Assembly (NCBI GenBank): GCA_903828455.1
Contig: CAIKMJ010000027.1
Span: forward strand, 124,001-188,000
Direction of reading: 5' to 3'
Source of the DNA: an uncultured Acidobacteriia bacterium
GTDB taxonomy: Bacteria > Acidobacteriota > Terriglobia > Bryobacterales > Bryobacteraceae
Length of the DNA: 64,000 bases
How positions within the stretch are numbered: position 1 is the stretch's first letter; the number at the start of each line of letters is the position of its first letter. The position numbers and the translations under genes are program-made. The notes beneath the pieces are model-generated. The model was not told the DNA's origin. It did not search any database and worked only from the letters and a program-made list of their open reading frames with translations. This document shows positions 1-64,000 of the stretch, in pieces.

Positions 1-103
1 ATCTGCACAACTCGTTCAAAGACGGTTCGGCACTATGGCAATGATAGGAGGCCTTATGCTTCTGGACTCAGTTCGGATTATTGGCCGCCTCGGACAGGAC
101 TGA
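1..103 (+). CDS. Possible C-terminal end of an upstream gene
   Basis: A frame that is open from the left edge ends at the TGA at 101-103, just 3 nt before the methyltransferase ATG, so it could be the tail of an upstream gene in the same operon. The visible residues include a hydrophobic run around GTMAMIGGLMLL. A competing reading is a 15-codon ORF that begins at ATG 56 behind a strong AGGAGG (46-51) and would act as a short leader coupled to the next gene. I do not recognise a family in so few residues. Confidence 0.25.
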   Translation, partial: SAQLVQRRFGTMAMIGGLMLLDSVRIIGRLGQD

Positions 104-106
104 ATA

Positions 107-943
107 ATGGCAATGCGCAATGCTGTCAGGCAGATCCTTAATCTGCCCATGATGGGTGGGTCTCAGGTGTTTCTCGGCGCGCCGTGGCTTCCGACTCTGC
201 TGGGGCTCGCTCCTGAATCCTGGAAAGAGCGTATTGCACTCGAATTGCTCGCTTTGAGCCCTCACTATTTTTATCGAACATCAGCGAATCGGGATCTTGG
301 TCACCTCGAGTTCCTGCAATCCGAAAGGGCGCGAAACACCGGTTCGCGCCAGCACTTGATTGACGGTGTGGTACGTCCTTTTCTTAGACCCGAGTTTACA
401 GTCCTCGATTATGGGTGTGGTCCAGGCCACCTTGCCTTTGCTGTATCAGCGTCGGTACGGAGTGTAATCGCTTGCGACATATCCAGCGGGGTGTTGGCCT
501 GCGCCGGAATTCTCAACCGCCGGGACAATATTCAGTACTTGCCTGTGCCTCCAAATGGCGGCCTGAAGATTTGCGACCAATCAGTCGACCTGGTTTATTC
601 GTTCGCCGTCATCCAGCATGTTGACGACACCGTCTTTCAGCAAATATTGTGCGAGCTTTGGCGCGTCATGCGGAACGGGGCCCGAGGATTGTGTCACGTT
701 GTTCTCAACGGTGCTTACGGTTGGAAAACGGAGAACGATTGGCGGGAAGACCGGAGCTTAAAGGGCAGAGCCAAGTGGGCTGTCGGACTGCACTGTTTTA
801 GTCGCGAGCCGGCGCGGATAATAGCGATGGCAGAAGCGGTCGGGTTTTCCGAAGTTCACATCCAGCCAATTGACGTGCCCGGTTTGGAAGATGATGTCGC
901 TCACCAGCACTTACTGCACTTCGTGAAGCATTTGGCTGGCTGA
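107..943 (+). CDS. Class I SAM-dependent methyltransferase
   Basis: A 278-residue cytosolic protein with the glycine-rich SAM-binding motif I, LDYGCGPGH, at about residues 100-108. The acidic motif II (IACDIS) follows about 20 residues later, and a YSFAVIQHVDD segment has the position and character of motif IV/post-I in Methyltransf_11-type enzymes. The first 85 residues are a non-catalytic extension (hydrophobic LGAPWLPTLLGLAP) that may hold the acceptor site. The substrate cannot be read from the sequence. AGGA at 96-99 is a suitable ribosome binding site for ATG 107. Base composition is clearly lower in GC than the genes from 2 kb onward, and it sits beside a broken toxin gene, so I infer an accessory, probably transferred, locus. 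Family call is secure; function is open. Confidence 0.8.
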   Translation: MAMRNAVRQILNLPMMGGSQVFLGAPWLPTLLGLAPESWKERIALELLALSPHYFYRTSANRDLGHLEFLQSERARNTGSRQHLIDGVVRPFLRPEFTVLDYGCGPGHLAFAVSASVRSVIACDISSGVLACAGILNRRDNIQYLPVPPNGGLKICDQSVDLVYSFAVIQHVDDTVFQQILCELWRVMRNGARGLCHVVLNGAYGWKTENDWREDRSLKGRAKWAVGLHCFSREPARIIAMAEAVGFSEVHIQPIDVPGLEDDVAHQHLLHFVKHLAG

Positions 944-984
944 GGTTTAGCCAATCCACACTGCGCGGCGGGGACAAACTCTAA

Positions 985-1212
985 CGCGGTGCCCGGCCCG
1001 ATGATTTCAAGCCCCTGCCCACCATAGGCACGGGAGTCGAGGGGATTCGCATCTTCGATGACACCGGCGCCTGGCGCGTCACATACGTGGCCCGGCGAAC
1101 CGAAGCCGTCTACCTTCTCCACGCTTTTCAGAAGAAGACATAAGCTACATCGCAGCGCGATATCGAGACCGCAAGAAAACGCTTTACACAGATTGCCAGA
1201 GGTGCCGTATGA
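985..1212 (+). pseudogene. Remnant of a RelE/HigB-like (Gp49 family) toxin
   Basis: Translation of the frame starting at 985 gives the recognisable C-terminal half of a phage-derived Gp49/HigB-like toxin: PDDFKPLPTIGTGV, then IRIFDDTGAWRVTYVA, then AVYLLHAFQKKT. An in-frame TAA at 1141-1143 interrupts it. The frame then resumes with the expected tail (ATSQRDIETARKRFTQIARG) and ends in TGA 1210-1212, which overlaps the antitoxin ATG at 1209. A second in-frame TAA at 982-984 cuts off the N-terminal half, which is not recoverable next to the methyltransferase. One base change (for example CAA to TAA) explains the internal stop. I conclude this is a dead toxin whose antitoxin partner survives downstream. 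The alternative, a functional truncated toxin, is unlikely because no start codon is apparent. Confidence 0.7.
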
Positions 1213-1490
1213 GCAAATCCGAAAGCTTCGCAAGTATTTGGGACGCCATCGCGGACACGCCGGGTCAGGCCGCAAACCTGCGGGCGCGTGCCGAACTGAT
1301 GGAACAGATCGCGGCGATAGTCAAGCGTCACGCTTGGACACAGGTCGAGGCGGCGGCCTGTTGCGGCGTGCCCCAGCCTCGCATCAACGATCTGCTTCGT
1401 GGCCGCGTCTCCCGATTCTCGCTCGACGCGCTGGTGAACATCTCATCCGCGCTGGGTTGCCGTGTTCGCGTCGAAATAGAGGCTGCCTGA
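1209..1490 (+). CDS. HigA-like antitoxin, XRE-family HTH
   Basis: A 93-residue DNA-binding protein. Residues about 45-75 form a helix-turn-helix of the XRE/HigA type (WTQVEAAACCGVPQPRINDLLRG), followed by FSLDALVNISSALG, typical of the short antitoxins encoded directly downstream of RelE/HigB toxins. The ATG overlaps the TGA of the toxin remnant as ATGA, the normal toxin-first HigBA arrangement with translational coupling. The toxin gene has stops, so this antitoxin is now an orphan. It may be kept as a regulator or for immunity to related toxins. HigA-type antitoxins usually repress their own promoter; no operator was identified here. Confidence 0.8.
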   Translation: MSKSESFASIWDAIADTPGQAANLRARAELMEQIAAIVKRHAWTQVEAAACCGVPQPRINDLLRGRVSRFSLDALVNISSALGCRVRVEIEAA

Positions 1491-1879
1491 ACGCGACACG
1501 CGGTCCACGTCACAACCGGCTCGGTCGTTAGTTCAGCGCTTGCTTGTTTCTATTTGTAGATAGCTCAACCACTTACCGCCGAACGCCGCCGATAACGCCC
1601 CCTCCGCGTGTTATCGTTTGCCTGGGCCGACACCAGGCACGCCCGTCGTGTGCCTCACGACTCGCCCGGCACGTTGCTCTTTGACAATGGGTTCGTTTTT
1701 TCAAATTCGCCATACCGCCATTTGGGTTCGAACGTGCAAATTCGGGGAACGTGGAAGATGGACGTGGAAGATGAAAGCGCGGCGGCAACCCGCCGCCTCT
1801 CTCACCGCAACTGGCTTCGTTTTTTCAAATCGCCTCCCGCCCGCCCCGTTCCCCGGCCGCCTCTCCGACGCCCCCGCGC
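1491..1879. other. Intergenic region with two copies of a dispersed repeat
   Basis: No credible gene. The region carries two copies of the 14-mer TTCGTTTTTTCAAA (1692-1705 and 1816-1829), each with similar flanks ending in TCGCC. A third copy lies inverted at 47627-47640. Open frames here have no family features. Confidence 0.6.
1692..1829 (+). repeat. Dispersed repeat, TTCGTTTTTTCAAA core, two copies
   Basis: Two direct copies of the 14-mer lie 124 bp apart, upstream of the VOC gene. The inverted copy 46 kb away is also intergenic and preceded by GGC as in the second copy. No terminal inverted repeats or transposase were seen, so the class of element is unknown. Confidence 0.55.
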
Positions 1880-1885
1880 TACAAT
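1880..1885 (+). promoter_or_regulatory. Predicted -10 box of the VOC gene, near-leaderless
   Basis: TACAAT ends 8 nt before ATG 1894, so the expected start point (about 1892) leaves only about 2 nt of leader. No Shine-Dalgarno precedes the ATG. Confidence 0.5.
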
Positions 1886-1893
1886 CAGTTCTT

Positions 1894-2277
1894 ATGTTCC
1901 TGGGCGTTGAACACACCGCAATTTCATCTCCCAACCCGCAAAAACTGGCACAGTGGTACGTCGATCACCTCGGTTTCCGCATCAACTTCACCAACTCCGG
2001 CGCCTTCTTCGTCCGCGCCGCCGACGGCACCATGATGGAAATCATCCAGAGCGACGACGCCCCTCCGCCTCAGTCCATGGCCGATAACCGCCGCGCCGGC
2101 ATCCGCCACTTCGCCATCGCCGTCGACGACTTCGATTCCGCCCTCGCCGAACTCCGCGGCAAGAACGTTCGCTTCGTCTCCGAGCCATACCTCAACGGCG
2201 CCAATCGCCTCGTCTTCTTTAACGACGCTGACGGCAACCTCTGCCATCTCATTCAACGCGAGACGCCGCTCCCGTAG
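1894..2277 (+). CDS. VOC (glyoxalase/bleomycin resistance) family protein
   Basis: A 127-residue single VOC module with beta-alpha-beta-beta-beta halves. The N-terminal metal-ligand region is GVEHTAISSPNPQKLAQWYV, the middle holds ADGTMMEIIQ, and the second half has GIRHFAIAVDDFDSA and FFNDADGNLCHLIQR. Family members bind a divalent metal through a histidine/glutamate set; H7, E48, H73 and a C-terminal glutamine or histidine are plausible ligands here. Substrate is unknown. I chose ATG 1894 instead of the longer frame because homology begins there and a TACAAT -10 box sits immediately upstream. The downstream MFS gene begins 17 nt after the stop, so the two are probably co-transcribed. Confidence 0.8.
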   Translation: MFLGVEHTAISSPNPQKLAQWYVDHLGFRINFTNSGAFFVRAADGTMMEIIQSDDAPPPQSMADNRRAGIRHFAIAVDDFDSALAELRGKNVRFVSEPYLNGANRLVFFNDADGNLCHLIQRETPLP

Positions 2278-2293
2278 CGGCCCCACCCGACCC

Positions 2294-3499
2294 GTGCTCA
2301 GCCGCACCTTCAAAGCCTTCCAGTACCCCAACTTCCGCCTCCTCTGGGCCGGAGCCTGCACCTCGTCCATCGGCACCTGGATGCAGGAAATCGCCCAGAA
2401 CTGGCTCGTCCTGGAAATGACCAAGTCGCCTTTCCTGCTCGGCCTCGATGCCTTCCTCGGCGACATCCCGATCTTCCTGTTCTCCCTCGTCGGCGGCGTC
2501 CTCTCCGACCGCATGGACCGCCGCATCCTGCTGCTCGGCTCGCAGTTCGTCCAGATGGTGAGCGCTCTCACGCTCGCCATCCTCATCGGCACGCACCATA
2601 TTCAGGTCTGGCACATTCTGCTTTCCTCGTTCGTGGTCGGCACCGCCCAGGCCTTCGGCGGCCCCGCCTACTCGGCGCTCGTCCCAAGCCTCGTCGATAA
2701 GGAAGATCTACCCAACGCCATCGCGCTCAACTCCATCCAGTTCAACCTCGCGCGCGTCGTCGGTCCGGTGCTCGGCGGACTCGCCCTGCAGTACGCCGGC
2801 GGCGCCTGGTGCTTCGGCCTGAATGCTCTCTCCTTCGTCGCCGTCATCTTCTCGCTGCTGAAACTGAACATCGATTTCAAGCCGGCCCGCACCTCGGATT
2901 CAATCCTGACTGGCGTCAAACAGGGCATTTCGTTCATCCGTCAGCAGGGCGCCATGGAGACCCTCATCGGCATCGCCTTCTTCATGACGCTGCTCGCCGT
3001 CCCGACCATCACCTTCCTCCCGGTCTTCGCCAAGGACGTGTTCCACCAGAACGCCATGACCTACACGCTCTTCCTGGTCTGCTCCGGCCTCGGCTCCATC
3101 ACCGGCGCGCTCACCGTGGCCACGCTCGGCAACATCGCCAACAAAGGCCGTATCGCTCTCGCCATGCTGATCGCTCTCGGCTTCGGCATCGTCGCCTTCG
3201 CGCAATCGACATCGGTGGTGCTCAGCTGCGCGCTGCTGTTCGTCACCGGCGCGGTTCTCATGTGCGCGTTCGCCATGATCGCCTCGCTTGTGCAGTTGAT
3301 CACACCCAACGACATGCGCGGCCGCGTCATGAGCGTCTACAACGTGGCGTTCCGCGGCGGGATGCCGTTCGGCAGCATTTTGACCGGCCGGCTTGTACCG
3401 ATTTTGACTGCTCCGTTCGTCTTATTGGTGAATGGCGTGGTGCTGGCCGTACTTGGAGCCTATTTCCTGCTCGTCCAGCGGAAGGTCGCGAAGTTGTAA
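2294..3499 (+). CDS. MFS transporter, MFS_3/EntS-like exporter
   Basis: A 401-residue inner-membrane protein with about 12 hydrophobic segments. The N-terminus (FRLLWAGACTSSIGTWMQ) and the loop GGVLSDRMDRRILLLGSQ between helices 2 and 3 match the MFS_3 group, which includes enterobactin exporter EntS and many drug-efflux proteins. The start is a GTG, 17 nt after the VOC stop. The substrate cannot be inferred; small-molecule efflux is the family role. The stop codon runs directly into a 16-bp tandem repeat. Confidence 0.85.
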   Translation: MLSRTFKAFQYPNFRLLWAGACTSSIGTWMQEIAQNWLVLEMTKSPFLLGLDAFLGDIPIFLFSLVGGVLSDRMDRRILLLGSQFVQMVSALTLAILIGTHHIQVWHILLSSFVVGTAQAFGGPAYSALVPSLVDKEDLPNAIALNSIQFNLARVVGPVLGGLALQYAGGAWCFGLNALSFVAVIFSLLKLNIDFKPARTSDSILTGVKQGISFIRQQGAMETLIGIAFFMTLLAVPTITFLPVFAKDVFHQNAMTYTLFLVCSGLGSITGALTVATLGNIANKGRIALAMLIALGFGIVAFAQSTSVVLSCALLFVTGAVLMCAFAMIASLVQLITPNDMRGRVMSVYNVAFRGGMPFGSILTGRLVPILTAPFVLLVNGVVLAVLGAYFLLVQRKVAKL

Positions 3500-3542
3500 C
3501 GAATCAGGCGAGAAACGAATCAGGCGGAAAACGAATCAGGCG
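3498..3542 (+). repeat. 16-bp tandem repeat at the MFS stop codon
   Basis: AACGAATCAGGCG occurs at 3498, 3514 and 3530 with an exact 16-bp period. The first copy includes the last two bases of the TAA stop at 3497-3499. Confidence 0.85.
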
Positions 3543-3553
3543 ATAGAAGACTT

Positions 3554-4264
3554 ATGAGAATTGCTTTGGTCCGGTTGGCCGTGGGAAGCCTGGCTGCAAT
3601 GTCGATTGCCGCCTCGCTGGCTCTGGCTGCCGACGATCTGGAAAAGCTCCGCGACCGTCAGGATCGCGTAGCACTGGAAAAGACTGCGGCGGCTCTCGAT
3701 GCCGCGGCGGCGAAGACACCGAATGACGCCAATGGCTGGTATCGCGCAGCCATTGCGTGGTCTTATGCCGCCGAAGTCGCCACCGAACTGCGCGACAAAG
3801 CCAACGCTCAGACCGCGGCCGAAACCGGCGTGAAAGACGCCGAAAAGGCCATCGCCATCAACGGCAAGGTCGCCGATTATTATCGCGTTCTCGGCACGCT
3901 CTGCGGCCAGGTCATTCCCGCCAATCCCATCCTGGGCGCGCTGGCGTACGGCAAACGCGCCAAGGAATCTCTCGATAAGGCCATCGAGCTCGATCCGAAG
4001 TCGGCCCGCGCGTACGTTGCGCGCGGCGTCGGCAACTACTACCTGCCCGCCAACTTCGGCGGCGGCGCCGAAAACGCCATGAAGGACTTCCGCCAGGCTA
4101 TCTCGCTCGATGCGAAGAACGCCGATGCCTACCTGTGGCTGGGCATGGCACACAAGAAGCTCAAGCAGAACGCCGAGGCGCGCGAGGCCTTCACCAGGTC
4201 GCTGGCCATCGATCCCGATCGCATCTGGGCCAGGGATCAGCTCGAAAAGACGCCCGCCCAGTGA
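3554..4264 (+). CDS. Secreted tetratricopeptide-repeat protein
   Basis: A 236-residue protein with a Sec signal peptide (residues 1 to about 25, MRIALVRLAVG then AASLALA ahead of ADDLEK). The mature part is helical with TPR-like 34-residue units, clearest at about 130-235: SARAYVARGVGNYYL, then NADAYLWLGMAHKKLKQNAEAREAF and ALDPDR-like spacing (SLAIDPDRIWARDQL). TPR proteins scaffold protein contacts, so a periplasmic adaptor role is likely. The stop overlaps the NUDIX GTG start (GTGA at 4261-4264), so the two are translationally coupled. Confidence 0.75.
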   Translation: MRIALVRLAVGSLAAMSIAASLALAADDLEKLRDRQDRVALEKTAAALDAAAAKTPNDANGWYRAAIAWSYAAEVATELRDKANAQTAAETGVKDAEKAIAINGKVADYYRVLGTLCGQVIPANPILGALAYGKRAKESLDKAIELDPKSARAYVARGVGNYYLPANFGGGAENAMKDFRQAISLDAKNADAYLWLGMAHKKLKQNAEAREAFTRSLAIDPDRIWARDQLEKTPAQ

Positions 4265-4797
4265 AACACGCTGCCCTGCAAATCGTCGATGCCTTCGACC
4301 CCGGTGCCGACGGACTCGCCGCCAAGAGCCGCTCGCTCGTGCTCGACATGCTGCATCACACGGCGGAGCCGTTCGCGCGCACTCAGTTCACGCCCGGCCA
4401 CATCACCTGCACCGCTTTGGTCCGGCATCCCGCCGATGCGCGCGTGCTCTTCATGTACCACCACCGGCTCAATCGCTGGCTGCTGCCGGGCGGTCATGTG
4501 GAGAAGTCCGACGCGTCGCTCGCCGCCGCGGCGGCCCGGGAAGCCGAAGAAGAAACTCGCGTCCGGCTCGATCAGTCCATTGCGCCGGTTCTCGCCGGCA
4601 TCGATGTCCATGGCATCCCGCCGAAGCGTGACGAGCCGTTCCATCTGCACCACGACCTGATCTGGGCCTTCCGCGCACTGTCGGACGAAATCGAAATTAC
4701 CGACGAAGCCCCGCGCGTGGCGTGGGTCGAGCCGGCCGACTGGGACGCGCTCGGCGTCGCGCAGAGCATTCGCGAAAGTATCCGCCGTGTCATCTGA
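4261..4797 (+). CDS. NUDIX hydrolase
   Basis: A 178-residue protein with the NUDIX box at roughly residues 79-101: GHVEKSDASLAAAAA followed by REAEEET, matching GX5EX7REUXEE. These residues bind Mg2+ and hydrolyse a diphosphate linked to a moiety X. Downstream, PPKRDEPFHLHHDLIW is the usual substrate-side strand region. The GTG start at 4261 overlaps the TPR stop by 4 nt and the reading frame begins well ahead of the domain. Substrate class (nucleotide sugar, dinucleotide, damaged nucleotide) cannot be decided. Confidence 0.85.
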   Translation: MKHAALQIVDAFDPGADGLAAKSRSLVLDMLHHTAEPFARTQFTPGHITCTALVRHPADARVLFMYHHRLNRWLLPGGHVEKSDASLAAAAAREAEEETRVRLDQSIAPVLAGIDVHGIPPKRDEPFHLHHDLIWAFRALSDEIEITDEAPRVAWVEPADWDALGVAQSIRESIRRVI

Positions 4798-4847
4798 CCG
4801 CAGCCGCCCGGCTCACTTTCGCGCTATCCTCCCTCTTTGATGAGCGA

Positions 4848-5822
4848 ATGTCGATGAACGAATACTTTCTCGGCGTGGATGGCGGCCAGTCCGGCACCAC
4901 CGCACTGATCGGCGACGCCGCCGGACGCATCGTCGGCTGGGCCGGTTCGGGACCGTGCAACCACGTTGCGGCCTCGGAGGCGAAGGCCAAGTTCCTGCGC
5001 GTGATGGCAGAGTGCATCGGCCACGCCGCGCAGTGCGCCGGACTTGCGCCCGATGCCAGTGGCGCCCCGTGGCGCTTCCGCTCGGCCTGCCTCGGCATGA
5101 GCGGCGGCCCCGACGACAAGGACTCGCTGCTGCGGGAAATGATTCAGGCCGATCACCTCACCGTGACTCATGACGCCGCCATCGCACTCGCCGGAGCCAC
5201 CGCCGGCGAACCCGGCATTGTCGTCATTGCCGGCACCGGCTCCATCGCGTTCGGACGCAATGAACGTGACGAGACGGCTCGCGCCGGCGGCTGGGGCCAC
5301 CTGTTCGGCGACGAAGGCGGCGCGTTCGACATCGTCCGCAAGGCCGTCCACGCCGTGCTCCGCGAACACGAAGGCTGGGGTCCGCGCACCACTCTGACTC
5401 CGGTGCTTATCGAATCGACCGGCGCGTGCGACGCCAACGACATGCTGCACCGCTTCTACACGCCCGAATGGCCGCGTTCGCGCGTGGCCGGCCTCGCGCG
5501 CGTGGTCGATACGCTGGCCGAAGCAGGCGACCCCGCCGCCGGCGACATTCTCCGCCGCGCCGCGCAGGACCTGGCCGTTCTGGCTGCCTCCGTGCGCCGC
5601 CAGTTGTGGGCCGATACCGATGTCGTTCACGTCTCCTGGGCCGGCGGCGTCTTCAACAGTTCCATTCTGTCCGAACGGTTCCGAATGCTGGTTCAACTCG
5701 ACGGCGGTTCTCTCTGCGCTGCGCCGCTCCACGGTCCGGCCGAGGGCGCTCTGCTGATCGCATGGAAGAATGCCGGCATTGCTCCTGTGCCGCAGTCGGA
5801 TTTATACGCAAAACAGGCCTGA
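4848..5822 (+). CDS. BadF/BadG-type ATPase, probable N-acetylglucosamine kinase
   Basis: A 324-residue ASKHA-fold kinase. Phosphate-1 loop GVDGGQSGTTALIGD is at residues 6-20. A second glycine-rich segment GIVVIAGTGSIAFGRN and the adenosine-site motif GGWGHLFGDEGGAFDI are typical of the BadF/BadG/BcrA/BcrD group that includes eukaryotic and bacterial GlcNAc kinases. It should phosphorylate an amino sugar or sugar with ATP in the cytosol, possibly in cell-wall recycling. ATG 4848 is preferred (ATG 4854 is an alternative); TATCCT at 4825-4830 gives a leader of about 11 nt. Confidence 0.8.
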   Translation: MSMNEYFLGVDGGQSGTTALIGDAAGRIVGWAGSGPCNHVAASEAKAKFLRVMAECIGHAAQCAGLAPDASGAPWRFRSACLGMSGGPDDKDSLLREMIQADHLTVTHDAAIALAGATAGEPGIVVIAGTGSIAFGRNERDETARAGGWGHLFGDEGGAFDIVRKAVHAVLREHEGWGPRTTLTPVLIESTGACDANDMLHRFYTPEWPRSRVAGLARVVDTLAEAGDPAAGDILRRAAQDLAVLAASVRRQLWADTDVVHVSWAGGVFNSSILSERFRMLVQLDGGSLCAAPLHGPAEGALLIAWKNAGIAPVPQSDLYAKQA

Positions 5823-5850
5823 ATTGAAGGTTTTGCACGGCGAAAGGCGG

Positions 5851-5856
5851 TATACT
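5851..5856 (+). promoter_or_regulatory. Predicted -10 box, near-leaderless
   Basis: TATACT ends 8 nt before ATG 5865, so the predicted leader is about 2 nt. No good -35 hexamer at 17 bp was found. Confidence 0.5.
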
Positions 5857-5864
5857 CATCGCCA

Positions 5865-6263
5865 ATGAGTTCTCTTGCGGTAACGATGCCGGCGAAGATC
5901 GCGACCCTGACCTCCATCGGTCAGATCGCCATCACCGTTCGCGATCTGCCGCGCGCCGTCGGCTTTTACCGTGACGTCCTCGGCTTGACGTTCCTGTTCG
6001 AAGCCGAGACGATGGCGTTTTTCGACTGCGGCGGAACCCGTCTGATGCTGAGCGCCTCGGCGGGCGCGGACTCCGGATACAACTCCATTATTTATTACAG
6101 GACCGAAGATATACGGGCCTCCGCCGACGAACTGCGCGCCCGCCACGTGGAATTTGAAGCTCCTCCCCGGCCCATCGCGAAGACCCCGGACCATGAGGTC
6201 TGGATGGCGTTTTTCCGCGATTCCGAAGGCAATTTGCTGGGTCTGATGAGCGAAGTCCGCTAG
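5865..6263 (+). CDS. VOC family protein
   Basis: A 132-residue VOC module unrelated in detail to the one at 1.9 kb. It starts with GQIAITVRDLPRAVGFYRDVLGL, a strong match to the family N-half, then TMAFFDCGGTRLMLS and, in the C-half, DHEVWMAFFRDSEGNLLGLM with the typical metal-ligand glutamates or histidines at strand ends. Dioxygenase-like, glyoxalase-like or resistance roles are all possible. It sits between the sugar kinase and pgk, but no functional link is evident. Confidence 0.85.
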   Translation: MSSLAVTMPAKIATLTSIGQIAITVRDLPRAVGFYRDVLGLTFLFEAETMAFFDCGGTRLMLSASAGADSGYNSIIYYRTEDIRASADELRARHVEFEAPPRPIAKTPDHEVWMAFFRDSEGNLLGLMSEVR

Positions 6264-6295
6264 CTCCCCCGGTTTGCCGGCGCGCGGGCTCTTGC

Positions 6296-6301
6296 TAAGC
6301 T
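6296..6301 (+). promoter_or_regulatory. Predicted -10 box of pgk, near-leaderless
   Basis: TAAGCT ends 10 nt before ATG 6312, giving a predicted leader of about 4 nt. No purine-rich ribosome binding site lies in the gap. Confidence 0.4.
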
Positions 6302-6311
6302 CGGAATCACG

Positions 6312-7481
6312 ATGTCAAAACTGTCAATAAAAGACCTCGATCTCAAGGGAAAACGCGTTTTCATCCGGGTGGACTTCAACGTCCCGCTCGCCCCGGGTGG
6401 GCAGGAAATCACCAGCGACAAGCGCATCCGCGCTTCTTTGCCGACCATCCAGTACGCGCTCGAACAGGGCGCCGGGCTGGTGCTGGCCTCGCACCTCGGC
6501 CGCCCCAAAGGGAAGCCGAATCCTGAGATGAGCCTCAAGCCGGTCGCGGTGAAGCTCGCCGAACTGCTTGGCAAGCCGGTGGCCTTTGCGCCGGACTGCA
6601 TCGGTCCCGCCGTCGAAGCCATGCTCCCCGCGCCGGGCGAAATCCTGCTGCTGGAAAATCTGCGCTACCACGCCGAGGAAGAGGCCAACGACGCGGCGTT
6701 TTCCGAAAAGCTGGCGAAGCTCTGCGATGTTTACGTGAATGACGCGTTCGGCACGGCGCACCGCGCGCATGCCTCCACGGTCGGCATGATCCGGTTCGTG
6801 AAGCAGGCTGCCGCCGGACTGCTGATGGATCAGGAACTGAAGTATCTCACCATGGCGACGAAGAATCCGGCGCGCCCCTGCGTTGCTATTCTCGGCGGCG
6901 CCAAGGTGTCGGACAAGATTGAAGTCATCGAAAATCTGGCGAAGGTTGTCGATAAAGTGCTGATCGGCGGCGCCATGGCGTATACGTTCCTCAAGTCGCA
7001 GGGCGAGCCGGTGGGCAAGTCGCTGGTGGAAGACGACAAGCTCGATCTGGCGAAGAAGTTACTCGCCGAATATCCCGGCAAGATTGTTCTCCCGGTGGAT
7101 CACGTGGTGTCTGCCGAGTTCAAAGCCGGCGCGGACAATCAGACGGTGACGCAGGTGCCGGACGGACTCATGGCTCTCGACATCGGCGCGCAGACCGTGG
7201 CCAGCTATTCGGCCATCATCGCGGGGGCGAAGACAATCATCTGGAACGGGCCGATGGGCGTCTTCGAAATGCCGCCCTTCGATAAGGGCACGGTGGCGCT
7301 GGCGAAGGCCGTTGCCGAATCGGGCGCGGTCTCGGTAGTGGGCGGCGGCGATTCGGAAAAGGCAATTAAGGTGGCCGGCGTCACCAGCCGGATCACGCAC
7401 GTTTCCACCGGCGGCGGCGCTTCGCTCGAGTTCCTGTCCGGCATGGAACTGCCCGGCGTGGCGGCGCTCACCGACAAGTAA
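6312..7481 (+). CDS. pgk: Phosphoglycerate kinase
   Basis: A 389-residue enzyme of normal bacterial length that interconverts 1,3-bisphosphoglycerate plus ADP and 3-phosphoglycerate plus ATP in glycolysis and gluconeogenesis. The signature RVDFNVPL is at residues 19-26. Other diagnostic segments are [59 protein letters not shown] and the nucleotide-binding [10 protein letters not shown] with [11 protein letters not shown] near the C-terminus. It stands alone, not in the gap-pgk-tpi arrangement seen in many bacteria. After the stop there are two 14-bp spaced copies of AGTAAG[CT]GAC and then a strong hairpin. Confidence 0.97.
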
Positions 7482-7516
7482 GCGACTATCAGTAAGTGAC
7501 GATAATGAACTGACGA

Positions 7517-7547
7517 CGCGGGCGCAGGCTACCTGTCTGCGCCCGCG
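7517..7547 (+). terminator. GC-rich hairpin after pgk
   Basis: An 11-bp perfect stem (7517-7527 with 7537-7547) and 9-nt loop GCTACCTGT. There is no T-tract, so it may be a Rho-type or processing structure and not an intrinsic terminator. Confidence 0.4.
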
Positions 7548-7567
7548 CTGCGTTACGGAGAAACTCA

Positions 7568-7906
7568 ATGGATCCGAACTCTGCCATCCCCACTCTGTCT
7601 GTTCCCGGCGCGCAGGAACTGCTCGGCGATTTTGCGCCGAAGCTGATTGAACTGGCCCAGCAGGTCATCTACGGCGACATGTGGGAGCGTCCCGAGCTAT
7701 CGAAGCGGGAGCGAAGCCTGATCACGATCGCCGCGCTGGTGGCGATGGGGCGTGCCCAGCAGATGCCTTATCATCTGGAGCTCGGGCGGGCCAACGGTCT
7801 GTCGGAAAGCGAAATCGTGGAAGTCATCACGCACCTCGCTTTCTATACAGGATGGCCGGCGGCCGTCTCGGCGGCTGCGGTGGCTAAGGAAGTTTTCGGA
7901 AAGTAG
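7568..7906 (+). CDS. Carboxymuconolactone decarboxylase (CMD/AhpD-like) family protein
   Basis: A 112-residue all-helical CMD domain protein. The conserved block LSKRERSLITIAALVAMGR followed by QMPYHLELGRANGLSESEIVEVITHLAFYTGWPAAVSAA is diagnostic. The CXXC of peroxidase-active AhpD proteins is absent, so a peroxidase role is unlikely. The histidine of MPYHLELG and the surrounding glutamates match the gamma-carboxymuconolactone decarboxylase subgroup, though no aromatic-catabolism genes lie nearby. GGAG at 7557-7560 is a clear ribosome binding site for ATG 7568. Confidence 0.85.
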   Translation: MDPNSAIPTLSVPGAQELLGDFAPKLIELAQQVIYGDMWERPELSKRERSLITIAALVAMGRAQQMPYHLELGRANGLSESEIVEVITHLAFYTGWPAAVSAAAVAKEVFGK

Positions 7907-7913
7907 CCGCGCG

Positions 7914-9161
7914 CTACCTGCTCGGCTTCAGCCGGATCTCCGCCGTCTCACCGCTCACCTCAATCTTCGTGCCGAACCGCTTCGACGCCTCGGCCAGCCG
8001 CTGCAGAATGTAGCCTGCCCGCGCCCCGGTTGCCGGCGCAGGTAAGCCGCGCGTATCGAGAAACTGATTGTTGGTGAATGCGTTGTGAACCTCCGGCACG
8101 CCGTCGCCAATATTGTTCATCACGATCGGCCGGAACGAGATCGCTTTCACGCTTTTCCCCTGCCACGCGACCTGCGCCACCACGCTCTCCCAGCTCATCG
8201 GTTCATCGATATAAGTCAGGACCGGCGGCACGTTGTAGATAAAGTTTCCGAGGTCGTAAAAGATGGGCCGGCCGCGATAGATCTCGACGCCATGCAGCAG
8301 CGGCGCGCCATGCATGACAACGATGTCGGCGCCCGCGTCAACTTCCGCGTGAGTCCACTTGCGGAGCCACTCGTTCGGGGCCAGTCGCTCCTCCATGCCT
8401 TCGGTGAAGATGGTCGAGAACGAGCGGTTGCCGAAGACGTGATTGTGCTGATAGACGATCACGACATCGGCGCGGCCGCGCGCTTCGCGGATGCTTTGCA
8501 GGATGCGGCGGGAGTCTTCCTGGTTCGGCGTGTTGGCTGGCGCGCCCGGCAGATCTTCGGTCGCCTCATTTGCTCTGCCGCCCGCTTCGACGCGCAGTTC
8601 ATTCACGCCGGGCCGGTCCGCGGTTGCGCTGCCGCCCGCGGTAATCAGACCGGAGGCGCTGGCGATCAGCGCAATCGTTCCATTCGGCGTGTGAAGATAG
8701 CCTGGCGCGCTGGCCTCGGCCAGATTGTTGCCGGTGCCGGCGTGAGCGATCTTCCGTTTGTCGGCTTCACGGAGCGTGTTCTGAATGCCGGTCGCCTTGA
8801 GATCGAAGGCGTGATTGCCGGAGAGCGACAGCAGATTCACGCCGAGCGCGCCGAGCGCGTCGAGAGCTTCGGGCGGCGTGAGAAAGCCGCGGCCCTCCTG
8901 AACGGCCTCGCCCGGTTCGGCAATCGCGGCTTCGAGATTGGTGAACACCACGTCGCCGCGCAGCAGCCCTTTCATGGCCGGGATTGCCGAGGGCGCGGTG
9001 GCGCGAAGATCCGAACGGAGCATTGATTGTCCGGCGAGCGTGATCGTCATCGCCGCCGTCGCCGATTGCGCGCCGGCGCCCCGGGCCAGGGAAGCGGCCA
9101 GTATCAGGGCGAAGCACGCCGCTCCGATGCCGGTCATTCGTGCGGTTCGTGGTTTATCCAT
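7914..9161 (-). CDS. CapA-family (PGA_cap) metallophosphatase-like protein
   Basis: A 415-residue protein with an N-terminal signal peptide (AACFALILAASLARGAGA). The calcineurin-like PGA_cap fold is shown by LRGDVVFTNLEAAI, LLSLSGNHAFDLKATG, ADVVIVYQHNH, IVVMHGAPLLHGVEIYRGR and IFYDLGNFIYN. In the family these supply the di-metal ligands. The best-known member, CapA, takes part in poly-gamma-glutamate export, but most homologues are uncharacterised and no other pgs genes are near. The start codon (9159-9161) lies inside the first unit of a 14-bp tandem repeat, so the upstream region is a repeat array and not a normal promoter. Confidence 0.8.
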   Translation of the reverse strand: MDKPRTARMTGIGAACFALILAASLARGAGAQSATAAMTITLAGQSMLRSDLRATAPSAIPAMKGLLRGDVVFTNLEAAIAEPGEAVQEGRGFLTPPEALDALGALGVNLLSLSGNHAFDLKATGIQNTLREADKRKIAHAGTGNNLAEASAPGYLHTPNGTIALIASASGLITAGGSATADRPGVNELRVEAGGRANEATEDLPGAPANTPNQEDSRRILQSIREARGRADVVIVYQHNHVFGNRSFSTIFTEGMEERLAPNEWLRKWTHAEVDAGADIVVMHGAPLLHGVEIYRGRPIFYDLGNFIYNVPPVLTYIDEPMSWESVVAQVAWQGKSVKAISFRPIVMNNIGDGVPEVHNAFTNNQFLDTRGLPAPATGARAGYILQRLAEASKRFGTKIEVSGETAEIRLKPSR

Positions 9162-9246
9162 CGTTGTTTATCCGTCGTGGTGTGTCCGTCGTGGTGAAAC
9201 GGTCGTGGTGTATCCATCATGGTGTATCCATCATGGTGAAACCCCT
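9149..9246 (-). repeat. 14-bp tandem repeat spanning the CapA-like start codon
   Basis: About seven 14-bp units of the type GTGGTGTATCCATC (plus strand), with the unit boundaries kept throughout. Read on the minus strand, the first unit contains the real ATG and two further units also carry ATG. Confidence 0.85.
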
Positions 9247-9286
9247 CAATAATATATGCGGCGCGGGCGGTCGGCGGCGAGGCCGC

Positions 9287-10297
9287 TCAGTGCCCCGGCA
9301 GAATGACGGCGGCGCCGTCGACCGAATCGTTCTCAATCGCCCGCAGCGCTTCATTCGCTTCGGCGAGCGTGAAGGTGGTGGCTTGCGGCCGAAGCCCGAT
9401 GCGCGCGGCGATCGCCAGAAAATCGCGCGCGTCGGCCCGCGTCATATTGGTGACGCTGCGAATCTGGCGCTCGCCCCACAGCAGGCGATCGTAATCGAAG
9501 GCCGGAATCCTGTCCAGATGGATGGCGTTGATTGCCACCACGCCGCCTTTTCGCAGGCTGCCAAGCGCTGCAATCACGACGTCGCCGCTCGGCGCAAAGG
9601 TGATCGCTCGGTCCAGCGCCACAGGCGGCTTGTCCTGTTCGCTCCCGACCCAGACGGCACCAAGCGCGGCGGCCAGCCGCCGGTGGGATTCGCCGCGCGT
9701 CGCCACATAGACGCCGCAGCCCCAGGCCTGCAATACCGAAATCGCCAGATGCGCCGACGCGCCGAAGCCAAAAAGGCCCACGCGGTCGCCCGGTTCCACG
9801 CCGGCAACGCGCAGACTGCGGAAGCCGATGATACCCGCGCACAGCAACGGCGCGGCGTGTGTGTCGTCGAGTGCGTCCGGCAGCGGGAAAACGAAGTCGG
9901 TACGGGCCAGCGCATATTCCGCGTAGCCGCCGTCGACCGAATAGCCGGTGAAGGTGGGAGAGTCGCACAGATTCTCCAGTCCGCGCTCGCAATACGGGCA
10001 CGTTCCGTCCACGCCGCCCATCCAGGAAACGCCGACTCTGGCGCCGAGCGGAAGGTCAGGCGTGGCGCCTTCCGCGACCTCGCCGACGATCTGGTGACCC
10101 GGGACCAGCGGAGAGCGCAGAGACGGGAGATCGCCGGCAACGATATGCAGGTCGGTGCGGCACACGCCGCAGGCGCGCACCCGCAGCAGCACGTAGCCGG
10201 GCGGGCATTCCGGCCGCGGAATCTCTTCGATGACGAGGCGCTGCGTTCCCGCTCGCAGCGGCTTGTGCAGGACGGCGGCCTTCATCGACGGCTTCAT
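9287..10297 (-). CDS. Zinc-dependent alcohol dehydrogenase (MDR family)
   Basis: A 336-residue medium-chain dehydrogenase. The catalytic-zinc region CGVCRTDLHI and PGHQIVGEV, and the structural-zinc cysteines CPYCERGLENLCDS, are present. The Rossmann NAD(P) site GVEPGDRVGLFGFGASAHLA lacks the classic GXGXXG spacing only slightly (GFGASA). It matches the propanol-preferring type that oxidises or reduces small alcohols and aldehydes. I trimmed the long open frame to ATG 10297 (MKPSMKAAVLHKPL), where family homology starts; ATG 10285 is the alternative. It is a single-gene unit. Confidence 0.85.
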   Translation of the reverse strand: MKPSMKAAVLHKPLRAGTQRLVIEEIPRPECPPGYVLLRVRACGVCRTDLHIVAGDLPSLRSPLVPGHQIVGEVAEGATPDLPLGARVGVSWMGGVDGTCPYCERGLENLCDSPTFTGYSVDGGYAEYALARTDFVFPLPDALDDTHAAPLLCAGIIGFRSLRVAGVEPGDRVGLFGFGASAHLAISVLQAWGCGVYVATRGESHRRLAAALGAVWVGSEQDKPPVALDRAITFAPSGDVVIAALGSLRKGGVVAINAIHLDRIPAFDYDRLLWGERQIRSVTNMTRADARDFLAIAARIGLRPQATTFTLAEANEALRAIENDSVDGAAVILPGH

Positions 10298-10414
10298 TGG
10301 ATTGAACTCAACACAAACGCTACCGCAATCGTCCGCCCATTCGCCGGCCGGGGCGGAACACCCGGTGCGGCCCTGTCCGGTGCGGCCCGTCCGCTGCGCG
10401 GATCCCGGTTGGGC

Positions 10415-10420
10415 TAGAAT
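10415..10420 (+). promoter_or_regulatory. Predicted -10 box, near-leaderless
   Basis: TAGAAT ends 9 nt before ATG 10430; predicted leader about 3 nt. Confidence 0.45.
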
Positions 10421-10429
10421 CGAATTCAC

Positions 10430-11149
10430 ATGTTACGCAAACTGATTATTCTCCTTGTTGCCGGCGCGCTCGCCGCCAACTGCCAGCAGCCGGCCACTCC
10501 GGCGCCCGCGGCACCCACTGCGGCCCCGGCACCGGCCGGCGACCCGAATGCGATTCTGCTCACCGTTTTCCTGCGCCACGACCAGACCAAGAACGTAGAC
10601 CAGATCAACGAAATCGTCGGCAAGAACGGTTTCCGCGACAATTTTCCGCCGAAGGGGATTGAGGTCGCATCCTGGTACGTCATGATGGGCATCGGCCAGG
10701 TGGTGACGCTGAAAGTCCCGCCCAGCCGGTTGCGGGAAGTGAATCGCACCATCGAAAGCGGCGCGTGGGGCGGCTACCACACCGAGTTTTATCCGACTTA
10801 TGAACTGCGCGCCGCGACTGCGACGCCGACGGTGGACCCGGCAAAGTCGATCCTGCTCACGATCTTCCTGCGCCACGATCAGACGAAGAACTCGACCCAG
10901 ATTAACGAAATCGTCGGCAAGAACGGCTTCCGCGAGAACTTTCCGCCCAAGGGCATCGATGTGATTTCCTGGTACACGATGATGGGGATCGGGCAGGTCG
11001 TTACGCTGCGGGTGCCGCCGGACCGGCTGCGCGATGTGAATCGCAGCATCGAAACCGGGGCATGGGGTGGATTCAGGACTGAGTTCTACACGACGTACGA
11101 TTACAAATCGTTGTGGCAGGAGTCCTGGCCGAGCGCGAAGGCGAAGTAA
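10430..11149 (+). CDS. Secreted protein with a tandemly duplicated module
   Basis: A 239-residue protein. Residues 1-18 form a signal peptide ending LAANC; the cysteine suggests a lipoprotein, but asparagine at -1 is not a canonical lipobox. A proline/alanine linker (20-40) follows. Residues 41-124 and 140-223 are two copies of the same module, about 80% identical: FLRHDQTKN, EIVGKNGFR, NFPPKGI, SWY-MMGIGQVVTL, VPP-RLR-VNR-IE-GAWGG and TEFY. The module is widespread as a single-domain hypothetical protein, but its function is unknown. The copies also remain very similar at DNA level, which indicates a fairly recent intragenic duplication. The protein is probably periplasmic or membrane-anchored. 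Confidence 0.75.
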   Translation: MLRKLIILLVAGALAANCQQPATPAPAAPTAAPAPAGDPNAILLTVFLRHDQTKNVDQINEIVGKNGFRDNFPPKGIEVASWYVMMGIGQVVTLKVPPSRLREVNRTIESGAWGGYHTEFYPTYELRAATATPTVDPAKSILLTIFLRHDQTKNSTQINEIVGKNGFRENFPPKGIDVISWYTMMGIGQVVTLRVPPDRLRDVNRSIETGAWGGFRTEFYTTYDYKSLWQESWPSAKAK

Positions 11150-11197
11150 GTTGTGACGATGGCGCGTGTGCGGCGCCGGCGTGGGATTGCGCTGAAA

Positions 11198-11233
11198 AAC
11201 GCAGGAACGCAGAAACGCAGAAACGCAAGAACG
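11198..11233 (+). repeat. 8-bp tandem repeat between convergent genes
   Basis: Four-plus units of AACGCAGA with minor variation, in the 163-bp gap between two convergent genes. Confidence 0.7.
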
Positions 11234-11312
11234 ACTGGCCGGGAGGAATCGGCGAGCCGTTCTTGCGTACGTTCGGCGGTTTGAGCCGTGATTGCCGAAC
11301 GAAAATCCCGCG

Positions 11313-12077
11313 TTATGCCTTTGAACTGCTGACCTGAGCAGTCCGTTGCTTCCGGCGCGCGGCCAGACACAGAGTGACCAGCCCGAGGGCCAGCATTCCA
11401 TTCGTAGCCGGTTCCGGCGCAGCTACTGTCAGCACGCCGGACAATGCATAGAGTGCCGCAGTGTTTGCGCTCCCCGCCGTAGTTTCGGTGATCCAGAATG
11501 AAGAACTGCTGTTTGCCATTCCGACAATCGGCGTAGCGCACCCCAGCCCGACGCATCCAGGCACGTTCAAGCCATTTGAAAACGATCCGGTCCAGACGGG
11601 AGAAGCTGACGAATTGCCATTCTCATCAAAAAAAATGGGATTCGCCAGTGTATTTCCCGAGAACAGACCGCTGGGCAAAGTGGTTGTAGCATCAGCCGCA
11701 ACGAACTGCCCGCCGAGGTTATAGATCGGTACCCCGGCATCCTGTCCGACATTGGTGATCGCCGCTACGCTTTGGGTGGAAGCGATAGCATCCCATGTGG
11801 TGTTCAATCCCTGCAGAAGCGGATTGTTGTTGGCGTCGTTTAGTACCGCGGTGTTGTAGTCGTTGATATTGGTGTCCGTGGCGGTGTAAGTCTCGGCAGT
11901 AACAAATACCAACCTGTATGTTTGGCCAACCGCGAGTGATGGCGGGACGATCGTGACAGAACCCGCCCACGCCGTAGTTGTTAATCCTCCTATTGCGACA
12001 GCAAGCGTCGCGAGTGTTGTGAGTGTTCGGCTGCGCGCACGGACAAATGTGCGGCAGTCTTCTTGTTTTAGTCGCAT
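11313..12077 (-). CDS. PEP-CTERM sorting-domain exoprotein
   Basis: A 254-residue exported protein. The N-terminus has a long charged n-region, then a signal segment TLATLAVAIGGLTTTAWAG. The C-terminus is the PEP-CTERM tripartite signal: APEPAT, a hydrophobic helix (MLALGLVTLCLAA) and a basic tail RRKQR. In such proteins exosortase cleaves near PEP and delivers the protein to the surface or extracellular matrix. The body (TYRLVFVTAETYTATDTNINDYN and a later GLGC region) resembles other exported acidobacterial PEP-CTERM proteins of unknown role. No exosortase gene is in this window. No leader-proximal Shine-Dalgarno was seen. Confidence 0.85.
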   Translation of the reverse strand: MRLKQEDCRTFVRARSRTLTTLATLAVAIGGLTTTAWAGSVTIVPPSLAVGQTYRLVFVTAETYTATDTNINDYNTAVLNDANNNPLLQGLNTTWDAIASTQSVAAITNVGQDAGVPIYNLGGQFVAADATTTLPSGLFSGNTLANPIFFDENGNSSASPVWTGSFSNGLNVPGCVGLGCATPIVGMANSSSSFWITETTAGSANTAALYALSGVLTVAAPEPATNGMLALGLVTLCLAARRKQRTAQVSSSKA

Positions 12078-12515
12078 CGAACCGTATTAACTCCTCTCCT
12101 GGCTACCATCGGCGCACGCCGCTGTTCGCAGTAGCCAAGCAAAAGTTAGCATGATTTTGTTGACTAATAACCACTTTGGCGGCCGCGCGGGTACTGTTGC
12201 CGCTCCGGCGCGTTCCATTACCGCGTGGATATCCGATGAGTTCGGAAAAGTTAGCAGGAGATAGGACGATTGGTTATAAGATGTTCCACGGTGTGAGCGG
12301 GAAGTTGATTCATGGTGCTCGTATCACGGCTTCCGGAGCGAGTGACTGCGGACGCGATCGTCTGCCGAACTGCCGCGCAGCCGGTAATTAACCGGATACT
12401 ACTCTTCAGTCAATTCGGAAAATATCTACCCATCAGGTAGTACGGGAACTCCGGCCCGGAGTAAACCCGGTTCTGGAACTTGCCGGAATTGGATAGCCGA
12501 CCGTAACGTTATCGT
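12078..12515. other. Intergenic region, no gene recognised
   Basis: Upstream region of the PEP-CTERM gene. It contains an imperfect dyad (GGCTAC near 12100 with GTAGCC near 12132). Short frames here lack codon bias or family features. Confidence 0.5.
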
Positions 12516-12683
12516 ATGTTACCTGGAAACGATGGAGCGGCTACCCTTGGCAGCAGGCGTCATTGGCGCCGGCGTCAGACACGGTTTACGCTGTTTCTCC
12601 AAAAAAGCTTACTTAGTATTACTCTGTTCCTGGTCGGCATGACGCTTGGACTGGGGTTTGTTATCTGGACGCTTTCTTCCTGA
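12516..12683 (+). CDS. Possible small single-pass membrane protein
   Basis: A 55-codon frame from ATG 12516 to TGA 12681-12683. Residues 13-23 are arginine-rich (GSRRHWRRRQTR) and residues 34-52 form one hydrophobic helix (SITLFLVGMTLGLGFVIWTL), giving a positive-inside, C-terminal anchor topology. There is no strong ribosome binding site and no recognised family. The neighbouring 400 bp on each side look non-coding, so this could be chance, but the sharp basic-then-hydrophobic pattern makes it worth listing. Confidence 0.35.
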   Translation: MLPGNDGAATLGSRRHWRRRQTRFTLFLQKSLLSITLFLVGMTLGLGFVIWTLSS

Positions 12684-13140
12684 GGATTCACCGGTGCGAA
12701 CGAATACTGCGGATGTTACAGGCGTCAATCCGGAACCGGCGACCACGGAATCGTACGCGATAATCCGCGGGAAAAGATTTCTGGAGAACCTCGAAGGCAG
12801 CGTGCGTGGCCACTCCCGGCGGTTTTTCGAGTCGGCGCGGCAGGCAGGATCGATCGCGGCGGGGAACAGTGTTCCGCGCGCGATGGAGGAAGCAGGCGCG
12901 CGCTGAGCGCCGGCGGGAGTGCGGCGCAGTTTTCATCGCGCGACGTGGCCGTGCCGGACGTTCCGCACCGGACGTGGCGCTGAGCTGAGCTGAGCTGAGG
13001 CAGCATCGCTTTTCTGAGTGAAATGGCTGCTGCGAACGGCGTTTGGTGGTGGGCACAAATCCGGGCACACCGGGAAAACCGCCGAGCCGCCGAAGGTTGA
13101 CGGAATCGCCGCTAAGAGTTGGATTGCAGGGGAGATAAAC
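12684..13140. other. Intergenic region, no confident gene
   Basis: No convincing coding sequence. A CTGAG pentamer repeated four times lies at 12980-12999. Several open frames run across it, but none carries a recognisable domain, and one of them overlaps the tRNA-Thr. Confidence 0.5.
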
Positions 13141-13216
13141 TGGAGCCACCCGCCGGGATCGAACCGGCGACCTGCTGATTACGAATCAGCCGCTCTACCA
13201 ACTGAGCTAGGGTGGC
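13141..13216 (-). tRNA. tRNA-Thr (CGT anticodon)
   Basis: The minus strand reads a complete cloverleaf: acceptor GCCACCC paired with GGGTGGC, D-arm TAGCTCAGTTGGTAGAGC, anticodon arm CTGATTCGTAATCAG with anticodon CGT, and TpsiC arm GCCGGTTCGATCCCGGC. Discriminator T and an encoded CCA end the gene at 13141. Confidence 0.95.
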
Positions 13217-13305
13217 TTGGAACCGCTCTTTTTCTTATAGCACGCGCGACGTTCCGCGGCTGCAAACGTGGACGGACCGCTGCATTCCGGGCCTTCGCTT
13301 CGCCG

Positions 13306-13599
13306 TTATTTGGCGTGCTCGTCGATGATGTAAACCTTCTCGCCCGGCGCCGACAGCTTCCATCTTTCGCGGATCGCCGACTCCTGCGCCGCCGGATCGC
13401 TCTCCAGTTGCAGTATGCGCTGCTGGCGCGCCGCGATGTCGCGCTGCAGTTCCGCGTTGCCGCGTTCGTACTCGCGAACCATCCGCTGCTTTTCCAGCAT
13501 GCCGGAAATTCCGTTCGGACCGCGCAACGAAACAAACGCGTACACGACCCCCACCATCAGGACCATCGCGTACACAACTTTCACTCCGGAGACTCTCAT
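13306..13599 (-). CDS. FtsB/DivIC-like septum formation initiator
   Basis: A 97-residue bitopic membrane protein. A short basic N-terminus (MRVSGVK), one transmembrane helix (VVYAMVLMVGVVYAFV, residues about 8-23) and a periplasmic coiled coil (LEKQRMVREYERGNAELQRDIAARQQRILQLES) ending in REKWxLxxPGE-like IRERWKLSAPGEKVYII. That last motif is diagnostic for the FtsB/DivIC family, which bridges FtsL and FtsQ in the divisome. I trimmed the start to ATG 13599, where the family begins. It is divergent from cutA and next to tRNA-Thr. In many genomes ftsB follows eno; here it stands alone. Confidence 0.8.
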   Translation of the reverse strand: MRVSGVKVVYAMVLMVGVVYAFVSLRGPNGISGMLEKQRMVREYERGNAELQRDIAARQQRILQLESDPAAQESAIRERWKLSAPGEKVYIIDEHAK

Positions 13600-13679
13600 T
13601 GGGCTGTAAGGATGAAGAGCGTTATGACACCTCATAGTAACATCGGTGGATAGTCTGGTTCCAGCGAAAAACTCTGAAA

Positions 13680-14033
13680 ATGACCGATAAAATCGTTGTT
13701 TTGAGCACATGCGGGTCGGCTGCCGAAGCAGAGCGCCTCGCGCGCCGTCTGGTGGAAGCGCGCGCCGCTGCCTGCGTAAATATCGTTGCGCCCGTGAGGA
13801 GTATCTACCGCTGGAAGGGCGTCATCGAGCAGGCCGAAGAATGGCTGCTTGTGGTGAAGACTTCCCGCGCGAAGTTTGACCGGGTGCGTGCGGAACTGGA
13901 AGCCGCGCACTCCTACGAGCTGCCGGAAGTGCTGGCGCTGCCTGTCGTCGAGGGCTCGCCGAACTATCTTGCGTGGCTCGCAGGTGAGTTGGCCGGGGAA
14001 GGCGGCGCGCCGGAGGAGAATTCCGTTGCCTGA
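13680..14033 (+). CDS. cutA: Divalent cation tolerance protein CutA
   Basis: A 117-residue CutA1-type protein with a ferredoxin-like trimeric fold. Characteristic segments are VVLSTCGSAAEAERLARRLVEARAAACVN, VRSIYRWKGVIEQAEEWLLVVKT, and HSYELPEVLALPVVEGSPNYLAWL with the family signature YELPE. Linked genetically to copper tolerance in E. coli, though its molecular role is unsettled. It is the first gene of a two-gene unit: its stop lies beyond the start of the downstream HAD gene. Confidence 0.93.
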   Translation: MTDKIVVLSTCGSAAEAERLARRLVEARAAACVNIVAPVRSIYRWKGVIEQAEEWLLVVKTSRAKFDRVRAELEAAHSYELPEVLALPVVEGSPNYLAWLAGELAGEGGAPEENSVA

Positions 14034-14697
14034 GAATGGGGTGCCTGAAAAACCGGTGCGCGCGCTGCTGTTCGATATGGACGGCGTGATTATCGATTCC
14101 AATCCGGCGCATCGGGAAACCTGGGTCGTCTACAACCGGCGGCATGGAGTGGAGACCACGCAGGCGATGATCGACGCCATGTACGGCATGCGGAATGACC
14201 AGATCATCCGCGGCTGGCTCGGCGAACATCTTAGCGATGCCGAAGTCTTCGCCCACGGTGCGGCCAAGGAGGCGCTCTATCGCGAGCTCGTCCGGCCCCG
14301 CGTGGAAGAGTTGCTCGTGCCCGGCATTCGCCGCTTTCTCGAAGGGGCCGGCGCGTTCGGGCTCGCCGTGGCTACGAATGCCGAGAGGGCGAATATCGAT
14401 CTGGTCCTCGGCGCAACCGGCCTGGCTTCGTTTTTTCGCGTGGCTGTCGACGGCCACCAGGTTTCGCGGCCCAAGCCGGATCCGGAGATTTATCTGAAGG
14501 CGGCGCAGATGCTTGGGGCCGAACCGGCGGCGTGCGTGGTCTTTGAAGATTCGCTCGCCGGCGTCGAGGCGGGCCGCGCCGCGGGCATGCCGGTCATCGG
14601 CATCTCGACAACGCACGATGAGCTTCCCGGCGTGGAGTTGCTGATTCCGGATTTCGAAGATCCGGCGCTGGCCGCGTGGCTGGCCGCGCGGGCTTAG
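14026..14697 (+). CDS. HAD-superfamily phosphatase, beta-phosphoglucomutase-like
   Basis: A 223-residue HAD-IA hydrolase. Motif I LLFDMDGVIIDS has the nucleophile D17 and acid/base D19. Motif II is AVATNAERAN, motif III the lysine in SRPKPDPEIYLKAA, and motif IV VVFEDSLAGVEAG. The helical cap inserted after motif I is of the PGMB or phosphoglycolate phosphatase type, so it dephosphorylates or isomerises a sugar phosphate. I prefer TTG 14026 because GGAGGAG at 14012-14018 is ideally spaced; GTG 14041 is the alternative. It overlaps cutA by 8 nt. Confidence 0.85.
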   Translation: MPENGVPEKPVRALLFDMDGVIIDSNPAHRETWVVYNRRHGVETTQAMIDAMYGMRNDQIIRGWLGEHLSDAEVFAHGAAKEALYRELVRPRVEELLVPGIRRFLEGAGAFGLAVATNAERANIDLVLGATGLASFFRVAVDGHQVSRPKPDPEIYLKAAQMLGAEPAACVVFEDSLAGVEAGRAAGMPVIGISTTHDELPGVELLIPDFEDPALAAWLAARA

Positions 14698-14778
14698 AGT
14701 TTCGCGCCCCGCGTCTCCCCGCGCCGCGGCAGGGTCAATTGAAACGAAACGCCAGTCGCAGTTCAATGGAAGTAAAAC

Positions 14779-15255
14779 ATGTTCCGCCGGAAGTTTTTCT
14801 GCGTGCTCCTGCCGGTCTGCGGGCTGCTTGCGCAGTTGCCGTACCCGGTCCCGCTGCCGCCGCAAAAGGATCTGCCGTATCTGGTACACGGGGATAATCT
14901 GGTCGCCACCGAAGCCCGCGTGGCCGAGTCGCGCGAGCGCCGTTTCGACACCGTCTTCGCGGTGCCCGGCGAGGCTGCGGCGGCAAGAACACCGCTCGCC
15001 AGCCCGATATTCGTTTTCGACGCCGGCCGTATCGATGCCGGCAAATTTCAGTTGTATCGCCTCGAAGCCGGGGCAGGGCACCGCGAGCTGGCCGTGCAGC
15101 GGCGGGGGCGTGGCGGTGCGAAAGCCTTTCGAATCAACGTCTATCCCGTTTCGGGCGGGGTTTATCGGATCGAGGCCGCCGAAAGCCTGCCGAACGGCGA
15201 GTACGCTCTGACGCCGGACGGAACGAACGATGTCTTCTGTTTCACGGTGTATTAA
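14779..15255 (+). CDS. Secreted protein of unknown function
   Basis: A 158-residue protein with a short signal peptide (MFRRKFFCVLLPVCGLLAQ). The mature sequence is mostly beta, begins with a proline-rich PYPVPLPPQKDLPYLVHG, and later has SPIFVFDAGRIDAGKFQLYRL and GEYALTPDGTNDVFCF. Similar short secreted proteins with an ExxxLPxGEYAL ending occur in acidobacteria, but I know no function. It stands alone on the plus strand between the HAD gene and rpsO. Confidence 0.65.
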   Translation: MFRRKFFCVLLPVCGLLAQLPYPVPLPPQKDLPYLVHGDNLVATEARVAESRERRFDTVFAVPGEAAAARTPLASPIFVFDAGRIDAGKFQLYRLEAGAGHRELAVQRRGRGGAKAFRINVYPVSGGVYRIEAAESLPNGEYALTPDGTNDVFCFTVY

Positions 15256-15356
15256 AGTGGCGTGCGTGAATTCGCGCTGCGCGGAACCTTACGGTTGTGC
15301 TACACTGCTTTTGATAGACAACGAGATAGAGAAGACAAGGAGTAGCAACCCTTCAG

Positions 15357-15626
15357 ATGGCATTGGTGGCAGAAGTTAAACGGCAGATTGTTGCCCGGAA
15401 TCAGAATCATAAGACGGATACCGGGTCGCCGGAAGTGCAGATCGCGCTGTTGACGGACCGTATCTCACAGCTGACTCAGCATTTCAAGACACACCAGAAG
15501 GATCATTCGTCGCGGCGCGGCCTGTTGAGCCTCGTGGCGCGGCGTCGTCGTCTGTTGACGTACCTCAAAGTCAACAGCCCGGAACGGTACAAGAGCGTTC
15601 TGGCCAAGCTTTCGATCCGCCACTAG
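15357..15626 (+). CDS. rpsO: 30S ribosomal protein S15
   Basis: An 89-residue S15 of standard length. It binds 16S rRNA at the central-domain three-way junction. The signature [35 protein letters not shown] is present, followed by [10 protein letters not shown] and [19 protein letters not shown] at 15337-15342 supplies the ribosome binding site. The gene precedes pnp, the common bacterial rpsO-pnp pair. S15 often represses its own translation through its leader; the leader here is about 50 nt if TACACT at 15301 is the -10. Confidence 0.97.
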
Positions 15627-15833
15627 TTTTTTCAGGGGTCCTTACTCGAAGCAGTGGTTCCCGCCGATGTTGGCGGGAGTGTGGTTCACTCGCCTTCGTG
15701 GTCCTTTCCGGGCTGCGAAAAGCAGTACGCATTTATTTTGCGCGCTGTTCCCTTCCTGTCAACTCCCTCGCATATCAGGCCGCATTGTCGGCAGATAAGG
15801 AGCTGCCGGGGAACGTAACCCGGCGCAACATAA
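15627..15833. other. rpsO-pnp intercistronic region
   Basis: 207 nt without a gene. A small hairpin (CCCGCC 15660-15665 with GGCGGG 15672-15677) sits in it. In enteric bacteria this interval holds an RNase III hairpin that PNPase uses to control itself; a similar role here is inference only. Confidence 0.4.
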
Positions 15834-17945
15834 ATGAAAGTACACACATTCGAGATTGATCTCGATGGACGCAAAATCTCCATCGAGACGGGTAAGATAG
15901 CCAAGCAGGCGGGCGGTTCGGTAGTTGTCCGCTGCGGCGACTCGGTCGTCCTCGTCACGGCCACCACGGCTGCCAAGCCCAAACCCAACCAGAGTTTTTT
16001 CCCCCTCACTTGCGATTACCGCGAGTACACGTATGCAGCCGGCAAGATCCCCGGCGGCTACATCAAGCGTGAAGGGCGCCAGTCCGAAAAGGAAACCCTC
16101 ACCAGCCGAATGATGGACCGGCCCATGCGGCCGTTGTTCCCCGAAGGCTACCTGAACGAAACCCAGATCATCGCGATGGTGCTTTCGGCCGATCCGGAGC
16201 AGGACCCGAGCACGCTCGCTCTGGTCGGCGCCGGCGCCGCGCTCGCCATTTCCGACATCCCGTTCCACCACCTGGTGAGCGCGGTGCGAGTCGGCATGGT
16301 GGATGGCAAGTACGTTGCGAACCCCAGCTACAGCGATACCCGCGCTTCCAAACTGAACATTCTGGTTGCGGCCACCGAAGCCGGCATCGTCATGGTGGAG
16401 GCCGGCGCGCAGCAGGCTTCCGAAGAAGAAGTGCTCGGCGCTCTGGAGTTTGGCCACAATTCCTGCAAGAAGATTATTGAGGTCGTCAAGCAGCTTGTGG
16501 CTGCCGCCGGCAAGACCAAGCGCGAGTTCACGCCGCACGTCATCAACGAGACGCTGGCCGCGGAGATCGACAAGAAGTTCCGCGCCGAACTGACCGATGC
16601 GCTCGATACCAAGAAGTACGAGAAGCTGGAAAGCTACGCCCGCGTCGATGCCCTGCATGCCCGTTGCGAAGAAGAAGCGGCGGAGGATCAGAAGGCCGAA
16701 GCCGGTAAGCTGTTCGATGCGCTGAAGGAAAAGATCTTCCGCGATCAGATGCTCGATGCCCGCCGCCGCCCCGATGGCCGTGGTTTCGAAGAAATTCGTC
16801 CGATCTGGAGCGAAGTCGGCGCTCTGCCGCGCACGCACGGTTCGGCGATCTTCACCCGCGGCGAGACGCAGGCGCTGGTCACCGTGACGCTCGGCACCAA
16901 GGACGATGAGCAGCGGATCGAGATGCTGGAACCGGGCAGCGAAACGTTCAAGCGCTTCATGCTGCACTACAACTTCCCGCCGTTCAGCGTTGGTGAAGTC
17001 GGCTTCATGCGCGGTCCCGGCCGTCGCGAAATCGGCCACGGCGCGCTCGCCGAGCGGGCCGTTCTGGCGGTGGTTCCGGATGAAACGGTGTTCCCCTACA
17101 CGCTTCGCGTGGTCAGCGACATTCTGGAATCGAACGGTTCCAGCTCGATGGCCTCCATCTGCGGCGCCAGCATGGCGCTGATGAATGCCGGTGTGCCGCT
17201 CACGGCTCCGGTGGGCGGTGTGGCGATGGGTCTGGTGAAGGAAGGCGACAAGTACGCCATCCTGACCGACATCGCGGGCGCTGAAGATCACTACGGCGAT
17301 ATGGACTTCAAGGTGGCCGGTACGCGCGAAGGCATCACCGCGCTCCAGATGGACATCAAGGTTCCCAACGTCGGCATCGCGCTGATGAAGGAAGCGCTCG
17401 ATCAGGCCAAGCGCGGCCGGTTGCACATCCTCGACAAGATGGCCGAGACCATCTCGCAGACGGCTGCCGAGATGTCGCCCTACGCACCGCGCATCTACAC
17501 CACCAAGATTCCGCAGGATAAGATCCGCGACGTCATCGGACCGGGCGGCAAGGTGATTCGCGGGATCATCGAGCAGACCGGCGTCAAGATCGACGTGGAA
17601 GACGATGGCACCATTCACGTGGCGTCGAACGATCCGATTGCGGCCAACAAAGCGCTGCAGATCATCGCCGACCTCACCGCCACCGCCGAAGTGGGCAAGA
17701 CCTACCTCGGAACCGTGGTGCGGATCGTCGACTTCGGCGCCTTCGTCGAAATCTTCCCCGGCACCGACGGCCTGCTGCACATCAGCGAAATCGCCGAAAC
17801 GCGAATCAAAGATGTGCGCGACGAACTGAAGGAAGGCGACCAGATTCTGGTCAAGGTCCTCGGTCTCGAAGGCAACAAGATTAAGCTGAGCCGCAAAGCC
17901 GTGCTGCGCGAACAGCGCGAAAAGCTGAAGGGCAAGGAAGCGTAA
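15834..17945 (+). CDS. pnp: Polyribonucleotide nucleotidyltransferase (PNPase)
   Basis: A 703-residue 3'-5' phosphorolytic RNase of the degradosome/RNA turnover machinery. It has two RNase PH domains (about 1-215 and 310-540; the second includes REIGHGALAERA and the catalytic-region DAEDHYGDMDFKVAGT). A helical linker separates them. A KH domain follows (KIRDVIGPGGKVIRGIIEQTG, about 562-583) and then an S1 domain (VGKTYLGTVVRIVDFGAFVEI). The length is normal. It is followed by a textbook intrinsic terminator. Confidence 0.97.
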   Translation: MKVHTFEIDLDGRKISIETGKIAKQAGGSVVVRCGDSVVLVTATTAAKPKPNQSFFPLTCDYREYTYAAGKIPGGYIKREGRQSEKETLTSRMMDRPMRPLFPEGYLNETQIIAMVLSADPEQDPSTLALVGAGAALAISDIPFHHLVSAVRVGMVDGKYVANPSYSDTRASKLNILVAATEAGIVMVEAGAQQASEEEVLGALEFGHNSCKKIIEVVKQLVAAAGKTKREFTPHVINETLAAEIDKKFRAELTDALDTKKYEKLESYARVDALHARCEEEAAEDQKAEAGKLFDALKEKIFRDQMLDARRRPDGRGFEEIRPIWSEVGALPRTHGSAIFTRGETQALVTVTLGTKDDEQRIEMLEPGSETFKRFMLHYNFPPFSVGEVGFMRGPGRREIGHGALAERAVLAVVPDETVFPYTLRVVSDILESNGSSSMASICGASMALMNAGVPLTAPVGGVAMGLVKEGDKYAILTDIAGAEDHYGDMDFKVAGTREGITALQMDIKVPNVGIALMKEALDQAKRGRLHILDKMAETISQTAAEMSPYAPRIYTTKIPQDKIRDVIGPGGKVIRGIIEQTGVKIDVEDDGTIHVASNDPIAANKALQIIADLTATAEVGKTYLGTVVRIVDFGAFVEIFPGTDGLLHISEIAETRIKDVRDELKEGDQILVKVLGLEGNKIKLSRKAVLREQREKLKGKEA

Positions 17946-17970
17946 TCAAAACCGCATTCAGGCAAACAAG

Positions 17971-18003
17971 AGAGGCGGGCCTTCGGGCTCGCCTCTTTTT
18001 TTT
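17971..18003 (+). terminator. Rho-independent terminator of rpsO-pnp
   Basis: A 10-bp stem GAGGCGGGCC/GGCTCGCCTC (one G-T pair) closed by a TTCG tetraloop and followed by eight T residues. Confidence 0.95.
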
Positions 18004-18009
18004 GTCACG

Positions 18010-18201
18010 TCACTCGATATGCGTGAGTCGGTTCATTGAGTCCGGCAACTGAGCAGAGCGCTCGTTGAGAGCTTCGACGCATTGCGTGAGAGCGGCGATG
18101 CGTTGGTCGGCCTGCTGGCGCTGCTCCGCCAGCTTTGCGATCTGCTCGTCGAGACTCTGCTGGATGGTGGCGAGGTTGACCAGTCGTTCGTCGAGTGTCA
18201 T
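18010..18201 (-). CDS. Small coiled-coil protein downstream of recA
   Basis: A 63-residue protein that is one continuous heptad pattern (LVNLATIQQSLDEQIAKLAEQRQQADQRIAALTQCVEAL). It is the size and style of SlyX-like small coiled coils but without their C-terminal signature, so I leave it unnamed. It lies 64 nt after the recA stop on the same strand, separated by a 14-bp repeat array. Its ATG is preceded by AAGCG from that array and has no obvious ribosome binding site. It ends 6 nt from the pnp terminator. Confidence 0.5.
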   Translation of the reverse strand: MTLDERLVNLATIQQSLDEQIAKLAEQRQQADQRIAALTQCVEALNERSAQLPDSMNRLTHIE

Positions 18202-18205
18202 CGCT

Positions 18206-18267
18206 TGCCTGTTATGGCTCGCCCGTTATCGCTTGCCCGTTATGGCTCGCCTGCTGTCTGCCCGTTA
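18206..18267 (-). repeat. 14-bp repeat array copying the recA stop codon
   Basis: On the minus strand the recA stop TAACGGGC (18267) recurs as TAACGGGC or TAACAGGC at 18242, 18228 and 18214, with exact 14-bp spacing for the last three. Each copy thus contains a TAA. Confidence 0.85.
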
Positions 18268-19284
18268 CGCTACGGCGGCGCTCTGTGCCTTCTGGCCAAT
18301 GCCCAGCGCTACCCGCAGTTCGTCTTCGAGTCGCGCGGCGGTCTCCGGATGCTCCTTCAGGAAGGCACGCGAATTGTCGCGGCCCTGCCCGATTCGCTCT
18401 CCCTTGTAGCTGAACCAGGAGCCGGATTTTTCCACCAGATTCCTTGCCACGCCGAGGTCGATGAGATCGCCTTCGCGCGATGCGCCTTCGCCGTAGAGTA
18501 TGTCGAACTCCGCTTCCCGAAACGGTGAGGCGACCTTGTTCTTCACCACCTTCACGCGCGTCCGGTTGCCGACCACCGCTTCCCCGTCTTTAATCGCCGC
18601 CGTGCGCCGCACGTCGATCCGCACCGACGAATAGAACTTGAGCGCGCGGCCGCCGGTGGTGGTTTCCGGGCTGCCGAACATCACGCCGATCTTTTCGCGA
18701 ATCTGGTTGATAAAGATCAGGCACGTGCCGGTGCGGGCCACCACGCCGGTCAGTTTGCGCAGCGCCTGCGACATCAGGCGCGCGTGCAGACCCACGTGAT
18801 TGTCCCCCATCTCGCCTTCGAGTTCGGCCTTGGGGACCAGAGCGGCCACCGAATCCACAATCACGATGTCGATGGCGCTGGTCTGTATGAGCGCCGCGGC
18901 GATTTCGAGGGCCTGTTCGCCGGTATCGGGCTGAGAAACGAGAAGGTTGTCCACGTCGACGCCGAGCTTGCGGGCGTAGCCGGGATCGAGGGCGTGTTCG
19001 GCGTCGATGAATGCAGCAACGCCGCCCTTTTTTTGCGCCTGCGCGACAACCTGGAGGGCGAGAGTGGTCTTGCCGGAAGATTCGGGGCCGAACACTTCAA
19101 TGACCCGGCCGCGCGGGAAGCCGCCGACACCGAGCGCGGCATCGACCGACAGGCAACCCGACGGGATAACCGAAACCGGCACCACGTTATCGGCGCCCAG
19201 ACGAAGCACGCTGCCCTTGCCGAACTGCTTGTCCATCGCCAGAAGGGCGAGATCGATAGCCTTGCGCTTTTCCAGTTCCGTCAT
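18265..19284 (-). CDS. recA: Recombinase A
   Basis: A 339-residue RecA, the ATP-dependent strand-exchange protein of homologous recombination and SOS co-protease. Walker [10 protein letters not shown] is at residues 66-74, followed by [19 protein letters not shown], the Walker B region [25 protein letters not shown], loop L2 and [22 protein letters not shown]. The C-terminal tail is short and alanine-rich. GGAAAGG shortly before the ATG is the likely ribosome binding site. An upstream terminator (19400-19434) isolates it from the DinB-like gene, so its promoter lies in 19285-19400; I did not recognise a LexA box there. Confidence 0.98.
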
Positions 19285-19399
19285 AGCGAACCTTTCCGTA
19301 ACGACCGTGGCGTACTGGAAAGATGTGGTCCGGCGGGAAGAATTTCTCAGCAGAAAAGGAAAATCGCGTGGAGCCGCGCCGCATGGGTAACGCGGGGGG

Positions 19400-19434
19400 A
19401 AAAGAAAACGGCCGGAGCAGAGCGCGCCGGCCGT
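19400..19434 (-). terminator. Intrinsic terminator of the DinB-like gene
   Basis: Minus-strand stem ACGGCCGG/CCGGCCGT with an 11-nt loop, followed by TTTTCTTTT. Confidence 0.8.
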
Positions 19435-19460
19435 CGAATCAAGCTGCGATGGTTCGCCGC

Positions 19461-20003
19461 CTACGCTTGTTTCTGCATCTGCGCCATGCGCTCCTGCATC
19501 GCGCGCGTGCCGTGCGGAACAATGCCGATCATGCGCTGCAGCAGCATGACCTGTGCGCGGTGGTGCATTTCGTGCTCCTTGGCGCTCAGGATCATTTCAA
19601 AGCGGCTCTTCGTGGCGGGCGTGGCACCGGCGGGCATTTCCACCTGTTCGGCCAGGAAATCGTCGCTGAGCGTTTCCAGCCAGGAAGCGAACGACTCGCC
19701 GCGCTCTTTCAGAAACGCCAGAATTTCGTCCTTCGTGCGCGGCTTCTTTTCTTCCGCAATGATTTCACCCACCAGGGCAGGGAAGTTGAAGCCCTGCAGC
19801 GTGGTGGCGCGCTTCACCTGCTGAATCTCTTCCTGAATGCGCGATGCCATCGCGATATGCACCAGCATTTCGGCGACCGAGCGCGTGTCGGGCGTGGCGC
19901 GGAAGCTGTACTTGTCTTCGGGGATCTCCGTGGCTGCGGCGATCGTGTTACCGCGAACGGTGCGATAGCTCGCGGCAAGTTCTTTACCGGAATAATAGGT
20001 CAT
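19461..20003 (-). CDS. DinB-family (YfiT-like) putative metalloenzyme
   Basis: A 180-residue four-helix bundle protein of the DinB/YfiT family (not the DinB polymerase). The three metal-ligand histidines can be assigned as H49 (EMLVHIA) and H144/H148 ([11 protein letters not shown]). Family members include thiol-dependent S-transferases for bacillithiol, mycothiol and similar cofactors, and many are uncharacterised. TAAACT on the minus strand is placed so that transcription would start exactly at the ATG, one of the clearest leaderless candidates in the window. Confidence 0.85.
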
Positions 20004-20009
20004 GAAAAT

Positions 20010-20015
20010 AGTTTA
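20010..20015 (-). promoter_or_regulatory. Predicted -10 box of the DinB-like gene, leaderless
   Basis: TAAACT (minus strand) with its last base at 20010; +1 falls on the A of the ATG at 20003. Confidence 0.55.
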
Positions 20016-20049
20016 TCCGTGAGCCCGTGCGCGCCGCATGAAAAGATGG

Positions 20050-20958
20050 TTACCGCGCGAATCGGAACTGCCGCGCGTTTTCCCGAATTTGCCCGAGTTC
20101 CGTTTCGGTGAAACCAAACACTTGGCGGGCCAGCGCGAATTCGCCCTCCAGTGTGCAGCCGAAGATGCCGGGATCGTCCGTATTCAGCGTCAGCGGCACG
20201 CCCGCATCGAACAGCCGCCGCACCGGATGGCTCGCCAGATCCGCTACCGCGCCGGTCTTCACGTTGCTCGTGATGCAGACCTCCAGCGGGATTTGTTCGT
20301 CCCGCAGACGCCGCATCAGTTCCGGATCGTCCGCCGCGCGGATGCCGTGGCCGATCCGTTCCGCGCCGATGTCGAGCGCCGCGCGAATGGAAGCCGGCCC
20401 CGCTGTTTCGCCGGCATGCGCCGTGAGCCGAAGGCCGGCATCTTTCGCATATTGATACGCGGCCCGAAAGTCCGCCGCCGGACCCCGCACCTCATCGCCG
20501 CCGATGCCGAATGAGAGGACGCCGTCGCCCACGTATCGCGCGGCCAGTTGCGCCATCGCCAAAACATGATCGGCGCCGAGTTGGCGAATGCCGTCCAGAT
20601 TCCAGTGGATCTCCACCGGCAGGCGCGCCTGCGCGGCCTTCTGCGCCGCGCGAATGGCCCGCCAAACGGCATCGAAATCGAATCCGAGCCACTGCACCAC
20701 GCCCGCCCCGAGCGTCACTTCGGCGTAGCCGATCCCCTGGCTTGCCAGCGATTCCATCATCCGCGTGGTGATCAGCGCATAATCTTCCGGTCCGCGCAGC
20801 CGTTGCGCGATAAACTTAAAGCAGTCCAGAAAGCCGCCGAAACTGCTGAATCGCCACACTTCATCGACGAGTTCGCGGGAAAGCGACGGGTCGAGCATCC
20901 GGACCGTTGCCGGGTCAACGGTGCCTTCCAGATGGAGGTGTAATTCGTGCAGAACCAT
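20050..20958 (-). CDS. Adenosine deaminase family protein
   Basis: A 302-residue amidohydrolase that removes the amino group of adenosine or a related purine (adenosine + H2O to inosine + NH3). Zinc ligands H7 and H9 lie in [10 protein letters not shown] at the N-terminus. HAGE, RIGHG with its ligand histidine, and NTDDP complete the active site in the usual order. The frame stays open far upstream antisense to glgB, but homology starts at ATG 20958. The start codon overlaps the glgB promoter region, so the two genes are divergent with about 15 bp between starts. The last residues ([19 protein letters not shown]) match the family C-terminus. Confidence 0.88.
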
Positions 20959-20963
20959 ATAAT
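20958..20963 (+). promoter_or_regulatory. Consensus -10 box of glgB
   Basis: A perfect TATAAT, 10 nt before ATG 20974 (leader about 4 nt). It overlaps the start codon of the divergent adenosine deaminase gene, so occupancy of the two promoters should interfere. Confidence 0.6.
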
Positions 20964-20973
20964 CGAAGGTCTC

Positions 20974-23238
<2,265 letters not shown>

Positions 23239-24831
23239 GTGGGAGCGCCGCAGCCATCCCGCTACGACGCCATTCTCATCGGCGCCGGTCACAACGGCTT
23301 AGTTACCGCCGCCTATCTGGCGAGGGCGGGGAAGCGCGTGCTGGTTCTGGAACGGCGTGAACTTCCCGGCGGCTGCGCTGTTACCGAAGAAATCTGGCCA
23401 GGTTACAAGGTTTCAACCGGCGCCTATCTGGTCAGCCTGCTGCAGGAGCGCATTGTGCGCGAACTCGATCTGGCGCGTTACGGTTACAAAGTCCTGCCGA
23501 AAGACCCGGCGTTCTTTTCGCCCTATCCCGACGGACGGCACCTCTTCTTCTGGCAGGATGAAGCGAAGACGCTGGCCGAAATCGCTAAATTCTCGCGGCG
23601 CGATGCCGAGGCATTCCCGAAGTATGAAGCGTATCTGGAGCGGCTTGCCGAGGTCGTCGAATCGCTCCTGCTGGTCACGCCGCCCGAGTTACCGCCGAAA
23701 ACGATAGCGGACTTCATCGATTATGTGAAGTTACTCGGCCGCTTTCGCCACTTATCGCCGCGTGAGATCACCGGATTAGTCAAAATCTTCACCCAGAGCG
23801 CCGCCGACTTACTTGACGAATGGTTTGAATCGCCGGAAATCAAAGTTACTCTCGCGACCGACGGCGTGATTGGCGCCAACGGCGGCCCCCGGTCGGCCGG
23901 CACGGCTTACATCCTGATGCACCACTGTATGGGCGGCGTGGCCGGCAAGCGCGGACTGTGGGGCTTTGTGCAGGGCGGCATGGGGATGGTTGCGGAAGCG
24001 ATTGCGGCGTCGGCGCGCGCTCATGGTGCCGATATCCGCATGAACGCGCCGGTGAAGCGCGTACTCGTGCGCAACGGACGCGCGCGCGGCGTGGTGCTGG
24101 AGAACGGAGACGAGTATGAAGCGCCGGTCGTGGTGTCCAACTTAGATCCGAAAGCAACGTTTCTGCGGATGCTGGAGCCTGACTTACTCGAACCGGACTT
24201 CCGCCGGTCCATCGAACATTTCCGTGTGGAAGGCACATCGCTGAAAATGAATCTGGCGCTCGACGGCCTGCCCGATTTCCTCGCGCTGCCCGGCGCACCG
24301 GGCCCGCAGCACGGCGCCACGATGCACATTTGTCCTTCGATCGAATACGTGGAGCGAGCCTGGGACGATGCAAAATACGGACGGCCGTCGCAGCATCCGC
24401 TGATCGAAATGACATGCCCCACGATTTACGATGCCGCGCTGGCGCCCGCCGGCAGGCACATCATGGGCATCTTCCTGCAGTACGCGCCCTACACGCTGAA
24501 GGGCGCGACGTGGGATGAGATCCGCGAGCCGTACGGCGACCGCATCCTCGAAGTGATCTCCGAGTATGCGCCGAACATGAAGTCAATTGTTCGCGAGCGT
24601 CAGGTCCTGAGTCCCCTCGATCTGGAACGCCGCTTCGGTATCGCCGGCGGCAATATCTTCCACGGCGAAATGAGTCTGGATCAGATGTTTGTCATGCGGC
24701 CCGTGGCGGGCTTTGCGCGGTATAAGACGCCGCTGGAAGGCCTGTATTTATGCGGCTCCGGCGCGCATCCCGGCGGCGGCGTCATGGGTGCGCCGGGCTT
24801 CAACGCGGCTCGCGAAATACTGAATGGCTGA
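23239..24831 (+). CDS. FAD-dependent oxidoreductase, phytoene desaturase/PYROXD2-like
   Basis: A 530-residue flavoprotein. The dinucleotide-binding motif DAILIGAGHNGLVTAAYLARAGKRVLVLERR is at residues 10-40. The CrtI-type second motif GGCAVTEEIWPGYKVSTGAYLV follows, and the C-terminal FAD signature is LYLCGSGAHPGGGVMGAPGFNAA. This group includes carotenoid desaturases and the PYROXD2 oxidoreductases; no carotenoid genes are near, so the latter is likelier. The GTG start follows the glgB TAA with no intervening base, which implies translational coupling to glycogen branching. The link in function is not known. Confidence 0.8.
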   Translation: MGAPQPSRYDAILIGAGHNGLVTAAYLARAGKRVLVLERRELPGGCAVTEEIWPGYKVSTGAYLVSLLQERIVRELDLARYGYKVLPKDPAFFSPYPDGRHLFFWQDEAKTLAEIAKFSRRDAEAFPKYEAYLERLAEVVESLLLVTPPELPPKTIADFIDYVKLLGRFRHLSPREITGLVKIFTQSAADLLDEWFESPEIKVTLATDGVIGANGGPRSAGTAYILMHHCMGGVAGKRGLWGFVQGGMGMVAEAIAASARAHGADIRMNAPVKRVLVRNGRARGVVLENGDEYEAPVVVSNLDPKATFLRMLEPDLLEPDFRRSIEHFRVEGTSLKMNLALDGLPDFLALPGAPGPQHGATMHICPSIEYVERAWDDAKYGRPSQHPLIEMTCPTIYDAALAPAGRHIMGIFLQYAPYTLKGATWDEIREPYGDRILEVISEYAPNMKSIVRERQVLSPLDLERRFGIAGGNIFHGEMSLDQMFVMRPVAGFARYKTPLEGLYLCGSGAHPGGGVMGAPGFNAAREILNG

Positions 24832-24840
24832 CGTCGGTTG

Positions 24841-24893
24841 CCGGTCACTTTATTTCCCGGTCACTTTATTTCCCGGTCGCTTTACTTCCCGGT
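24841..24893 (-). repeat. 16-bp tandem repeat at the M61 stop codon
   Basis: Plus-strand unit CCGGTCACTTTATTTC at 24841, 24857, 24873 and (partial) 24889, exactly 16 bp apart. On the minus strand it is the peptidase end GGGAAGTAAAG copied downstream, stop codon included. Confidence 0.9.
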
Positions 24894-26783
24894 CCAGGCC
24901 TCTAACCGCTTCTTCTGCTCCGCCGATGCGTCGGGCCGGACTTCCAGTTGCCACCCGCCCGCTTCCTCGCCCAGCGTCACATTGAGCCGCATCATCTGAT
25001 CGCGGCGCGCCACCAGCAGCGTCACCTTGTCGCCCGCGTGATAGTTTTCGAGGCGCTGCGCGAATTGCTCGGCGCGCACGCGGAAATCGTCGATGGCCAC
25101 GATCTCGTCATCCACCGCCAGCCCCGCCGCGAATGCGGCCGTCGCGCGCGGCACGCGAGTGACCACCAGCCGCCCGCTATCCACTTTCGTCAGAATCCCG
25201 AGATTGGCTTTCTTTCCGCCGTTGCCGTTCGACGCCGCCGCGGCCGCCGGCCGGAAGCGCAGCCCGAACCAGTCCAGCGCCTCGTTGTAATCCAGTTCCC
25301 CCGCCGCTTCCACGTTCTGCCGGAAAAACTCCCCGAGCGGCACGCCGGCCACTTCCGCGGCCAGTTGCTTGAACGCCTCCGTGGTAAAACCACGCTCGCC
25401 GGAAAAGCGCGCGAACGCCAGCCGCATCACATCGTCGAGCGACTTCTTCCCTGCCGTCGCTTTCCGGACTCGCGCGTCCAGCAGCCAGCCCACCAGCGCG
25501 CCCTTCGTGTAATAGCTGATGGAACTGTTCGCTGAGTTTTCATCCGGCCGGTAGAACTTGATCCACGCGTCGTAGGAGGCCTCCTCCAGCGATTGTTCGA
25601 GCCGCCCCGGCGCACTCTGCACCGTGCCGATCATGCCCGAAAGCGACCACGCCGCCGGCGGCGTCTCCGACCCCACATACTCCGCCTCGCTTGCCAGTCC
25701 CGTGCGCCGCAACGCGAGCGACCCGTAGTAATCGGTGAACCCCTCGGCGATCCACAAACTGCGCGTGGGCGTTTCGTTTTCGTAGTCGAACGGCCCCAGT
25801 TCCACCGGCCGCAGCCGCTTGATGTTCCACGCGTGGAAGTATTCGTGCGATGCCAGATCGAGCCAGCTCAGATACGCGCGGCGCGTGCGCGTGGCAAAGC
25901 GGCTGGCCATCATGCAGACCGAGTTCCTGTGCTCCAGCCCGCCGCCGGTTTCCACCAGCAGATTGAGGAACACGTACCTGCCGCTGTAGGGCAGCGCCCC
26001 CCACATCTGGCGATATGCGCGAACCAGTTTCTCCACGTCGGCCGCGGCGCGCGCGCCATCGAAGACGCCCGCCTCGCCTTCATCCACCAGCAGGTGCGGG
26101 ATGCCATCGACGTCGAACCGGTGCACGGCGGGGTTGCCGAGAAGGATCGGCGAATCCACCAGCGTGTCGTAGTCGGGCGCAAGGTAGTGGTGCGCCGCGC
26201 CATCCGGCGCGTCCGGCATGGCGGTAATGCTGGACTTCCACGCCGCGGGCAGTTCCAGCCGCACATCATGTTGCAGCTTCAGCCCGCCCACCAGACTCAC
26301 GAATGTTGCCGCCCCGTTCAGCAGCGCGAATTTGTCCTCCACCCAATTCGTCCGCACCGACATTTCCCGGCAGTACAGGCGGTAAGAAAAGTGGATCTCC
26401 GCCGCGCCGCCGGTCTCCACGCGCCAGCGATTCTTCCGGCTCTTTTCGACGGCCAGCGGATGGCCCGCCGCATCGGTGGCCCGCACGCCCTCCACGTTTC
26501 GCGCGAATTCGCGAACCAGATAGGAGCCCGGCGTCCACACCGCCATGAAGAGTTCCACGGAGCTCCGGCCGCCGGCCGGCACCACGGCTTCCACCGATGC
26601 GTAATGGCTCGCCGGATCGGGAAACCGGACGGTGTAGCGGATCGATGGGGCGCTTGCGGCGGCGTTTTGAGCTTCGAGCATGGCTGGTTTGATGAGCATC
26701 GCGAGCAGCGTCAAACCAATGAAAACCCGGCACATTGCCGCCGCAGTTGGGCGAAAGGATGCAGGGTGGTGGTTTTCAACCAT
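24882..26783 (-). CDS. M61 family metallopeptidase with PDZ domain
   Basis: A 633-residue exported glycyl-aminopeptidase-type protein. A signal segment (VFIGLTLLAMLIKPAMLEAQ) follows a charged N-terminus. The central gluzincin domain has the zinc motif HEYFH in LASHEYFHAWNIKRLRP (around residue 310) and the third ligand in WIAEGFTDYYGSL. A PDZ domain near residues 525-600 (GILTKVDSGRLVVTRVPRAT, then AGLAVDDEIVAIDDFRV) probably guides substrate access. It acts in the periplasm. ATG 26783 is chosen because minus-strand TATCAT (26802-26797) gives a leader of about 7 nt; ATG 26735 and 26828 are alternatives. Confidence 0.88.
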   Translation of the reverse strand: MVENHHPASFRPTAAAMCRVFIGLTLLAMLIKPAMLEAQNAAASAPSIRYTVRFPDPASHYASVEAVVPAGGRSSVELFMAVWTPGSYLVREFARNVEGVRATDAAGHPLAVEKSRKNRWRVETGGAAEIHFSYRLYCREMSVRTNWVEDKFALLNGAATFVSLVGGLKLQHDVRLELPAAWKSSITAMPDAPDGAAHHYLAPDYDTLVDSPILLGNPAVHRFDVDGIPHLLVDEGEAGVFDGARAAADVEKLVRAYRQMWGALPYSGRYVFLNLLVETGGGLEHRNSVCMMASRFATRTRRAYLSWLDLASHEYFHAWNIKRLRPVELGPFDYENETPTRSLWIAEGFTDYYGSLALRRTGLASEAEYVGSETPPAAWSLSGMIGTVQSAPGRLEQSLEEASYDAWIKFYRPDENSANSSISYYTKGALVGWLLDARVRKATAGKKSLDDVMRLAFARFSGERGFTTEAFKQLAAEVAGVPLGEFFRQNVEAAGELDYNEALDWFGLRFRPAAAAASNGNGGKKANLGILTKVDSGRLVVTRVPRATAAFAAGLAVDDEIVAIDDFRVRAEQFAQRLENYHAGDKVTLLVARRDQMMRLNVTLGEEAGGWQLEVRPDASAEQKKRLEAWTGK

Positions 26784-26871
26784 CGCGGAAGTCTCTATGA
26801 TAGCGAGAAGTGCCACGAAATCAAGCAATTAGGATTTGGGTGCCGGATTGCACTCCAACGGCCGGAGCTGA

Positions 26872-28905
26872 ATGGCCATGAAACGTCGCACGATCCTTTT
26901 CGCCGCTGCCGCCTTCGCCGCCGGATGCCTCGCCGCGATGGATGGTTATGCGCAGGGCGTGGGTTATCCGAGCCAGGCTTATCCCGGCCAGACTTATCCC
27001 GGCCAGACTTATCCCGGCCAGACTTATCCCGGCCAAGCTTACCCCGGCGCCGCTTATCCCGGCGCTCAGGCCACCCAATCCGGCGTCTACCCGGGCGGCG
27101 GCTATCCCATCGGCTCAAACCCAGCGGCTGCGCCGTCGATTTCCGATCAGGCCGGCCCGGCCGTGGCGCGCCTCAGCGTCATGAACGGCGAAGCATCGGT
27201 CAAACATGACACCTCCGCCGAGTGGATGCCCGCCGTCGTCAACGCTCCGCTGATGGCCGGCGATGGCATTGCCACCGCATCCAGCGGTCAGGTGGAAGTC
27301 CAGCTCGATTATGCCGATTTCCTGCGCCTCGCCGGCGACACAGAAGTGCGCCTCGCCAATCTGTCCGACGGGCGCGGTCAGCTGCAGGTCGGCCGCGGCC
27401 TCATCCTGTACCGCGCACTTCGCGACTCCGCGGTGCAGACCGAGATCAGCACGCCTTCGGTTGCGGTGCATCCGCTGCGGCTCTCGGCCGTGCGGGTGGA
27501 GGTCGCCGCCGACGGCTCGACGCGCATCACCATGCGCAAGGGCGAGGCCGACGTCTACACGCCGAAAGGCACCGAGCGCCTGCGCGAAGGATCCATGATG
27601 ATGGTGCGCGGAGCGGCCGACGATCCGGAGTTTCAGATCGTGCAGGCCCCGGCGCGCGACGGCTGGGACAGCTGGAACGAGCAGCGCGATGCGTTTCTTG
27701 AAAAGGCGCAGTCGAATCGCTACGTGACCCAGGGTACGTACGGCGCCGAAGACCTGGATGCCGCGGGCCGCTGGGGTTATGACCCCGCCTATGGCAACGT
27801 CTGGACGCCTTCGAACGTGCCCGCGGGCTGGGCGCCCTACAGCACGGGGCAGTGGGTTTGGGAAGACTACTATGGCTGGACCTGGGTCGATACGGCCCCG
27901 TGGGGCTGGGCTCCCTTCCATTACGGCGCCTGGTATTTCCGCACGGGATTCGGCTGGAGCTGGTTCCCCGGCGCGCGCTACGGTCGCGCCTTTTACCGGC
28001 CGGCACTGGTGAGCTTCGTGGGCTTCGGCGGCGGCGTGGGAGTTGGCTTTGGCCGCATCGGCTGGGTGCCGCTGGCGCCGTTTGAAGTTTTCCACCCGTG
28101 GTATGGACCCGGTGCGCGCGCCGGAGTTGTGGCCGGCTTCGGCGCGGGTGCGGGCGTTGTCGGAATCTATCGCAACGCGCGCGTGGCGGGCGGCGTGATG
28201 GCCGTTTCCACGGCGGACTTCCAGCGCGGAGCGTTCCACGCCGTGGCGCCGGCAGGAGCGGGAGAACTGCAGCGGGCCTCGGCGGTACACGGCGCGCTGC
28301 CGGTATCGCCCGGCGCGGCCAGTGCGCGCTTCAGTGCTCGTCCGGCGGCGGTGACTCCGCGGACCAATTTCGGTTCGCAGCGCTTCTTCAGTTCTTCGGC
28401 CGGCTTCCAGTCCGGCGGGTTTCAATCAGGTGGGTTTCAATCAGGTGGATTTCAATCAGGCGCGAGCCGCGCGTTCGCGCAGCCCGGTGCAGTTGGCGGC
28501 GCAGGGCGTTCGTTCAGCGGCGGTGTACCGCAGGCTGGCACCGCTTCGTCCGGCGGCGCGGGCTGGAACCGCTTCGGCAATCCGGCGGCCGGCTTCGCGC
28601 CACGCCCTGCGACAGGTGGTGCGGCGACAGGCCGACCGGTAACCGGCGCTCCGGCGCCAGGCGGCGGATGGGGCAGCTTCGGCGCGCCGCCGCAGGGGGC
28701 CGCGGTGCAGCGCTACCAGGCGGCGCCGCAGCGGCAGATTCCCGGTGGCAGCTACGGAAGCCAGCCGGTTCAGGTAGCGCCGCCTATCGTGCGTCAGCGT
28801 GAAACCGTGCCGCAATATTCCGCGCCGCAGTCCGGTGCGCCGCGCTCCGGCAGCGTGCCTCACAGCAGCGGACATGCTTCGTCGGCTGCTCGCGGGCGGC
28901 GGTAA
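26872..28905 (+). CDS. FecR-domain surface protein with YPGQT repeats
   Basis: A 677-residue secreted protein. A signal peptide (ILFAAAAFAAGCLAAMDGYAQ) precedes a low-complexity YPGQT pentapeptide array (residues about 35-65). A FecR-type beta domain follows (ARLSVMNGEASVKHD, ITMRKGEADVYTPKG). Residues about 300-400 are very rich in tryptophan, tyrosine and glycine (WGYDPAYGNVWTPSNVPAGW, GQWVWEDYYGWTWVD), as in DUF6600 proteins, and the C-terminal third is Gly/Ser/Gln-rich with four GFQSG repeats. FecR domains without a sigma factor partner are common in large acidobacterial envelope proteins. Function unknown; surface structural role inferred. Confidence 0.75.
   Translation: MAMKRRTILFAAAAFAAGCLAAMDGYAQGVGYPSQAYPGQTYPGQTYPGQTYPGQAYPGAAYPGAQATQSGVYPGGGYPIGSNPAAAPSISDQAGPAVARLSVMNGEASVKHDTSAEWMPAVVNAPLMAGDGIATASSGQVEVQLDYADFLRLAGDTEVRLANLSDGRGQLQVGRGLILYRALRDSAVQTEISTPSVAVHPLRLSAVRVEVAADGSTRITMRKGEADVYTPKGTERLREGSMMMVRGAADDPEFQIVQAPARDGWDSWNEQRDAFLEKAQSNRYVTQGTYGAEDLDAAGRWGYDPAYGNVWTPSNVPAGWAPYSTGQWVWEDYYGWTWVDTAPWGWAPFHYGAWYFRTGFGWSWFPGARYGRAFYRPALVSFVGFGGGVGVGFGRIGWVPLAPFEVFHPWYGPGARAGVVAGFGAGAGVVGIYRNARVAGGVMAVSTADFQRGAFHAVAPAGAGELQRASAVHGALPVSPGAASARFSARPAAVTPRTNFGSQRFFSSSAGFQSGGFQSGGFQSGGFQSGASRAFAQPGAVGGAGRSFSGGVPQAGTASSGGAGWNRFGNPAAGFAPRPATGGAATGRPVTGAPAPGGGWGSFGAPPQGAAVQRYQAAPQRQIPGGSYGSQPVQVAPPIVRQRETVPQYSAPQSGAPRSGSVPHSSGHASSAARGRR
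26977..27066 (+). repeat. 15-bp coding tandem repeat (YPGQT)
   Basis: Six 15-bp units of the type ACTTATCCCGGCCAG, in frame; central copies are identical, which indicates recent expansion. Confidence 0.9.
28402..28461 (+). repeat. 15-bp coding tandem repeat (GFQSG)
   Basis: Four 15-bp units of the type GGGTTTCAATCAGGT, in frame in the same gene. Confidence 0.85.
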
Positions 28906-28953
28906 ATAGTCTGCGCACCGCACCGAAATGGCTCCGGAGTGGTGTGCCACGCA

Positions 28954-29000
28954 CGGCTGCGATGTGTTCTGTTCGCCTCGAACGGAACTCATCGCAGCCG
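28954..29000 (+). terminator. Long hairpin between the FecR gene and tRNA-His
   Basis: An 11-bp perfect outer stem (28954-28964 with 28990-29000) and an inner 9-bp stem (TTCTGTTCG with CGAACGGAA, one G-T pair). No T-tract follows. It may end the upstream transcript or insulate the tRNA promoter. Confidence 0.4.
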
Positions 29001-29005
29001 GGTGC

Positions 29006-29011
29006 TATACT
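29006..29011 (+). promoter_or_regulatory. Predicted -10 box of tRNA-His
   Basis: TATACT, 15 nt before the mature 5' end, so the primary transcript would have a leader of about 9 nt. Confidence 0.5.
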
Positions 29012-29026
29012 TGTTTTACTCCTCAC

Positions 29027-29103
29027 GGCGGCTGTAGCTCAGTTGGTAGTAGCGCCAGATTGTGGTTCTGGATGTCGAGGGTTCAAATCCCTCCAGCCGC
29101 CCC
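29027..29103 (+). tRNA. tRNA-His (GTG anticodon)
   Basis: Complete cloverleaf with anticodon arm CCAGATTGTGGTTCTGG. The acceptor stem GCGGCTG (29028-29034) pairs with CAGCCGC, leaving an encoded G-1 at 29027 opposite C73, the histidine-specific identity pair. CCA is encoded at 29101-29103. Confidence 0.95.
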
Positions 29104-29424
29104 AGTTTCACCCCGGTAGTTCCCCTTTTCCAACCCTCTCGCCTGCTTGCTAGTCGCATAAGATTTATCCGATAAATTCTTCCCGCCCGAGGTCGCTCTC
29201 GCCGCACGGACCGAATTTTTCGGGGTGGTCAGAATTTCTGGCCAGAAGTCATACTTTCGCTGCAGTCCAAGGAAAGCGCGGAAAGATCTTTTAGAATCAA
29301 TACTTTAATAGCATTGATAACAAATGAGTATTGTCGGGCGGCCTGTTCGAAGCTAGTACTGGACCTCTGGGAATGGATGAGCGGTCCGCGTTAACGTATA
29401 GGAGTTACCTGAGATAAAAATCCG
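29104..29424. other. AT-rich intergenic region with several dyads
   Basis: No gene. Dyads include ATTTATC-C-GATAAAT (about 29164-29178), TGGTCAGAA-T-TTCTGGCCA (one mismatch), ATCAAT/ATTGAT (29296-29301 with 29313-29318) and CAATACT/AGTATTG (29298-29304 with 29327-29333). Composition is lower in GC than the neighbours. Confidence 0.5.
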
Positions 29425-30132
29425 ATGACTACGAACGCGGCGATATTCCCAAGGTATAACTCCTCCCGAGGACCCTTGTTCTCCATGCGCCGGAGCACGC
29501 GTACAACCTCCGGACGCAGGCAGAACCCCCTGCGCGATCTCGCCACCGAACAGCGCCGGGTCGCTGAAGCGCAGCGCAGCCGCGCGCGCGACCAACGGCT
29601 GCAAAGAGATCTCCCTTCCATCATCGAATCCCAGGTCGGCGCGCAGATGGAGAAGCTGGAAAACCGGCTCCTCGATGACTTCCGCGAAATGGGCGAAAAG
29701 GTGGTGGAAAAAGGCACCGCCGCCCTCAGTGAACAGCTCGACGAGCGGATCGAATCGCTGGAGCGAATGTCGTCGTTCCAGACCGGCACCATCCTGAAGC
29801 TGCGGAACTCCTCGCGCGTCGCCGAACAAAAAGTGAGTTCGGTGGTGAACAGCATCGAGCACGCCTTGTCGGAGGCAGTGCCCGGCGGCTTCCGTCTCGA
29901 TCCGCACTATCCTGGCTTTTACCCGCAGCTGGCCTCGCCCGATGACATGGACTCGTCACGATGCACTGCGCTCGAGACGATTCCGGCGAGCCGCCACGGC
30001 TTCTGCCCCAGCTGCACTTCACCTCACGTGCGCCGCGCCTACCGGCACGGGTTCCTCGACGAGATGCTGCGCTTATTCTTCGTGGCGCCGTTCCGCTGCC
30101 GCTCCTGCCGCCACAAGTTCTACCGGTTCTGA
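29425..30132 (+). CDS. Coiled-coil protein with C-terminal zinc ribbon
   Basis: A 235-residue protein I cannot name. The N-terminus is basic and low-complexity (residues 20-35, RRSTRTTSGRR). Residues 40-150 form long heptad-rich helices (LATEQRRVAEAQRSRARDQ, QMEKLENRLLDDFREMGEK). The C-terminal 45 residues are a zinc ribbon with cysteines C194, C197, C225 and C228 (FCPSC, then PFRCRSCRHKFYRF). The spacer RRAYRHGFLDEMLRLFFVAP contains an amphipathic or membrane-touching helix. The architecture suggests an oligomeric scaffold or nucleic-acid-binding role. Its stop overlaps the convergent mqnB stop by 13 bp. Start could also be ATG 29485. Confidence 0.65.
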   Translation: MTTNAAIFPRYNSSRGPLFSMRRSTRTTSGRRQNPLRDLATEQRRVAEAQRSRARDQRLQRDLPSIIESQVGAQMEKLENRLLDDFREMGEKVVEKGTAALSEQLDERIESLERMSSFQTGTILKLRNSSRVAEQKVSSVVNSIEHALSEAVPGGFRLDPHYPGFYPQLASPDDMDSSRCTALETIPASRHGFCPSCTSPHVRRAYRHGFLDEMLRLFFVAPFRCRSCRHKFYRF

Positions 30133-30773
30133 TCGCGCAGCCACCCGAGCAACGCCTGCTGCGCCGCCACGGCGGCGTCTTTCACACGCCACGAAGCGCG
30201 GTCGCGCCTTCCCGCCAGATTGCTGACGCCGCGGATCGCTCCCGCCGGCAGTCCGTAAACCGCCGCCACGTGTGCAATGGCCGCGCCTTCCATGTTCTCC
30301 ACCGCGCCGCCCGTGCGTGCCACCAGCGCCGCCGCCGCCTCGTCGCTCCCGGTGCATGTGTTGATTGTGACGAACCGCGCTCTGCGCGCTGACGGAAAAA
30401 TCTGCAGAGGGAATTCGTTGTAGAGCGGCGTCTCACCGGCCACCACCGGGAAGCCCAGCTTCTGCATGTCGAGAAAGCCCTCGGGCGAGGCCGCGCCCAG
30501 ATCGCCGTAGCACTCGCTTTCGGCGCAGGCCACGTCGCCGATCCCGAAGCCGCTGTCGGGATACGCCCCGCCAATGCCGCAAACCACCACGCCGGACACC
30601 AGACCCGCGCCGTTCCGTTCGAGGTACCGCGTCAGCGCGATGGCCGCGTTGACCGCGCCGACGCCGGTCCGCAGCACATCCACCGTGCCCGCCGCCGCCG
30701 CGTCGCGCAGTTCGGCCTCGAGCAGTGAACCTTCCAGTTCCGTGGAAACGCAGATGACGAGCGTGCCGGCCAT
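30120..30773 (-). CDS. mqnB: Futalosine hydrolase
   Basis: A 217-residue nucleoside phosphorylase-fold hydrolase that removes hypoxanthine from futalosine to give dehypoxanthine futalosine in the alternative menaquinone pathway. Motifs: LRTGVGAVNAAIALTRYL, CGIGGAYPDSG-IGDV, ESECYGDLGA, VENMEGAAIAHVA (catalytic glutamate region) and RGVSNLAGRRDRASW. The last two and ESE-YGDLG separate MqnB from MTA/SAH nucleosidase. No other mqn genes are in the window. I used ATG 30773; minus-strand TAGGCT (30786-30781) gives a leader of about 1 nt. Confidence 0.85.
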   Translation of the reverse strand: MAGTLVICVSTELEGSLLEAELRDAAAAGTVDVLRTGVGAVNAAIALTRYLERNGAGLVSGVVVCGIGGAYPDSGFGIGDVACAESECYGDLGAASPEGFLDMQKLGFPVVAGETPLYNEFPLQIFPSARRARFVTINTCTGSDEAAAALVARTGGAVENMEGAAIAHVAAVYGLPAGAIRGVSNLAGRRDRASWRVKDAAVAAQQALLGWLRDQNR

Positions 30774-30780
30774 TGTGGTC

Positions 30781-30786
30781 AGCCTA
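30781..30786 (-). promoter_or_regulatory. Predicted -10 box of mqnB, leaderless
   Basis: TAGGCT on the minus strand; predicted +1 one base before ATG 30773. Confidence 0.4.
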
Positions 30787-30832
30787 TCAGGCCGCCATGC
30801 CCCGGGCCGCCGGCGCGTTGCCGCGTCCGTTT

Positions 30833-32434
30833 CTAGCCGGCGTGCGCCGCCTGGCACTCTTCGTACGTGCCCTTGAAGTCTTCAAGGCTGTCGTGGTCGA
30901 AGCGCCAGATGCGCGTGGCGACTTCATCCAGCAGATCGTGATCGTGCGTGACCAGAAACACCGTGCCTTCGTACTTCTGCAGCGCGAAGTTGAGCGCGTT
31001 GATCGATTCCAGATCGAGGTGGTTGGTCGGTTCGTCCAGCACCAGCACGTTCGGCTTCTGCAGCATCAGGCGGCAGAAGATCAGCCGCGCCGCTTCGCCG
31101 CCCGAAAGCGCCTCGGTCGGCTTCATCGCTTCATCGCGCGCAAACAGCATCTGGCCGAGCAGGCCGCGGAGTTCCTCTTCGCCCGCCGTCGGGTCGAAGT
31201 CGCGCAGCCAGTCGATGACCGTCGTCCCGGGCTGAATGGTGGCGCGGTGATCCTGCGCGAAGTAGCCGATCGCCACCTCGTGGCCCCATTCCACCGTGCC
31301 GGCATTGAATTCGAGCGGCTCGTCGGTCACGCCCGGTCCGTTCGCCACCAGACAGCGGAGCAGGGTCGTCTTGCCGACGCCGTTGCGTCCCGTCAGGCCG
31401 ATCTTCTCGCCGCGCGAAATGCTCGCCGTGAAGTCGCGAATCACAGCCACATCGCCGTACGACTTCGACAGCCCCTTGATCTCCAGCGGATGCCGCCCCG
31501 AAGGCCGCTTCATCTGGAAACGAATGAATGGCCGCGCGATGTTCGACTTCGCCAGATCGCTCGTCTGCAGCCGCTCGACTTCCTTCTTGCGCGACGTCAC
31601 CTGGCTCGAACGCGTGCCGGCCGAAAAGCGCGCAATGAATTCGTTCAGCTGTTCGATCTTCTTCTCGCGCTGCGCGTTCTGCGCTTCAATGCGCGAACGG
31701 ATCTGCGTCTTCGCCAGCACCATGTCGTCATAGCCGCCGGTGTAGGTGATGATCGTCTGGTAATCGATATCCGCCGTGTGCGTCGTCACGCTGTTCAGGA
31801 AGTGGCGATCGTGCGAGATCACCACCAGCGTTCCCGTATAGCGGTTCAGAAAATCCTGCAGCCAGTGGATGGATTCCAGATCGAGATGGTTGGTCGGTTC
31901 GTCCAGCAGCAGCGCGCCCGGGTTGCCGAACAGAGCCTGCGCCAGCAGCACGCGAACCTTCTGGCCGCCCTGGATCTCGCCCATCTTTTTATCGTGCAGA
32001 GGCTCGGGGATATCCAGACCGTCCAGCAGAATGGCGGCATCCGATTCGGCCGTGTAGCCGTCGTTTTCCGCAATAATGCCTTCCAGTTCGCCGAGCCGCA
32101 TGCCGTCTTCATCGGTGAGATCGGCCTTTTCGTAAAGCCGGTCGCGCTCGGCGAGGGCTTCCCATAAAGGGCGGTTGCCCATGATGACCGTGTCGATCAC
32201 GCGGAATTCATCGAACGCGAACTGGTCCTGGCTGAGAACGCCCATGCGCTTCGGCCTTGTGACCGTGCCCTTCTGCGCTTCGAGTTCGCCCGTCAGGACC
32301 TTCATGAAGGTCGACTTACCGGCCCCGTTGGGCCCGGTCAGGCCGTAGCGGCGGCCGTCGATGAAGGCCGTCGACACGTCTTCAAACAAAATCTTGGCGC
32401 CGTAGCGCATGCTTACATTGCTGACTGAGATCAC
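30833..32434 (-). CDS. ABC-F family ATPase (YbiT-like)
   Basis: A 533-residue soluble protein with two fused nucleotide-binding domains and no membrane part. First Walker A is GPNGAGKST (residues about 35-43) with Walker B LLLDEPTNHLDLESIHWLQDFL; second is GRNGVGKTT with LVLDEPTNHLDLESINAL. Signature loops are QGGQKVRV and LSGGEAARL. The inter-domain linker is rich in R/K/E (SRIEAQNAQREKKIEQLNEF). ABC-F proteins bind the ribosomal E site and adjust translation. Sequence style resembles YbiT most, a subfamily less well understood than EttA. Single-gene unit. Confidence 0.9.
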   Translation of the reverse strand: MISVSNVSMRYGAKILFEDVSTAFIDGRRYGLTGPNGAGKSTFMKVLTGELEAQKGTVTRPKRMGVLSQDQFAFDEFRVIDTVIMGNRPLWEALAERDRLYEKADLTDEDGMRLGELEGIIAENDGYTAESDAAILLDGLDIPEPLHDKKMGEIQGGQKVRVLLAQALFGNPGALLLDEPTNHLDLESIHWLQDFLNRYTGTLVVISHDRHFLNSVTTHTADIDYQTIITYTGGYDDMVLAKTQIRSRIEAQNAQREKKIEQLNEFIARFSAGTRSSQVTSRKKEVERLQTSDLAKSNIARPFIRFQMKRPSGRHPLEIKGLSKSYGDVAVIRDFTASISRGEKIGLTGRNGVGKTTLLRCLVANGPGVTDEPLEFNAGTVEWGHEVAIGYFAQDHRATIQPGTTVIDWLRDFDPTAGEEELRGLLGQMLFARDEAMKPTEALSGGEAARLIFCRLMLQKPNVLVLDEPTNHLDLESINALNFALQKYEGTVFLVTHDHDLLDEVATRIWRFDHDSLEDFKGTYEECQAAHAG

Positions 32435-32538
32435 GGCTGGTGGAGGTTGTTGCGGATGAAATTTCAGTTTAGCAGTGCATCGGGCTTTTTCGTCGCAACT
32501 GGCGCGTTTTTGTGCAGTTCGTCATACTGAAGGCTGCT

Positions 32539-33477
32539 ATGGCGTGGCGGCTCAGACGCGGCGAACCGGTAACCGACGGCGTGAGGCGCGTGGCGCGCGA
32601 AGAGCTGCGTCTGGTGACCCGCAACCTTGCGCTGCCGCCGGCCGGGCGCGATAAAGGCATCCACGAAGCCCGCAAGGCGCTCAAGCGGTTGCGTGCGCTG
32701 CTGCGCTTTCTCGCTCCCGTGATGCGCCAACAGTCGCGGCTTGAGCTGGACCGGCTGCGCGGCGCGGCCCGCCGGCTTTCCGGGTTGCGCGATTCCGCCG
32801 TGGCCATCGAGACGCTGGACGGCGTCGTCGCCCGCGGCATCGCAGCCGCGCCCGTCAGCGCGCGTATGGCGAAAGATATTGACCGGTTCCGCGCATCGCT
32901 CGTCGCCAGCCGCGAGTCCGCCCACGAAAATGGCGCGGCCGAGGCGCTGCGTCTGGTGACTGCCGAAATCGCCGAAGCCGCCGCGCGCGTCGCCGCCTGG
33001 CGCATGATGCCGGAGGGCGAACCGGCCATCCGCGCGGGTCTCGAACGAACCTTCCGTCGCGGGCGTAAGGCGCTGAAGTCCGCGCGCGGCCGCTTCGCCG
33101 GCGAGTTCGGCCATCGGCTGCGCATGCGCGCGAAGGATCTCTTCTACTGCCTGCGTTTGCTGGAAGGCGTCTGGGTCGGGACCGGCGAACTTCCGGCTCG
33201 CCTCAAGACGCTGGAGGAAAGTCTCGGCGAAGATCACAACCTGGCGATGCTGACCGAACGCCTGCCACGCGCCGGGCAAACCCCCGCCTGGCAAAAACGC
33301 GTCGAAGCATGGATCGCATCCGACCGCGCCGCGCTTTGCGAAAAGGCCGAAGCGATCGCCGAAGATGTTTATCGCGAAAAGCCGCGCCCCTTCGCAACGC
33401 GCGTCCTGAAGACGGCATCGGCAGCAGACGTACCACGCACCCGCCTCCCCGCCGCGGCCGCGCCGCCTTCACGATGA
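32539..33477 (+). CDS. CHAD-domain protein
   Basis: A 312-residue helical CHAD protein. Histidines and basic residues recur in the expected places: the first repeat IHEARKALKRLRALLRFL, the second TFRRGRKALKSARGRF-GEFGHRLRMRAKDLFYCLRLLEG, and the terminal SLGEDHNLAMLTERL. CHAD domains bind inorganic polyphosphate and target proteins to polyphosphate granules. I start it at ATG 32539 (MAWRLRRGEP). The ATGA overlap with the downstream debranching enzyme (33474-33477) couples their translation. This is the first gene of a three-gene carbohydrate/polyphosphate operon. Confidence 0.88.
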   Translation: MAWRLRRGEPVTDGVRRVAREELRLVTRNLALPPAGRDKGIHEARKALKRLRALLRFLAPVMRQQSRLELDRLRGAARRLSGLRDSAVAIETLDGVVARGIAAAPVSARMAKDIDRFRASLVASRESAHENGAAEALRLVTAEIAEAAARVAAWRMMPEGEPAIRAGLERTFRRGRKALKSARGRFAGEFGHRLRMRAKDLFYCLRLLEGVWVGTGELPARLKTLEESLGEDHNLAMLTERLPRAGQTPAWQKRVEAWIASDRAALCEKAEAIAEDVYREKPRPFATRVLKTASAADVPRTRLPAAAAPPSR

Positions 33478-35417
33478 CTCCGCGCATCCGCTTCGATCAA
33501 TCCATTTGCTCGGATCCTGCCAGCGCCCTCGAGCGCGAATGGCTCGAAACCAACGGCATCGGCGGCTTTGCCTCATCCACACTTTGCGGCGCCAACACGC
33601 GGCGCTATCACGGACTCCTCATCGCCGCTGCCACGCCGCCCTCCGGCCGCTCCGTGCTGCTTTCGAAGATCGAAGAGACGCTCGTGGTGGGCGATGAGCG
33701 CTTCGAACTTTCCACCAATCTCTACCCCGGCGTCACGCATCCGGCCGGTTATCGCTATCTGACCGGCTTTCGTCTCGATCCGTTTCCCGTCTTCACCTTC
33801 GAAGCCGGCGGCGTGCGGATCGAAAAACGTCTCTGCCTCGTGAATGGCGAGGACACGCTGGCGCTCGGCTACGAAGTCACGGGCAAGCCCTGCCGGCTCG
33901 AACTGCGCCCGCTGCTGGCCTGCCGCGGCTATCACGAACTGATGCATTCCGGCGTTACGTGGAACGGAGCGTTCACCGAATCCGGCGATGCCATCGCGAT
34001 GCAGCCGCGCGCCGGTTACCCCGAACTGCACTTCGCGCACGCCGCGCAGCGCGTCGCAAGGGAAGGGAACTGGTACTTCAACTTCGAATACCCCGTGGAG
34101 CGCGAGCGCGGTTTCGATTTTCACGAAGATCTGTATTGTCCGTTCGTGCTCGATTACCGGCTCGAACCCGGTGAGCGTGCCGAACTGGTGGTCTCGACCG
34201 CGCCCGGCCACCGCGCCTCCGATGCGCCCGCCCTGCGCGCCGCCGAGTGCTCCCGCCGCGCCGCTCTGAACCCCGGCGCCGATCGCTTCGACGACCACTT
34301 CCTCGTGCGCCGCGCAGGCGGCTGGACGATCCTCGCCGGCTATCCGTGGTTCGGCGAATGGTGCCGCGACACCATGATTTCGCTGCCTGGCCTGACGCTG
34401 ATCAACGGCCGCTTCGACGTGGCCCGCTCCATCCTGCGCGAAGCCGTGCGGTGGCTCGACCGGGGCATGCTGCCGAATCGCTTCCCCGATGGCGCGGCCA
34501 CGCCCGAATACAACACCGTCGACGCCACGCTCTGGTTGTTCGAAGCCGCGCGAAAGTTCCTCGATTGCACCGGCGATCTCGCCTTCCTCCGCGAACAGCT
34601 TTACGCACCGCTGCGGGACGTCATCGATTCGCACGTGCGCGGCACACGCTTCGGCATCGCGATGGACGCCGACGGCCTGCTGCTCGCCGGCGACGCCTCC
34701 ACGCAGCTCACGTGGATGGATGCGCGCGTCGACGGCCGTCCGGTCACGCCGCGCCACGGCAAAGCGGTCGAGATCCAGGCGCTCTGGTACAACGCGCTGC
34801 GCTTCATCGCAGCGCTGGCCGCTGAACTCGATGATGCGGAATCCTCGCGCTCATACACGCGGCTTGCGGACCAGGCGCGCTCCAGCATCCGCGCCACGTT
34901 CTGGAACGAGGCGGCCGGCTGCCTCTTCGACGTCGTGAACGGCAACCAGCGCGACGCCTCCGTCCGTCCCAATCAGCTCATTGCCCTTTCGCTCGGCTAC
35001 TGCGCGCTCGAAACGTGGCAGGCGCTCAGCATTCTTCGCGTAGCGGAAGCATCGCTGGTCACGCCCTTCGGCCTTCGCACGCTCGCGCCGGACGATCCGC
35101 GTTACTGCGGTCGTTACGAAGGCGGCCCCGCGCAGCGCGACGGCGCCTATCATCAGGGCACCGTCTGGCCCTGGCTGCTCGGCCCGTACCTGACTGCCGA
35201 GGCGGGCTTCAACGGCGCGCAGGGCAAGGCAAAGGCCGCTGCAATCCTCAGCGCGATAAGCGAATTCGTACTCACGCGCGGCACCGGTCTGCTGCCGGAG
35301 ATCTTCGATGGCGACCCGCCCCACGAACCGCGCGGCTGCATCGCGCAGGCGTGGAGCGCCGCCGAACTCGAGCGCGTCGCGGCTGAGAACTTCATTGAAG
35401 AAGAGGAAGTGCCATGA
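33474..35417 (+). CDS. Glycogen debranching enzyme (amylo-alpha-1,6-glucosidase)
   Basis: A 647-residue GDE-type enzyme. The N-terminal GDE_N domain starts EWLETNGIGGFASSTLCGANTRRYHGLLIA, the classic opening, and the C-terminal GDE_C (alpha/alpha)6 barrel includes LAGYPWFGEWCRDTMISLPGL, TLWLFEAARKFL, LTWMDARVDGRPVTPRHGKAVEIQALWYNAL and YHQGTVWPWLLGPYL. It hydrolyses alpha-1,6 branch points of glycogen limit dextrin to glucose; a GH13 isoamylase-type GlgX is a different family. It overlaps the CHAD gene upstream and the phosphofructokinase downstream by 4 nt each, so the three are made as a unit. Confidence 0.93.
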   Translation: MTPRIRFDQSICSDPASALEREWLETNGIGGFASSTLCGANTRRYHGLLIAAATPPSGRSVLLSKIEETLVVGDERFELSTNLYPGVTHPAGYRYLTGFRLDPFPVFTFEAGGVRIEKRLCLVNGEDTLALGYEVTGKPCRLELRPLLACRGYHELMHSGVTWNGAFTESGDAIAMQPRAGYPELHFAHAAQRVAREGNWYFNFEYPVERERGFDFHEDLYCPFVLDYRLEPGERAELVVSTAPGHRASDAPALRAAECSRRAALNPGADRFDDHFLVRRAGGWTILAGYPWFGEWCRDTMISLPGLTLINGRFDVARSILREAVRWLDRGMLPNRFPDGAATPEYNTVDATLWLFEAARKFLDCTGDLAFLREQLYAPLRDVIDSHVRGTRFGIAMDADGLLLAGDASTQLTWMDARVDGRPVTPRHGKAVEIQALWYNALRFIAALAAELDDAESSRSYTRLADQARSSIRATFWNEAAGCLFDVVNGNQRDASVRPNQLIALSLGYCALETWQALSILRVAEASLVTPFGLRTLAPDDPRYCGRYEGGPAQRDGAYHQGTVWPWLLGPYLTAEAGFNGAQGKAKAAAILSAISEFVLTRGTGLLPEIFDGDPPHEPRGCIAQAWSAAELERVAAENFIEEEEVP

Positions 35418-36559
35418 TGCGCCCGCGCGCTGCCGTCGCCCACGGCGGCGGTCCCACGGCCGTCCTGAATGCCAGCCTCGCCGGTGTGATCGACGGTTGC
35501 CGCCATCGCATGGCTGCGCTGCTCGGTGCGCGCTTCGGGCTCGGCGGACTGCTCTCCGGCGACGTCACCGATCTTCTGCTCCTTCCGCCATCGGCGGTCG
35601 ATGCCGCGGCCCGTGAGCCCGGCTCGGCCATCGGATCGAGCCGCCGCGCCTTCGACGAGGCTGGCTACAATCTCCTGCTCGACGCTCTGCGCCGCCACCG
35701 CATTGACATCCTGTTCTACACCGGCGGCAATGGCTCCATGGATACCGCCCGTGAGATCGCCGCCCGCGCCCGCGCCGCCCGCTACGATCTGCAGGTGATC
35801 GGCATCCCGAAGACCATCGATAACGACCTGCTCGTCACTCACCGCACGCCCGGTTACGCTTCCACCGCGTACTTCTTCGCCTGCGCGGCGCGCGACATCG
35901 GGATGGACAACCGCTCGCTGCCTTCGCCGGTCTGTGTGCTCGAAACGCTGGGTCGCAACTCGGGCTGGATTACCGCGGCCACGTCGCTGGCGCGCCGCGA
36001 GCCCGACGCCGCGCCGCATCTCATCTATCTGCCGGAACGGCGCATCGCTCTTGATCGGATCGCCGCCGACGTGGAGCGCATCTATCGCCGCCTTGGGCGC
36101 GTCGTCATCGCGGTCTGCGAAGGCCAGCGCGACGAACACGGCCAGCCGTTCGGTGCCGAAGTGGATCGCGCCGGCAGCGCCGTGCATGCGCTGGCGTCGA
36201 ATCTCGGCCACACTCTCGCTCGGCGAATTACGCAGATGACCGGACTTCGCGCGCGCGCCGAAAAGCCCGGTTTGCTCGGCCGTTCGTGCGGCCCGTTTAC
36301 GCGGGAATCAGACCGTCGCGATGCTTACGAATGCGGCTTGGCTGCCGCGCGCGCCGCGCTGGCGGGAGAGACCGACGTGATGGTCGCGCTCCATGCCACG
36401 GCCGGTACGTTCCTGACGCCGCTCTCATCGGTGGCGCGTGCCGAGCGCACGTTGCCACTCGATTGGATTGCGCCCGATGGTAACGACGTGCTGTCGGCGT
36501 TCCGCGAATACGCCGCGCCGCTGATCGGCGAAGTCGGCGCTTACGAGCCGATGTTCTGA
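35414..36559 (+). CDS. 6-phosphofructokinase, mixed ATP/PPi-type residues
   Basis: A 381-residue PFKA-fold enzyme that converts fructose 6-phosphate to fructose 1,6-bisphosphate. GGGPTAVLNASLAGVI at residues 11-26 and IPKTIDNDLLVTHRTPGYAS at 131-150 resemble PPi-dependent enzymes. Lysine in PKTIDND (residue 133) is the PPi-type choice, whereas GGNGSMD (104-110) keeps the small glycine typical of ATP-type enzymes in place of the PPi-type aspartate. Catalytic aspartate in TIDND is present. VLETLGRNSGWITAA is the family F6P segment. AGAGGAAG precedes ATG 35414, which overlaps the debranching stop. Phosphoryl donor is uncertain. Confidence 0.88.
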   Translation: MMRPRAAVAHGGGPTAVLNASLAGVIDGCRHRMAALLGARFGLGGLLSGDVTDLLLLPPSAVDAAAREPGSAIGSSRRAFDEAGYNLLLDALRRHRIDILFYTGGNGSMDTAREIAARARAARYDLQVIGIPKTIDNDLLVTHRTPGYASTAYFFACAARDIGMDNRSLPSPVCVLETLGRNSGWITAATSLARREPDAAPHLIYLPERRIALDRIAADVERIYRRLGRVVIAVCEGQRDEHGQPFGAEVDRAGSAVHALASNLGHTLARRITQMTGLRARAEKPGLLGRSCGPFTRESDRRDAYECGLAAARAALAGETDVMVALHATAGTFLTPLSSVARAERTLPLDWIAPDGNDVLSAFREYAAPLIGEVGAYEPMF

Positions 36560-36567
36560 ACGGCGCC

Positions 36568-36603
36568 GCTTACTTCTTCGCTTACTTCTTGGCTTACTTT
36601 TTC
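36568..36603 (-). repeat. 12-bp tandem repeat copying the DUF4340 stop codon
   Basis: Plus-strand GCTTACTTCTTC at 36568, 36580 and 36592 (last with T substitutions). On the minus strand each unit has AAGTAAGC, so the TAA stop at 36596-36594 occurs three times. Confidence 0.88.
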
Positions 36604-37919
36604 GCGGTGTCGGGCTTCGGAGCCACGTACGGCTTGATCTCCGAAATCGCCTTCTGTAACTCATCGATCGACTTGGCGTCGATGATGTAGAGCGAAGCCT
36701 CTCCGTCACGTTGCGCCGCGTAAGCATCGCCTTCCTTCGCGATGGTCACTTTCTCGACCCGTCCGTTATCGGCGGAAAGCGAGTTGGATGTTACCGTCAG
36801 CGTCAGCACCGGCGCGCCGGGCGTTTTTTCGGCAAACTTCGTGGCACTCAGATCGCGCAGCTTATCGATGACCGCCTGCATGCTGGGCGCATCGAACTGC
36901 GCCGTGCCCACGGTCCACTTATCGCCGCTCCGCTGATACGCCTTGCCGGAGATTTCCACCTTCGAAGGATCGTTGAAGCCGAAATCGAACAGCTTCTTAT
37001 TGCGGAAGTCGTCGGCGGTCTTGGTCAGACCATCCATGGCGGCAGCGAGTTTGTAAGTGCCTTCCACCGCCGAACTCTTCGCATAGTAAGAGTTGTCTTT
37101 CGTCTTGTGGATCTCGATCGTCTGCGTGCCGGAGCTGTCGGTTACCGTCGCGGTCGCCACCTTTTCGGCCGCCGCGAAAGCTTTGGCAGTCGCTGCCGGA
37201 TCGTCATTCGCAAGATCCATCTTCGCGTCCTTCAGGGCGCGGATCAGGTCGTCGACCTGCAGTCCGTCGGCCCGAAACGCCTTCGGCTTCACCACGGACC
37301 ACTCGTTCAGCTTGTTCTTCGTGAATTCTGTTGTCGTGCCCTTCGCGGTCAGCGTTGCCGCCGTGAGCTTCTCCTGATCGAAGGTCAGCAGCCGCTTATC
37401 GCGTACATCGCCGAGTGACTTCGTCAGATTCGTCTTAGTGGCCGAAGCGATTGTATAAACCTTCGGCTCGCCGTCCAGCTTCACATAGGTTGCATTGCCC
37501 GCGGGATTATCCGCGCCGATCAGCAGCTTCTGGTTCTTGCCGCCCTTCAGCGTGATGCTGACTTCGAGGGCCGGCGTTGCCAGTCCGAAAGGATTCAGAT
37601 CGGTCGCATTCTCCTCGATCAGCCGGTCGGAGGTCAGATCCGCCATGGCATTTGCGATCGCGCTGACAGCATCCTGATCCGCCGGGTAATGCGCGGGCTT
37701 AGTAACTTCCCACTTATCCGCCGACTTATTCAGGACCACCGGTTCTTCACCCGACTTACCGAGCGAAAGACTTTCAATAGTTTTGACGTCGGCCGAGATA
37801 ATCTTCGGCGCGGCAGCCGCCTTCTTCGGGTCCTCCGGCGGGTGCTTCTTCGTATAGACGAGCAGCCCGCTCAGCACGGCCAGAACACAAACCGCTGCGA
37901 TCAATCCCCCTGGTTTCAT
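36594..37919 (-). CDS. DUF4340-domain protein of the Gld-type ABC operon
   Basis: A 441-residue protein with one N-terminal membrane anchor (LIAAVCVLAVLSGLLVYT, residues 4-21) and an extracytoplasmic domain of repeated beta units of the DUF4340 type: ISADVKTIESLSLGKSGEEP, LNKSADKWEVTKPAHYPAD and later KLNEWSVVKPKAFRADG repeat the same pattern. It follows the GldG-like gene by 7 nt on the same strand, the usual partner position for this domain. In bacteria without gliding, the role of the ABC/GldG/DUF4340 set is unknown. ATG 37919 was chosen since the open frame upstream overlaps GldG. Confidence 0.82.
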   Translation of the reverse strand: MKPGGLIAAVCVLAVLSGLLVYTKKHPPEDPKKAAAAPKIISADVKTIESLSLGKSGEEPVVLNKSADKWEVTKPAHYPADQDAVSAIANAMADLTSDRLIEENATDLNPFGLATPALEVSITLKGGKNQKLLIGADNPAGNATYVKLDGEPKVYTIASATKTNLTKSLGDVRDKRLLTFDQEKLTAATLTAKGTTTEFTKNKLNEWSVVKPKAFRADGLQVDDLIRALKDAKMDLANDDPAATAKAFAAAEKVATATVTDSSGTQTIEIHKTKDNSYYAKSSAVEGTYKLAAAMDGLTKTADDFRNKKLFDFGFNDPSKVEISGKAYQRSGDKWTVGTAQFDAPSMQAVIDKLRDLSATKFAEKTPGAPVLTLTVTSNSLSADNGRVEKVTIAKEGDAYAAQRDGEASLYIIDAKSIDELQKAISEIKPYVAPKPDTAKK

Positions 37920-37926
37920 GCCGCCG

Positions 37927-39279
37927 CTATCTCCGGTTCCACCAGACCAAAAGTCCCGACGTGATGACAATCAGCGGCAGGAAGATCAGGCTCGTGGCAA
38001 ATATCCAGCGCATGCCGTTGCCGGTGACATTCAGACGCCGGTCTTCGGGCGCTTTGGGACGGATGGAGATCAGGTCTTCATCCGACGTCAGCCAGTTCAT
38101 CACATTCAGCATCAGATCGCGGTTGCCGATGGGCGCGGCAAGAATGGAATTCGACATCCAGTTCGAACTGCCCACCACCACCACGCGGCCCTGACTGGCT
38201 CCGGTGCCGACTGTGGCCGCCGCTCCCAGCGCGAACGGTCCCTTGTCGGCCTTGCCGAGGTCCTCTTCTTTGATCGGCAGTTTCGGATTGGTCATGCCGA
38301 AGCTCTCCTGCGAACTCGAGAACAGCTTCTGCGCCGGGCTCCTGGCTTCCACGCTGCGCGCCAGCGGGAACACCGTTGCGATGTCTGACATCACGCGCAC
38401 AATCGGGTGCTGCTCGTAGCTGGCGGCCACGGGCGAAAGCTGCCCGAAGACGCGGCTCGCCGAACTCAGGTCGAGAATCACATCGCCCTTCGGTGTGATG
38501 CCCCACTCGGTGGCCAGCGCGGCCAGCTTCGGCGTATCGCCCATCTTCTGCTGCGGCAGATTGAGCAGCGGATCGAAATTCAGCACGACGCGCCCGCCCT
38601 CCTGCACAAACTTGCGGATGCCGTCGATCGCCGGATCCAGATAATCGCTCTTCGGACCGCCGACCACCAGCACGCTGCAGGCCTTCGGCACTTCGGGCTT
38701 CTCGATCAGCGAAATCGCCTGCGTCCGGTAGTTGCTCTTTTCGATCGCTTCCTTCGCGGAGGAGTAACCTTCGCGCTCCGTATCGGTGAGGCTGTGCTCG
38801 CCCGAACCGGTGACGAAACAAATCGTCTTCGAGCCGGTCTTGGAGGCGCGGATCAGCGCGCCGGTGAGTTCTTCTTCGGTGAGCGCCTTGGCGGTTTCCT
38901 TCTTCTGGCCGTTATCGATGATGATGTCGCCGATATTGCGTGCGCCTTCGACGCGCGCCACATCCGGCTTCTTATCGGGATCGACGTAATTGATTTTGAT
39001 CTTCGACGACAGGTTCTTATAGCGGTCGAGCATGTCGCGCGCGCTTTCGAAACTGTCGCTCTTGTTGAAGTAATAAACGTTGACGTCGCTCTTCAGATTC
39101 TTCGCGACCTTCATCGTCTCGTCCGACAGCGTGAACTGCTTGTTGGCAGTTACGTCGACGGTCTTGTTGTATTGACTGGAGAGCCAGTTAGCCGCTCCAA
39201 CCACCGCGAGGATAACGATGAGATAGACGGTGACGAATACACCGTACTTGGTTCTGCGTGCCTGCATCAGGTCAGCCAT
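37927..39279 (-). CDS. GldG-like ABC transporter auxiliary protein
   Basis: A 450-residue protein with transmembrane helices at each end (YGVFVTVYLIVILAVVGAANW near residue 12-32; WIFATSLIFLPLIVITSGLLVWW at the C-terminus). Between them lies the ABC_transp_aux (GldG-type, ThuA-like) domain: DVTANKQFTLSDETMKVAKNL, INYVDPDKKPDVARVEG, TICFVTGSGEHSLTDTEREG and LVVGGPKSDYLDPAIDGI. It presumably sits beside the permease and works periplasmically. The ATG shares its first base with the permease TAA (39279), so translation is coupled. Confidence 0.85.
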   Translation of the reverse strand: MADLMQARRTKYGVFVTVYLIVILAVVGAANWLSSQYNKTVDVTANKQFTLSDETMKVAKNLKSDVNVYYFNKSDSFESARDMLDRYKNLSSKIKINYVDPDKKPDVARVEGARNIGDIIIDNGQKKETAKALTEEELTGALIRASKTGSKTICFVTGSGEHSLTDTEREGYSSAKEAIEKSNYRTQAISLIEKPEVPKACSVLVVGGPKSDYLDPAIDGIRKFVQEGGRVVLNFDPLLNLPQQKMGDTPKLAALATEWGITPKGDVILDLSSASRVFGQLSPVAASYEQHPIVRVMSDIATVFPLARSVEARSPAQKLFSSSQESFGMTNPKLPIKEEDLGKADKGPFALGAAATVGTGASQGRVVVVGSSNWMSNSILAAPIGNRDLMLNVMNWLTSDEDLISIRPKAPEDRRLNVTGNGMRWIFATSLIFLPLIVITSGLLVWWNRR

Positions 39280-40046
39280 TACGCCCTCCACCTCATGGAA
39301 TCGAGCGACCGCGCGGTCAGAAACAGTCCGAGGAAGATCGCCGACGCGTAATACACCAGATCCTTGGTATCGATGATGCCTTTGGAGAAAGGTTCGAAGT
39401 GAGTCAGGATCGAGCAGTAAGCGATCGCCTGTGCCCACGGCGCTTCGTTATACGAACTTACCCAGCTCAGCACCCAGAGCAGCAGGCAAACAGTGAAGGT
39501 CGACGCGCCGGCGATGATCTGGTTTTTCGTGAGTGAGGAAAGAAACCCGCCGATTGCCAGCACCGTTCCGCCCTGCAGGATCAGGCCGAGGAAACCGGTG
39601 AGAATCGGGCGCCAGTCCGGCTTGCTCCAGATGAACAGGACTCCGACGTTGACCGCCGAAAGCGCCAGAATGCTGAGGTACATGCACATCGCGCCGAGCC
39701 ACTTGCCGAGAATAATCTCCCAGTCGCTGATCGGCGAAGTCATCAGCAGTTCGATGGTGCCCGAACGCTTCTCTTCGGCGAAGAGCCGCATGGAGATCAG
39801 CGGAATCAGGAACAGACCGACGACGCTGGCGTTGCCGAGCAGCGGCGCGATCACGAAGTCGTTGACGCTCATCGGCTGCGCCTGCCCGCTCATCTGGGCG
39901 CGCATGCCGGCCATCACGAAGTACGCGGTGGCGCTGTAGAAAAAGAAGCCGAAGATCAGGCCGAACAGGCCCATCAGCAGATAGGCCACCGGCGAGGTGA
40001 AGTACGCCCTGAGCTCCTTGCCGCAAATAGTGAACACATTTCTCAT
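39279..40046 (-). CDS. ABC-2 type permease (GldF-like)
   Basis: A 255-residue inner-membrane protein with about six helices. It opens with MRNVFTICGKELRAYFTSPVAYLLMGLFGLIFGFFF, the standard GldF/NosY-type start. Other diagnostic segments are LIPLISMRLFAEEKRSGTIELLMTSPISDWEIILGKWLGA, which contains the ABC-2 EEK/R-GT coupling-helix motif, and LSWVSSY near the end. It forms the channel with the ATPase encoded immediately upstream (4-nt overlap at 40043-40046). Confidence 0.9.
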   Translation of the reverse strand: MRNVFTICGKELRAYFTSPVAYLLMGLFGLIFGFFFYSATAYFVMAGMRAQMSGQAQPMSVNDFVIAPLLGNASVVGLFLIPLISMRLFAEEKRSGTIELLMTSPISDWEIILGKWLGAMCMYLSILALSAVNVGVLFIWSKPDWRPILTGFLGLILQGGTVLAIGGFLSSLTKNQIIAGASTFTVCLLLWVLSWVSSYNEAPWAQAIAYCSILTHFEPFSKGIIDTKDLVYYASAIFLGLFLTARSLDSMRWRA

Positions 40047-41011
40047 TTGGTTGCCACTTCTCCCTCAGGTTTCGGCTCTTCCGATTTCGTCAGCTCGAGG
40101 AAGATCTCTTCGAGCGATTCACCGGTGGCCCGCAGTTCGGTGAGATTCCAGCCCGACTGCACGACGGCGCGCGCCAGCTCCGGGCGCAGCGAATAATGTT
40201 CCAGACTCTGCACGTCGAAGGCGACCGTCCCTTCGCGGCTTTCGCGCGAGGCCACGCTGGCCACGCCCGCCACCTGTTCGAGGCGGCGCTTCACTTCGAG
40301 GCTTTCGGCGCCGGCCACTTCGATCAGCACGGTCTCGGCGGCCTTCTTGCGGTTGTGCAGGTTGGCCACCGAATCCACGGCCACGATGCTGCCCTTGTCG
40401 ATGATCACAACCTTGCTGCACGACTGCTCGACTTCCGAAAGAATATGCGTGCTGAGGATGATCGTGTGGTCGCCGGAAAGGCTGGCGATCAGCTGCCGCG
40501 CCTCGCGCTGCTGTTCGGGGTCGAGGCCGGAGGTGGGCTCATCGAGAATCAGCACCGGTGGATTGTGGATGATGGCCTGCGCAATGCCGACGCGCTGCCG
40601 GTAGCCCTTGGAAAGCTTGCTGATGAGCGTCCGCTTTCGGTCGTCGATGGAGGTCCGCTTGCAAACCTCGTCCACGCGCGCGGCGATTTCGCCCGCCGGG
40701 ATGCCCTTCAGTTTGGCGACAAAGGTCAGATAGGACGCCACATCCATTTCCGGATAAACCGGCGGGGTTTCCGGCAAATAGCCGATGCGCTTCTTGACTT
40801 CGAGCGACTGCTCGACGACATCGAAGCCGGCAATACTCGCCTTGCCCTCGGTGGGCGGGAGGAAGCAGGTGAGGACGCGCATCGTGGTGGTCTTCCCGGC
40901 GCCGTTCTTGCCGAGGAAGCCCACGATTTCGCCCTTGCCTGCTTCGAAGGAAATGTTGCGGACCGCGACATGGCGCGCGTATCGCTTGGTCAGCCCTTCG
41001 ACTTTAATCAT
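40043..41011 (-). CDS. ABC transporter ATPase (GldA-like)
   Basis: A 322-residue ATPase. Walker A GKNGAGKTT at about residues 34-42, Q-loop GYLPETPPVY, signature LSKGYRQRVGIAQAI, Walker B VLILDEPTSGLDPEQ, and H-loop ILSTHILSEVEQ. The C-terminal extension after residue 220 is typical for ATPases that energise ABC-2 exporters. First gene of the four-gene operon ATPase-permease-GldG-DUF4340. A TATAAA (41021-41016, minus strand) immediately precedes ATG, leaving essentially no leader. Confidence 0.92.
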   Translation of the reverse strand: MIKVEGLTKRYARHVAVRNISFEAGKGEIVGFLGKNGAGKTTTMRVLTCFLPPTEGKASIAGFDVVEQSLEVKKRIGYLPETPPVYPEMDVASYLTFVAKLKGIPAGEIAARVDEVCKRTSIDDRKRTLISKLSKGYRQRVGIAQAIIHNPPVLILDEPTSGLDPEQQREARQLIASLSGDHTIILSTHILSEVEQSCSKVVIIDKGSIVAVDSVANLHNRKKAAETVLIEVAGAESLEVKRRLEQVAGVASVASRESREGTVAFDVQSLEHYSLRPELARAVVQSGWNLTELRATGESLEEIFLELTKSEEPKPEGEVATK

Positions 41012-41190
41012 AAGTTTTATATTTGACGGACGACGCAGCCAGACGTTACGTGCCGTGCGCCATTCCGCGGAGATTTCTGTTCTTAGCGAAACTATGATAC
41101 CAGGGAATCGCGGCGGAGCGTCAAGTATCGTGTTTCGGGCCCCGGCGCGCGGTCCTGGCTGCGGCCATGCGGCTCCCGGTAAAGTAGGAC

Positions 41191-41946
41191 TTGGTCCCGG
41201 AACTCGTCAACCCCGCCCTTGCCACGCTTGTCGCCATTGTGGCGGCGATCGCAAGCATCGCGCTGCTGAGCCGCCGCGGCGCGGCCCGCACGCTGGTGCC
41301 GCTCGGTGGCGGCCTGCTCGCCGGAATCGCGGTCTTCGGGCTCATCCCGGAACTCGTGCGGGAACTCGGCGCCGCGCACGGCCTGCTGCTGGTGGTTGCC
41401 GGCTACGGCGCGCTGATGGCCTTCGACCGGCTGGTGCATCCCATCTGCCCTTCCTGCGCGCACGATCACGATCATGCCGGCTGCGCCACCACGCTGCACG
41501 GCTTCGCCGGACCGCTGCTGGCCGCGGCCTCGGTGCATGCCTTCCTCGATGGCTGGGGCCTCGTCACCGTGGGGCTGGCGGCGAAGGACCTGCCGGCTGC
41601 CGGCTCCGCGGTGACGGCCGCGGTCTTGCTGCACAAGGTGCCCGAAGGTCTGGCGCTCGGGACCATTGTGCGCGCCGCCGTCGGCAGACCGCTGCGCGCC
41701 GTCGCACTGGTTGCGCTGGCCGAGATGGCGACGGTTGCCGGCGGCGCGGTCGGGCTGTGGCTCACGCCGGCCGCCTGGGTCAACTATCCGTTAGCGCTGG
41801 CGGGCGGCACGTTCCTGTTCCTCGGGATTCATGCCATCCATGGCGACTGGAAGCGGCGCGGCGCCTCAACGGCGCTGATTCCGGCGCTGGCCGGCGCGGC
41901 GGGTGCGGCGCTGTTGCAGCAGGGCGTGCGGCTGGCATTACGGTAA
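41191..41946 (+). CDS. ZIP-family metal transporter
   Basis: A 251-residue membrane protein with about eight helices. Metal-site segments are SVHAFLDGWGL in helix 4 and LLHKVPEGLALGTIV in helix 5, matching the ZIP HxxxD/HxxPEG signatures for Zn2+ (also Fe2+/Mn2+) uptake. The cytoplasmic loop CPSCAHDHDHAGC, rich in Cys and His, is a likely metal sensor or chelator. The start is TTG 41191 with TAAAGT just before it; a downstream start is possible. The stop overlaps the following ATG (TAATG at 41944-41948). Confidence 0.82.
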   Translation: MVPELVNPALATLVAIVAAIASIALLSRRGAARTLVPLGGGLLAGIAVFGLIPELVRELGAAHGLLLVVAGYGALMAFDRLVHPICPSCAHDHDHAGCATTLHGFAGPLLAAASVHAFLDGWGLVTVGLAAKDLPAAGSAVTAAVLLHKVPEGLALGTIVRAAVGRPLRAVALVALAEMATVAGGAVGLWLTPAAWVNYPLALAGGTFLFLGIHAIHGDWKRRGASTALIPALAGAAGAALLQQGVRLALR

Positions 41947-43331
41947 TGTCGCCCGAGACCATGTCCACCGAGCTGGCCGATGCTTCCGGCTTTCGCGGAC
42001 AGGCCGAGCGGATCTGCCTGCCGGAGTCGGAAGCGGAGCTGGCGGCCATACTGCGTGAAGCGTCGCGCGCGCGGACGCCGGTCACCATCTGCGGCGCGCG
42101 CACCGGTTTGACGGGCGGCGGCATGCCCTCGTCGGGCTGGCTGATCTCGATGGACCGGTTCCGGCGGCTCGATGTCCACCCGGGCTTTGCCCTCTGCGGC
42201 GCGGGCGTGCTGCTGCGCCAGCTGCAGGCCGCGGCGGCGGCAGGCGGCCAGCTGTATCCGCCCGATCCCACCGAGACCAGCGCTTCCATCGGCGGCACCA
42301 TCGTCACCAACGCCAGCGGTTCGCGCAGCTTTCTCTACGGGCCCACGCGGCGTTACGTGCGCGCCCTGCGGGTGATGCTCATGAGTGGCGAGACGCTGGT
42401 ACTGCGGCGCGGCGAAAAAGCGCCGTTCGGGTTGCCGCTGTTGCCGCAGCCCGCCTCGACCAAGAACACGGCCGGTTACTTTCTGCCGGCCGATGCCGAT
42501 TTCCTCGATCTGTTCATCGGTTCGGAAGGCACGCTCGGCATTGTGACCGAAGCCGAACTGACGCTGCTGGCGGCGCCGAAGCAGCTTTGCAGCGGCGTGG
42601 TCTTCTTTGCATCTGACGACGCGGCCCTCGCTGCGGTGGACGCGTGGCGCGGCGTGTCGGGGCTGCGGATGCTCGAATATCTGGATGCCGCATCGCTCGC
42701 GCTGCTGCGGGCGAGGTTTCCGGAGATCCCGCGCGAGGCCGCCGCGGCGCTGCTGATCGAGCAGGAGACCGACGGCATTGCCGATCCCGCCGATGCCGCC
42801 GATCCCGAAGACCGGTGGCTCGAACGTCTCGAAGCCGCCGATGCTTTAGCCGACGCGTCCTGGTTCGCGATGGGCGCCGCCGACCGCGAGCGCTTTCGCC
42901 GCTTCCGCCATGCGCTGCCCGAAGCGGTGAACGGCCTGCTGCGTTCACGCGGGCTCATGAAGCTGGCCTCCGATTTCGCCGTCCCGGTGGCGCACAACCG
43001 CCAGATGCTCCGTCTCTACCGCGAGACGCTCGACCGCCGGATGCCGGGCCGCTACGTGATCTTCGGTCACATCGGCGACGCGCACCTTCATCTCAACCTC
43101 CTTCCCGCCGATGAGGCCGAGCGCGAGCAGGCGAAGGAGTTGCTCACCGGCTTTGCGCGCCAGGCGGTGGCCTTTGGCGGCACCGTCTCGGCCGAGCACG
43201 GGCTCGGTAAGCTGAAGCGGCATCTGTTGCCGCTGCAGTTCAGCGCCGCGCAGATCGAACAGATGAAGGCAGTGAAGCGGCGGCTCGATCCCGGCTGGCT
43301 GCTGGGACAAGGCACGCTGTTCCCCGAATAA
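41946..43331 (+). CDS. FAD-linked oxidase, GlcD/D-lactate dehydrogenase type
   Basis: A 461-residue flavoenzyme of the PCMH/VAO family. The FAD-binding domain has PVTICGARTGLTGGGMP (about residues 38-54), SASIGGTIVTNASGSRSF and IGSEGTLGIVTEAELTLL. The C-terminal FAD-oxidase domain ends with HIGDAHLHLNLLP and TVSAEHGLGKLKRHLL, where the histidines belong to the substrate/metal site of glycolate oxidase and D-lactate dehydrogenase. It oxidises a 2-hydroxy acid, possibly glycolate or D-lactate. No glcE/glcF partners lie near. ATG 41946 overlaps the ZIP stop, so the pair is coupled. Confidence 0.88.
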   Translation: MSPETMSTELADASGFRGQAERICLPESEAELAAILREASRARTPVTICGARTGLTGGGMPSSGWLISMDRFRRLDVHPGFALCGAGVLLRQLQAAAAAGGQLYPPDPTETSASIGGTIVTNASGSRSFLYGPTRRYVRALRVMLMSGETLVLRRGEKAPFGLPLLPQPASTKNTAGYFLPADADFLDLFIGSEGTLGIVTEAELTLLAAPKQLCSGVVFFASDDAALAAVDAWRGVSGLRMLEYLDAASLALLRARFPEIPREAAAALLIEQETDGIADPADAADPEDRWLERLEAADALADASWFAMGAADRERFRRFRHALPEAVNGLLRSRGLMKLASDFAVPVAHNRQMLRLYRETLDRRMPGRYVIFGHIGDAHLHLNLLPADEAEREQAKELLTGFARQAVAFGGTVSAEHGLGKLKRHLLPLQFSAAQIEQMKAVKRRLDPGWLLGQGTLFPE

Positions 43332-43347
43332 GCGCGGCGCCGGCGCG

Positions 43348-44085
43348 TCAGCGCATCAGCATTCCGCCGTTCACGTCCAGCACGTGACCGGTGATGTAGC
43401 CGGCCTCCTCGCTGGCGAGGAAGCGGACCGCGGCGGCGATGTCGTCGGCCGTGCCCATGCGGCCGAGCGGAATGGCCTGCATGACTTTTTCCTTCTGCTC
43501 GTCCTTCAGCGCGGCCGTCATATCGGTCTCGATGAAACCGGGCGCGACGGCGTTGACCGTCACGTTGCGCGAGGCCACCTCCAGCGCGAGCGACTTGGTC
43601 ACGCCGATGAGGCCCGCCTTCGACGCCGCGTAATTGGCCTGGCCCGCATTGCCCGATTCGCCGACCACCGACGTGATGCTGACGATGCGGCCCCAGCGCT
43701 CGCGGATCATACCCGGCAGCACCTGCTGGCAGGCGAAGAACGAGCCGGAGAGGTTGGTCCCGATGACGGCGTCCCAGTCGTCGCGCTTCATGCGCATGGC
43801 AAGGCCGTCGCGGGTGACGCCGGCGTTGTTGACCAGGATGTCGATGCGGCCGAACTCTTTCGCCACATGCGCGGTGGCTTCTTTGATGGAGTCCTGCGAG
43901 CTGAGATCGATAGCGGTGACGAAGGCCTCGGCGCCCAGCGCGCGGATCTCCGCCGCCACTTCTTCGAGTCTGTCGAGTTGCCGCGCGGCTACGGCGACGC
44001 GCGCTCCGGAACGCGCCAGCGCCAGTGCGCACGCGCGTCCAATTCCTCTGCTTGCGCCGGTTACCAGCGCTGTCCGGTGAGTCAT
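43348..44085 (-). CDS. fabG: 3-oxoacyl-ACP reductase (SDR family)
   Basis: A 245-residue short-chain dehydrogenase of FabG type. NADP-binding TGASRGIG is at residues 9-16, NNAGVTRDGLAMRM follows, catalytic serine and YxxxK appear in SITSVVGESGNAGQANYAASKAG, and the C-terminus GYITGHVLDVNGGMLM is diagnostic of FabG. It reduces 3-oxoacyl-ACP to 3-hydroxyacyl-ACP in fatty-acid elongation, although it is not in a fab operon here, so a dedicated or PHA-type role is possible. ATG 44085 is preceded by GGGAGA; TACCAT at 44103-44098 (minus) is a candidate -10. Confidence 0.9.
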   Translation of the reverse strand: MTHRTALVTGASRGIGRACALALARSGARVAVAARQLDRLEEVAAEIRALGAEAFVTAIDLSSQDSIKEATAHVAKEFGRIDILVNNAGVTRDGLAMRMKRDDWDAVIGTNLSGSFFACQQVLPGMIRERWGRIVSITSVVGESGNAGQANYAASKAGLIGVTKSLALEVASRNVTVNAVAPGFIETDMTAALKDEQKEKVMQAIPLGRMGTADDIAAAVRFLASEEAGYITGHVLDVNGGMLMR

Positions 44086-44263
44086 GATTTCTCCCGTATG
44101 GTAAAACACCGGGGCGCGGCGGAAACAGCGCGGCGCGCGGGGCTGCCGGTGCGGTGTTGGCTCGCGGCGCGCGCGACGCGGGTTGCCGGGGTGTCGTGGC
44201 GGTGCGGGAGCCGCGCGGCGCGGGTCCGGAGCAAACGCGGCGCGCGCGCGTTTGACGTGGCGG

Positions 44264-44695
44264 TCAGTGACCGGCCAGTTTGCGGATCTCCACTTTGACG
44301 CGGCGTCGCTTGCTGCGCGTGCAGACGTGTGGCACATACGTGCCGGCCATCGAGAGGCAGCCGCCGCAGAGCAGTGACGCAAACGTGCTGACCAGCAGAC
44401 TCCACAGCGCGATGCCGTTCGATGCGGCGCCCGAGGAGGGCGTGAGATCGCCGGCGCGGAACCAGTTCTCGCCGCGCGTGATCTGCGTGCGGACGTCGGC
44501 AGCCATCAGCGTCTGACTTTGCTCGACGGCCAGCATGTCGGCGCCGGAGACAATATCGATGCCCGGCTCCGGGAACGCCAAAGGGTTCCGGAAGTAGGCT
44601 GCAACACGCATTTTGACGAATGTGTCGCCGACGTGGTCCGCCGAGACAACGCTGCAGCACCCCAGCAGGCCCGCAACGAGCAGGATCGTCTTCAC
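44264..44695 (-). CDS. Possible exported protein with C-terminal membrane segment
   Basis: A 143-codon frame from GTG 44695. An N-terminal signal segment (KTILLVAGLLGCCSVVSA) precedes a short mature part with RVAAYFRNPLAFPEPGIDI, then a C-terminal hydrophobic helix (NGIALWSLLVSTFASLLCGG) and a basic tail CTRSKRRRVKVEIRK. The arrangement signal-body-helix-basic tail resembles a sorting signal, but the PEP residues are 80 residues too early for PEP-CTERM. I do not recognise a family, and the surrounding DNA is extremely GC-rich with open frames everywhere. Confidence 0.4.
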   Translation of the reverse strand: MKTILLVAGLLGCCSVVSADHVGDTFVKMRVAAYFRNPLAFPEPGIDIVSGADMLAVEQSQTLMAADVRTQITRGENWFRAGDLTPSSGAASNGIALWSLLVSTFASLLCGGCLSMAGTYVPHVCTRSKRRRVKVEIRKLAGH

Positions 44696-44901
44696 AGAAT
44701 TTTCGGTCTGCCCAGTCAGTACGGCCAGTACGAAAAATTCGCAGGAAAAAATGCAGTTGTGCCAACTCGGAACGTGAGGCGCCCGGCGTCGCATCTCGCG
44801 TGGCGCGGGCGGTCACGCGATGCGCCCCGAAGCGGCGGTTGCGACGCCGGTGCTCGCGGCCGGGCCGGGTCGCCTGCGCCGTGCGGTGCGCGCGTCGGCG
44901 G

Positions 44902-46161
44902 TCACGCGATGCGCCTCGATGCGTCGATCTTCAAATAGAGAAGAGCCGCAACAATCGACAGGCCGCTGGTAATCAGGAACGGCGAGTTCCAGCCGTAGCG
45001 CGTGGCGGCCCACGTCACGACCGCGGCCGACGTGGCGCCGCCGATATTGCCGAGCATGTTCATCACGGCCGAGACCGAGCCGGCGAAGTCGCCGCCGATA
45101 TCGAGCGGCACCGCCCACGAGACGCCGACGGTCCATTCCAGTCCGAAGAAGGCGAGCGAATAGAACGCCACCGAAACCCCGGGATCGCGGGCCAGAATGG
45201 CGGGGATGGTGGCGGCGGCGGAGAGGATGAAGCCCGCGATCGCGACCCAGCGGCGGGCAAGGTTCACATTGCCGGTGCGCTTCAGCACGAGGTCGGAAAA
45301 CGAGCCGCCGGCCAGATCGCCGAGCGTACCCGCAAACAGCGGCATGCTGGCGTAAAGCCCCATCTTTGCCAGCGTCATGCCGCGCGAATCGTGCAGGTAG
45401 GTGGGGAACCAGTCGTTATAGACGTTGAGGTTGAAGTTGTAGCAGAAGTACATCACGGCGAGGATCCACAGGTTGCCGTGCGAAAGGATGCTGCGCCACG
45501 GGATGTGCGACGAGCGCTTGCGGCCCGACCCGATCAGGTCGCGCTCGGCCTGGTTGCAGCCCGAGTGCTCTTCGGGCGTGTCGCGGTAGTAGAGAAACCA
45601 GGCCACCGACCAGGAAACGCCGAGCACGGCGAACACCCAGAACGCGGCGCGCCAGCCGTAGCGGGCAATGATGATGACGACGAGCGGCGGCGTCAGGGCG
45701 GCGCCGAGGCGCGAGCCGGCGTGGGTGATCCCCTGCGCGAAGCCGCGCTCCACCGGGCGCATCCAGCGGGCGAGCGAGCGGGTGGCGATGGGGAAGGCGC
45801 CGGATTCGCCAAGTCCAAAGAAAACCTGCACGACCAGCATGGAGACAGCGCTCCACGCCATCGCCGTAAAGCCCGTGAAGAGGCTCCACCAGGCGACGAT
45901 CGCGGCGAGGGCGCGCCGCGCGCCAAAGCGGTCGCCGAGCCAGCCGCCCGGAATCTGGAAGAGGGCGTAGGCGAGGCGGAAGGAGAAGGTGATCCAGCCC
46001 ATCATGACGAGCGAAATGCCGAGTTCGTCGCGGATCACCGGGCGGGCGACGGCGAGGATCTGCCGGTCCATGTAAGTGATGGCGTAGGCGGCGACGGTGA
46101 GGCCGAGGACGACGTAGCGGGCTCGGGTGGGGCGGGTTGCGGTCGGCGTCGGCATCGGCAT
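44902..46161 (-). CDS. MFS transporter, anion:cation symporter (ExuT-like)
   Basis: A 419-residue 12-helix transporter. RARYVVLGLTVAAYAITYMDRQILAVARP and GWITFSFRLAYALFQIPGGWLGDRFGARR contain the ACS-family helix 1 aspartate/arginine and the MFS A-motif. RSLARWMRPVERGFAQGI and GSRLGAALTPPLVVIII are the helix 4-5 signature of hexuronate and related organic-anion symporters. Likely substrates are sugar acids such as hexuronates or galactonate. I use ATG 46161; ATG 46155 and 46203 are alternatives. Downstream of a terminator, so it has its own promoter. Confidence 0.85.
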   Translation of the reverse strand: MPMPTPTATRPTRARYVVLGLTVAAYAITYMDRQILAVARPVIRDELGISLVMMGWITFSFRLAYALFQIPGGWLGDRFGARRALAAIVAWWSLFTGFTAMAWSAVSMLVVQVFFGLGESGAFPIATRSLARWMRPVERGFAQGITHAGSRLGAALTPPLVVIIIARYGWRAAFWVFAVLGVSWSVAWFLYYRDTPEEHSGCNQAERDLIGSGRKRSSHIPWRSILSHGNLWILAVMYFCYNFNLNVYNDWFPTYLHDSRGMTLAKMGLYASMPLFAGTLGDLAGGSFSDLVLKRTGNVNLARRWVAIAGFILSAAATIPAILARDPGVSVAFYSLAFFGLEWTVGVSWAVPLDIGGDFAGSVSAVMNMLGNIGGATSAAVVTWAATRYGWNSPFLITSGLSIVAALLYLKIDASRRIA

Positions 46162-46205
46162 CTTGTTCGGGTCGTCGTGGATTGTTGTCAGTATGCTGAG
46201 CAATA

Positions 46206-46235
46206 AAAAAGGCTACCCGTGTCGGCGGATAGCCT
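46206..46235 (-). terminator. Intrinsic terminator of the 91-residue protein gene
   Basis: Minus-strand stem AGGCTATCCG/CGGGTAGCCT (10 bp, one T-G pair), loop CCGACA, then TTTTTTATT. Confidence 0.9.
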
Positions 46236-46288
46236 GAGGTTTCGATATTCTATCAGCGCCGCGCCGCAATGAGGCGGGGCTGGTTCGG

Positions 46289-46564
46289 TTACTGGATAAA
46301 GCCTACCGGCTCCAGACAGAAATGCGAGTCGAAGCGCTGCTCGATCAGGCTCGCGGTATGCACGATTGCGTCCGAAAAGCCGATGTCCGACACCGGGATG
46401 CCGAGCAGTTCGCCGCTCTGCTTGTCGAACTCGACGATGCGAAAGCGGAGCGTGGCGGGATCGAGGGCGCCCGCGCCAATGGCTTCGGCGCGCATGGCCG
46501 CAATGTCCGGACTCGCCGCGATGTCCGGCATGGCCGCTTCGGAAGATTGGTGCGCAGCGTTCAT
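46289..46564 (-). CDS. Small protein of unknown function
   Basis: A 91-residue protein without signal peptide. The N-terminal 35 residues are alanine/proline-rich and probably disordered (SSEAAMPDIAASPDIAAMRAEA); the C-terminal half is a small alpha/beta segment (LRFRIVEFDKQSGELLGIPVSDIGFSDAIVHTASLIEQRF). It looks real: it ends 54 nt before a strong terminator on the same strand, and an AT-rich box (CTATAGATAT) lies immediately before its ATG. No family recognised. Confidence 0.6.
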   Translation of the reverse strand: MNAAHQSSEAAMPDIAASPDIAAMRAEAIGAGALDPATLRFRIVEFDKQSGELLGIPVSDIGFSDAIVHTASLIEQRFDSHFCLEPVGFIQ

Positions 46565-46641
46565 ATATCTATAGTTGCTCGGCGACGCCTTTACGTTTCA
46601 TGCAATTCTCTTATCGGTTGTATGCGGGAAATGTATTAGAG

Positions 46642-47286
46642 CTACTCGATATGGGCCGACTTGATGAAGTCCAGCTTGGGGAAGAACTGTTCCAGATAGG
46701 CGTTGCCCTGGCTCGTGATCGAGCCCTGGTCGGGCTGTTCGCCGTACTGAGACGTGATCTTATCGATGTTTTCCATGCCGCTCACGACTTTGCCGAAGGG
46801 CGCGAAGCGCTGGGCGTCGAGGCGCGAGCCGTTATCGACGAGGTTGATAAACAGCTGCTCGGTGCGCGAGTTGGGCATGCCGGTGGCGGCGAAGACCAGC
46901 GTGCCGCGGGCGTTGGTCTGCTTGACCGGGTCGTCCTGAATGGGCACGTTCCAGGCGGCGCTCATGGCCGGGTTGGCGGCGAGGCCGAACTGGACCACAA
47001 AGCCGGGAACCACGCGGAAGAAGCGCGCGCCGTCGAAATATTTGGCTTTCACCAGATTGTAGAAACGGTCCGCGCCGATGGGGGCGTCCGAGCGGGTGAT
47101 TTCCAGAACCACGGGGCCGGTGGAAAGTTCCATGGCGACGCGGTAGGTATCGGGGGCCTTTTCGCTGGTGGGCCCGGCGGGAGCGGGGGCGGCGGCGGGT
47201 TGCTGGCCTTCCGCGGTTTTGGTGGACGTCGAGCAGCCGATGAGAACGAACGCGGCTGTGGCAATCAGCGAGAGACGGGTCATCAA
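46642..47286 (-). CDS. Cyclophilin-type peptidyl-prolyl isomerase, lipoprotein
   Basis: A 214-residue PPIase that catalyses cis-trans isomerisation of proline bonds. A lipobox VLIGC at residues 14-18 predicts a lipid-anchored periplasmic protein; a proline/alanine linker follows (about 20-45). The cyclophilin domain reads VVLEITRSDAPIGADRFYNLVKAKYFDGARFFRVVPGFVVQFGLA, with FFRV and the RTEQLFINL segment equivalent to the catalytic region. The tryptophan that binds cyclosporin is absent, as in most bacterial forms. Probably assists outer-membrane or exported protein folding. Confidence 0.9.
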   Translation of the reverse strand: MMTRLSLIATAAFVLIGCSTSTKTAEGQQPAAAPAPAGPTSEKAPDTYRVAMELSTGPVVLEITRSDAPIGADRFYNLVKAKYFDGARFFRVVPGFVVQFGLAANPAMSAAWNVPIQDDPVKQTNARGTLVFAATGMPNSRTEQLFINLVDNGSRLDAQRFAPFGKVVSGMENIDKITSQYGEQPDQGSITSQGNAYLEQFFPKLDFIKSAHIE

Positions 47287-48194
47287 AGTTTTAGCTCCTC
47301 AGAGAAAGAAGTTGGTTGTGGTCCGGGCCGGCACCCGGCGCCGGCGGATGGCCGGAGCGCGCCGGCGGGAAGCCGGGGACGAGGTCTTCGAGTTTGGCGA
47401 AAGGCTTCCGGAACAAGATAATTTTATCATCCGGGCGCGCGCGGGCAGAGCAGCGGCCGGGCGGGTGAAATGCGGCTGGATCCGGCGGGGTTTCTGCTGG
47501 CCAACCGGGCGCCCGCGGGCGGGCGGATCGGGGATTTTGTGCAACCTGGCGACGCCCGGACGGCTGGTAGCCCGCCGCGGGCCGGAATCGCGGCAGACCC
47601 GGATCGTGAGAATCGCTGTTGGGGATTTTGAAAAAACGAAGCCAATCGAGGCGGTAGCGGCTTCTCTCATTGAGCACGGCTCCGCGGCGCGGCGTTCAGG
47701 CATGCGCGCCGAACAGAAACTACGCTTGTCGATCTGAAGCCGCAATGCCGGTTGCGTTCGAACTGCGCTGCGCGCCCGATGAGTGGGCGGCATGAGTCCG
47801 GCTGCGACGATTGGCCTCGCGGTGCTCATCAGGTCTGATCCTTTCGGCATAGCTGTTCCTGTCACACACCAGTAGCACGGCGATACGGCGCTGCAGCGGC
47901 GTTGCGCGCGTAAGTGCTTGTTACGGTTGCGGTAATAAATCGCAGGTTACGGAACCGGAGGCGGCGATGGCTATTTCAGGTTTGATGCGGCAATACGCGA
48001 GATCTAGGAATTATCTGATTGTCGAAAGACATAATCCGTTGCAAAATGAACAAAACAAAATGCTGGCGTGGACACCCGTAGCAGGTGTGTCGCGTTGCGA
48101 TCGGAACACTTGGGCGTTTCCGGTCGGTGGCTGTTTGTGCCGACAACGCTGTTCGGCAAAGTGGTGTGCCATGAGCGCCAGGAGGAGGCAGGGA
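47287..48194. other. Intergenic region, mostly non-coding
   Basis: No gene is supported over about 900 nt, apart from an optional N-terminal extension of the PEP-CTERM gene from ATG 47967 (preceded by GGAGG). It holds one inverted copy of the TTCGTTTTTTCAAA repeat at 47627-47640. Confidence 0.5.
47627..47640 (-). repeat. Dispersed repeat copy, TTCGTTTTTTCAAA
   Basis: Minus-strand match to the 14-mer found twice near 1.7 kb, again preceded by GGC. Confidence 0.6.
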
Positions 48195-48743
48195 ATGAGG
48201 AATATTTTGAGGACGCTGGCCGGAGTCGCGATTTTGGCCGCCGCTATGGCGGGGACGAGCGCGGCGGAGGTGGTGAGTTTTTCGTTTTCCAACAATAACG
48301 GCAACATCGACGGCGTGGTGAACGGAACGCTGACGCTGCCGACGGCATGCGATACCGGGTGTACGGCGCAGTCCGTCACGGATGTTGTGCTCACATCGTT
48401 CCCGGCCGGACTCAACAGCCCCTATGGCGCCGCGCCTTTGGATCTCTTTACGCTGTTTTCGACCCACTACTTCAATTCCATAACGACGAACAGCTCAGGA
48501 GCCGTCACGGCCATCGATCTGGCTATTGGCGGACCCGGTGGCAATAACTACCTGGATCTGAACTACCAGGCGATCCATAACAAGTTGGTCCTCGAAACAT
48601 CCGGCAGTGACAATACATCGAATTCTGGCGGGTTCAGCGGAGTCACATACACGGTCGTGTCGCCGGAACCGGGGACGTGGCTGATGCTGGGGACCGGGCT
48701 GGCCGCGATGGTGGAAGTGAAGCGGCGGCGGGCGATGCGCTAG
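48195..48743 (+). CDS. PEP-CTERM sorting-domain exoprotein
   Basis: A 182-residue exported protein. Signal peptide MRNILRTLAGVAILAAAMAGTSAAE; beta-rich body (VVSFSFSNNNGNIDGVVNGTLTL) with a conserved-looking CDTGC; C-terminus SPEPGTWLMLGTGLAAMVEVKRRRA, a complete PEP motif, helix and basic tail for exosortase sorting. I start at ATG 48195, preceded by a GGAGGAGG-type ribosome binding site; an in-frame ATG at 47967 also has GGAGG and would add 76 residues ahead of the signal peptide. Followed by an intrinsic terminator. Function in matrix or surface is inferred. Confidence 0.85.
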   Translation: MRNILRTLAGVAILAAAMAGTSAAEVVSFSFSNNNGNIDGVVNGTLTLPTACDTGCTAQSVTDVVLTSFPAGLNSPYGAAPLDLFTLFSTHYFNSITTNSSGAVTAIDLAIGGPGGNNYLDLNYQAIHNKLVLETSGSDNTSNSGGFSGVTYTVVSPEPGTWLMLGTGLAAMVEVKRRRAMR

Positions 48744-48779
48744 CGCGCCGGCTCGGCAGCGGAGTTCGAATTTTTAAAA

Positions 48780-48816
48780 CGCCTCGCCGGAGGAATTCGG
48801 CGGGGCGTTTTTCTTT
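48780..48816 (+). terminator. Intrinsic terminator of the PEP-CTERM gene
   Basis: Stem CGCCTCGCCG/CGGCGGGGCG (10 bp, one T-G pair) and 8-nt loop, then TTTTTCTTTT. Confidence 0.9.
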
Positions 48817-48827
48817 TGCCGGCCTGG

Positions 48828-48833
48828 TAAACT
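48828..48833 (+). promoter_or_regulatory. Predicted -10 box, leaderless
   Basis: TAAACT ends 7 nt before ATG 48841, giving a predicted leader of about 1 nt. Confidence 0.5.
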
Positions 48834-48840
48834 TTACGGC

Positions 48841-49062
48841 ATGAAGAGCGCAATGATGCGGGCAGCGATTGAGGTCGGGTTTATTGTCTTCCTTTTCTAC
48901 TCGAATCTGCTGATGGGAGAGTACGAGCGGAGCGGGCGCGCCCACGAAATGGGCCTGGCGTGGGCGGTGGCCGATATGGTGACGCCGGAGAGCCTGATAA
49001 TTGGCGTGGGCGCGGGGCTGATCGGTTACGTGGTGGTGGAGTTTCTGCGGGGCAAGCTGTAA
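48841..49062 (+). CDS. Small two-helix membrane protein
   Basis: A 73-residue protein with two hydrophobic segments (AAIEVGFIVFLFYSNLLMG, residues 8-26; ESLIIGVGAGLIGYVVVEFL, 50-69) separated by a charged loop (EYERSGRAHEMG), so both ends lie on the same side of the membrane. No family recognised. It has its own -10 box straight after a terminator, and ends 11 nt before the convergent gene. Confidence 0.6.
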   Translation: MKSAMMRAAIEVGFIVFLFYSNLLMGEYERSGRAHEMGLAWAVADMVTPESLIIGVGAGLIGYVVVEFLRGKL

Positions 49063-49073
49063 AGCCGGCGGAC

Positions 49074-49487
49074 TTATTTGGCTCTCATCCGGTTGTTCCG
49101 CGGATTGTGCTCCACTTCGGCAAGGCCGAGCGCTTCCAGCACCGGCGGGAGGTACATGCCAAAGCGTCCGCGGAGCCCCTTTTTGATCCCGTACCAGCCC
49201 CCGATGGGGTTGTCGGCGGAGCGGCCCCAGGCCTCCACGGTGCCGGGAGCGGCGGGCTTTTGCTCGTCGGCGCTGCCGAGCGGGAGCCAGTCGCCGTGGG
49301 CGAGGAGCATTCGGTGGAGATCGTCGATGGCGCTCAGGTGATAGTGGAGGACGGTTTTGCCGACCGTGACCACGAGCACCGGCGGCGAAGCGGAGGCGTC
49401 GCGAAAGGCTTCGAAGGCGGAAGAGCCGGGCGGAGTTGTCAGCTTCCAGGGGTTGGCTTTGGTGCCGGCTGAAGCGGAAGTGGCCAT
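49074..49487 (-). CDS. Conserved cytosolic protein of unknown function
   Basis: A 137-residue protein whose C-terminal two-thirds looks strongly conserved: VLVVTVGKTVLHYHLSAIDDLHRML, LPLGSADEQKPAAPGTVEAWGRS and NPIGGWYGIKKGLRGRFGMY, ending EVEHNPRNNRMRAK. I have seen this pattern in hypothetical proteins of soil and acid-tolerant bacteria but know no function. ATG 49487 is favoured because minus-strand TATAAA (49498-49493) would start transcription there; ATG 49493 is two codons upstream. Convergent with the small membrane gene. Confidence 0.7.
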   Translation of the reverse strand: MATSASAGTKANPWKLTTPPGSSAFEAFRDASASPPVLVVTVGKTVLHYHLSAIDDLHRMLLAHGDWLPLGSADEQKPAAPGTVEAWGRSADNPIGGWYGIKKGLRGRFGMYLPPVLEALGLAEVEHNPRNNRMRAK

Positions 49488-49533
49488 GAACATTTATACG
49501 CCGGGCGTTTGGAGCGTGTCGAGCGGCGGCCGG

Positions 49534-49561
49534 TTTTAATCATTAAAATTTGCAACGTTGC
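49534..49561 (+). promoter_or_regulatory. Two adjacent palindromes upstream of a PEP-CTERM gene
   Basis: TTTTAAT-C-ATTAAAA (49534-49548, perfect) is followed 3 nt later by GCAACGTTGC (49552-49561, perfect). They lie 38 bp before the GTG start and look like protein-binding sites. Confidence 0.5.
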
Positions 49562-49598
49562 GAGAGGGCATAGCACTAAATGCGCGGAGGTAAACGGT

Positions 49599-50375
49599 GT
49601 GACAAAACGATTCGTACCGATTTACGGCCTGTATCTGGCGGCGCTGGTGCTTTTAAGTCAGCCACAACAGGCCAAGGCGATGTCGATATCGATTGTGGAG
49701 TGTTCGGTGGCGCAATTTGTCTGCCCGAACGGGAATATTATCGGAGCGGCAGTCAACGTAAATGATTTTTTGCAGGATAACGACGCGGGGCTGAATGCCA
49801 ATCTGGCGGTGGGTGGCTTCACGCTGCCGCTGACGGGAACGGCGACCAACACAAACGGAATCTTCATCAGCCTGACCGGGACCGGGACGGCAACTTCACC
49901 GGCGGGTCTGGCGGCGGAGACGTGGATCGACGTGACCGTGACGCAGACGTACAACATGAATCCGGGCATCGTGGGGTTGATCGGCGCGGCGGTGGATTTC
50001 AATCAGGGCAACTGCAACGCGGCGGCGGTGGCGGCGGATAGTTCGGTGCAGGCCACGCTGTCGGTAAACGGCACGCTGCTGCCGGTGCTGGGTGCGGCGG
50101 GCAACGGGCTCGGCATCGGAACGTGCGCGACGGCCGTGCCGAATGCGGGCGGCGGCGGAACTTTCAATCTGGCGGGAGGGCCGGTGTTCGGCATCATCCC
50201 GGGGCAGATTACGCTGACCGGCCTTGCGCAGTTCGACTTCAAACCGGCGGCGGGGGCGCAGACGATCGACGTGCCCTATGGCGAATCGGATACGGCGCCG
50301 GAGCCGGGCACATGGCTGCTGATGGGTTCGGGCGGCGTGATGCTCGGGCTGGTGCGGAGGAAGAGGAGGGCGTAG
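49599..50375 (+). CDS. PEP-CTERM sorting-domain exoprotein
   Basis: A 258-residue exported protein with signal peptide (VPIYGLYLAALVLLSQPQQAKA), a long beta-rich body containing paired cysteines (VECSVAQFVCPNG; NQGNCNAAA; GIGTCATAV), and C-terminus APEPGTWLLMGSGGVMLGLVRRKRRA, a complete PEP-CTERM. The GTG start at 49599 has an ideal GGAGG at 49586-49590. Function unknown; probably part of an extracellular matrix. Immediately after the stop lies a seven-unit repeat array. Confidence 0.85.
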   Translation: MTKRFVPIYGLYLAALVLLSQPQQAKAMSISIVECSVAQFVCPNGNIIGAAVNVNDFLQDNDAGLNANLAVGGFTLPLTGTATNTNGIFISLTGTGTATSPAGLAAETWIDVTVTQTYNMNPGIVGLIGAAVDFNQGNCNAAAVAADSSVQATLSVNGTLLPVLGAAGNGLGIGTCATAVPNAGGGGTFNLAGGPVFGIIPGQITLTGLAQFDFKPAAGAQTIDVPYGESDTAPEPGTWLLMGSGGVMLGLVRRKRRA

Positions 50376-50379
50376 CAAG

Positions 50380-50490
50380 AGCGCCGAGCAAATCGGAGCG
50401 CCGCGCAAATCGGAGCGCCGAGCAAATCGGAGCGGAGCCAATCGGAGCGGCGTCGATCGGAGCCGCGCCAATCGCAGCCGCGTCCATCGG
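50380..50490 (+). repeat. 17/15-bp tandem array after a PEP-CTERM gene
   Basis: Seven units: three of 17 bp (AGCGCCGAGCAAATCGG) and then four of 15 bp (AGCGGAGCCAATCGG and variants). It starts 5 nt after the TAG stop. Confidence 0.88.
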
Positions 50491-50566
50491 AGAGCAGCCG
50501 GGGCCGCAACGGGACGACGTTCGTTCCGCGCGGCCCCGACTTGCGTTTGACGGGATTCGCGGTGTT

Positions 50567-50630
50567 GCGAGAAGTAAAACCGGCGAGTAGTAAAACGGGC
50601 GAGAAGTAAAACCGGCGAGAAGTAAAACCG
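50567..50630 (+). repeat. 16-bp tandem array before the PLC-like gene
   Basis: Four units of GCGAGAAGTAAAACCG at 50567, 50583, 50599 and 50615, with exact 16-bp period; partial fifth unit follows. Each unit carries a TAA. Confidence 0.9.
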
Positions 50631-50719
50631 GTCGCAAGTCAAATATGTGACAGAATAGCGGCACCCGAATTGTCGGGAATAATCCGCCATAAGCGGGGAA
50701 GAAAAACGGGAGTTCGGCA

Positions 50720-51895
50720 ATGCCCCAAAATAATCGCGTGAGTTTCCCACGGAGCCGGTCCCTTTCCCCGCGCGGCTCGCTGGCGGCGGCCGCGGCGACG
50801 GCCGCGGTGATGGCCATGCTGCTGCCAGGGAGCGGTTGGTCGTATAAGGTGTCGCCAATGGGAACCGACGTGGATCAAAAGGTAGAGGCGAAAAGTTTGC
50901 CCTGGTTCAACCAGACGGTGGACAAACTCGCGTTGGCGGGGCTGGAGATTTTCAGCCGTCTGGCCGTACACGAAGAAATTACCCGGCGGGCATTCGATTG
51001 CGCCACCGCGCCCGGGCTGTGCCGGACCGAGGGAAGCAGCTACGCCGGGCCCTACACCATGGCCGGCGTGCGTTGGAACGACGATCCGCCATTCCAGATG
51101 CAGAAGCAGGAAGCGGCCGGCACACCGTGCGTCGCCGTGGTTGTGGATAAGCAAACCGGAATGGAAAGGCCGATGACCATCCGGTTCACGACACAGCCGC
51201 TTTGCTGGGACCATCTTTTTCGCGAGGCGCAGAAAAGTGTGGCGGCGGGCAACGCGCCGGATGCCGCCCACCACGCGGTGCTGATGGCTCGGTCGCACTA
51301 CGGAGACCTGCAGTTTCTGCATGCGATGGCGTCGCAGGACGGAGAGCCGGCGGGCGAGACGCGGGACAAGATCCTGATGTGGGCAGAGTTTACGTGGAAG
51401 GTTTACAATCGCGACTTTTTTCTCAATACACTCTTGCCCTCGGTGAATATTGCCGGATTCGAAAAATATTTTGGCGTCGCCGGCAAGGATGTGCAGAGTT
51501 TGTTCGCGCTGGGGAGTCCGAATCTCAGGCCGTTTGTCGATCAGGTGGCCTTCGGCAGTCTGCTCCATATGGTGGAAGATAGTTTTGCGGCGGGACACAC
51601 CGAGCGGCTCCCGGAAGAGCGGACCTGTGCCGAAGCGGGCGGGCTCGGAGTTCCCGGGAGAGTTCAGGAATACCATTCGTACGCGCATCAGGATCCGAAA
51701 AAGCATGGGCGTGAAGACGAGCGAAATGCGTATGTGGGCCACGCCGCGCCGGTCGATGAGGTGGGCCAGGCGTTGCTGCAGTATCGGCTGAAGTATGCGA
51801 AGTGGGAAGAGGTCCGCCCTTATCTGGCTTGCGTGTTTCAGCCGGTGGATCCAAATACAAAAGCCACGCCGGGAGCGGAGTTCCGCCGGGACTGA
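50720..51895 (+). CDS. Secreted phospholipase C/S1-P1 nuclease-like protein
   Basis: A 391-residue exported protein with a basic N-terminus and signal helix (SLAAAAATAAVMAMLLPG, residues 20-37). Metal-ligand style residues lie in order: VHEEITRRAFD (H84), W119-N-D, RSHYGDLQFLHAM (H193, D196, H201) and LLHMVEDSFAAGHTER (H283-xxx-D287-x5-H293). The last matches the HxxxD...H core of zinc-dependent phospholipase C and S1/P1 nucleases, and an N-terminal H/E plus W/D fits the trinuclear zinc site. No previously described subfamily is recognised. The repeats upstream are unusual for a promoter region. Confidence 0.55.
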   Translation: MPQNNRVSFPRSRSLSPRGSLAAAAATAAVMAMLLPGSGWSYKVSPMGTDVDQKVEAKSLPWFNQTVDKLALAGLEIFSRLAVHEEITRRAFDCATAPGLCRTEGSSYAGPYTMAGVRWNDDPPFQMQKQEAAGTPCVAVVVDKQTGMERPMTIRFTTQPLCWDHLFREAQKSVAAGNAPDAAHHAVLMARSHYGDLQFLHAMASQDGEPAGETRDKILMWAEFTWKVYNRDFFLNTLLPSVNIAGFEKYFGVAGKDVQSLFALGSPNLRPFVDQVAFGSLLHMVEDSFAAGHTERLPEERTCAEAGGLGVPGRVQEYHSYAHQDPKKHGREDERNAYVGHAAPVDEVGQALLQYRLKYAKWEEVRPYLACVFQPVDPNTKATPGAEFRRD

Positions 51896-51943
51896 CGTGG
51901 TGGCGGCGCAGCGCCGCGCGGCCATGGGAAAATCGGCGTAAAG

Positions 51944-52336
51944 ATGGCCGATTACAAAATTGGTGCGGTGCACGAGCAACTGGTGGTGGTGGGCGATGAG
52001 AGCGCGATCACGTTTCTCGGGCCGGAGGGGCCGCGCGTGCTGTCCACGCCGCAGATGATCCTGCATATGGAGCGGGCCGCGCGGACGCTGTTGCTGCCCA
52101 TGCTCGACGAAGGCTTCCAGTCCGTGGGGACACACGTGAACGTGGCGCACAAGGCGGCGGCGCCGATGGGGGCGCGCGTGTCGGTGACGGCAGAGCTGCT
52201 GTCGGTGAGCGAAAACGGGCGCGCCGAGTTTCGCGTGGCGGCGCGAATGGGCGCGAAGGTTGTGGGCGAAGGAATGCACCAGCGGGCCATCATCCACATC
52301 CGGCAGTTCGGGGAGAAAGTGGCGGAATCCGCGTAA
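51944..52336 (+). CDS. Hotdog thioesterase, fluoroacetyl-CoA thioesterase-like
   Basis: A 130-residue FlK-type hotdog protein. It has STPQMILHMERAARTLLLPMLDEGFQSVGTHVNVAHKAAAPMGARVSVTAELLSV, with the long helix and the threonine/glutamate/histidine region (THVNVAHKA) in the FlK position. These enzymes hydrolyse acyl-CoA thioesters, only rarely fluoroacetyl-CoA; a general acyl-CoA housekeeping role is likely. 48 bp after the PLC-like gene, same strand. Its stop is followed by a 13-bp repeat. Confidence 0.85.
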   Translation: MADYKIGAVHEQLVVVGDESAITFLGPEGPRVLSTPQMILHMERAARTLLLPMLDEGFQSVGTHVNVAHKAAAPMGARVSVTAELLSVSENGRAEFRVAARMGAKVVGEGMHQRAIIHIRQFGEKVAESA

Positions 52337-52350
52337 CGCGGCCGGCCGGC

Positions 52351-52389
52351 TAAACTGGCGGCGCAAACCGGCGGCGTAAATCGGCGGCG
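52351..52389 (+). repeat. 13-bp tandem repeat after the thioesterase gene
   Basis: Three 13-bp units of TAAACTGGCGGCG type at 52351, 52364 and 52377; TAAACTGGGG recurs at 52401 as the probable -10 region of the next gene. Confidence 0.8.
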
Positions 52390-52421
52390 GCGAACGCTGC
52401 TAAACTGGGGTTTCCAAATCT

Positions 52422-52592
52422 ATGGCTATCAGCGCTGAATTGCTGGAGATTCTGATCTGTCCCGCGTGCCGCGCGCGCGTGGAGATGAAGGCGGACGGGA
52501 GCGGGCTGCGGTGCGTATCGTGCCACAGGCTGTATCCGATTCGCGATGAGATTCCGGTGATGCTGGTGGATGAAGCCCGCATCGACGAATAA
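52422..52592 (+). CDS. Trm112-family zinc-ribbon protein
   Basis: A 56-residue protein with two cysteine pairs, CPAC (13-16) and CVSCH (31-35), in the order LLEILICPACRARVEM...LRCVSCHRLYPIRDEIPVML, which is the YcaR/Trm112 signature. In bacteria such proteins often sit next to lpxK or kdsB and may assist lipopolysaccharide enzymes or methyltransferases. TAAACT at 52401-52406 is a candidate -10 (leader about 9 nt). Downstream lie a heptosyltransferase and an MsbA exporter on the same strand. Confidence 0.85.
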   Translation: MAISAELLEILICPACRARVEMKADGSGLRCVSCHRLYPIRDEIPVMLVDEARIDE

Positions 52593-52612
52593 CGCGGCGT
52601 CGGCCCTCACGC

Positions 52613-53533
52613 TTGTATAAACAAACGGACACGCTCGACAGACTTCCGGCGGGCAGCCGCGTGGCGGTGATCCGGCTGCGGTCGCTGGGGGACTGCGTGC
52701 TGGCCACGCCGGCCATAACGCTGCTGAAACAGGCGCGGCCGGATCTGCGGATCGGCGTGGTGGCCGAAGAGCGGTTCGCCGGTGTGTTCGAAGGGAATCC
52801 GGATATTGAGAAGGTGCTGCCGCCGCGCGTCAATGCGGTGCGCGGCTACGGGGCGGCGCTGGCGCTGAATCTGCACGGCGGCACGCGGAGTGCGCGGCTG
52901 ACGGCGCTTTCCGGCGCGCGCTGGCGGGCGGGCTTCGATATCTTCCGGCCGGCGTGGATTTACAACGTGCGGATTCCGCGGGCGCAGCAGGTGCTCGGCG
53001 TCGAGCGCGGCGTCCACACGGCGGAGCATGCGGCGGCGGCCGTCTTCTATCTGGGGGTTCCTGTGCGGGAGGTGCCGCGCGCGCAGGTGGCCGGCCTCGC
53101 GGGGCGGTCCGGGTATGCGCCGGAGCAGCCGTACGCGGTGATTCACGCGGTGGCGGCGACGCCGGAGAAGACGTGGCCGGCGGAGCGCTTTGCGGCGCTG
53201 GCCGGGTGGCTGGAGCGGGAGCGCGGGCTGAAGAGCGTGTTCATCGGCGCGGCGGGAGATGAGTTGAACGCCTTCGCCGGGTGGCCGGTGGTGCAGGGCG
53301 CGCCGCTTGGCGAAATGGCGCGGCTGATGCGCGGTGCGGCGTTTTTTGCGGGGAACGATTCGGGGCCGGCCCACGTGGCGGCCGCGTGCGGCGTGCCGTC
53401 GCTGGTGATCTTCGGGCCCAGCGATGAAGCGGTGTGGGCGCCGTGGCGCACGCGCGCGGAAATACTGAAATCGGCTGCAATCGCGGAGATCACGGTGGAA
53501 GCGGCGACGGCGGCGGCAGGGAGATTGCTGTGA
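52613..53533 (+). CDS. Glycosyltransferase family 9, heptosyltransferase-like
   Basis: A 306-residue GT9 enzyme (WaaC/WaaF/RfaF type) that transfers heptose from ADP-heptose to the LPS core. N-terminal VIRLRSLGDCVLATPAITLL is the family opening; then GVVAEERFAGVFEGNPDI, ALNLHGGTRSARLTALS, a middle AVIHAVAATPEKTWPAERFA and the donor-binding FFAGNDSGPAHVAAACGVPSLVIFGPSD. The start is a TTG at 52613 with no perfect ribosome binding site. It precedes the msbA-like gene by 13 bp. Confidence 0.85.
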   Translation: MYKQTDTLDRLPAGSRVAVIRLRSLGDCVLATPAITLLKQARPDLRIGVVAEERFAGVFEGNPDIEKVLPPRVNAVRGYGAALALNLHGGTRSARLTALSGARWRAGFDIFRPAWIYNVRIPRAQQVLGVERGVHTAEHAAAAVFYLGVPVREVPRAQVAGLAGRSGYAPEQPYAVIHAVAATPEKTWPAERFAALAGWLERERGLKSVFIGAAGDELNAFAGWPVVQGAPLGEMARLMRGAAFFAGNDSGPAHVAAACGVPSLVIFGPSDEAVWAPWRTRAEILKSAAIAEITVEAATAAAGRLL

Positions 53534-53546
53534 AGGAGAGGCTGTT

Positions 53547-55373
53547 GTGAGTGAACGACTGAGGCTGCTGCGATACGCGCGCCGCTACTGGGCGCTGCTG
53601 GCGATTTCCGTCGTCCTGATGGCGGTGATGGGCGCGATGACGGCGCTGCGCACGCTGCTGATCCGGCCCGTGCTGGGGCGCGTGCTGCGTCCGGCGGCCG
53701 ACGCGGTGCAGGAACCGTTGTTTGTTGTTCCGGTAATTAAAAAAGCCATTTACCTCGAACAGTTGTTTCCGGTCTGGATCCACAACGTATTTACTGTGGT
53801 CGCCATTTCTTTGTTAGTCGTGTTCTTTCTGCGCGGCATCTGCGATTACTTAGGCGACGTGCTGACGAGTTACGCGGGCTTTTCGGCGGTGAAAGATCTG
53901 CGCAATGAAGTGTTCGATAAAGTGCTGCGGCACGGCGCGGACTTTTTCGAGAACACCTCGACCGGGCGGCTGATGTCGTCGATCATGAGCGACATCGAAA
54001 AGATACAGGTGGCCTGTTCCGATATGTTCGCCGATCTGCTGCGGCAGTTCTTTTCGGTAATCGGGCTGTTACTCGTGATCTTCGGCACGGACTGGAAGCT
54101 GGCGTTATTTAGTCTGACGCTGTTTCCGTTTGTGCTGCTGCCGACGGCGCGGCTCGGAAAAAAGATCCGGCGTACGGCGCGCAAGAGCCAGGATTCGGCC
54201 GGCGAACTGAATCAGGTGCTGCAGGAAGCCATCGCGGGGCACCAGGTGGTGAAGGCCTTCGGGGCCGAAGAGTATGAAGGGCGGCGCTTCCGGGCGGCGG
54301 CCGACCGTCTGCTGAAGAACAACCTGAAATACGTCATGCTGCAGGGGATACCGTCGCCGTTTATCGAGATGACGGGCGCGATCACGTTCACCGGACTGCT
54401 GTGGTTCGGTCGCGAGGAAATCAAAGCCGGGATGCTGAAGCCGGAGGAGTTCATGAGTTTCCTCGCGGCGTTGTTATTCCTGTATGAGCCGGTGAAGCGG
54501 CTGACGAATCTGCATAACATCTTCCAGCAGGCAATGGGCGCGGCGGAGAAGGTATTCCAGTATCTGGATGAGCCGGAGGAGATCCGGCAGCAGCCAGGGG
54601 CGAAGTCACTTACTAAGTTCGAGCGCGGAGTGAAGTTCGAGGATGTATGTTTCCGCTATCCCACGGCGCAGGGGTTACAGCTGAATCATGTGACGCTGGA
54701 GATTCCGGCGGGCGAAGTGGTGGCGCTGGTGGGTTCGAGCGGGGCGGGGAAGACGACGCTGGCCGGAATGGTGCCGCGCTTCCGCGATGTGACCGAAGGC
54801 GCTGTGACGATTGACGGCGTGGATGTGCGGGAGTTGGAGCTGGAATCGCTGCGCGCGATGATTTCGGTGGTGGCGCAGGATACGTTCCTTTTCAATGACA
54901 CGGTAGCGAGTAACATCGCGTACGGCGCAAAGAAAGTGGATAAGTCGAGGTTAGTGCAGGCGGCGGAAGCGGCGCTGGCGCACGAGTTTATCGAGAAGCT
55001 GCCGGAGGGTTACGAGACCGTGATCGGCGACCGGGGCGTGAAGCTTTCCGGCGGCCAGCGGCAGCGGTTGGCGATTGCGCGGGCGATTTACCGGAATTCA
55101 CCGATCTTGATTCTGGATGAGGCGACGTCGCATCTCGATACGGAGTCGGAGATGCTGGTGCAGAAGGCGCTGGCGAATCTGATGGCGGGGCGGACGGTGA
55201 TTGTGATTGCGCACCGCATTTCGACAATCCGGCGGGCGGACAAGATCGTGGTGCTGGATCAGGGGCGGATTGTGGAGATCGGCACCCACGCGGAGCTGAT
55301 CGATCACGGGGGGATTTACAACCGGCTGCATGAGTTGCAGTATCTGGATGTGGATGCGGGCGTGGATGTGTGA
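53547..55373 (+). CDS. Lipid A/lipid exporter ABC protein (MsbA-like)
   Basis: A 608-residue fused permease-ATPase that flips lipid A-core or phospholipid across the inner membrane. Six helices occupy residues 1-330 (SVVLMAVMGAMTALRTLLI, VFTVVAISLLVVFFLRGICDYLG, FFSVIGLLLVIFGTDWKLALF and others). The ATPase has Walker A GSSGAGKTT (about 396-404), signature LSGGQRQRLAIARAI, Walker B ILILDEATSHLD and H-loop IVIAHRIST. GTG 53547 starts it. Together with the preceding GT9 and Trm112-like genes this is an outer-membrane lipopolysaccharide cluster. Confidence 0.88.
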   Translation: MSERLRLLRYARRYWALLAISVVLMAVMGAMTALRTLLIRPVLGRVLRPAADAVQEPLFVVPVIKKAIYLEQLFPVWIHNVFTVVAISLLVVFFLRGICDYLGDVLTSYAGFSAVKDLRNEVFDKVLRHGADFFENTSTGRLMSSIMSDIEKIQVACSDMFADLLRQFFSVIGLLLVIFGTDWKLALFSLTLFPFVLLPTARLGKKIRRTARKSQDSAGELNQVLQEAIAGHQVVKAFGAEEYEGRRFRAAADRLLKNNLKYVMLQGIPSPFIEMTGAITFTGLLWFGREEIKAGMLKPEEFMSFLAALLFLYEPVKRLTNLHNIFQQAMGAAEKVFQYLDEPEEIRQQPGAKSLTKFERGVKFEDVCFRYPTAQGLQLNHVTLEIPAGEVVALVGSSGAGKTTLAGMVPRFRDVTEGAVTIDGVDVRELELESLRAMISVVAQDTFLFNDTVASNIAYGAKKVDKSRLVQAAEAALAHEFIEKLPEGYETVIGDRGVKLSGGQRQRLAIARAIYRNSPILILDEATSHLDTESEMLVQKALANLMAGRTVIVIAHRISTIRRADKIVVLDQGRIVEIGTHAELIDHGGIYNRLHELQYLDVDAGVDV

Positions 55374-55424
55374 GGATGCGAGTTATCGGGAAGTACGCCG
55401 ACCGAATTAATCGACACCGGGTCG

Positions 55425-55553
55425 ATGTCTGCAGTCGCTGAACGCGTCGGATATGCGCTGAAATTATTCCGCGCGCATTCTGGCGGCACGATTACGGCAC
55501 GGCGGTTGTGGGATGAAGTCGACCGCCTGCTGCCGCAAAAGGCCGCGGAATAG
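55425..55553 (+). CDS. Possible 42-residue protein
   Basis: ATG 55425 to TAG 55551-55553: a short helical, basic frame (SAVAERVGYALKLFRAH, ITARRLWDEVDRLL) with an in-frame stop just upstream. It sits alone in the 249-nt gap before glgP. No ribosome binding site stands out and no family is recognised. Confidence 0.3.
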   Translation: MSAVAERVGYALKLFRAHSGGTITARRLWDEVDRLLPQKAAE

Positions 55554-55622
55554 CAGTTTCACCGGAACACTGGCACCGGGCATTGGACGATACAATACGG
55601 TATCGCAGCCACTAAATATCCA

Positions 55623-58172
55623 ATGCCATTTACCATTCAGCCAAGTCGCGAATTTGTGGTCCGGCCGTCGTTGCCGGCGGCGCTCGGGCGCATGCAGGAG
55701 CTTGCGTACAACATTTTGTGGGCGTGGGAGCCGGCGATCCGCGTCATCTTCCGGCGGCTCGATCCGCAGCTTTGGAAGGAATCGAATTACAATCCGGTGG
55801 TCATGCTGGGCACGGTGCCGCAGGCCACGCTGGAGCGCGCCGCGGCCGATCCGCGCTACCTCTCGCTCTACCAGATTGCCTGCCAGCGGTTCGATGCCGA
55901 AACGCAGTCGCTGCCCGCGGCGGACGGCAAACTGATCGCCTATTTTTCCGCCGAGTACGGGCTGACCGAGTGTCTGCCGGTATATTCGGGCGGCCTCGGC
56001 ATTCTCTCGGGCGACCACATGAAGTCGTCGAGCGATCTCGATCTGCCGCTGGTCGGCGTGGCGCTGCTCTATCAGCTGGGCTACTTCCGGCAGTATCTGA
56101 ATTCGGACGGCTGGCAGCAGGAACGGTATCTGGAGAACGACTTCTACTCGCTGCCGATTCAGCCGGCGCTCGATGTCAACGGCGAGCAGAAGGTCGTGTA
56201 CGTGCAGTTCCCCACCGGGCCGGTCGCGATCCGCGTCTGGATCATGCACGTGGGGCGGATTCAGATGCTGTTCCTCGATACCAACACGCCGCTGAATGCG
56301 AACCCGGAAGACCGCGCGATTGCCAGCCAGCTGTATGGCGGCGACAACGACACGCGCATCCGGCAGGAGATCGTGCTGGGCATCGGCGGCATGCGCGCGC
56401 TCGAAGAGCTGGGCTACAAGCCAACCGTGTTCCACATGAACGAGGGGCACTCGGCGTTTCTGGCGATCGAGCGCATCCGGCTGCTGATTGAACGCCAGGG
56501 TCTGACGTTCGAAGAAGCGCTGGAGGCGGCGCGCGTGAACAACGTGTTCACCACGCATACGCCGGTGCCGGCGGGGATCGATCTGTTCGATCCGGGCCTC
56601 GTGTATCACTACTTCAATCAGTTCTGCCGCGATGCGGGGATTGAGTTCGACCGCTTCATGGCGCTCGGGCGGCAGAACGCGCGCGATGCCGGCGAGCCGC
56701 TGTCGATGGCGATCCTGGCGCTCAACACCTCGTGCTGGCGCAACGCCGTGAGCCGGCTGCATCGGGATGTTTCGCAGGAGATGTGGCATCCGCTGTGGCC
56801 CGCCCTGCCGGTGGCCGAGACGCCCATCACATGGGTCACCAACGGCGTGCATATGCCGAGCTGGGTGAACGGCGATCTGGCTTCGCTCTACGACCAGTAT
56901 CTGGAGCCGGACTGGCGCAGCCGCTGGGGCGATGCCGCGGTGTGGAATCAGGTGCGGGAGATTCCGGATGAAGAGTTGCTCGAAGTGCACCGGCGGCGCA
57001 AGCGGCGCCTGATTGCGTTCGTGCGGGAGCGCCAGACTGCGTCGGCGTACCGGCGGAAGGCGGCGGCGACGGAGGTGCGGCGCGCGGCCGAGGTGCTCGA
57101 TCCGCATGCGCTCACCATCGGCTTTGCGCGGCGCTTTGCCACTTACAAACGGGCCACGCTGCTGTTCCGCGATGCCGAGCGGCTGAAGAAGATTCTGTGC
57201 GACCGGGAGCGGCCCGTGCAGATTCTGATTGCCGGCAAGGCGCATCCCAAGGACCAGCCCGGCAAGGCGTTCATTCGCGAAATCGTGCAGCTTTCGCGCG
57301 ATGAGGATCTCTGGAAGCGCCTCGTGTTCGTGGAAGATTACGACATGAAGGTGGCGCGCGAACTGGTGCAGGGCGTCGACGTGTGGCTGAACAATCCGCG
57401 GCGCGGCGAAGAGGCCTGCGGGACGAGCGGCATGAAGGCGGCGATGAACGGCGTGCTGAATCTGTCGGTGCTCGACGGGTGGTTCGACGAAGCCTACGAA
57501 ATCTCCGGCGGCTGGGCCATCGGGGATCGCGAAGAGTATCACGAGGAGCAGGACGCGCTGCACGCCTCGAGCATTTACTATCTGCTCGAAAACGAGATCG
57601 TGCCGATGTTCTACGCCCAGAGCGAGGGCAGCGGATCGAGCGAGTGGGTGCGCCGCATGAAGACGTCGATGACGAACCTGACGCCGGCCTTCGATGCGCG
57701 CCGCATGGTGCATGACTACACGCAGCGGCTCTACGATCCGGCGCACAAGCAGTGGGGCGCGGTGAAGGCGGACAATTTCACCGGAGCGCGGGAGAAGGCG
57801 GCGTGGAATGCGCGCGTCCACAAGTTGTGGCCGGAGGTGGAGTTCGCCGACGTGAGCCCGAGCCCGGGCGGGCCGGTGACGGCGGGCGGTGCGGTGTCGA
57901 TCCACGCGGGCCTGCGGCTGGGCGAACTGGTGCCGGGCGATGTGAAGGTGGAGTGCGTGCTGGGCCGCATCGGGGCGAGCGGCGGGCTGGAGGGGACCGA
58001 AGTCGTGCTGCTGCCCTTTGCCGGGATGGATGGCGGCGTGGCGTACTTCTCGCGCGAGGTGACGCCGGCGCAGACCGGACGCCTCGGCTACGCGGTGCGC
58101 GTCAGCGCCAACCATTGCGAGGATCCCATGACGCGGCCCGTATCGGGGCTCATGAAGTGGAGCGGCCGCTGA
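55623..58172 (+). CDS. glgP: Alpha-glucan (glycogen/starch) phosphorylase
   Basis: An 849-residue GT35 enzyme releasing glucose 1-phosphate from alpha-1,4 glucan ends. It begins with the DUF3417 N-terminal domain of bacterial short-type phosphorylases (MPFTIQPSREFVV, LAYNILWAWEPAIR). The phosphorylase domain includes AYFSAEYGLTECLPVYSGGLGILSGDH, FHMNEGHSAFLAIERIR, TFEEALEAARVNNVFTTHTPVPAG and the PLP-lysine region EEACGTSGMKAAMNGVLNLSVLDGWFDE. Two candidate -10 boxes precede it (TACAAT at 55591-55596; leader about 20 nt). The C-terminal 120 residues have the beta-type extension. GNAT starts 16 nt inside its end. Confidence 0.94.
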   Translation: MPFTIQPSREFVVRPSLPAALGRMQELAYNILWAWEPAIRVIFRRLDPQLWKESNYNPVVMLGTVPQATLERAAADPRYLSLYQIACQRFDAETQSLPAADGKLIAYFSAEYGLTECLPVYSGGLGILSGDHMKSSSDLDLPLVGVALLYQLGYFRQYLNSDGWQQERYLENDFYSLPIQPALDVNGEQKVVYVQFPTGPVAIRVWIMHVGRIQMLFLDTNTPLNANPEDRAIASQLYGGDNDTRIRQEIVLGIGGMRALEELGYKPTVFHMNEGHSAFLAIERIRLLIERQGLTFEEALEAARVNNVFTTHTPVPAGIDLFDPGLVYHYFNQFCRDAGIEFDRFMALGRQNARDAGEPLSMAILALNTSCWRNAVSRLHRDVSQEMWHPLWPALPVAETPITWVTNGVHMPSWVNGDLASLYDQYLEPDWRSRWGDAAVWNQVREIPDEELLEVHRRRKRRLIAFVRERQTASAYRRKAAATEVRRAAEVLDPHALTIGFARRFATYKRATLLFRDAERLKKILCDRERPVQILIAGKAHPKDQPGKAFIREIVQLSRDEDLWKRLVFVEDYDMKVARELVQGVDVWLNNPRRGEEACGTSGMKAAMNGVLNLSVLDGWFDEAYEISGGWAIGDREEYHEEQDALHASSIYYLLENEIVPMFYAQSEGSGSSEWVRRMKTSMTNLTPAFDARRMVHDYTQRLYDPAHKQWGAVKADNFTGAREKAAWNARVHKLWPEVEFADVSPSPGGPVTAGGAVSIHAGLRLGELVPGDVKVECVLGRIGASGGLEGTEVVLLPFAGMDGGVAYFSREVTPAQTGRLGYAVRVSANHCEDPMTRPVSGLMKWSGR

Positions 58173-58720
58173 CGGGCGCGCCGCCGCCCGACCTGACCGC
58201 CGCTCCGGCGCTCGAAACCGAACGGCTGCGTCTGCGCGCCCACCGCGCCGACGATCTGGACCCCTGCGCGGAGATGTGGGCGGACCCGGCGGTTGTTCGA
58301 TACACCATCGGCACTCCCTCGACGCGCCAGAAGACGTGGATGCGCCTGCTGGCTTATCGCGGGCACTGGGCCCTGCTGGGCTACGGCTACTGGGCGGTGG
58401 AGGAGAAGCTCACCGGGCGCTACATCGGCGAACTCGGTTTTGCCGATTTCCGGCGCGACGGCCTGCCTGCCATCGAAGGGCTGCCTGAGCTGGGTTGGGC
58501 GCTGCTGCCACGGGCGCAGGGCAGGGGCTATGCCACCGAAGCGCTGCGGGCGGCGGTGGCGTGGGGCGATCGCCGGTTTGGCGCGCAGCGCACCGCGTGC
58601 CTGATTCACCGCGACAATCTGCCGTCATTCCGCGTGGCCGGGAAGCTGGGCTACACAATCTTCGCGACTGCCTCTGACGACGGGGCGCTCCCCGCGGTCC
58701 TGCTCCGCACGCCGGTTTAA
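58157..58720 (+). CDS. GNAT acetyltransferase, RimJ/RimL-like
   Basis: A 187-residue GNAT that moves an acetyl group from acetyl-CoA to an amine. It has the RimL-type N-terminus LETERLRLRAHRADDLDPCAEMWADPAVVRY, the beta4 region YWAVEEKLTGRYIGELGFADF, pyrophosphate-loop GWALLPRAQGRGYATEALRAAVAWG and the final NLPSFRVAGKLGYT. Start GTG 58157 overlaps glgP. The stop is followed by two copies of TTTAAACGGGCG. Confidence 0.82.
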   Translation: MERPLTGAPPPDLTAAPALETERLRLRAHRADDLDPCAEMWADPAVVRYTIGTPSTRQKTWMRLLAYRGHWALLGYGYWAVEEKLTGRYIGELGFADFRRDGLPAIEGLPELGWALLPRAQGRGYATEALRAAVAWGDRRFGAQRTACLIHRDNLPSFRVAGKLGYTIFATASDDGALPAVLLRTPV

Positions 58721-58740
58721 ACGGGCGTTTTAAACGGGCG
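58716..58740 (+). repeat. 13-bp duplication of the GNAT stop region
   Basis: TTTAAACGGGCG at 58716-58727 and 58729-58740; the first copy contains the TAA stop at 58718-58720. Confidence 0.8.
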
Positions 58741-58744
58741 CGGT

Positions 58745-60952
58745 CTACGGCGCTTCGAACAAACGCTTGTCCGGTTCCATGACGGTGAAGACCGTCGGAT
58801 TCCGCCGCGCGCCGGGGGCGAGAAACATGTCGCGCAGCGTCGACGCGGTGGCATCGCGCAGACCAAGCGGCGGAAGCCCCAGCAGCTCAAGCACCGTGCG
58901 CTCCACCGACGCGAAGCCGGCATTGGTGCGCGAAAGATAAGTTCGTTTGACCGACGGGCCGGCGACGAGCAGCGGCGTGCGGCTCGCATCGATGTGATCG
59001 TAGCCGCGCGAGGCGCCGGCGGTGGTGATGAAGACAACCGTGTCGTCCCAGCCCGGCGCGTGCGACAGGGCTTCGACAATGCGGCCAATGTTGAGGTCGG
59101 CGTCGGCGGCGAAGGATGCCTCCCAGGGGAAGCGGCCGGACAGGGCCGTCGGGCGGGGCAGGTCGATGGTGGTGAATGAGCGAGCCGTGGAGGAGTGATC
59201 GGAGGAGGAGAGAGCCGTGGAGGAGCGAGCCGTGGAGGAGAGAGCGGCGAAGTCGTCGAGGAAGCGCGCGGCGGATTCGTAGCGGGTGGTGCGGATGCCG
59301 TGGCGCTGGATATGTGCGGCGAGCGCGGCGACCTCCGCGCGTGCGGTCGGCTCGTCATCGGAGTAGTAGTTGTCGCTGAAGGCGCCGTACTGAGCGATGT
59401 GGTGGAGATTGGGCGAGACGCCCGCATCGTGCAGACTGAACTGGCCCGCGGCGCCGTTCACCGTGCCGTGCAGGCCGAAGCGGGCAAGGGCGCCTGCGCC
59501 GGCGACCTCCGTGTTGCCGACCCGCAGGATGTCGCCGAAGTATTCGTCGTACGTGCGCGGTTCGGTGGTGATGAGCACGACGTGGCGCGGCGCTGCGGGC
59601 ATGCTTGCGGGCATTGCCGCGGGCGGCGTGCCAGCGGTGTGGACATCCGACGTGAAGCCATTCGCCTCCAGCACCGTGGCGGTGAGCCGCGCGAATTCGC
59701 CGGCTGGCGGCATCACGAACGTCGTCACCGACCCCCCGCCGGTGACGGGCGGCTCGCCATAGTCGAAGATCGGCAGGCGCAGCAGGCTCGGCGCGCCGCC
59801 GCGCCCGCGCTGATTGAGGATGAAGACGCGGTCGCCGAAGACGGAGACGGCCACCGGCATCCAGGCGGCGGGAATGTGTCCGAGGATGACCGGGTCTGCG
59901 GGGCCGAGGTCGATCGCCGCCACGGCGTTGATGCCGGGTTCGGCCACCAGCAGCCACTTGGCGGCGGGGTCGAAGGCGAGCCCCGCGGGAGCGATGCCGC
60001 GCAGCTCCTGCAGTTGCGGGATGCGCAGCGCGATGCGCGAGACGATGGCGCGGGTGGAGGCGGGGGTGGAGGCGCGGGTGGAGGCGGGGGTGGAGGCGGG
60101 GGTGGAGGGCGAGATCACCACCACCGAGTCGCCATCGGCCTCCGGCGCGGCGTCGGAGACGAACACGCGGCCCGCGGCGGCAAGAATTGCGGAGGGCCGG
60201 CCACCCGTCTCCGTGCGGTCAACGATGGCGGGCGCGGCGGGATCGCGCAGATCCACGGCCGTCACCGATCCCGTGGGCGACGCATGCGCGATCCACAGCG
60301 TGCCGGCCGCGGCATCGAGCGACAGCGCAACAGGCGGGGCATCGAGCGCGAGGCGGGCGAGGAGCCGCCCGGTCCGTGTGTCGATGATGTGGAGGGCCGC
60401 TGTGCCGGCGTCGAGCGCGCAGAGCAGATGGCGCGCGCCGTCGAGGGCGAGCGGTCCGCTGGTGGCGCCGCTCGGCAGCTGGATCAGTTTGCGCCGGTCG
60501 CCGCTCTGCGTATCGATGAGGCGGATGCGGCCATTTGCGCCTTCCGAAACCCAGAGCGCGCGTTCCGATTCGAAGGCGAGGCCGGCAGCCACCGATTGCC
60601 ACTCCGCTTCGCCCTTCAGCGGCGCCGAACCCGCACTACTACGAGTCCAGAGGTGGTGGACGCGCCAGACCAGCCTGACGGGCGGCTCAATGACGGTGAC
60701 GCCAGGCCGTTCCGCGCCCGTGTCGGCGGTGGCGGCAATGCCTTTCGGGCTGATGGCAATGGCGGCGGCAGCGGGGCCTGTTTCCAGTTGCTTGCCCCAG
60801 GGCAGCAGAATGCGGCCGCCCGGCAGTACGGCGGCGGATTCGCCGGCGGTGGGGAAGCGTTCGGCCGCGGGGGCGTGGAACTCCGCCGCTGAAACAAAAG
60901 CGGCGGCGAGCAGCACACTTGTGACGAGGAGTATGGCGCGGTTCGGGAGCAA
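58745..60952 (-). CDS. YVTN beta-propeller/phosphoesterase fusion
   Basis: A 735-residue exported protein with a signal peptide (AILLVTSVLLAAAFVSAAEF). Residues about 60-380 form a YVTN/YncE-type propeller (GRLLARLALDAPPVALSLDAAAGTLWIAHASP). A C-terminal alkaline-phosphatase-like phosphoesterase module follows (TTEPRTYDEYFGDILRVGN, LHDAGVSPNLHHIAQYGAFSDNYYSDDEPT, ILELLG-type ending), as in the common acidobacterial propeller-phosphoesterases. The metal region normally read as DD-QGG-DHVDAHRSP here reads TTAGASRGYDHIDASRTP, so the site looks altered. Two stretches of short coding repeats (STPAST near residue 290; SSTARSSTALSSS near 580) break the sequence. Confidence 0.72.
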   Translation of the reverse strand: MLPNRAILLVTSVLLAAAFVSAAEFHAPAAERFPTAGESAAVLPGGRILLPWGKQLETGPAAAAIAISPKGIAATADTGAERPGVTVIEPPVRLVWRVHHLWTRSSAGSAPLKGEAEWQSVAAGLAFESERALWVSEGANGRIRLIDTQSGDRRKLIQLPSGATSGPLALDGARHLLCALDAGTAALHIIDTRTGRLLARLALDAPPVALSLDAAAGTLWIAHASPTGSVTAVDLRDPAAPAIVDRTETGGRPSAILAAAGRVFVSDAAPEADGDSVVVISPSTPASTPASTRASTPASTRAIVSRIALRIPQLQELRGIAPAGLAFDPAAKWLLVAEPGINAVAAIDLGPADPVILGHIPAAWMPVAVSVFGDRVFILNQRGRGGAPSLLRLPIFDYGEPPVTGGGSVTTFVMPPAGEFARLTATVLEANGFTSDVHTAGTPPAAMPASMPAAPRHVVLITTEPRTYDEYFGDILRVGNTEVAGAGALARFGLHGTVNGAAGQFSLHDAGVSPNLHHIAQYGAFSDNYYSDDEPTARAEVAALAAHIQRHGIRTTRYESAARFLDDFAALSSTARSSTALSSSDHSSTARSFTTIDLPRPTALSGRFPWEASFAADADLNIGRIVEALSHAPGWDDTVVFITTAGASRGYDHIDASRTPLLVAGPSVKRTYLSRTNAGFASVERTVLELLGLPPLGLRDATASTLRDMFLAPGARRNPTVFTVMEPDKRLFEAP
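59181..59241 (-). repeat. Coding repeat (STA-type) in the phosphoesterase
   Basis: GAGCCGTGGAGGA occurs three times within 61 bp, encoding a Ser/Thr/Ala-rich insert. Confidence 0.7.
60048..60107 (-). repeat. 12-bp coding repeat (STPA/STRA)
   Basis: Five 12-bp units, GCGCGGGTGGAG and GCGGGGGTGGAG alternating, in frame. Confidence 0.88.
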
Positions 60953-61187
60953 GATCGTCGTCGGCCCGGAGGCCTACTGCTGTTGTACCGCTAACTCAGG
61001 TACTGTGGAAACCGGGATCGGATTAATACGGGGGGAGCAATTTGTTGGAATCGATCTGCGCCATGCTGGAGTCAAACCGCATGTTCGTACAATAAAGTAC
61101 AGAAAGAATAAAGTTCTTGAACCTGAATTAAGTCGGATGTAGAGTACTAGAAGTACTATTTAGTTTGTCGGTCGGGGAGGAAGTTCA
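60953..61187 (+). promoter_or_regulatory. AT-rich control region of the Crp-type gene
   Basis: No gene in 235 bp of unusually AT-rich DNA. A fair sigma-70-like promoter is TTGAAC (61117-61122), 17 bp, TAGAGT (61140-61145). AGTACT-AGA-AGTACT (61143-61157) overlaps the -10 and start point. GTAC also occurs at 60985, 61087 and 61097 and in AGGTACT near 61000, suggesting several sites for one regulator. Confidence 0.5.
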
Positions 61188-61886
61188 ATGGAGATGGCAC
61201 CAGGGTTGATCTCGTCGGCTCCGCAGCCGAGAGTGATGGAAGATCCGTTGGCGCATCTGCCGTGCTCAACGCAGATTGAGTGCCGCAGGGGGCAGACCAT
61301 ATATTCAGGCGAACTGCCGTCGGACAGCATTTACCTCGTGATTGAGGGCAAGGTGAGGGTGTGCCGCAAGACGGGGGACGGCCGGACGGTGGTGATCGAT
61401 ATCTACCAGACGGACGACTTTTTCGGCGAGGCGGCGTTTCTGGGGGCGCGGCCGGCAGCCGAGTTCGCCGTGGCAACCGAGCGGACCAAGCTGATGAGCT
61501 GGAGGATTGGCGAGATCGAGGAGATCGCGGCGCGGCGTCCGAAGCTGGCCGTGGCCCTGCTGCAGCTGCTGGCGAAGCGGACGGCCGAATTCGGCGAGCG
61601 GATTGAAAGCTTTTCGCTCGATAACATTGCGCGGCGCCTCGCGCGTTCGCTCATCCGGTTCTCCGAACGGATGGGCGAGAAGGGCGCGGACGGCGCGGTG
61701 CGGATGATTCCCTTCACGCACGAACTGCTTTCGCAGTACGTGGGCACCTCGCGCGAGATTGTGACGCACTACATGAACCAGTTCCGGAGGCAGGGGCTGC
61801 TGGAGTATTCGCGCCAGGGCATTCTGCTGCAGCGCGAGGCGATGGAGAACTGGCTGGCGCACGAAGCGAGCACGGCCGAAGCCTAG
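61188..61886 (+). CDS. Crp/Fnr-family transcriptional regulator
   Basis: A 232-residue regulator. The N-terminal cyclic-nucleotide-binding beta barrel (residues about 25-140) reads QTIYSGELPSDSIYLVIEGKVRVCRKTGDGRTVVIDIYQTDDFFGEAAFLG; the usual cAMP arginine-serine pair is not apparent, so the ligand is unknown. A long C-helix follows, then a winged HTH with LLSQYVGTSREIVTHYMNQFRRQGLLEYSRQGILL. No Fnr cysteines are present. GGGAGGAA precedes ATG 61188. The symmetric AGTACT sites over its promoter suggest self-control. Stop region is a repeat array. Confidence 0.88.
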   Translation: MEMAPGLISSAPQPRVMEDPLAHLPCSTQIECRRGQTIYSGELPSDSIYLVIEGKVRVCRKTGDGRTVVIDIYQTDDFFGEAAFLGARPAAEFAVATERTKLMSWRIGEIEEIAARRPKLAVALLQLLAKRTAEFGERIESFSLDNIARRLARSLIRFSERMGEKGADGAVRMIPFTHELLSQYVGTSREIVTHYMNQFRRQGLLEYSRQGILLQREAMENWLAHEASTAEA

Positions 61887-61938
61887 GCCGAGAAGCATAC
61901 GCCGAGAAGCATAGGCCGAAGCGTACGCCGAAGCTTAG
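61875..61938 (+). repeat. Tandem repeat bridging two convergent stop codons
   Basis: Five units of GCCGA(GA)AGC[ACGT]TA[GC] type (12 or 14 bp) at 61875, 61887, 61901, 61915 and 61927. The first contains the TAG of the Crp-type gene, the last the TAA (minus strand) of the TfoX gene. Confidence 0.85.
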
Positions 61939-62327
61939 CTGGAACGCGGGCGCGTGGCGGTCTTCTTCTGCTTTGCGCGCGGGGCGGGCCTGGTCTTCGC
62001 CCCCGCGGCGGCTTTCGGCTGCGGCGGCGGCAATTCAGCGGCGGTGAGCGAAACCAGCTTCGCCATCCACACCGGGTCCGCCCACTTCTCATCGGCAATC
62101 ACCAAGCAGGGTTTTGCGCCGGGATACGGGCTGGCCTCCGGGCACGGGCCGAGCAGAGCTTTGCCGGCGGCGGTTGGCTTGAGGAACAACTGATCGTCGG
62201 CGACCAGTGCCACCAGCTTCTCATCGCAGTAGACCGCATACTCGCCGAACATTTTCCGCGCCCGCACAGCGCCCGCCGCGGCCGCCTGCCGCACGATGAA
62301 GTCCACGGTGCTCTGCTTCGATGCCAT
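61935..62327 (-). CDS. TfoX/Sxy N-terminal domain protein
   Basis: A 130-residue protein with the TfoX N-terminal fold: VRARKMFGEYAVYCDEKLVALVADDQLFLKPTAAGKALL, then EASPYPGAKPCLVIADEKWADPVWMAKLVSLTAAELPPP. In gamma-proteobacteria TfoX/Sxy activates competence with CRP; here it lacks the C-terminal domain, so an equivalent role is uncertain. The C-terminal 30 residues are a disordered Lys/Ala/Pro tail. It follows the PP2C gene by 11 nt. Confidence 0.85.
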   Translation of the reverse strand: MASKQSTVDFIVRQAAAAGAVRARKMFGEYAVYCDEKLVALVADDQLFLKPTAAGKALLGPCPEASPYPGAKPCLVIADEKWADPVWMAKLVSLTAAELPPPQPKAAAGAKTRPAPRAKQKKTATRPRSS

Positions 62328-62338
62328 GACCGCGGGCC

Positions 62339-63058
62339 TCAGTCCTGCGACGAGCGGATCAGCAGCACGGTGACGTTGTCGGGGCTGCCGGCGTTGTGGG
62401 CCGCGTCAATCAGGTTGCGGCACATCGCTTCGAGCGGCGCCGGCGCGGCGAGGATCCCGCGGATTTCGTCCTCGTGGACCACGCCGTGCAGACCGTCGCT
62501 CGACAGCATCATCACCATGCCCGGTTCAAGCGCCACCGCGTAATAGCGGATGCGCAGCGCGCTGCCCACGCCCACCGCCTGGGTCAGCACATGGCGCATC
62601 GGGTGCGTGCGAAGCGCCTCTTCCTTCAGGCCCAGCGGACGGCCCACCTCCTGCACCCAGGTCTGATCTTCGGTGATGGCGCGCAGCGTTTCGTTTTCGA
62701 GCACGTAGGCGCGGCTGTCGCCAACGCTGGCGATGGCCAGATCGCCGGGCTGCGTTTCGAGTACGGCAACCAGCGTGGTGCCCATGCCTTCGAGGCGCGG
62801 ATCGCTGGTGGCTTCGGAAAGCACCTGCGCGTTGGCGTCTTCCACGGCGGAGAGCAGCGCGGCTGCGTCGCGGTGCTGGCAGCGTGCCAGACTTTCGGCC
62901 ACCGAATCCACGGCCAGACGCGAGGCGCGCGCGCCGCCCTTCGCTCCGCCCATGCCATCGGCCAGCAGGAAGAGGCCGAGTTCGGGAACAATTCGAAAAC
63001 AGTCCTGGTTAGAGGAGCGGACTTTACCGGGATCGGTCAGCGCACAGGCTTCGAGCAT
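62339..63058 (-). CDS. PP2C-family protein serine/threonine phosphatase
   Basis: A 239-residue Mn2+/Mg2+-dependent phosphatase of the bacterial Stp/PrpC type. Motifs in order: DPGKVRSSNQDCF, LFLLADGMGGAKGG (metal aspartate), GMGTTLVAVL, IASVGDSRAYVLEN, LTQAVGVG, MLSSDGLHGVV and GSPDNVTVLLI. No kinase gene is beside it. I start at ATG 63058, because minus-strand TATAGT (63077-63072) would give a 7-nt leader; GTG 63073 overlaps that box. Confidence 0.9.
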   Translation of the reverse strand: MLEACALTDPGKVRSSNQDCFRIVPELGLFLLADGMGGAKGGARASRLAVDSVAESLARCQHRDAAALLSAVEDANAQVLSEATSDPRLEGMGTTLVAVLETQPGDLAIASVGDSRAYVLENETLRAITEDQTWVQEVGRPLGLKEEALRTHPMRHVLTQAVGVGSALRIRYYAVALEPGMVMMLSSDGLHGVVHEDEIRGILAAPAPLEAMCRNLIDAAHNAGSPDNVTVLLIRSSQD

Positions 63059-63071
63059 GCGGACAAGCTTC

Positions 63072-63077
63072 ACTATA
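63072..63077 (-). promoter_or_regulatory. Predicted -10 box of the PP2C gene, near-leaderless
   Basis: TATAGT on the minus strand, predicted +1 near 63065, 7 nt before ATG 63058. It excludes the upstream GTG 63073 as a start if used. Confidence 0.45.
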
Positions 63078-63153
63078 AAGTATGCGCGCTGCCGTCAGGG
63101 CAGGAGAGTTGCGGGCGCCGGACGATTTCGCACCGGCTGCCCGCGGATAACGA

Positions 63154-64000
63154 TCAGCTGGCCGGTTCGATTTCGATCTTCTTCTTTTCCGCATCCAGTT
63201 TGGCGATGCGGAAAGTGCGAACCTGCCCGACCTTGAGCACCTCGCGGCGCGGACCGCTTTCGGCCGCCGCCGGACCGCCGGCGCCCTTCCACTTGCTGGC
63301 CAGCATGCTGGAGAAAGCCGAAAGATCCACCGGGCCGGAGCGCTGCTCCTGCTTCTGTTCCTTCTCGGCGCTGGTGAAAACGGCATGTACGCCTTCGCCG
63401 AGTTCGATGGTGATGCGCGAGCCCTTCACGTCCGACACGCGGCCGGTGACCGAATCGCCTTCCTTGTGCTCGGCGATGTATTCATCCACGGCAGTGGGCT
63501 GCAGTTGCTTCAGACCGAGGCGCAGACGGCGCTTGGCGCGGTCGTTTTCGAGCACCTGCGCGCGCACCACCTGGCCGACCTTCAGTTCATCCTGCGGATG
63601 GTTGATGCGCTTATCGTGAACGATGTCGCCCACGTGGATCATGCCTTCCACATCTTCGGTCACCTGCACGAACGCGCCGAACTGCTTGAGCTGCGTGACC
63701 GGGCCCTCCACAACGGCGCCGACCGGATACTTCGCTTCCACATCGGCCCACGGGTCGCCGAGCGTCTGCTTCAGGCCGAGCGAGATGCGCTTGTCGGCGG
63801 GGTTCACGCCGAGCACCACCACTTCCACGCTGTCGCCGGGATTGACGACATCGGAAGGCTTGCGAACCTTCTTCGACCACGACATCTCCGAAAGATGCAC
63901 CAGGCCGTCGAGGCCGGGTTCGAGTTCCACGAATGCGCCGAAATCGGTCGTACGTGCCACCGTGCCTTTGACGCGGTCGCCGACGTGATACTTCTCGGCG
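63154..64000 (-). CDS. rpsA: Ribosomal protein S1-like, S1-domain protein (partial)
   Basis: The 3' 847 nt of a longer gene that enters from the right edge. About three S1 RNA-binding domains are visible: KYHVGDRVKGTVARTTDFGAFVELEPGLDGLVHLSEMSW; YPVGAVVEGPVTQLKQFGAFVQVTEDVEGMIHVGD; and a divergent HKEGDSVTGRVSDVKGSRITIELGEG. Repeated LGLKQ modules and the linker DPWADVEAKYP are typical of ribosomal protein S1, which docks mRNA on the 30S subunit. The C-terminal 60 residues (SASKWKG-like and VLKVGQVRTFRIAKLD) are a diverged extra unit. Upstream of the PP2C gene on the same strand, 95 nt apart. Confidence 0.85.
   Translation of the reverse strand, partial: AEKYHVGDRVKGTVARTTDFGAFVELEPGLDGLVHLSEMSWSKKVRKPSDVVNPGDSVEVVVLGVNPADKRISLGLKQTLGDPWADVEAKYPVGAVVEGPVTQLKQFGAFVQVTEDVEGMIHVGDIVHDKRINHPQDELKVGQVVRAQVLENDRAKRRLRLGLKQLQPTAVDEYIAEHKEGDSVTGRVSDVKGSRITIELGEGVHAVFTSAEKEQKQEQRSGPVDLSAFSSMLASKWKGAGGPAAAESGPRREVLKVGQVRTFRIAKLDAEKKKIEIEPAS

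Follow-up and report, generated by a model that had tools for sequence, protein, structure and literature searches.

What is known about repeats of this kind?

Tandem repeats born of slippage are familiar in bacteria as VNTR or minisatellite loci, a class defined by polymorphism between strains. The arrays that we describe here are like these loci in being local tandem duplications without a mobile element that preserve the frame in genes, although ours is a comparison with one genome per species, the RecA and Pgk proteins of the nearest relatives being about 85% identical to those of the genome under study. A closer precedent is provided by the tandem repeats of Borg genomes (PMC9879509), and this near description overtakes the original prediction, which knew of no account of such private repeats at gene ends as a system. 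In the parts of that report that deal with the repeats, nearly every site has a private unit; about half of the repeats lie in ORFs, with lengths divisible by three, and the rest are intergenic or have their first unit at least partly within a gene end. Partial repeats flank them, their abundance is specific to particular genomes, and slippage is discussed as their origin. In addition, the constant-size repeats of Bacillus and other bacteria (PMC8161180, Subirana and Messeguer), so far as the relevant sections of that paper characterize them, share with our arrays a species-specific abundance, a unit sequence that varies between arrays, a preferred unit length and a location largely outside genes; theirs, however, measure 20–21 or 52 nt, occur in four or more copies and fall into several sequence families per species, whereas ours peak at 13–15 bp and form few families.

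Set beside these systems, the genome described here does not reveal a new one; repeat formation of a known kind is unusually active in it. What it adds is that a Borg-like pattern, with private units that preserve the frame in genes and take any length between them, also exists in a bacterial genome.

How do the arrays of this genome compare?

The window, that is, the 64,000-nucleotide stretch of DNA in which the pattern was first noticed, belongs to a draft genome, probably acidobacterial, of 4,401,036 bases in 80 contigs, and our main sample covers 836,266 of these bases, window included. Short tandem arrays are real here and far above chance: a 436-kb part of the genome holds 73 of them, 18 being from the window and the copies within the 73 being 73–100% identical, whereas five dinucleotide-shuffled versions hold 2, 4, 0, 0 and 0; its intergenic pieces hold 32, as against 0–2 in ten shuffles. 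The whole sample yields 130 arrays, those scoring below 50, such as the thioesterase array described below, being left out of the counts; 76 touch a gap between genes, and 54 lie inside genes or at the edge of a piece and touch none. Genes were called with a simple custom-made caller, and their starts are approximate.

Unit lengths are mostly 12–30 bp and peak at 13–15 bp under both two- and three-copy criteria, with a shortage at 9–11 bp and a small excess at 6–8 bp (8, 2 and 4 arrays at three copies, as against 3.8, 0.2 and 0.6). A sharp lower limit of exactly 12 bp was considered and set aside as partly a product of a 12-base criterion. As a separate observation, the 13–15-bp peak sits poorly with a simple slippage model in which the shortest slips are the commonest.

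The units were originally said to be unrelated between sites, and they are indeed mostly private: of 8385 pairs of arrays, just 23 have a 10-mer in common, which is like the Borg repeats and fits the absence of a mobile repeat, as had been argued. The mean best-rotation similarity of 13–16-bp units is 0.484, as against 0.480–0.482 in three shuffled-unit sets, and the exceptions are a few G-rich units and one 37-bp pair. No shared seed motif emerged, in that no 5- or 6-mer was enriched among the units after Bonferroni correction. Borg units, moreover, are described as A-enriched, whereas here composition is near background, with an A fraction of 0.208 in 74 gap-array units and of 0.212 in non-coding DNA. 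There are other differences from the published Borg repeats, which belong to archaeal linear elements rather than to a bacterial genome and which are perfect and were analysed at no less than 50 nt and three units; ours are often imperfect and mostly of two to three copies, and 79 of the 130 arrays have fewer than three full copies.

What do the individual sites look like?

Ten arrays at gene ends or junctions of the window had been listed; with a score cut-off of 30, Tandem Repeats Finder detects nine of them and leaves the pgk pair near 7477 unreported. The accompanying claim, that in most of them the stop codon is copied, was overstated (gene families throughout are from Pfam matches). Three sites carry in-register copies of the stop: the M61 peptidase gene (24882–26828, minus strand), where a 16-bp array of 3.4 copies (24841–24894) covers the stop and copies TAA twice; the DUF4340 gene (36594–37970, minus strand), where a 12-bp array of 3.2 copies (36567–36605) covers it and copies TAA twice, in frame; and the GNAT gene (57752–58720, plus strand), where two 13-bp copies (58716–58740) cover it and copy TAA once. 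At recA (18265–19284, minus strand; RecA) the copying is seen by eye: a 14-bp array lies downstream at 18200–18267, of which Tandem Repeats Finder reports 18200–18251 and the rest is our extension to the real stop. It reads as three copies of TAACGGGC and one of TAACAGGC, and its first TAA is the recA stop, opening the first TAACGGGC copy. As in the Borg repeats, some arrays have their first unit in a gene end, and 25 array/gene pairs in our sample cover a stop.

At three further sites the stop is left uncopied. The 16-bp array (2.9 copies, 3498–3543) of the MFS transporter gene (2294–3499, plus strand; MFS_3) overlaps the final two stop bases, and the in-register codons downstream are AAA and AAA; the 17/15-bp array of the PEP-CTERM gene (49509–50375, plus strand), two overlapping rows at 50379–50492, begins 3 bp past the stop; and the 13-bp array (52352–52389) of the FlK-type thioesterase gene (51944–52336, plus strand) begins 15 bp past it, the TAAA of the array not being the gene's stop. 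Three listed sites remain. At pgk (6312–7481, plus strand; PGK) a weak two-copy 14-bp match at the stop (7477–7508), seen by eye, copies it once and imperfectly. The convergent Crp-type and TfoX_N genes are separated by a 12/14-bp array with a 26-bp higher order (61874–61938), in which CAT keeps the 26-bp register and, by eye alone, TAG recurs in alternate 14/12-bp units. The 14-bp array of the CapA-like gene (7914–9161, minus strand; PGA_cap), with a 42-bp higher order and 6.6 copies at 9147–9242 (9147–9238 by Tandem Repeats Finder), sits at the gene start.

The earlier list missed a second 16-bp array with a different unit (50567–50631) in the gap after the PEP-CTERM gene, and its picture of arrays at gene ends leaves out those inside genes, of which the window has at least four, these four all with frame-preserving periods. 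Two 15-bp arrays, of 6.7 copies (26964–27063) and 2.9 copies (28417–28460), lie in the DUF6600/FecR gene (26872–28905, plus strand), and the gene at 58745–60952 (minus strand) holds a 15/30-bp array (59178–59245) and a 12-bp array of 5.2 copies (60047–60108). Across the sample, 51 of the 130 arrays lie wholly within a called gene; by tenths from start to stop they number 8, 5, 4, 9, 2, 1, 4, 6, 2 and 10, leaning to both ends, with 18 in the first or last tenth. The period is divisible by three in 50 of the 54 arrays that touch no gap, as against 31 of the 76 gap arrays, a frame rule like that of the Borg repeats, and the four exceptions score 50 (three arrays) and 51 (one).

How might the arrays arise?

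We think it probable that slippage duplication is frequent and blind to position, and that its products are then filtered by selection; a local process such as replication slippage, as originally proposed, is still the best mechanism on offer. Stretches of mostly 12–30 bp, with the peak at 13–15, would often be duplicated in tandem in this lineage, most likely when strands slip between short direct repeats as DNA is synthesized, and copies may then be gained and lost further. In 54 exact two-copy duplications a mean of 5.4 matched bases, some of which may be decayed third copies, continue past the second copy, although the geometric chance expectation places about 51 of the 54 at 0–2; such extra bases are to be expected if slippage occurs between short direct repeats. 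The pattern suggests what selection would do thereafter. In genes nearly only units divisible by three would survive, arrays would be thinned where genes start and in divergent gaps, which bear promoters, and they would be tolerated in short gaps and across stops, the latter because the first stop survives a duplication that spans it. Copied stop codons would then be a by-product of duplication, explained without any new mechanism, and the arrays seem to cluster near gene ends mainly since duplications do least harm there.

A possible, though rather doubtful, reading is that a lineage-specific feature of replication or repair in this genus makes size-limited (about 13–15 bp), sequence-independent duplications genome-wide and unusually often, somewhat more so towards the 3′ ends of transcripts; the pattern would then resemble that of Borgs, yet on a bacterial chromosome.

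Are gene ends singled out?

The answer depends on what the arrays are compared with. In the positional nulls an array's footprint was one period plus the partial copy, and a one-period footprint gave the same conclusion. The original prediction expected enrichment close to stops, and 37 of the 76 gap arrays do lie within 20 bp of one, as against 22.8 expected at random intergenic positions (P<0.001); with random placement in the same gap, however, the expectation is 34.4 (P=0.24), so that the enrichment reflects which gaps hold arrays and not where in the gap they lie. Likewise, stops are over-covered when all non-coding positions serve as the null (24 vs 15.1, P=0.011; in the array-rich genome G005, 8 of 14 arrays vs 2.8, P=0.003), because short gaps and convergent ones hold arrays preferentially, the density per kb of gap being 1.75 in convergent, 1.23 in co-directional and 0.59 in divergent gaps (gap-type chi-square P=0.013). 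Gap type alone does not account for this excess: with any gap of the same type as the null, stop coverage is 24 vs 17.5 (P=0.057), 19 vs 11.3 for the genome's 12–19-bp units (P=0.007) and 8 vs 3.1 in G005 (P=0.004). What remains we would assign to selection and gap length.

Random placement in the same gap gives 25.5 covered stops for the 76 gap arrays, as against the 24 observed. There is a lean towards stops in G005 (8 vs 6.1, P=0.084) and in the 20-bp test for 12–19-bp units (28 vs 24.0, P=0.07). Starts, whose positions are approximate, are avoided (10 covered vs 16.8, P=0.007), more weakly so by 12–19-bp units (8 vs 11.8, P=0.074).

A rival reading is that some process tied to gene ends, such as one linked to transcription termination or to head-on replication–transcription conflict, would duplicate preferentially at stop codons. 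The stop excess over all non-coding positions and, more weakly, that over same-type gaps, both present in the genome itself and in G005, would suit it, as would the richness of convergent gaps, the 10 of 51 in-gene arrays that occupy the final tenth of their gene, and the thirds of co-directional gaps from stop to start (12, 8 and 7 for the 27 arrays in gaps of at least 60 bp; 3, 1 and 1 for five arrays in G005). The same-gap excess is absent, however, and arrays also occur along genes, where the first tenth is almost as rich as the last, and we regard such coupling as unlikely. The proposal that the process recognises gene ends is not supported, given the same-gap stop coverage and the frame-preserving arrays inside genes. 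The analysis gave no shared motif, only slight bias in composition and no preference for stops within gaps, and it does not look as though gene ends as such are recognised.

Could the arrays have a function or another origin?

It would be quite surprising, in our opinion, if the arrays were RNA elements, be they terminators, mRNA-end protectors or small RNAs. Many are indeed found close to 3′ ends and in gaps between convergent genes, and RNA roles are among the proposals made for the Borg and Bacillus repeats by their authors (PMC9879509, PMC8161180), but the hairpins of 49 arrays with a period not divisible by three were no more stable than those of shuffled units (mean z −0.20), and the units are unrelated. 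Nor is the array at the recA end, which is non-coding, conserved in relatives, since in none of 16 same-genus recA loci was an array called within 100 bp downstream of the stop.

Very improbable, too, is an origin as footprints of double-strand-break repair or as transposon target duplications. Staggered-end fill-in resembles the 12–17-bp unit lengths, and among the 19 genomes of the genus that of the window alone lacks a Ku match, so that its break repair may differ; against this, three or more copies in one register require later slippage anyway, and the extra matched bases point to homology-guided misalignment. As a cause in its own right Ku loss was rejected, the array-poor genomes G022 and G028 also lacking a Ku match and the array-rich G005 having one. 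Other candidate causes fared no better: loss of mismatch repair was rejected, since the window's genome has matches to the MutS_V and MutL_C families, and for losses of Exonuclease VII and of RecJ, or for an additional Y-family polymerase, no difference tracking array density was seen.

Repeat copy number is unreliable in draft assemblies, and this genome is a draft in 80 contigs. The Borg report says the same of such assemblies (PMC9879509), but an assembly artefact is scarcely plausible here: copies within arrays differ, an assembler would not arrange no-gap arrays to obey the reading frame, and several draft relatives are array-poor (1–5 arrays per 100 kb in five of the same genus), although in small samples of others the density ranges from 0 to 16.7. 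Equally implausible is selection for back-up stop codons against read-through, for although 24 of the 25 stop-covering array/gene pairs have an in-register codon downstream and 42 of 50 such codons are stops, their periods show no frame preference (on division by three, 9 leave no remainder, 6 leave one and 10 leave two), which argues against that use, only 24 of the 76 gap arrays cover a stop at all, and a study of additional stops (PMC6764699) reports no compelling evidence of selection for them in eubacteria.

How do related genomes differ?

A RecA tree did not resolve whether array-rich genomes share ancestry, and the window's genome did not group with G005. Array density differs strongly between related species, with 130 arrays in 836 kb of the window's genome as against one in 404 kb of another genus of the family, and with densities per 100 kb of 15.5, 6.4 and 0.2 in those family genomes, three in number, of which 400 kb or more was sampled, which makes the genus well suited to comparing duplication rates and the determinants of unit length.

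How real and how widespread are the arrays?

The short tandem duplications in this genome are a real crop, and one that is elevated in its lineage. In 436 kb of the draft genome to which the window belongs (4.40 Mb in 80 contigs), arrays of period 8–40 and score at least 50 number 73, against 0–4 in five dinucleotide-preserving shuffles, and the intergenic pieces of that sample hold 32, against 0–2 in ten shuffles. Enlarged to 836 kb, the sample yields 130 arrays, or 15.5 per 100 kb, to be set beside 26 in 404 kb of a same-genus relative (G005), 1 in 404 kb from another genus of the family (G022), 6 in 400 kb from the same order (G028) and 55 in 1.31 Mb of 80 named loci, a mixed set across many phyla. 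In five more genomes of the genus, 100-kb samples gave 5, 1, 4, 1 and 2 arrays. Small samples (3–24 kb) of 22 relatives give densities between 0 and 16.7 per 100 kb; the top value belongs to G009, which yet has only 4.0 per 100 kb in its 100-kb sample, and the values for G013 (12.5) and G016 (8.7) come from small samples alone. From these counts, array density varies greatly from genome to genome.

In the window itself, nine of the ten arrays originally listed were reported by Tandem Repeats Finder (score at least 30), the pgk pair being absent, and further arrays missing from that list lie in genes and in gaps between genes. Pfam matched the adjoining genes as MFS, PGK, PGA_cap (CapA-like), RecA, Peptidase_M61, DUF4340, PEP-CTERM, FlK thioesterase, GNAT, Crp-type and TfoX_N. 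The best named matches of the window's pgk are two 'Terriglobia' genomes (77% and 74% identity), one labelled subdivision 3, from which the window's genome is probably an acidobacterial one.

Three-copy arrays at 80% identity in the gaps of this genome number 6, 11, 13, 4 and 4 at periods 13, 14, 15, 16 and 17, and 3 altogether at periods 9–11; in shuffled gap sequence none of these periods exceeds 0.1. The gaps of G005 have a like peak at 13–17, in small numbers (2, 1, 4, 2, 1), and those of G022 hold none across periods 9 to 32. Exact two-copy duplications inside genes have period 12 (13 cases) or 15 (12 cases) only, while the 29 outside genes span 12 to 30, with 14 at 14 or 15.

How are the arrays placed relative to stop codons?

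We think that slippage and selection together account best for this crop: duplications would arise by slippage, blind to position, and selection would then leave them where they are tolerated, including around stop codons. Their association with stop codons is, for the most part, a by-product of that tolerance. Of the 130 arrays, 54 lie in genes or at piece edges and 76 touch a gap, and the period is divisible by three in 50 of the former and 31 of the latter, which is the outcome given by a position-blind process and a reading-frame filter.

The original prediction was of enrichment within 20 bp of stops, and an excess does exist (37 arrays, 22.8 expected over all gaps, P<0.001), although most of it reflects the choice of gaps. 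Stops are covered by 24 of the 76 gap arrays, where 15.1 are expected over all gaps (P 0.011), but 25.5 when extra copies are removed and one footprint (unit plus partial copy) is placed randomly within its own gap; therefore the excess lies mostly in which gaps carry arrays. Starts, under the same-gap null, are covered 10 times against 16.8 expected (P 0.007). Per kb of gap, arrays are commonest in convergent gaps (1.75), then co-directional (1.23) and divergent ones (0.59), and short co-directional and convergent gaps tend to be richer than the longest; the simplest explanation of this preference is that arrays avoid promoters and starts.

A modest bias of arrays towards 3' ends may nevertheless exist. 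Drawing from gaps of the same type gives 26.2 expected within 20 bp of a stop (37 observed, P 0.004) and 17.5 expected covering one (24 observed, P 0.057). In G005, 8 of 14 arrays cover a stop, against 2.8 expected over all gaps (P 0.003), 3.1 when gaps are matched for type (P 0.004) and 6.1 under the same-gap null (P 0.084). Across co-directional gaps of at least 60 bp the arrays are spread out, with 12, 8 and 7 in successive thirds from stop to start.

Stops are clearly copied at M61, DUF4340, GNAT and, by eye, recA, as had been claimed; at MFS, PEP-CTERM and the thioesterase they are not copied. In the 25 array/gene pairs covering a stop, 50 codons stand in register downstream of it, and 42 of these are stops. 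Selection for back-up stops, the other reading offered originally, is opposed by the periods of these pairs, of which 9, 6 and 10 leave remainders of 0, 1 and 2 modulo three and thus show no in-frame preference; this agrees with PMC6764699, whose accessible text reports no compelling evidence that additional stops are selected in eubacteria.

Three arrays (L042:15813-15867, L046:5812-5861 and L050:18248-18294) run across places where, in co-directional genes, the stop of one overlaps or abuts the start of the next; both codon kinds thus fall inside the array, which could possibly affect translational coupling.

What might generate them?

The 54 exact two-copy duplications carry a mean of 5.4 extra matched bases, where chance would put about 51 of them at 0–2. 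Slippage between short direct repeats would leave such matches, although remains of a third copy could contribute. The units have no common 5- or 6-mer beyond chance, their composition is near that of the non-coding background, and the 49 arrays with periods not divisible by three show no excess of hairpin stability (mean z -0.20).

MutS, MutL, Exonuclease VII and RecJ families were all matched in this genome. A Ku match is missing (the assembly is 98.6% complete), the sole case among 19 genomes of the genus, the other 18 having one (partial in G008 and G009), and non-homologous end joining has possibly been lost here. Lack of a Ku match is unlikely to be the cause of the arrays: array-poor G022 and G028 have none either, and array-rich G005 has one.

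Are such repeats already known?

The arrays belong to an already known kind of repeat. Borgs, linear extrachromosomal elements of archaea, are described in the accessible text of PMC9879509 as having tandem repeats with private units, lengths divisible by three within ORFs but in only 14–38% of intergenic cases (41% of gap arrays here), and about half of them lying between genes or having their first unit wholly or partly inside a gene end. Our arrays match that pattern, except for the perfection and A-richness of Borg repeats. Other accounts, as far as their accessible text goes, concern constant-size, variable-sequence repeats of 20–21 or 52 nt (PMC8161180) and prokaryotic repeats with 4–11 bp units, whose frequency is normal or weakly raised (PMC4060949). 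A literature search, with most subscription literature outside it, found no account of such arrays in acidobacteria.

Do the arrays persist?

At the window's recA end, TAACGGGC-type copies begin at the stop and reach the start of the next ORF, which is itself only weakly called. None of 16 same-genus recA loci (of 18 relatives, two yielded only second recA genes or fragments) has an array called in the 100 bp that follow the stop, and by eye none lies at the pgk end in seven relatives; at neither of these gene ends, therefore, are the window's arrays conserved. A 33-bp array in G018 begins 135 bp downstream of the recA stop. Within recA, frame-preserving 15-bp repeats occur in G005 (L012:1463-1521, about four copies, near the gene end) and G013 (L014:2286-2317, about two copies).

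By eye (L002-L017), about nine of the 16 relatives share a gene downstream of recA that starts just after TCATATAAT-like sequence, and the downstream neighbour in our genome is a different one. A second recA-like gene (G000:C30:75306-76301) has 73% identity to the window's recA (18265-19284), and a second match, at 73–77%, is listed in 17 of 18 same-genus relatives. As an exception to private units, two distant 37-bp arrays (L051:14763-15106 and L206:13134-13296) have unit 10-mers in common and are possibly a small dispersed repeat family.
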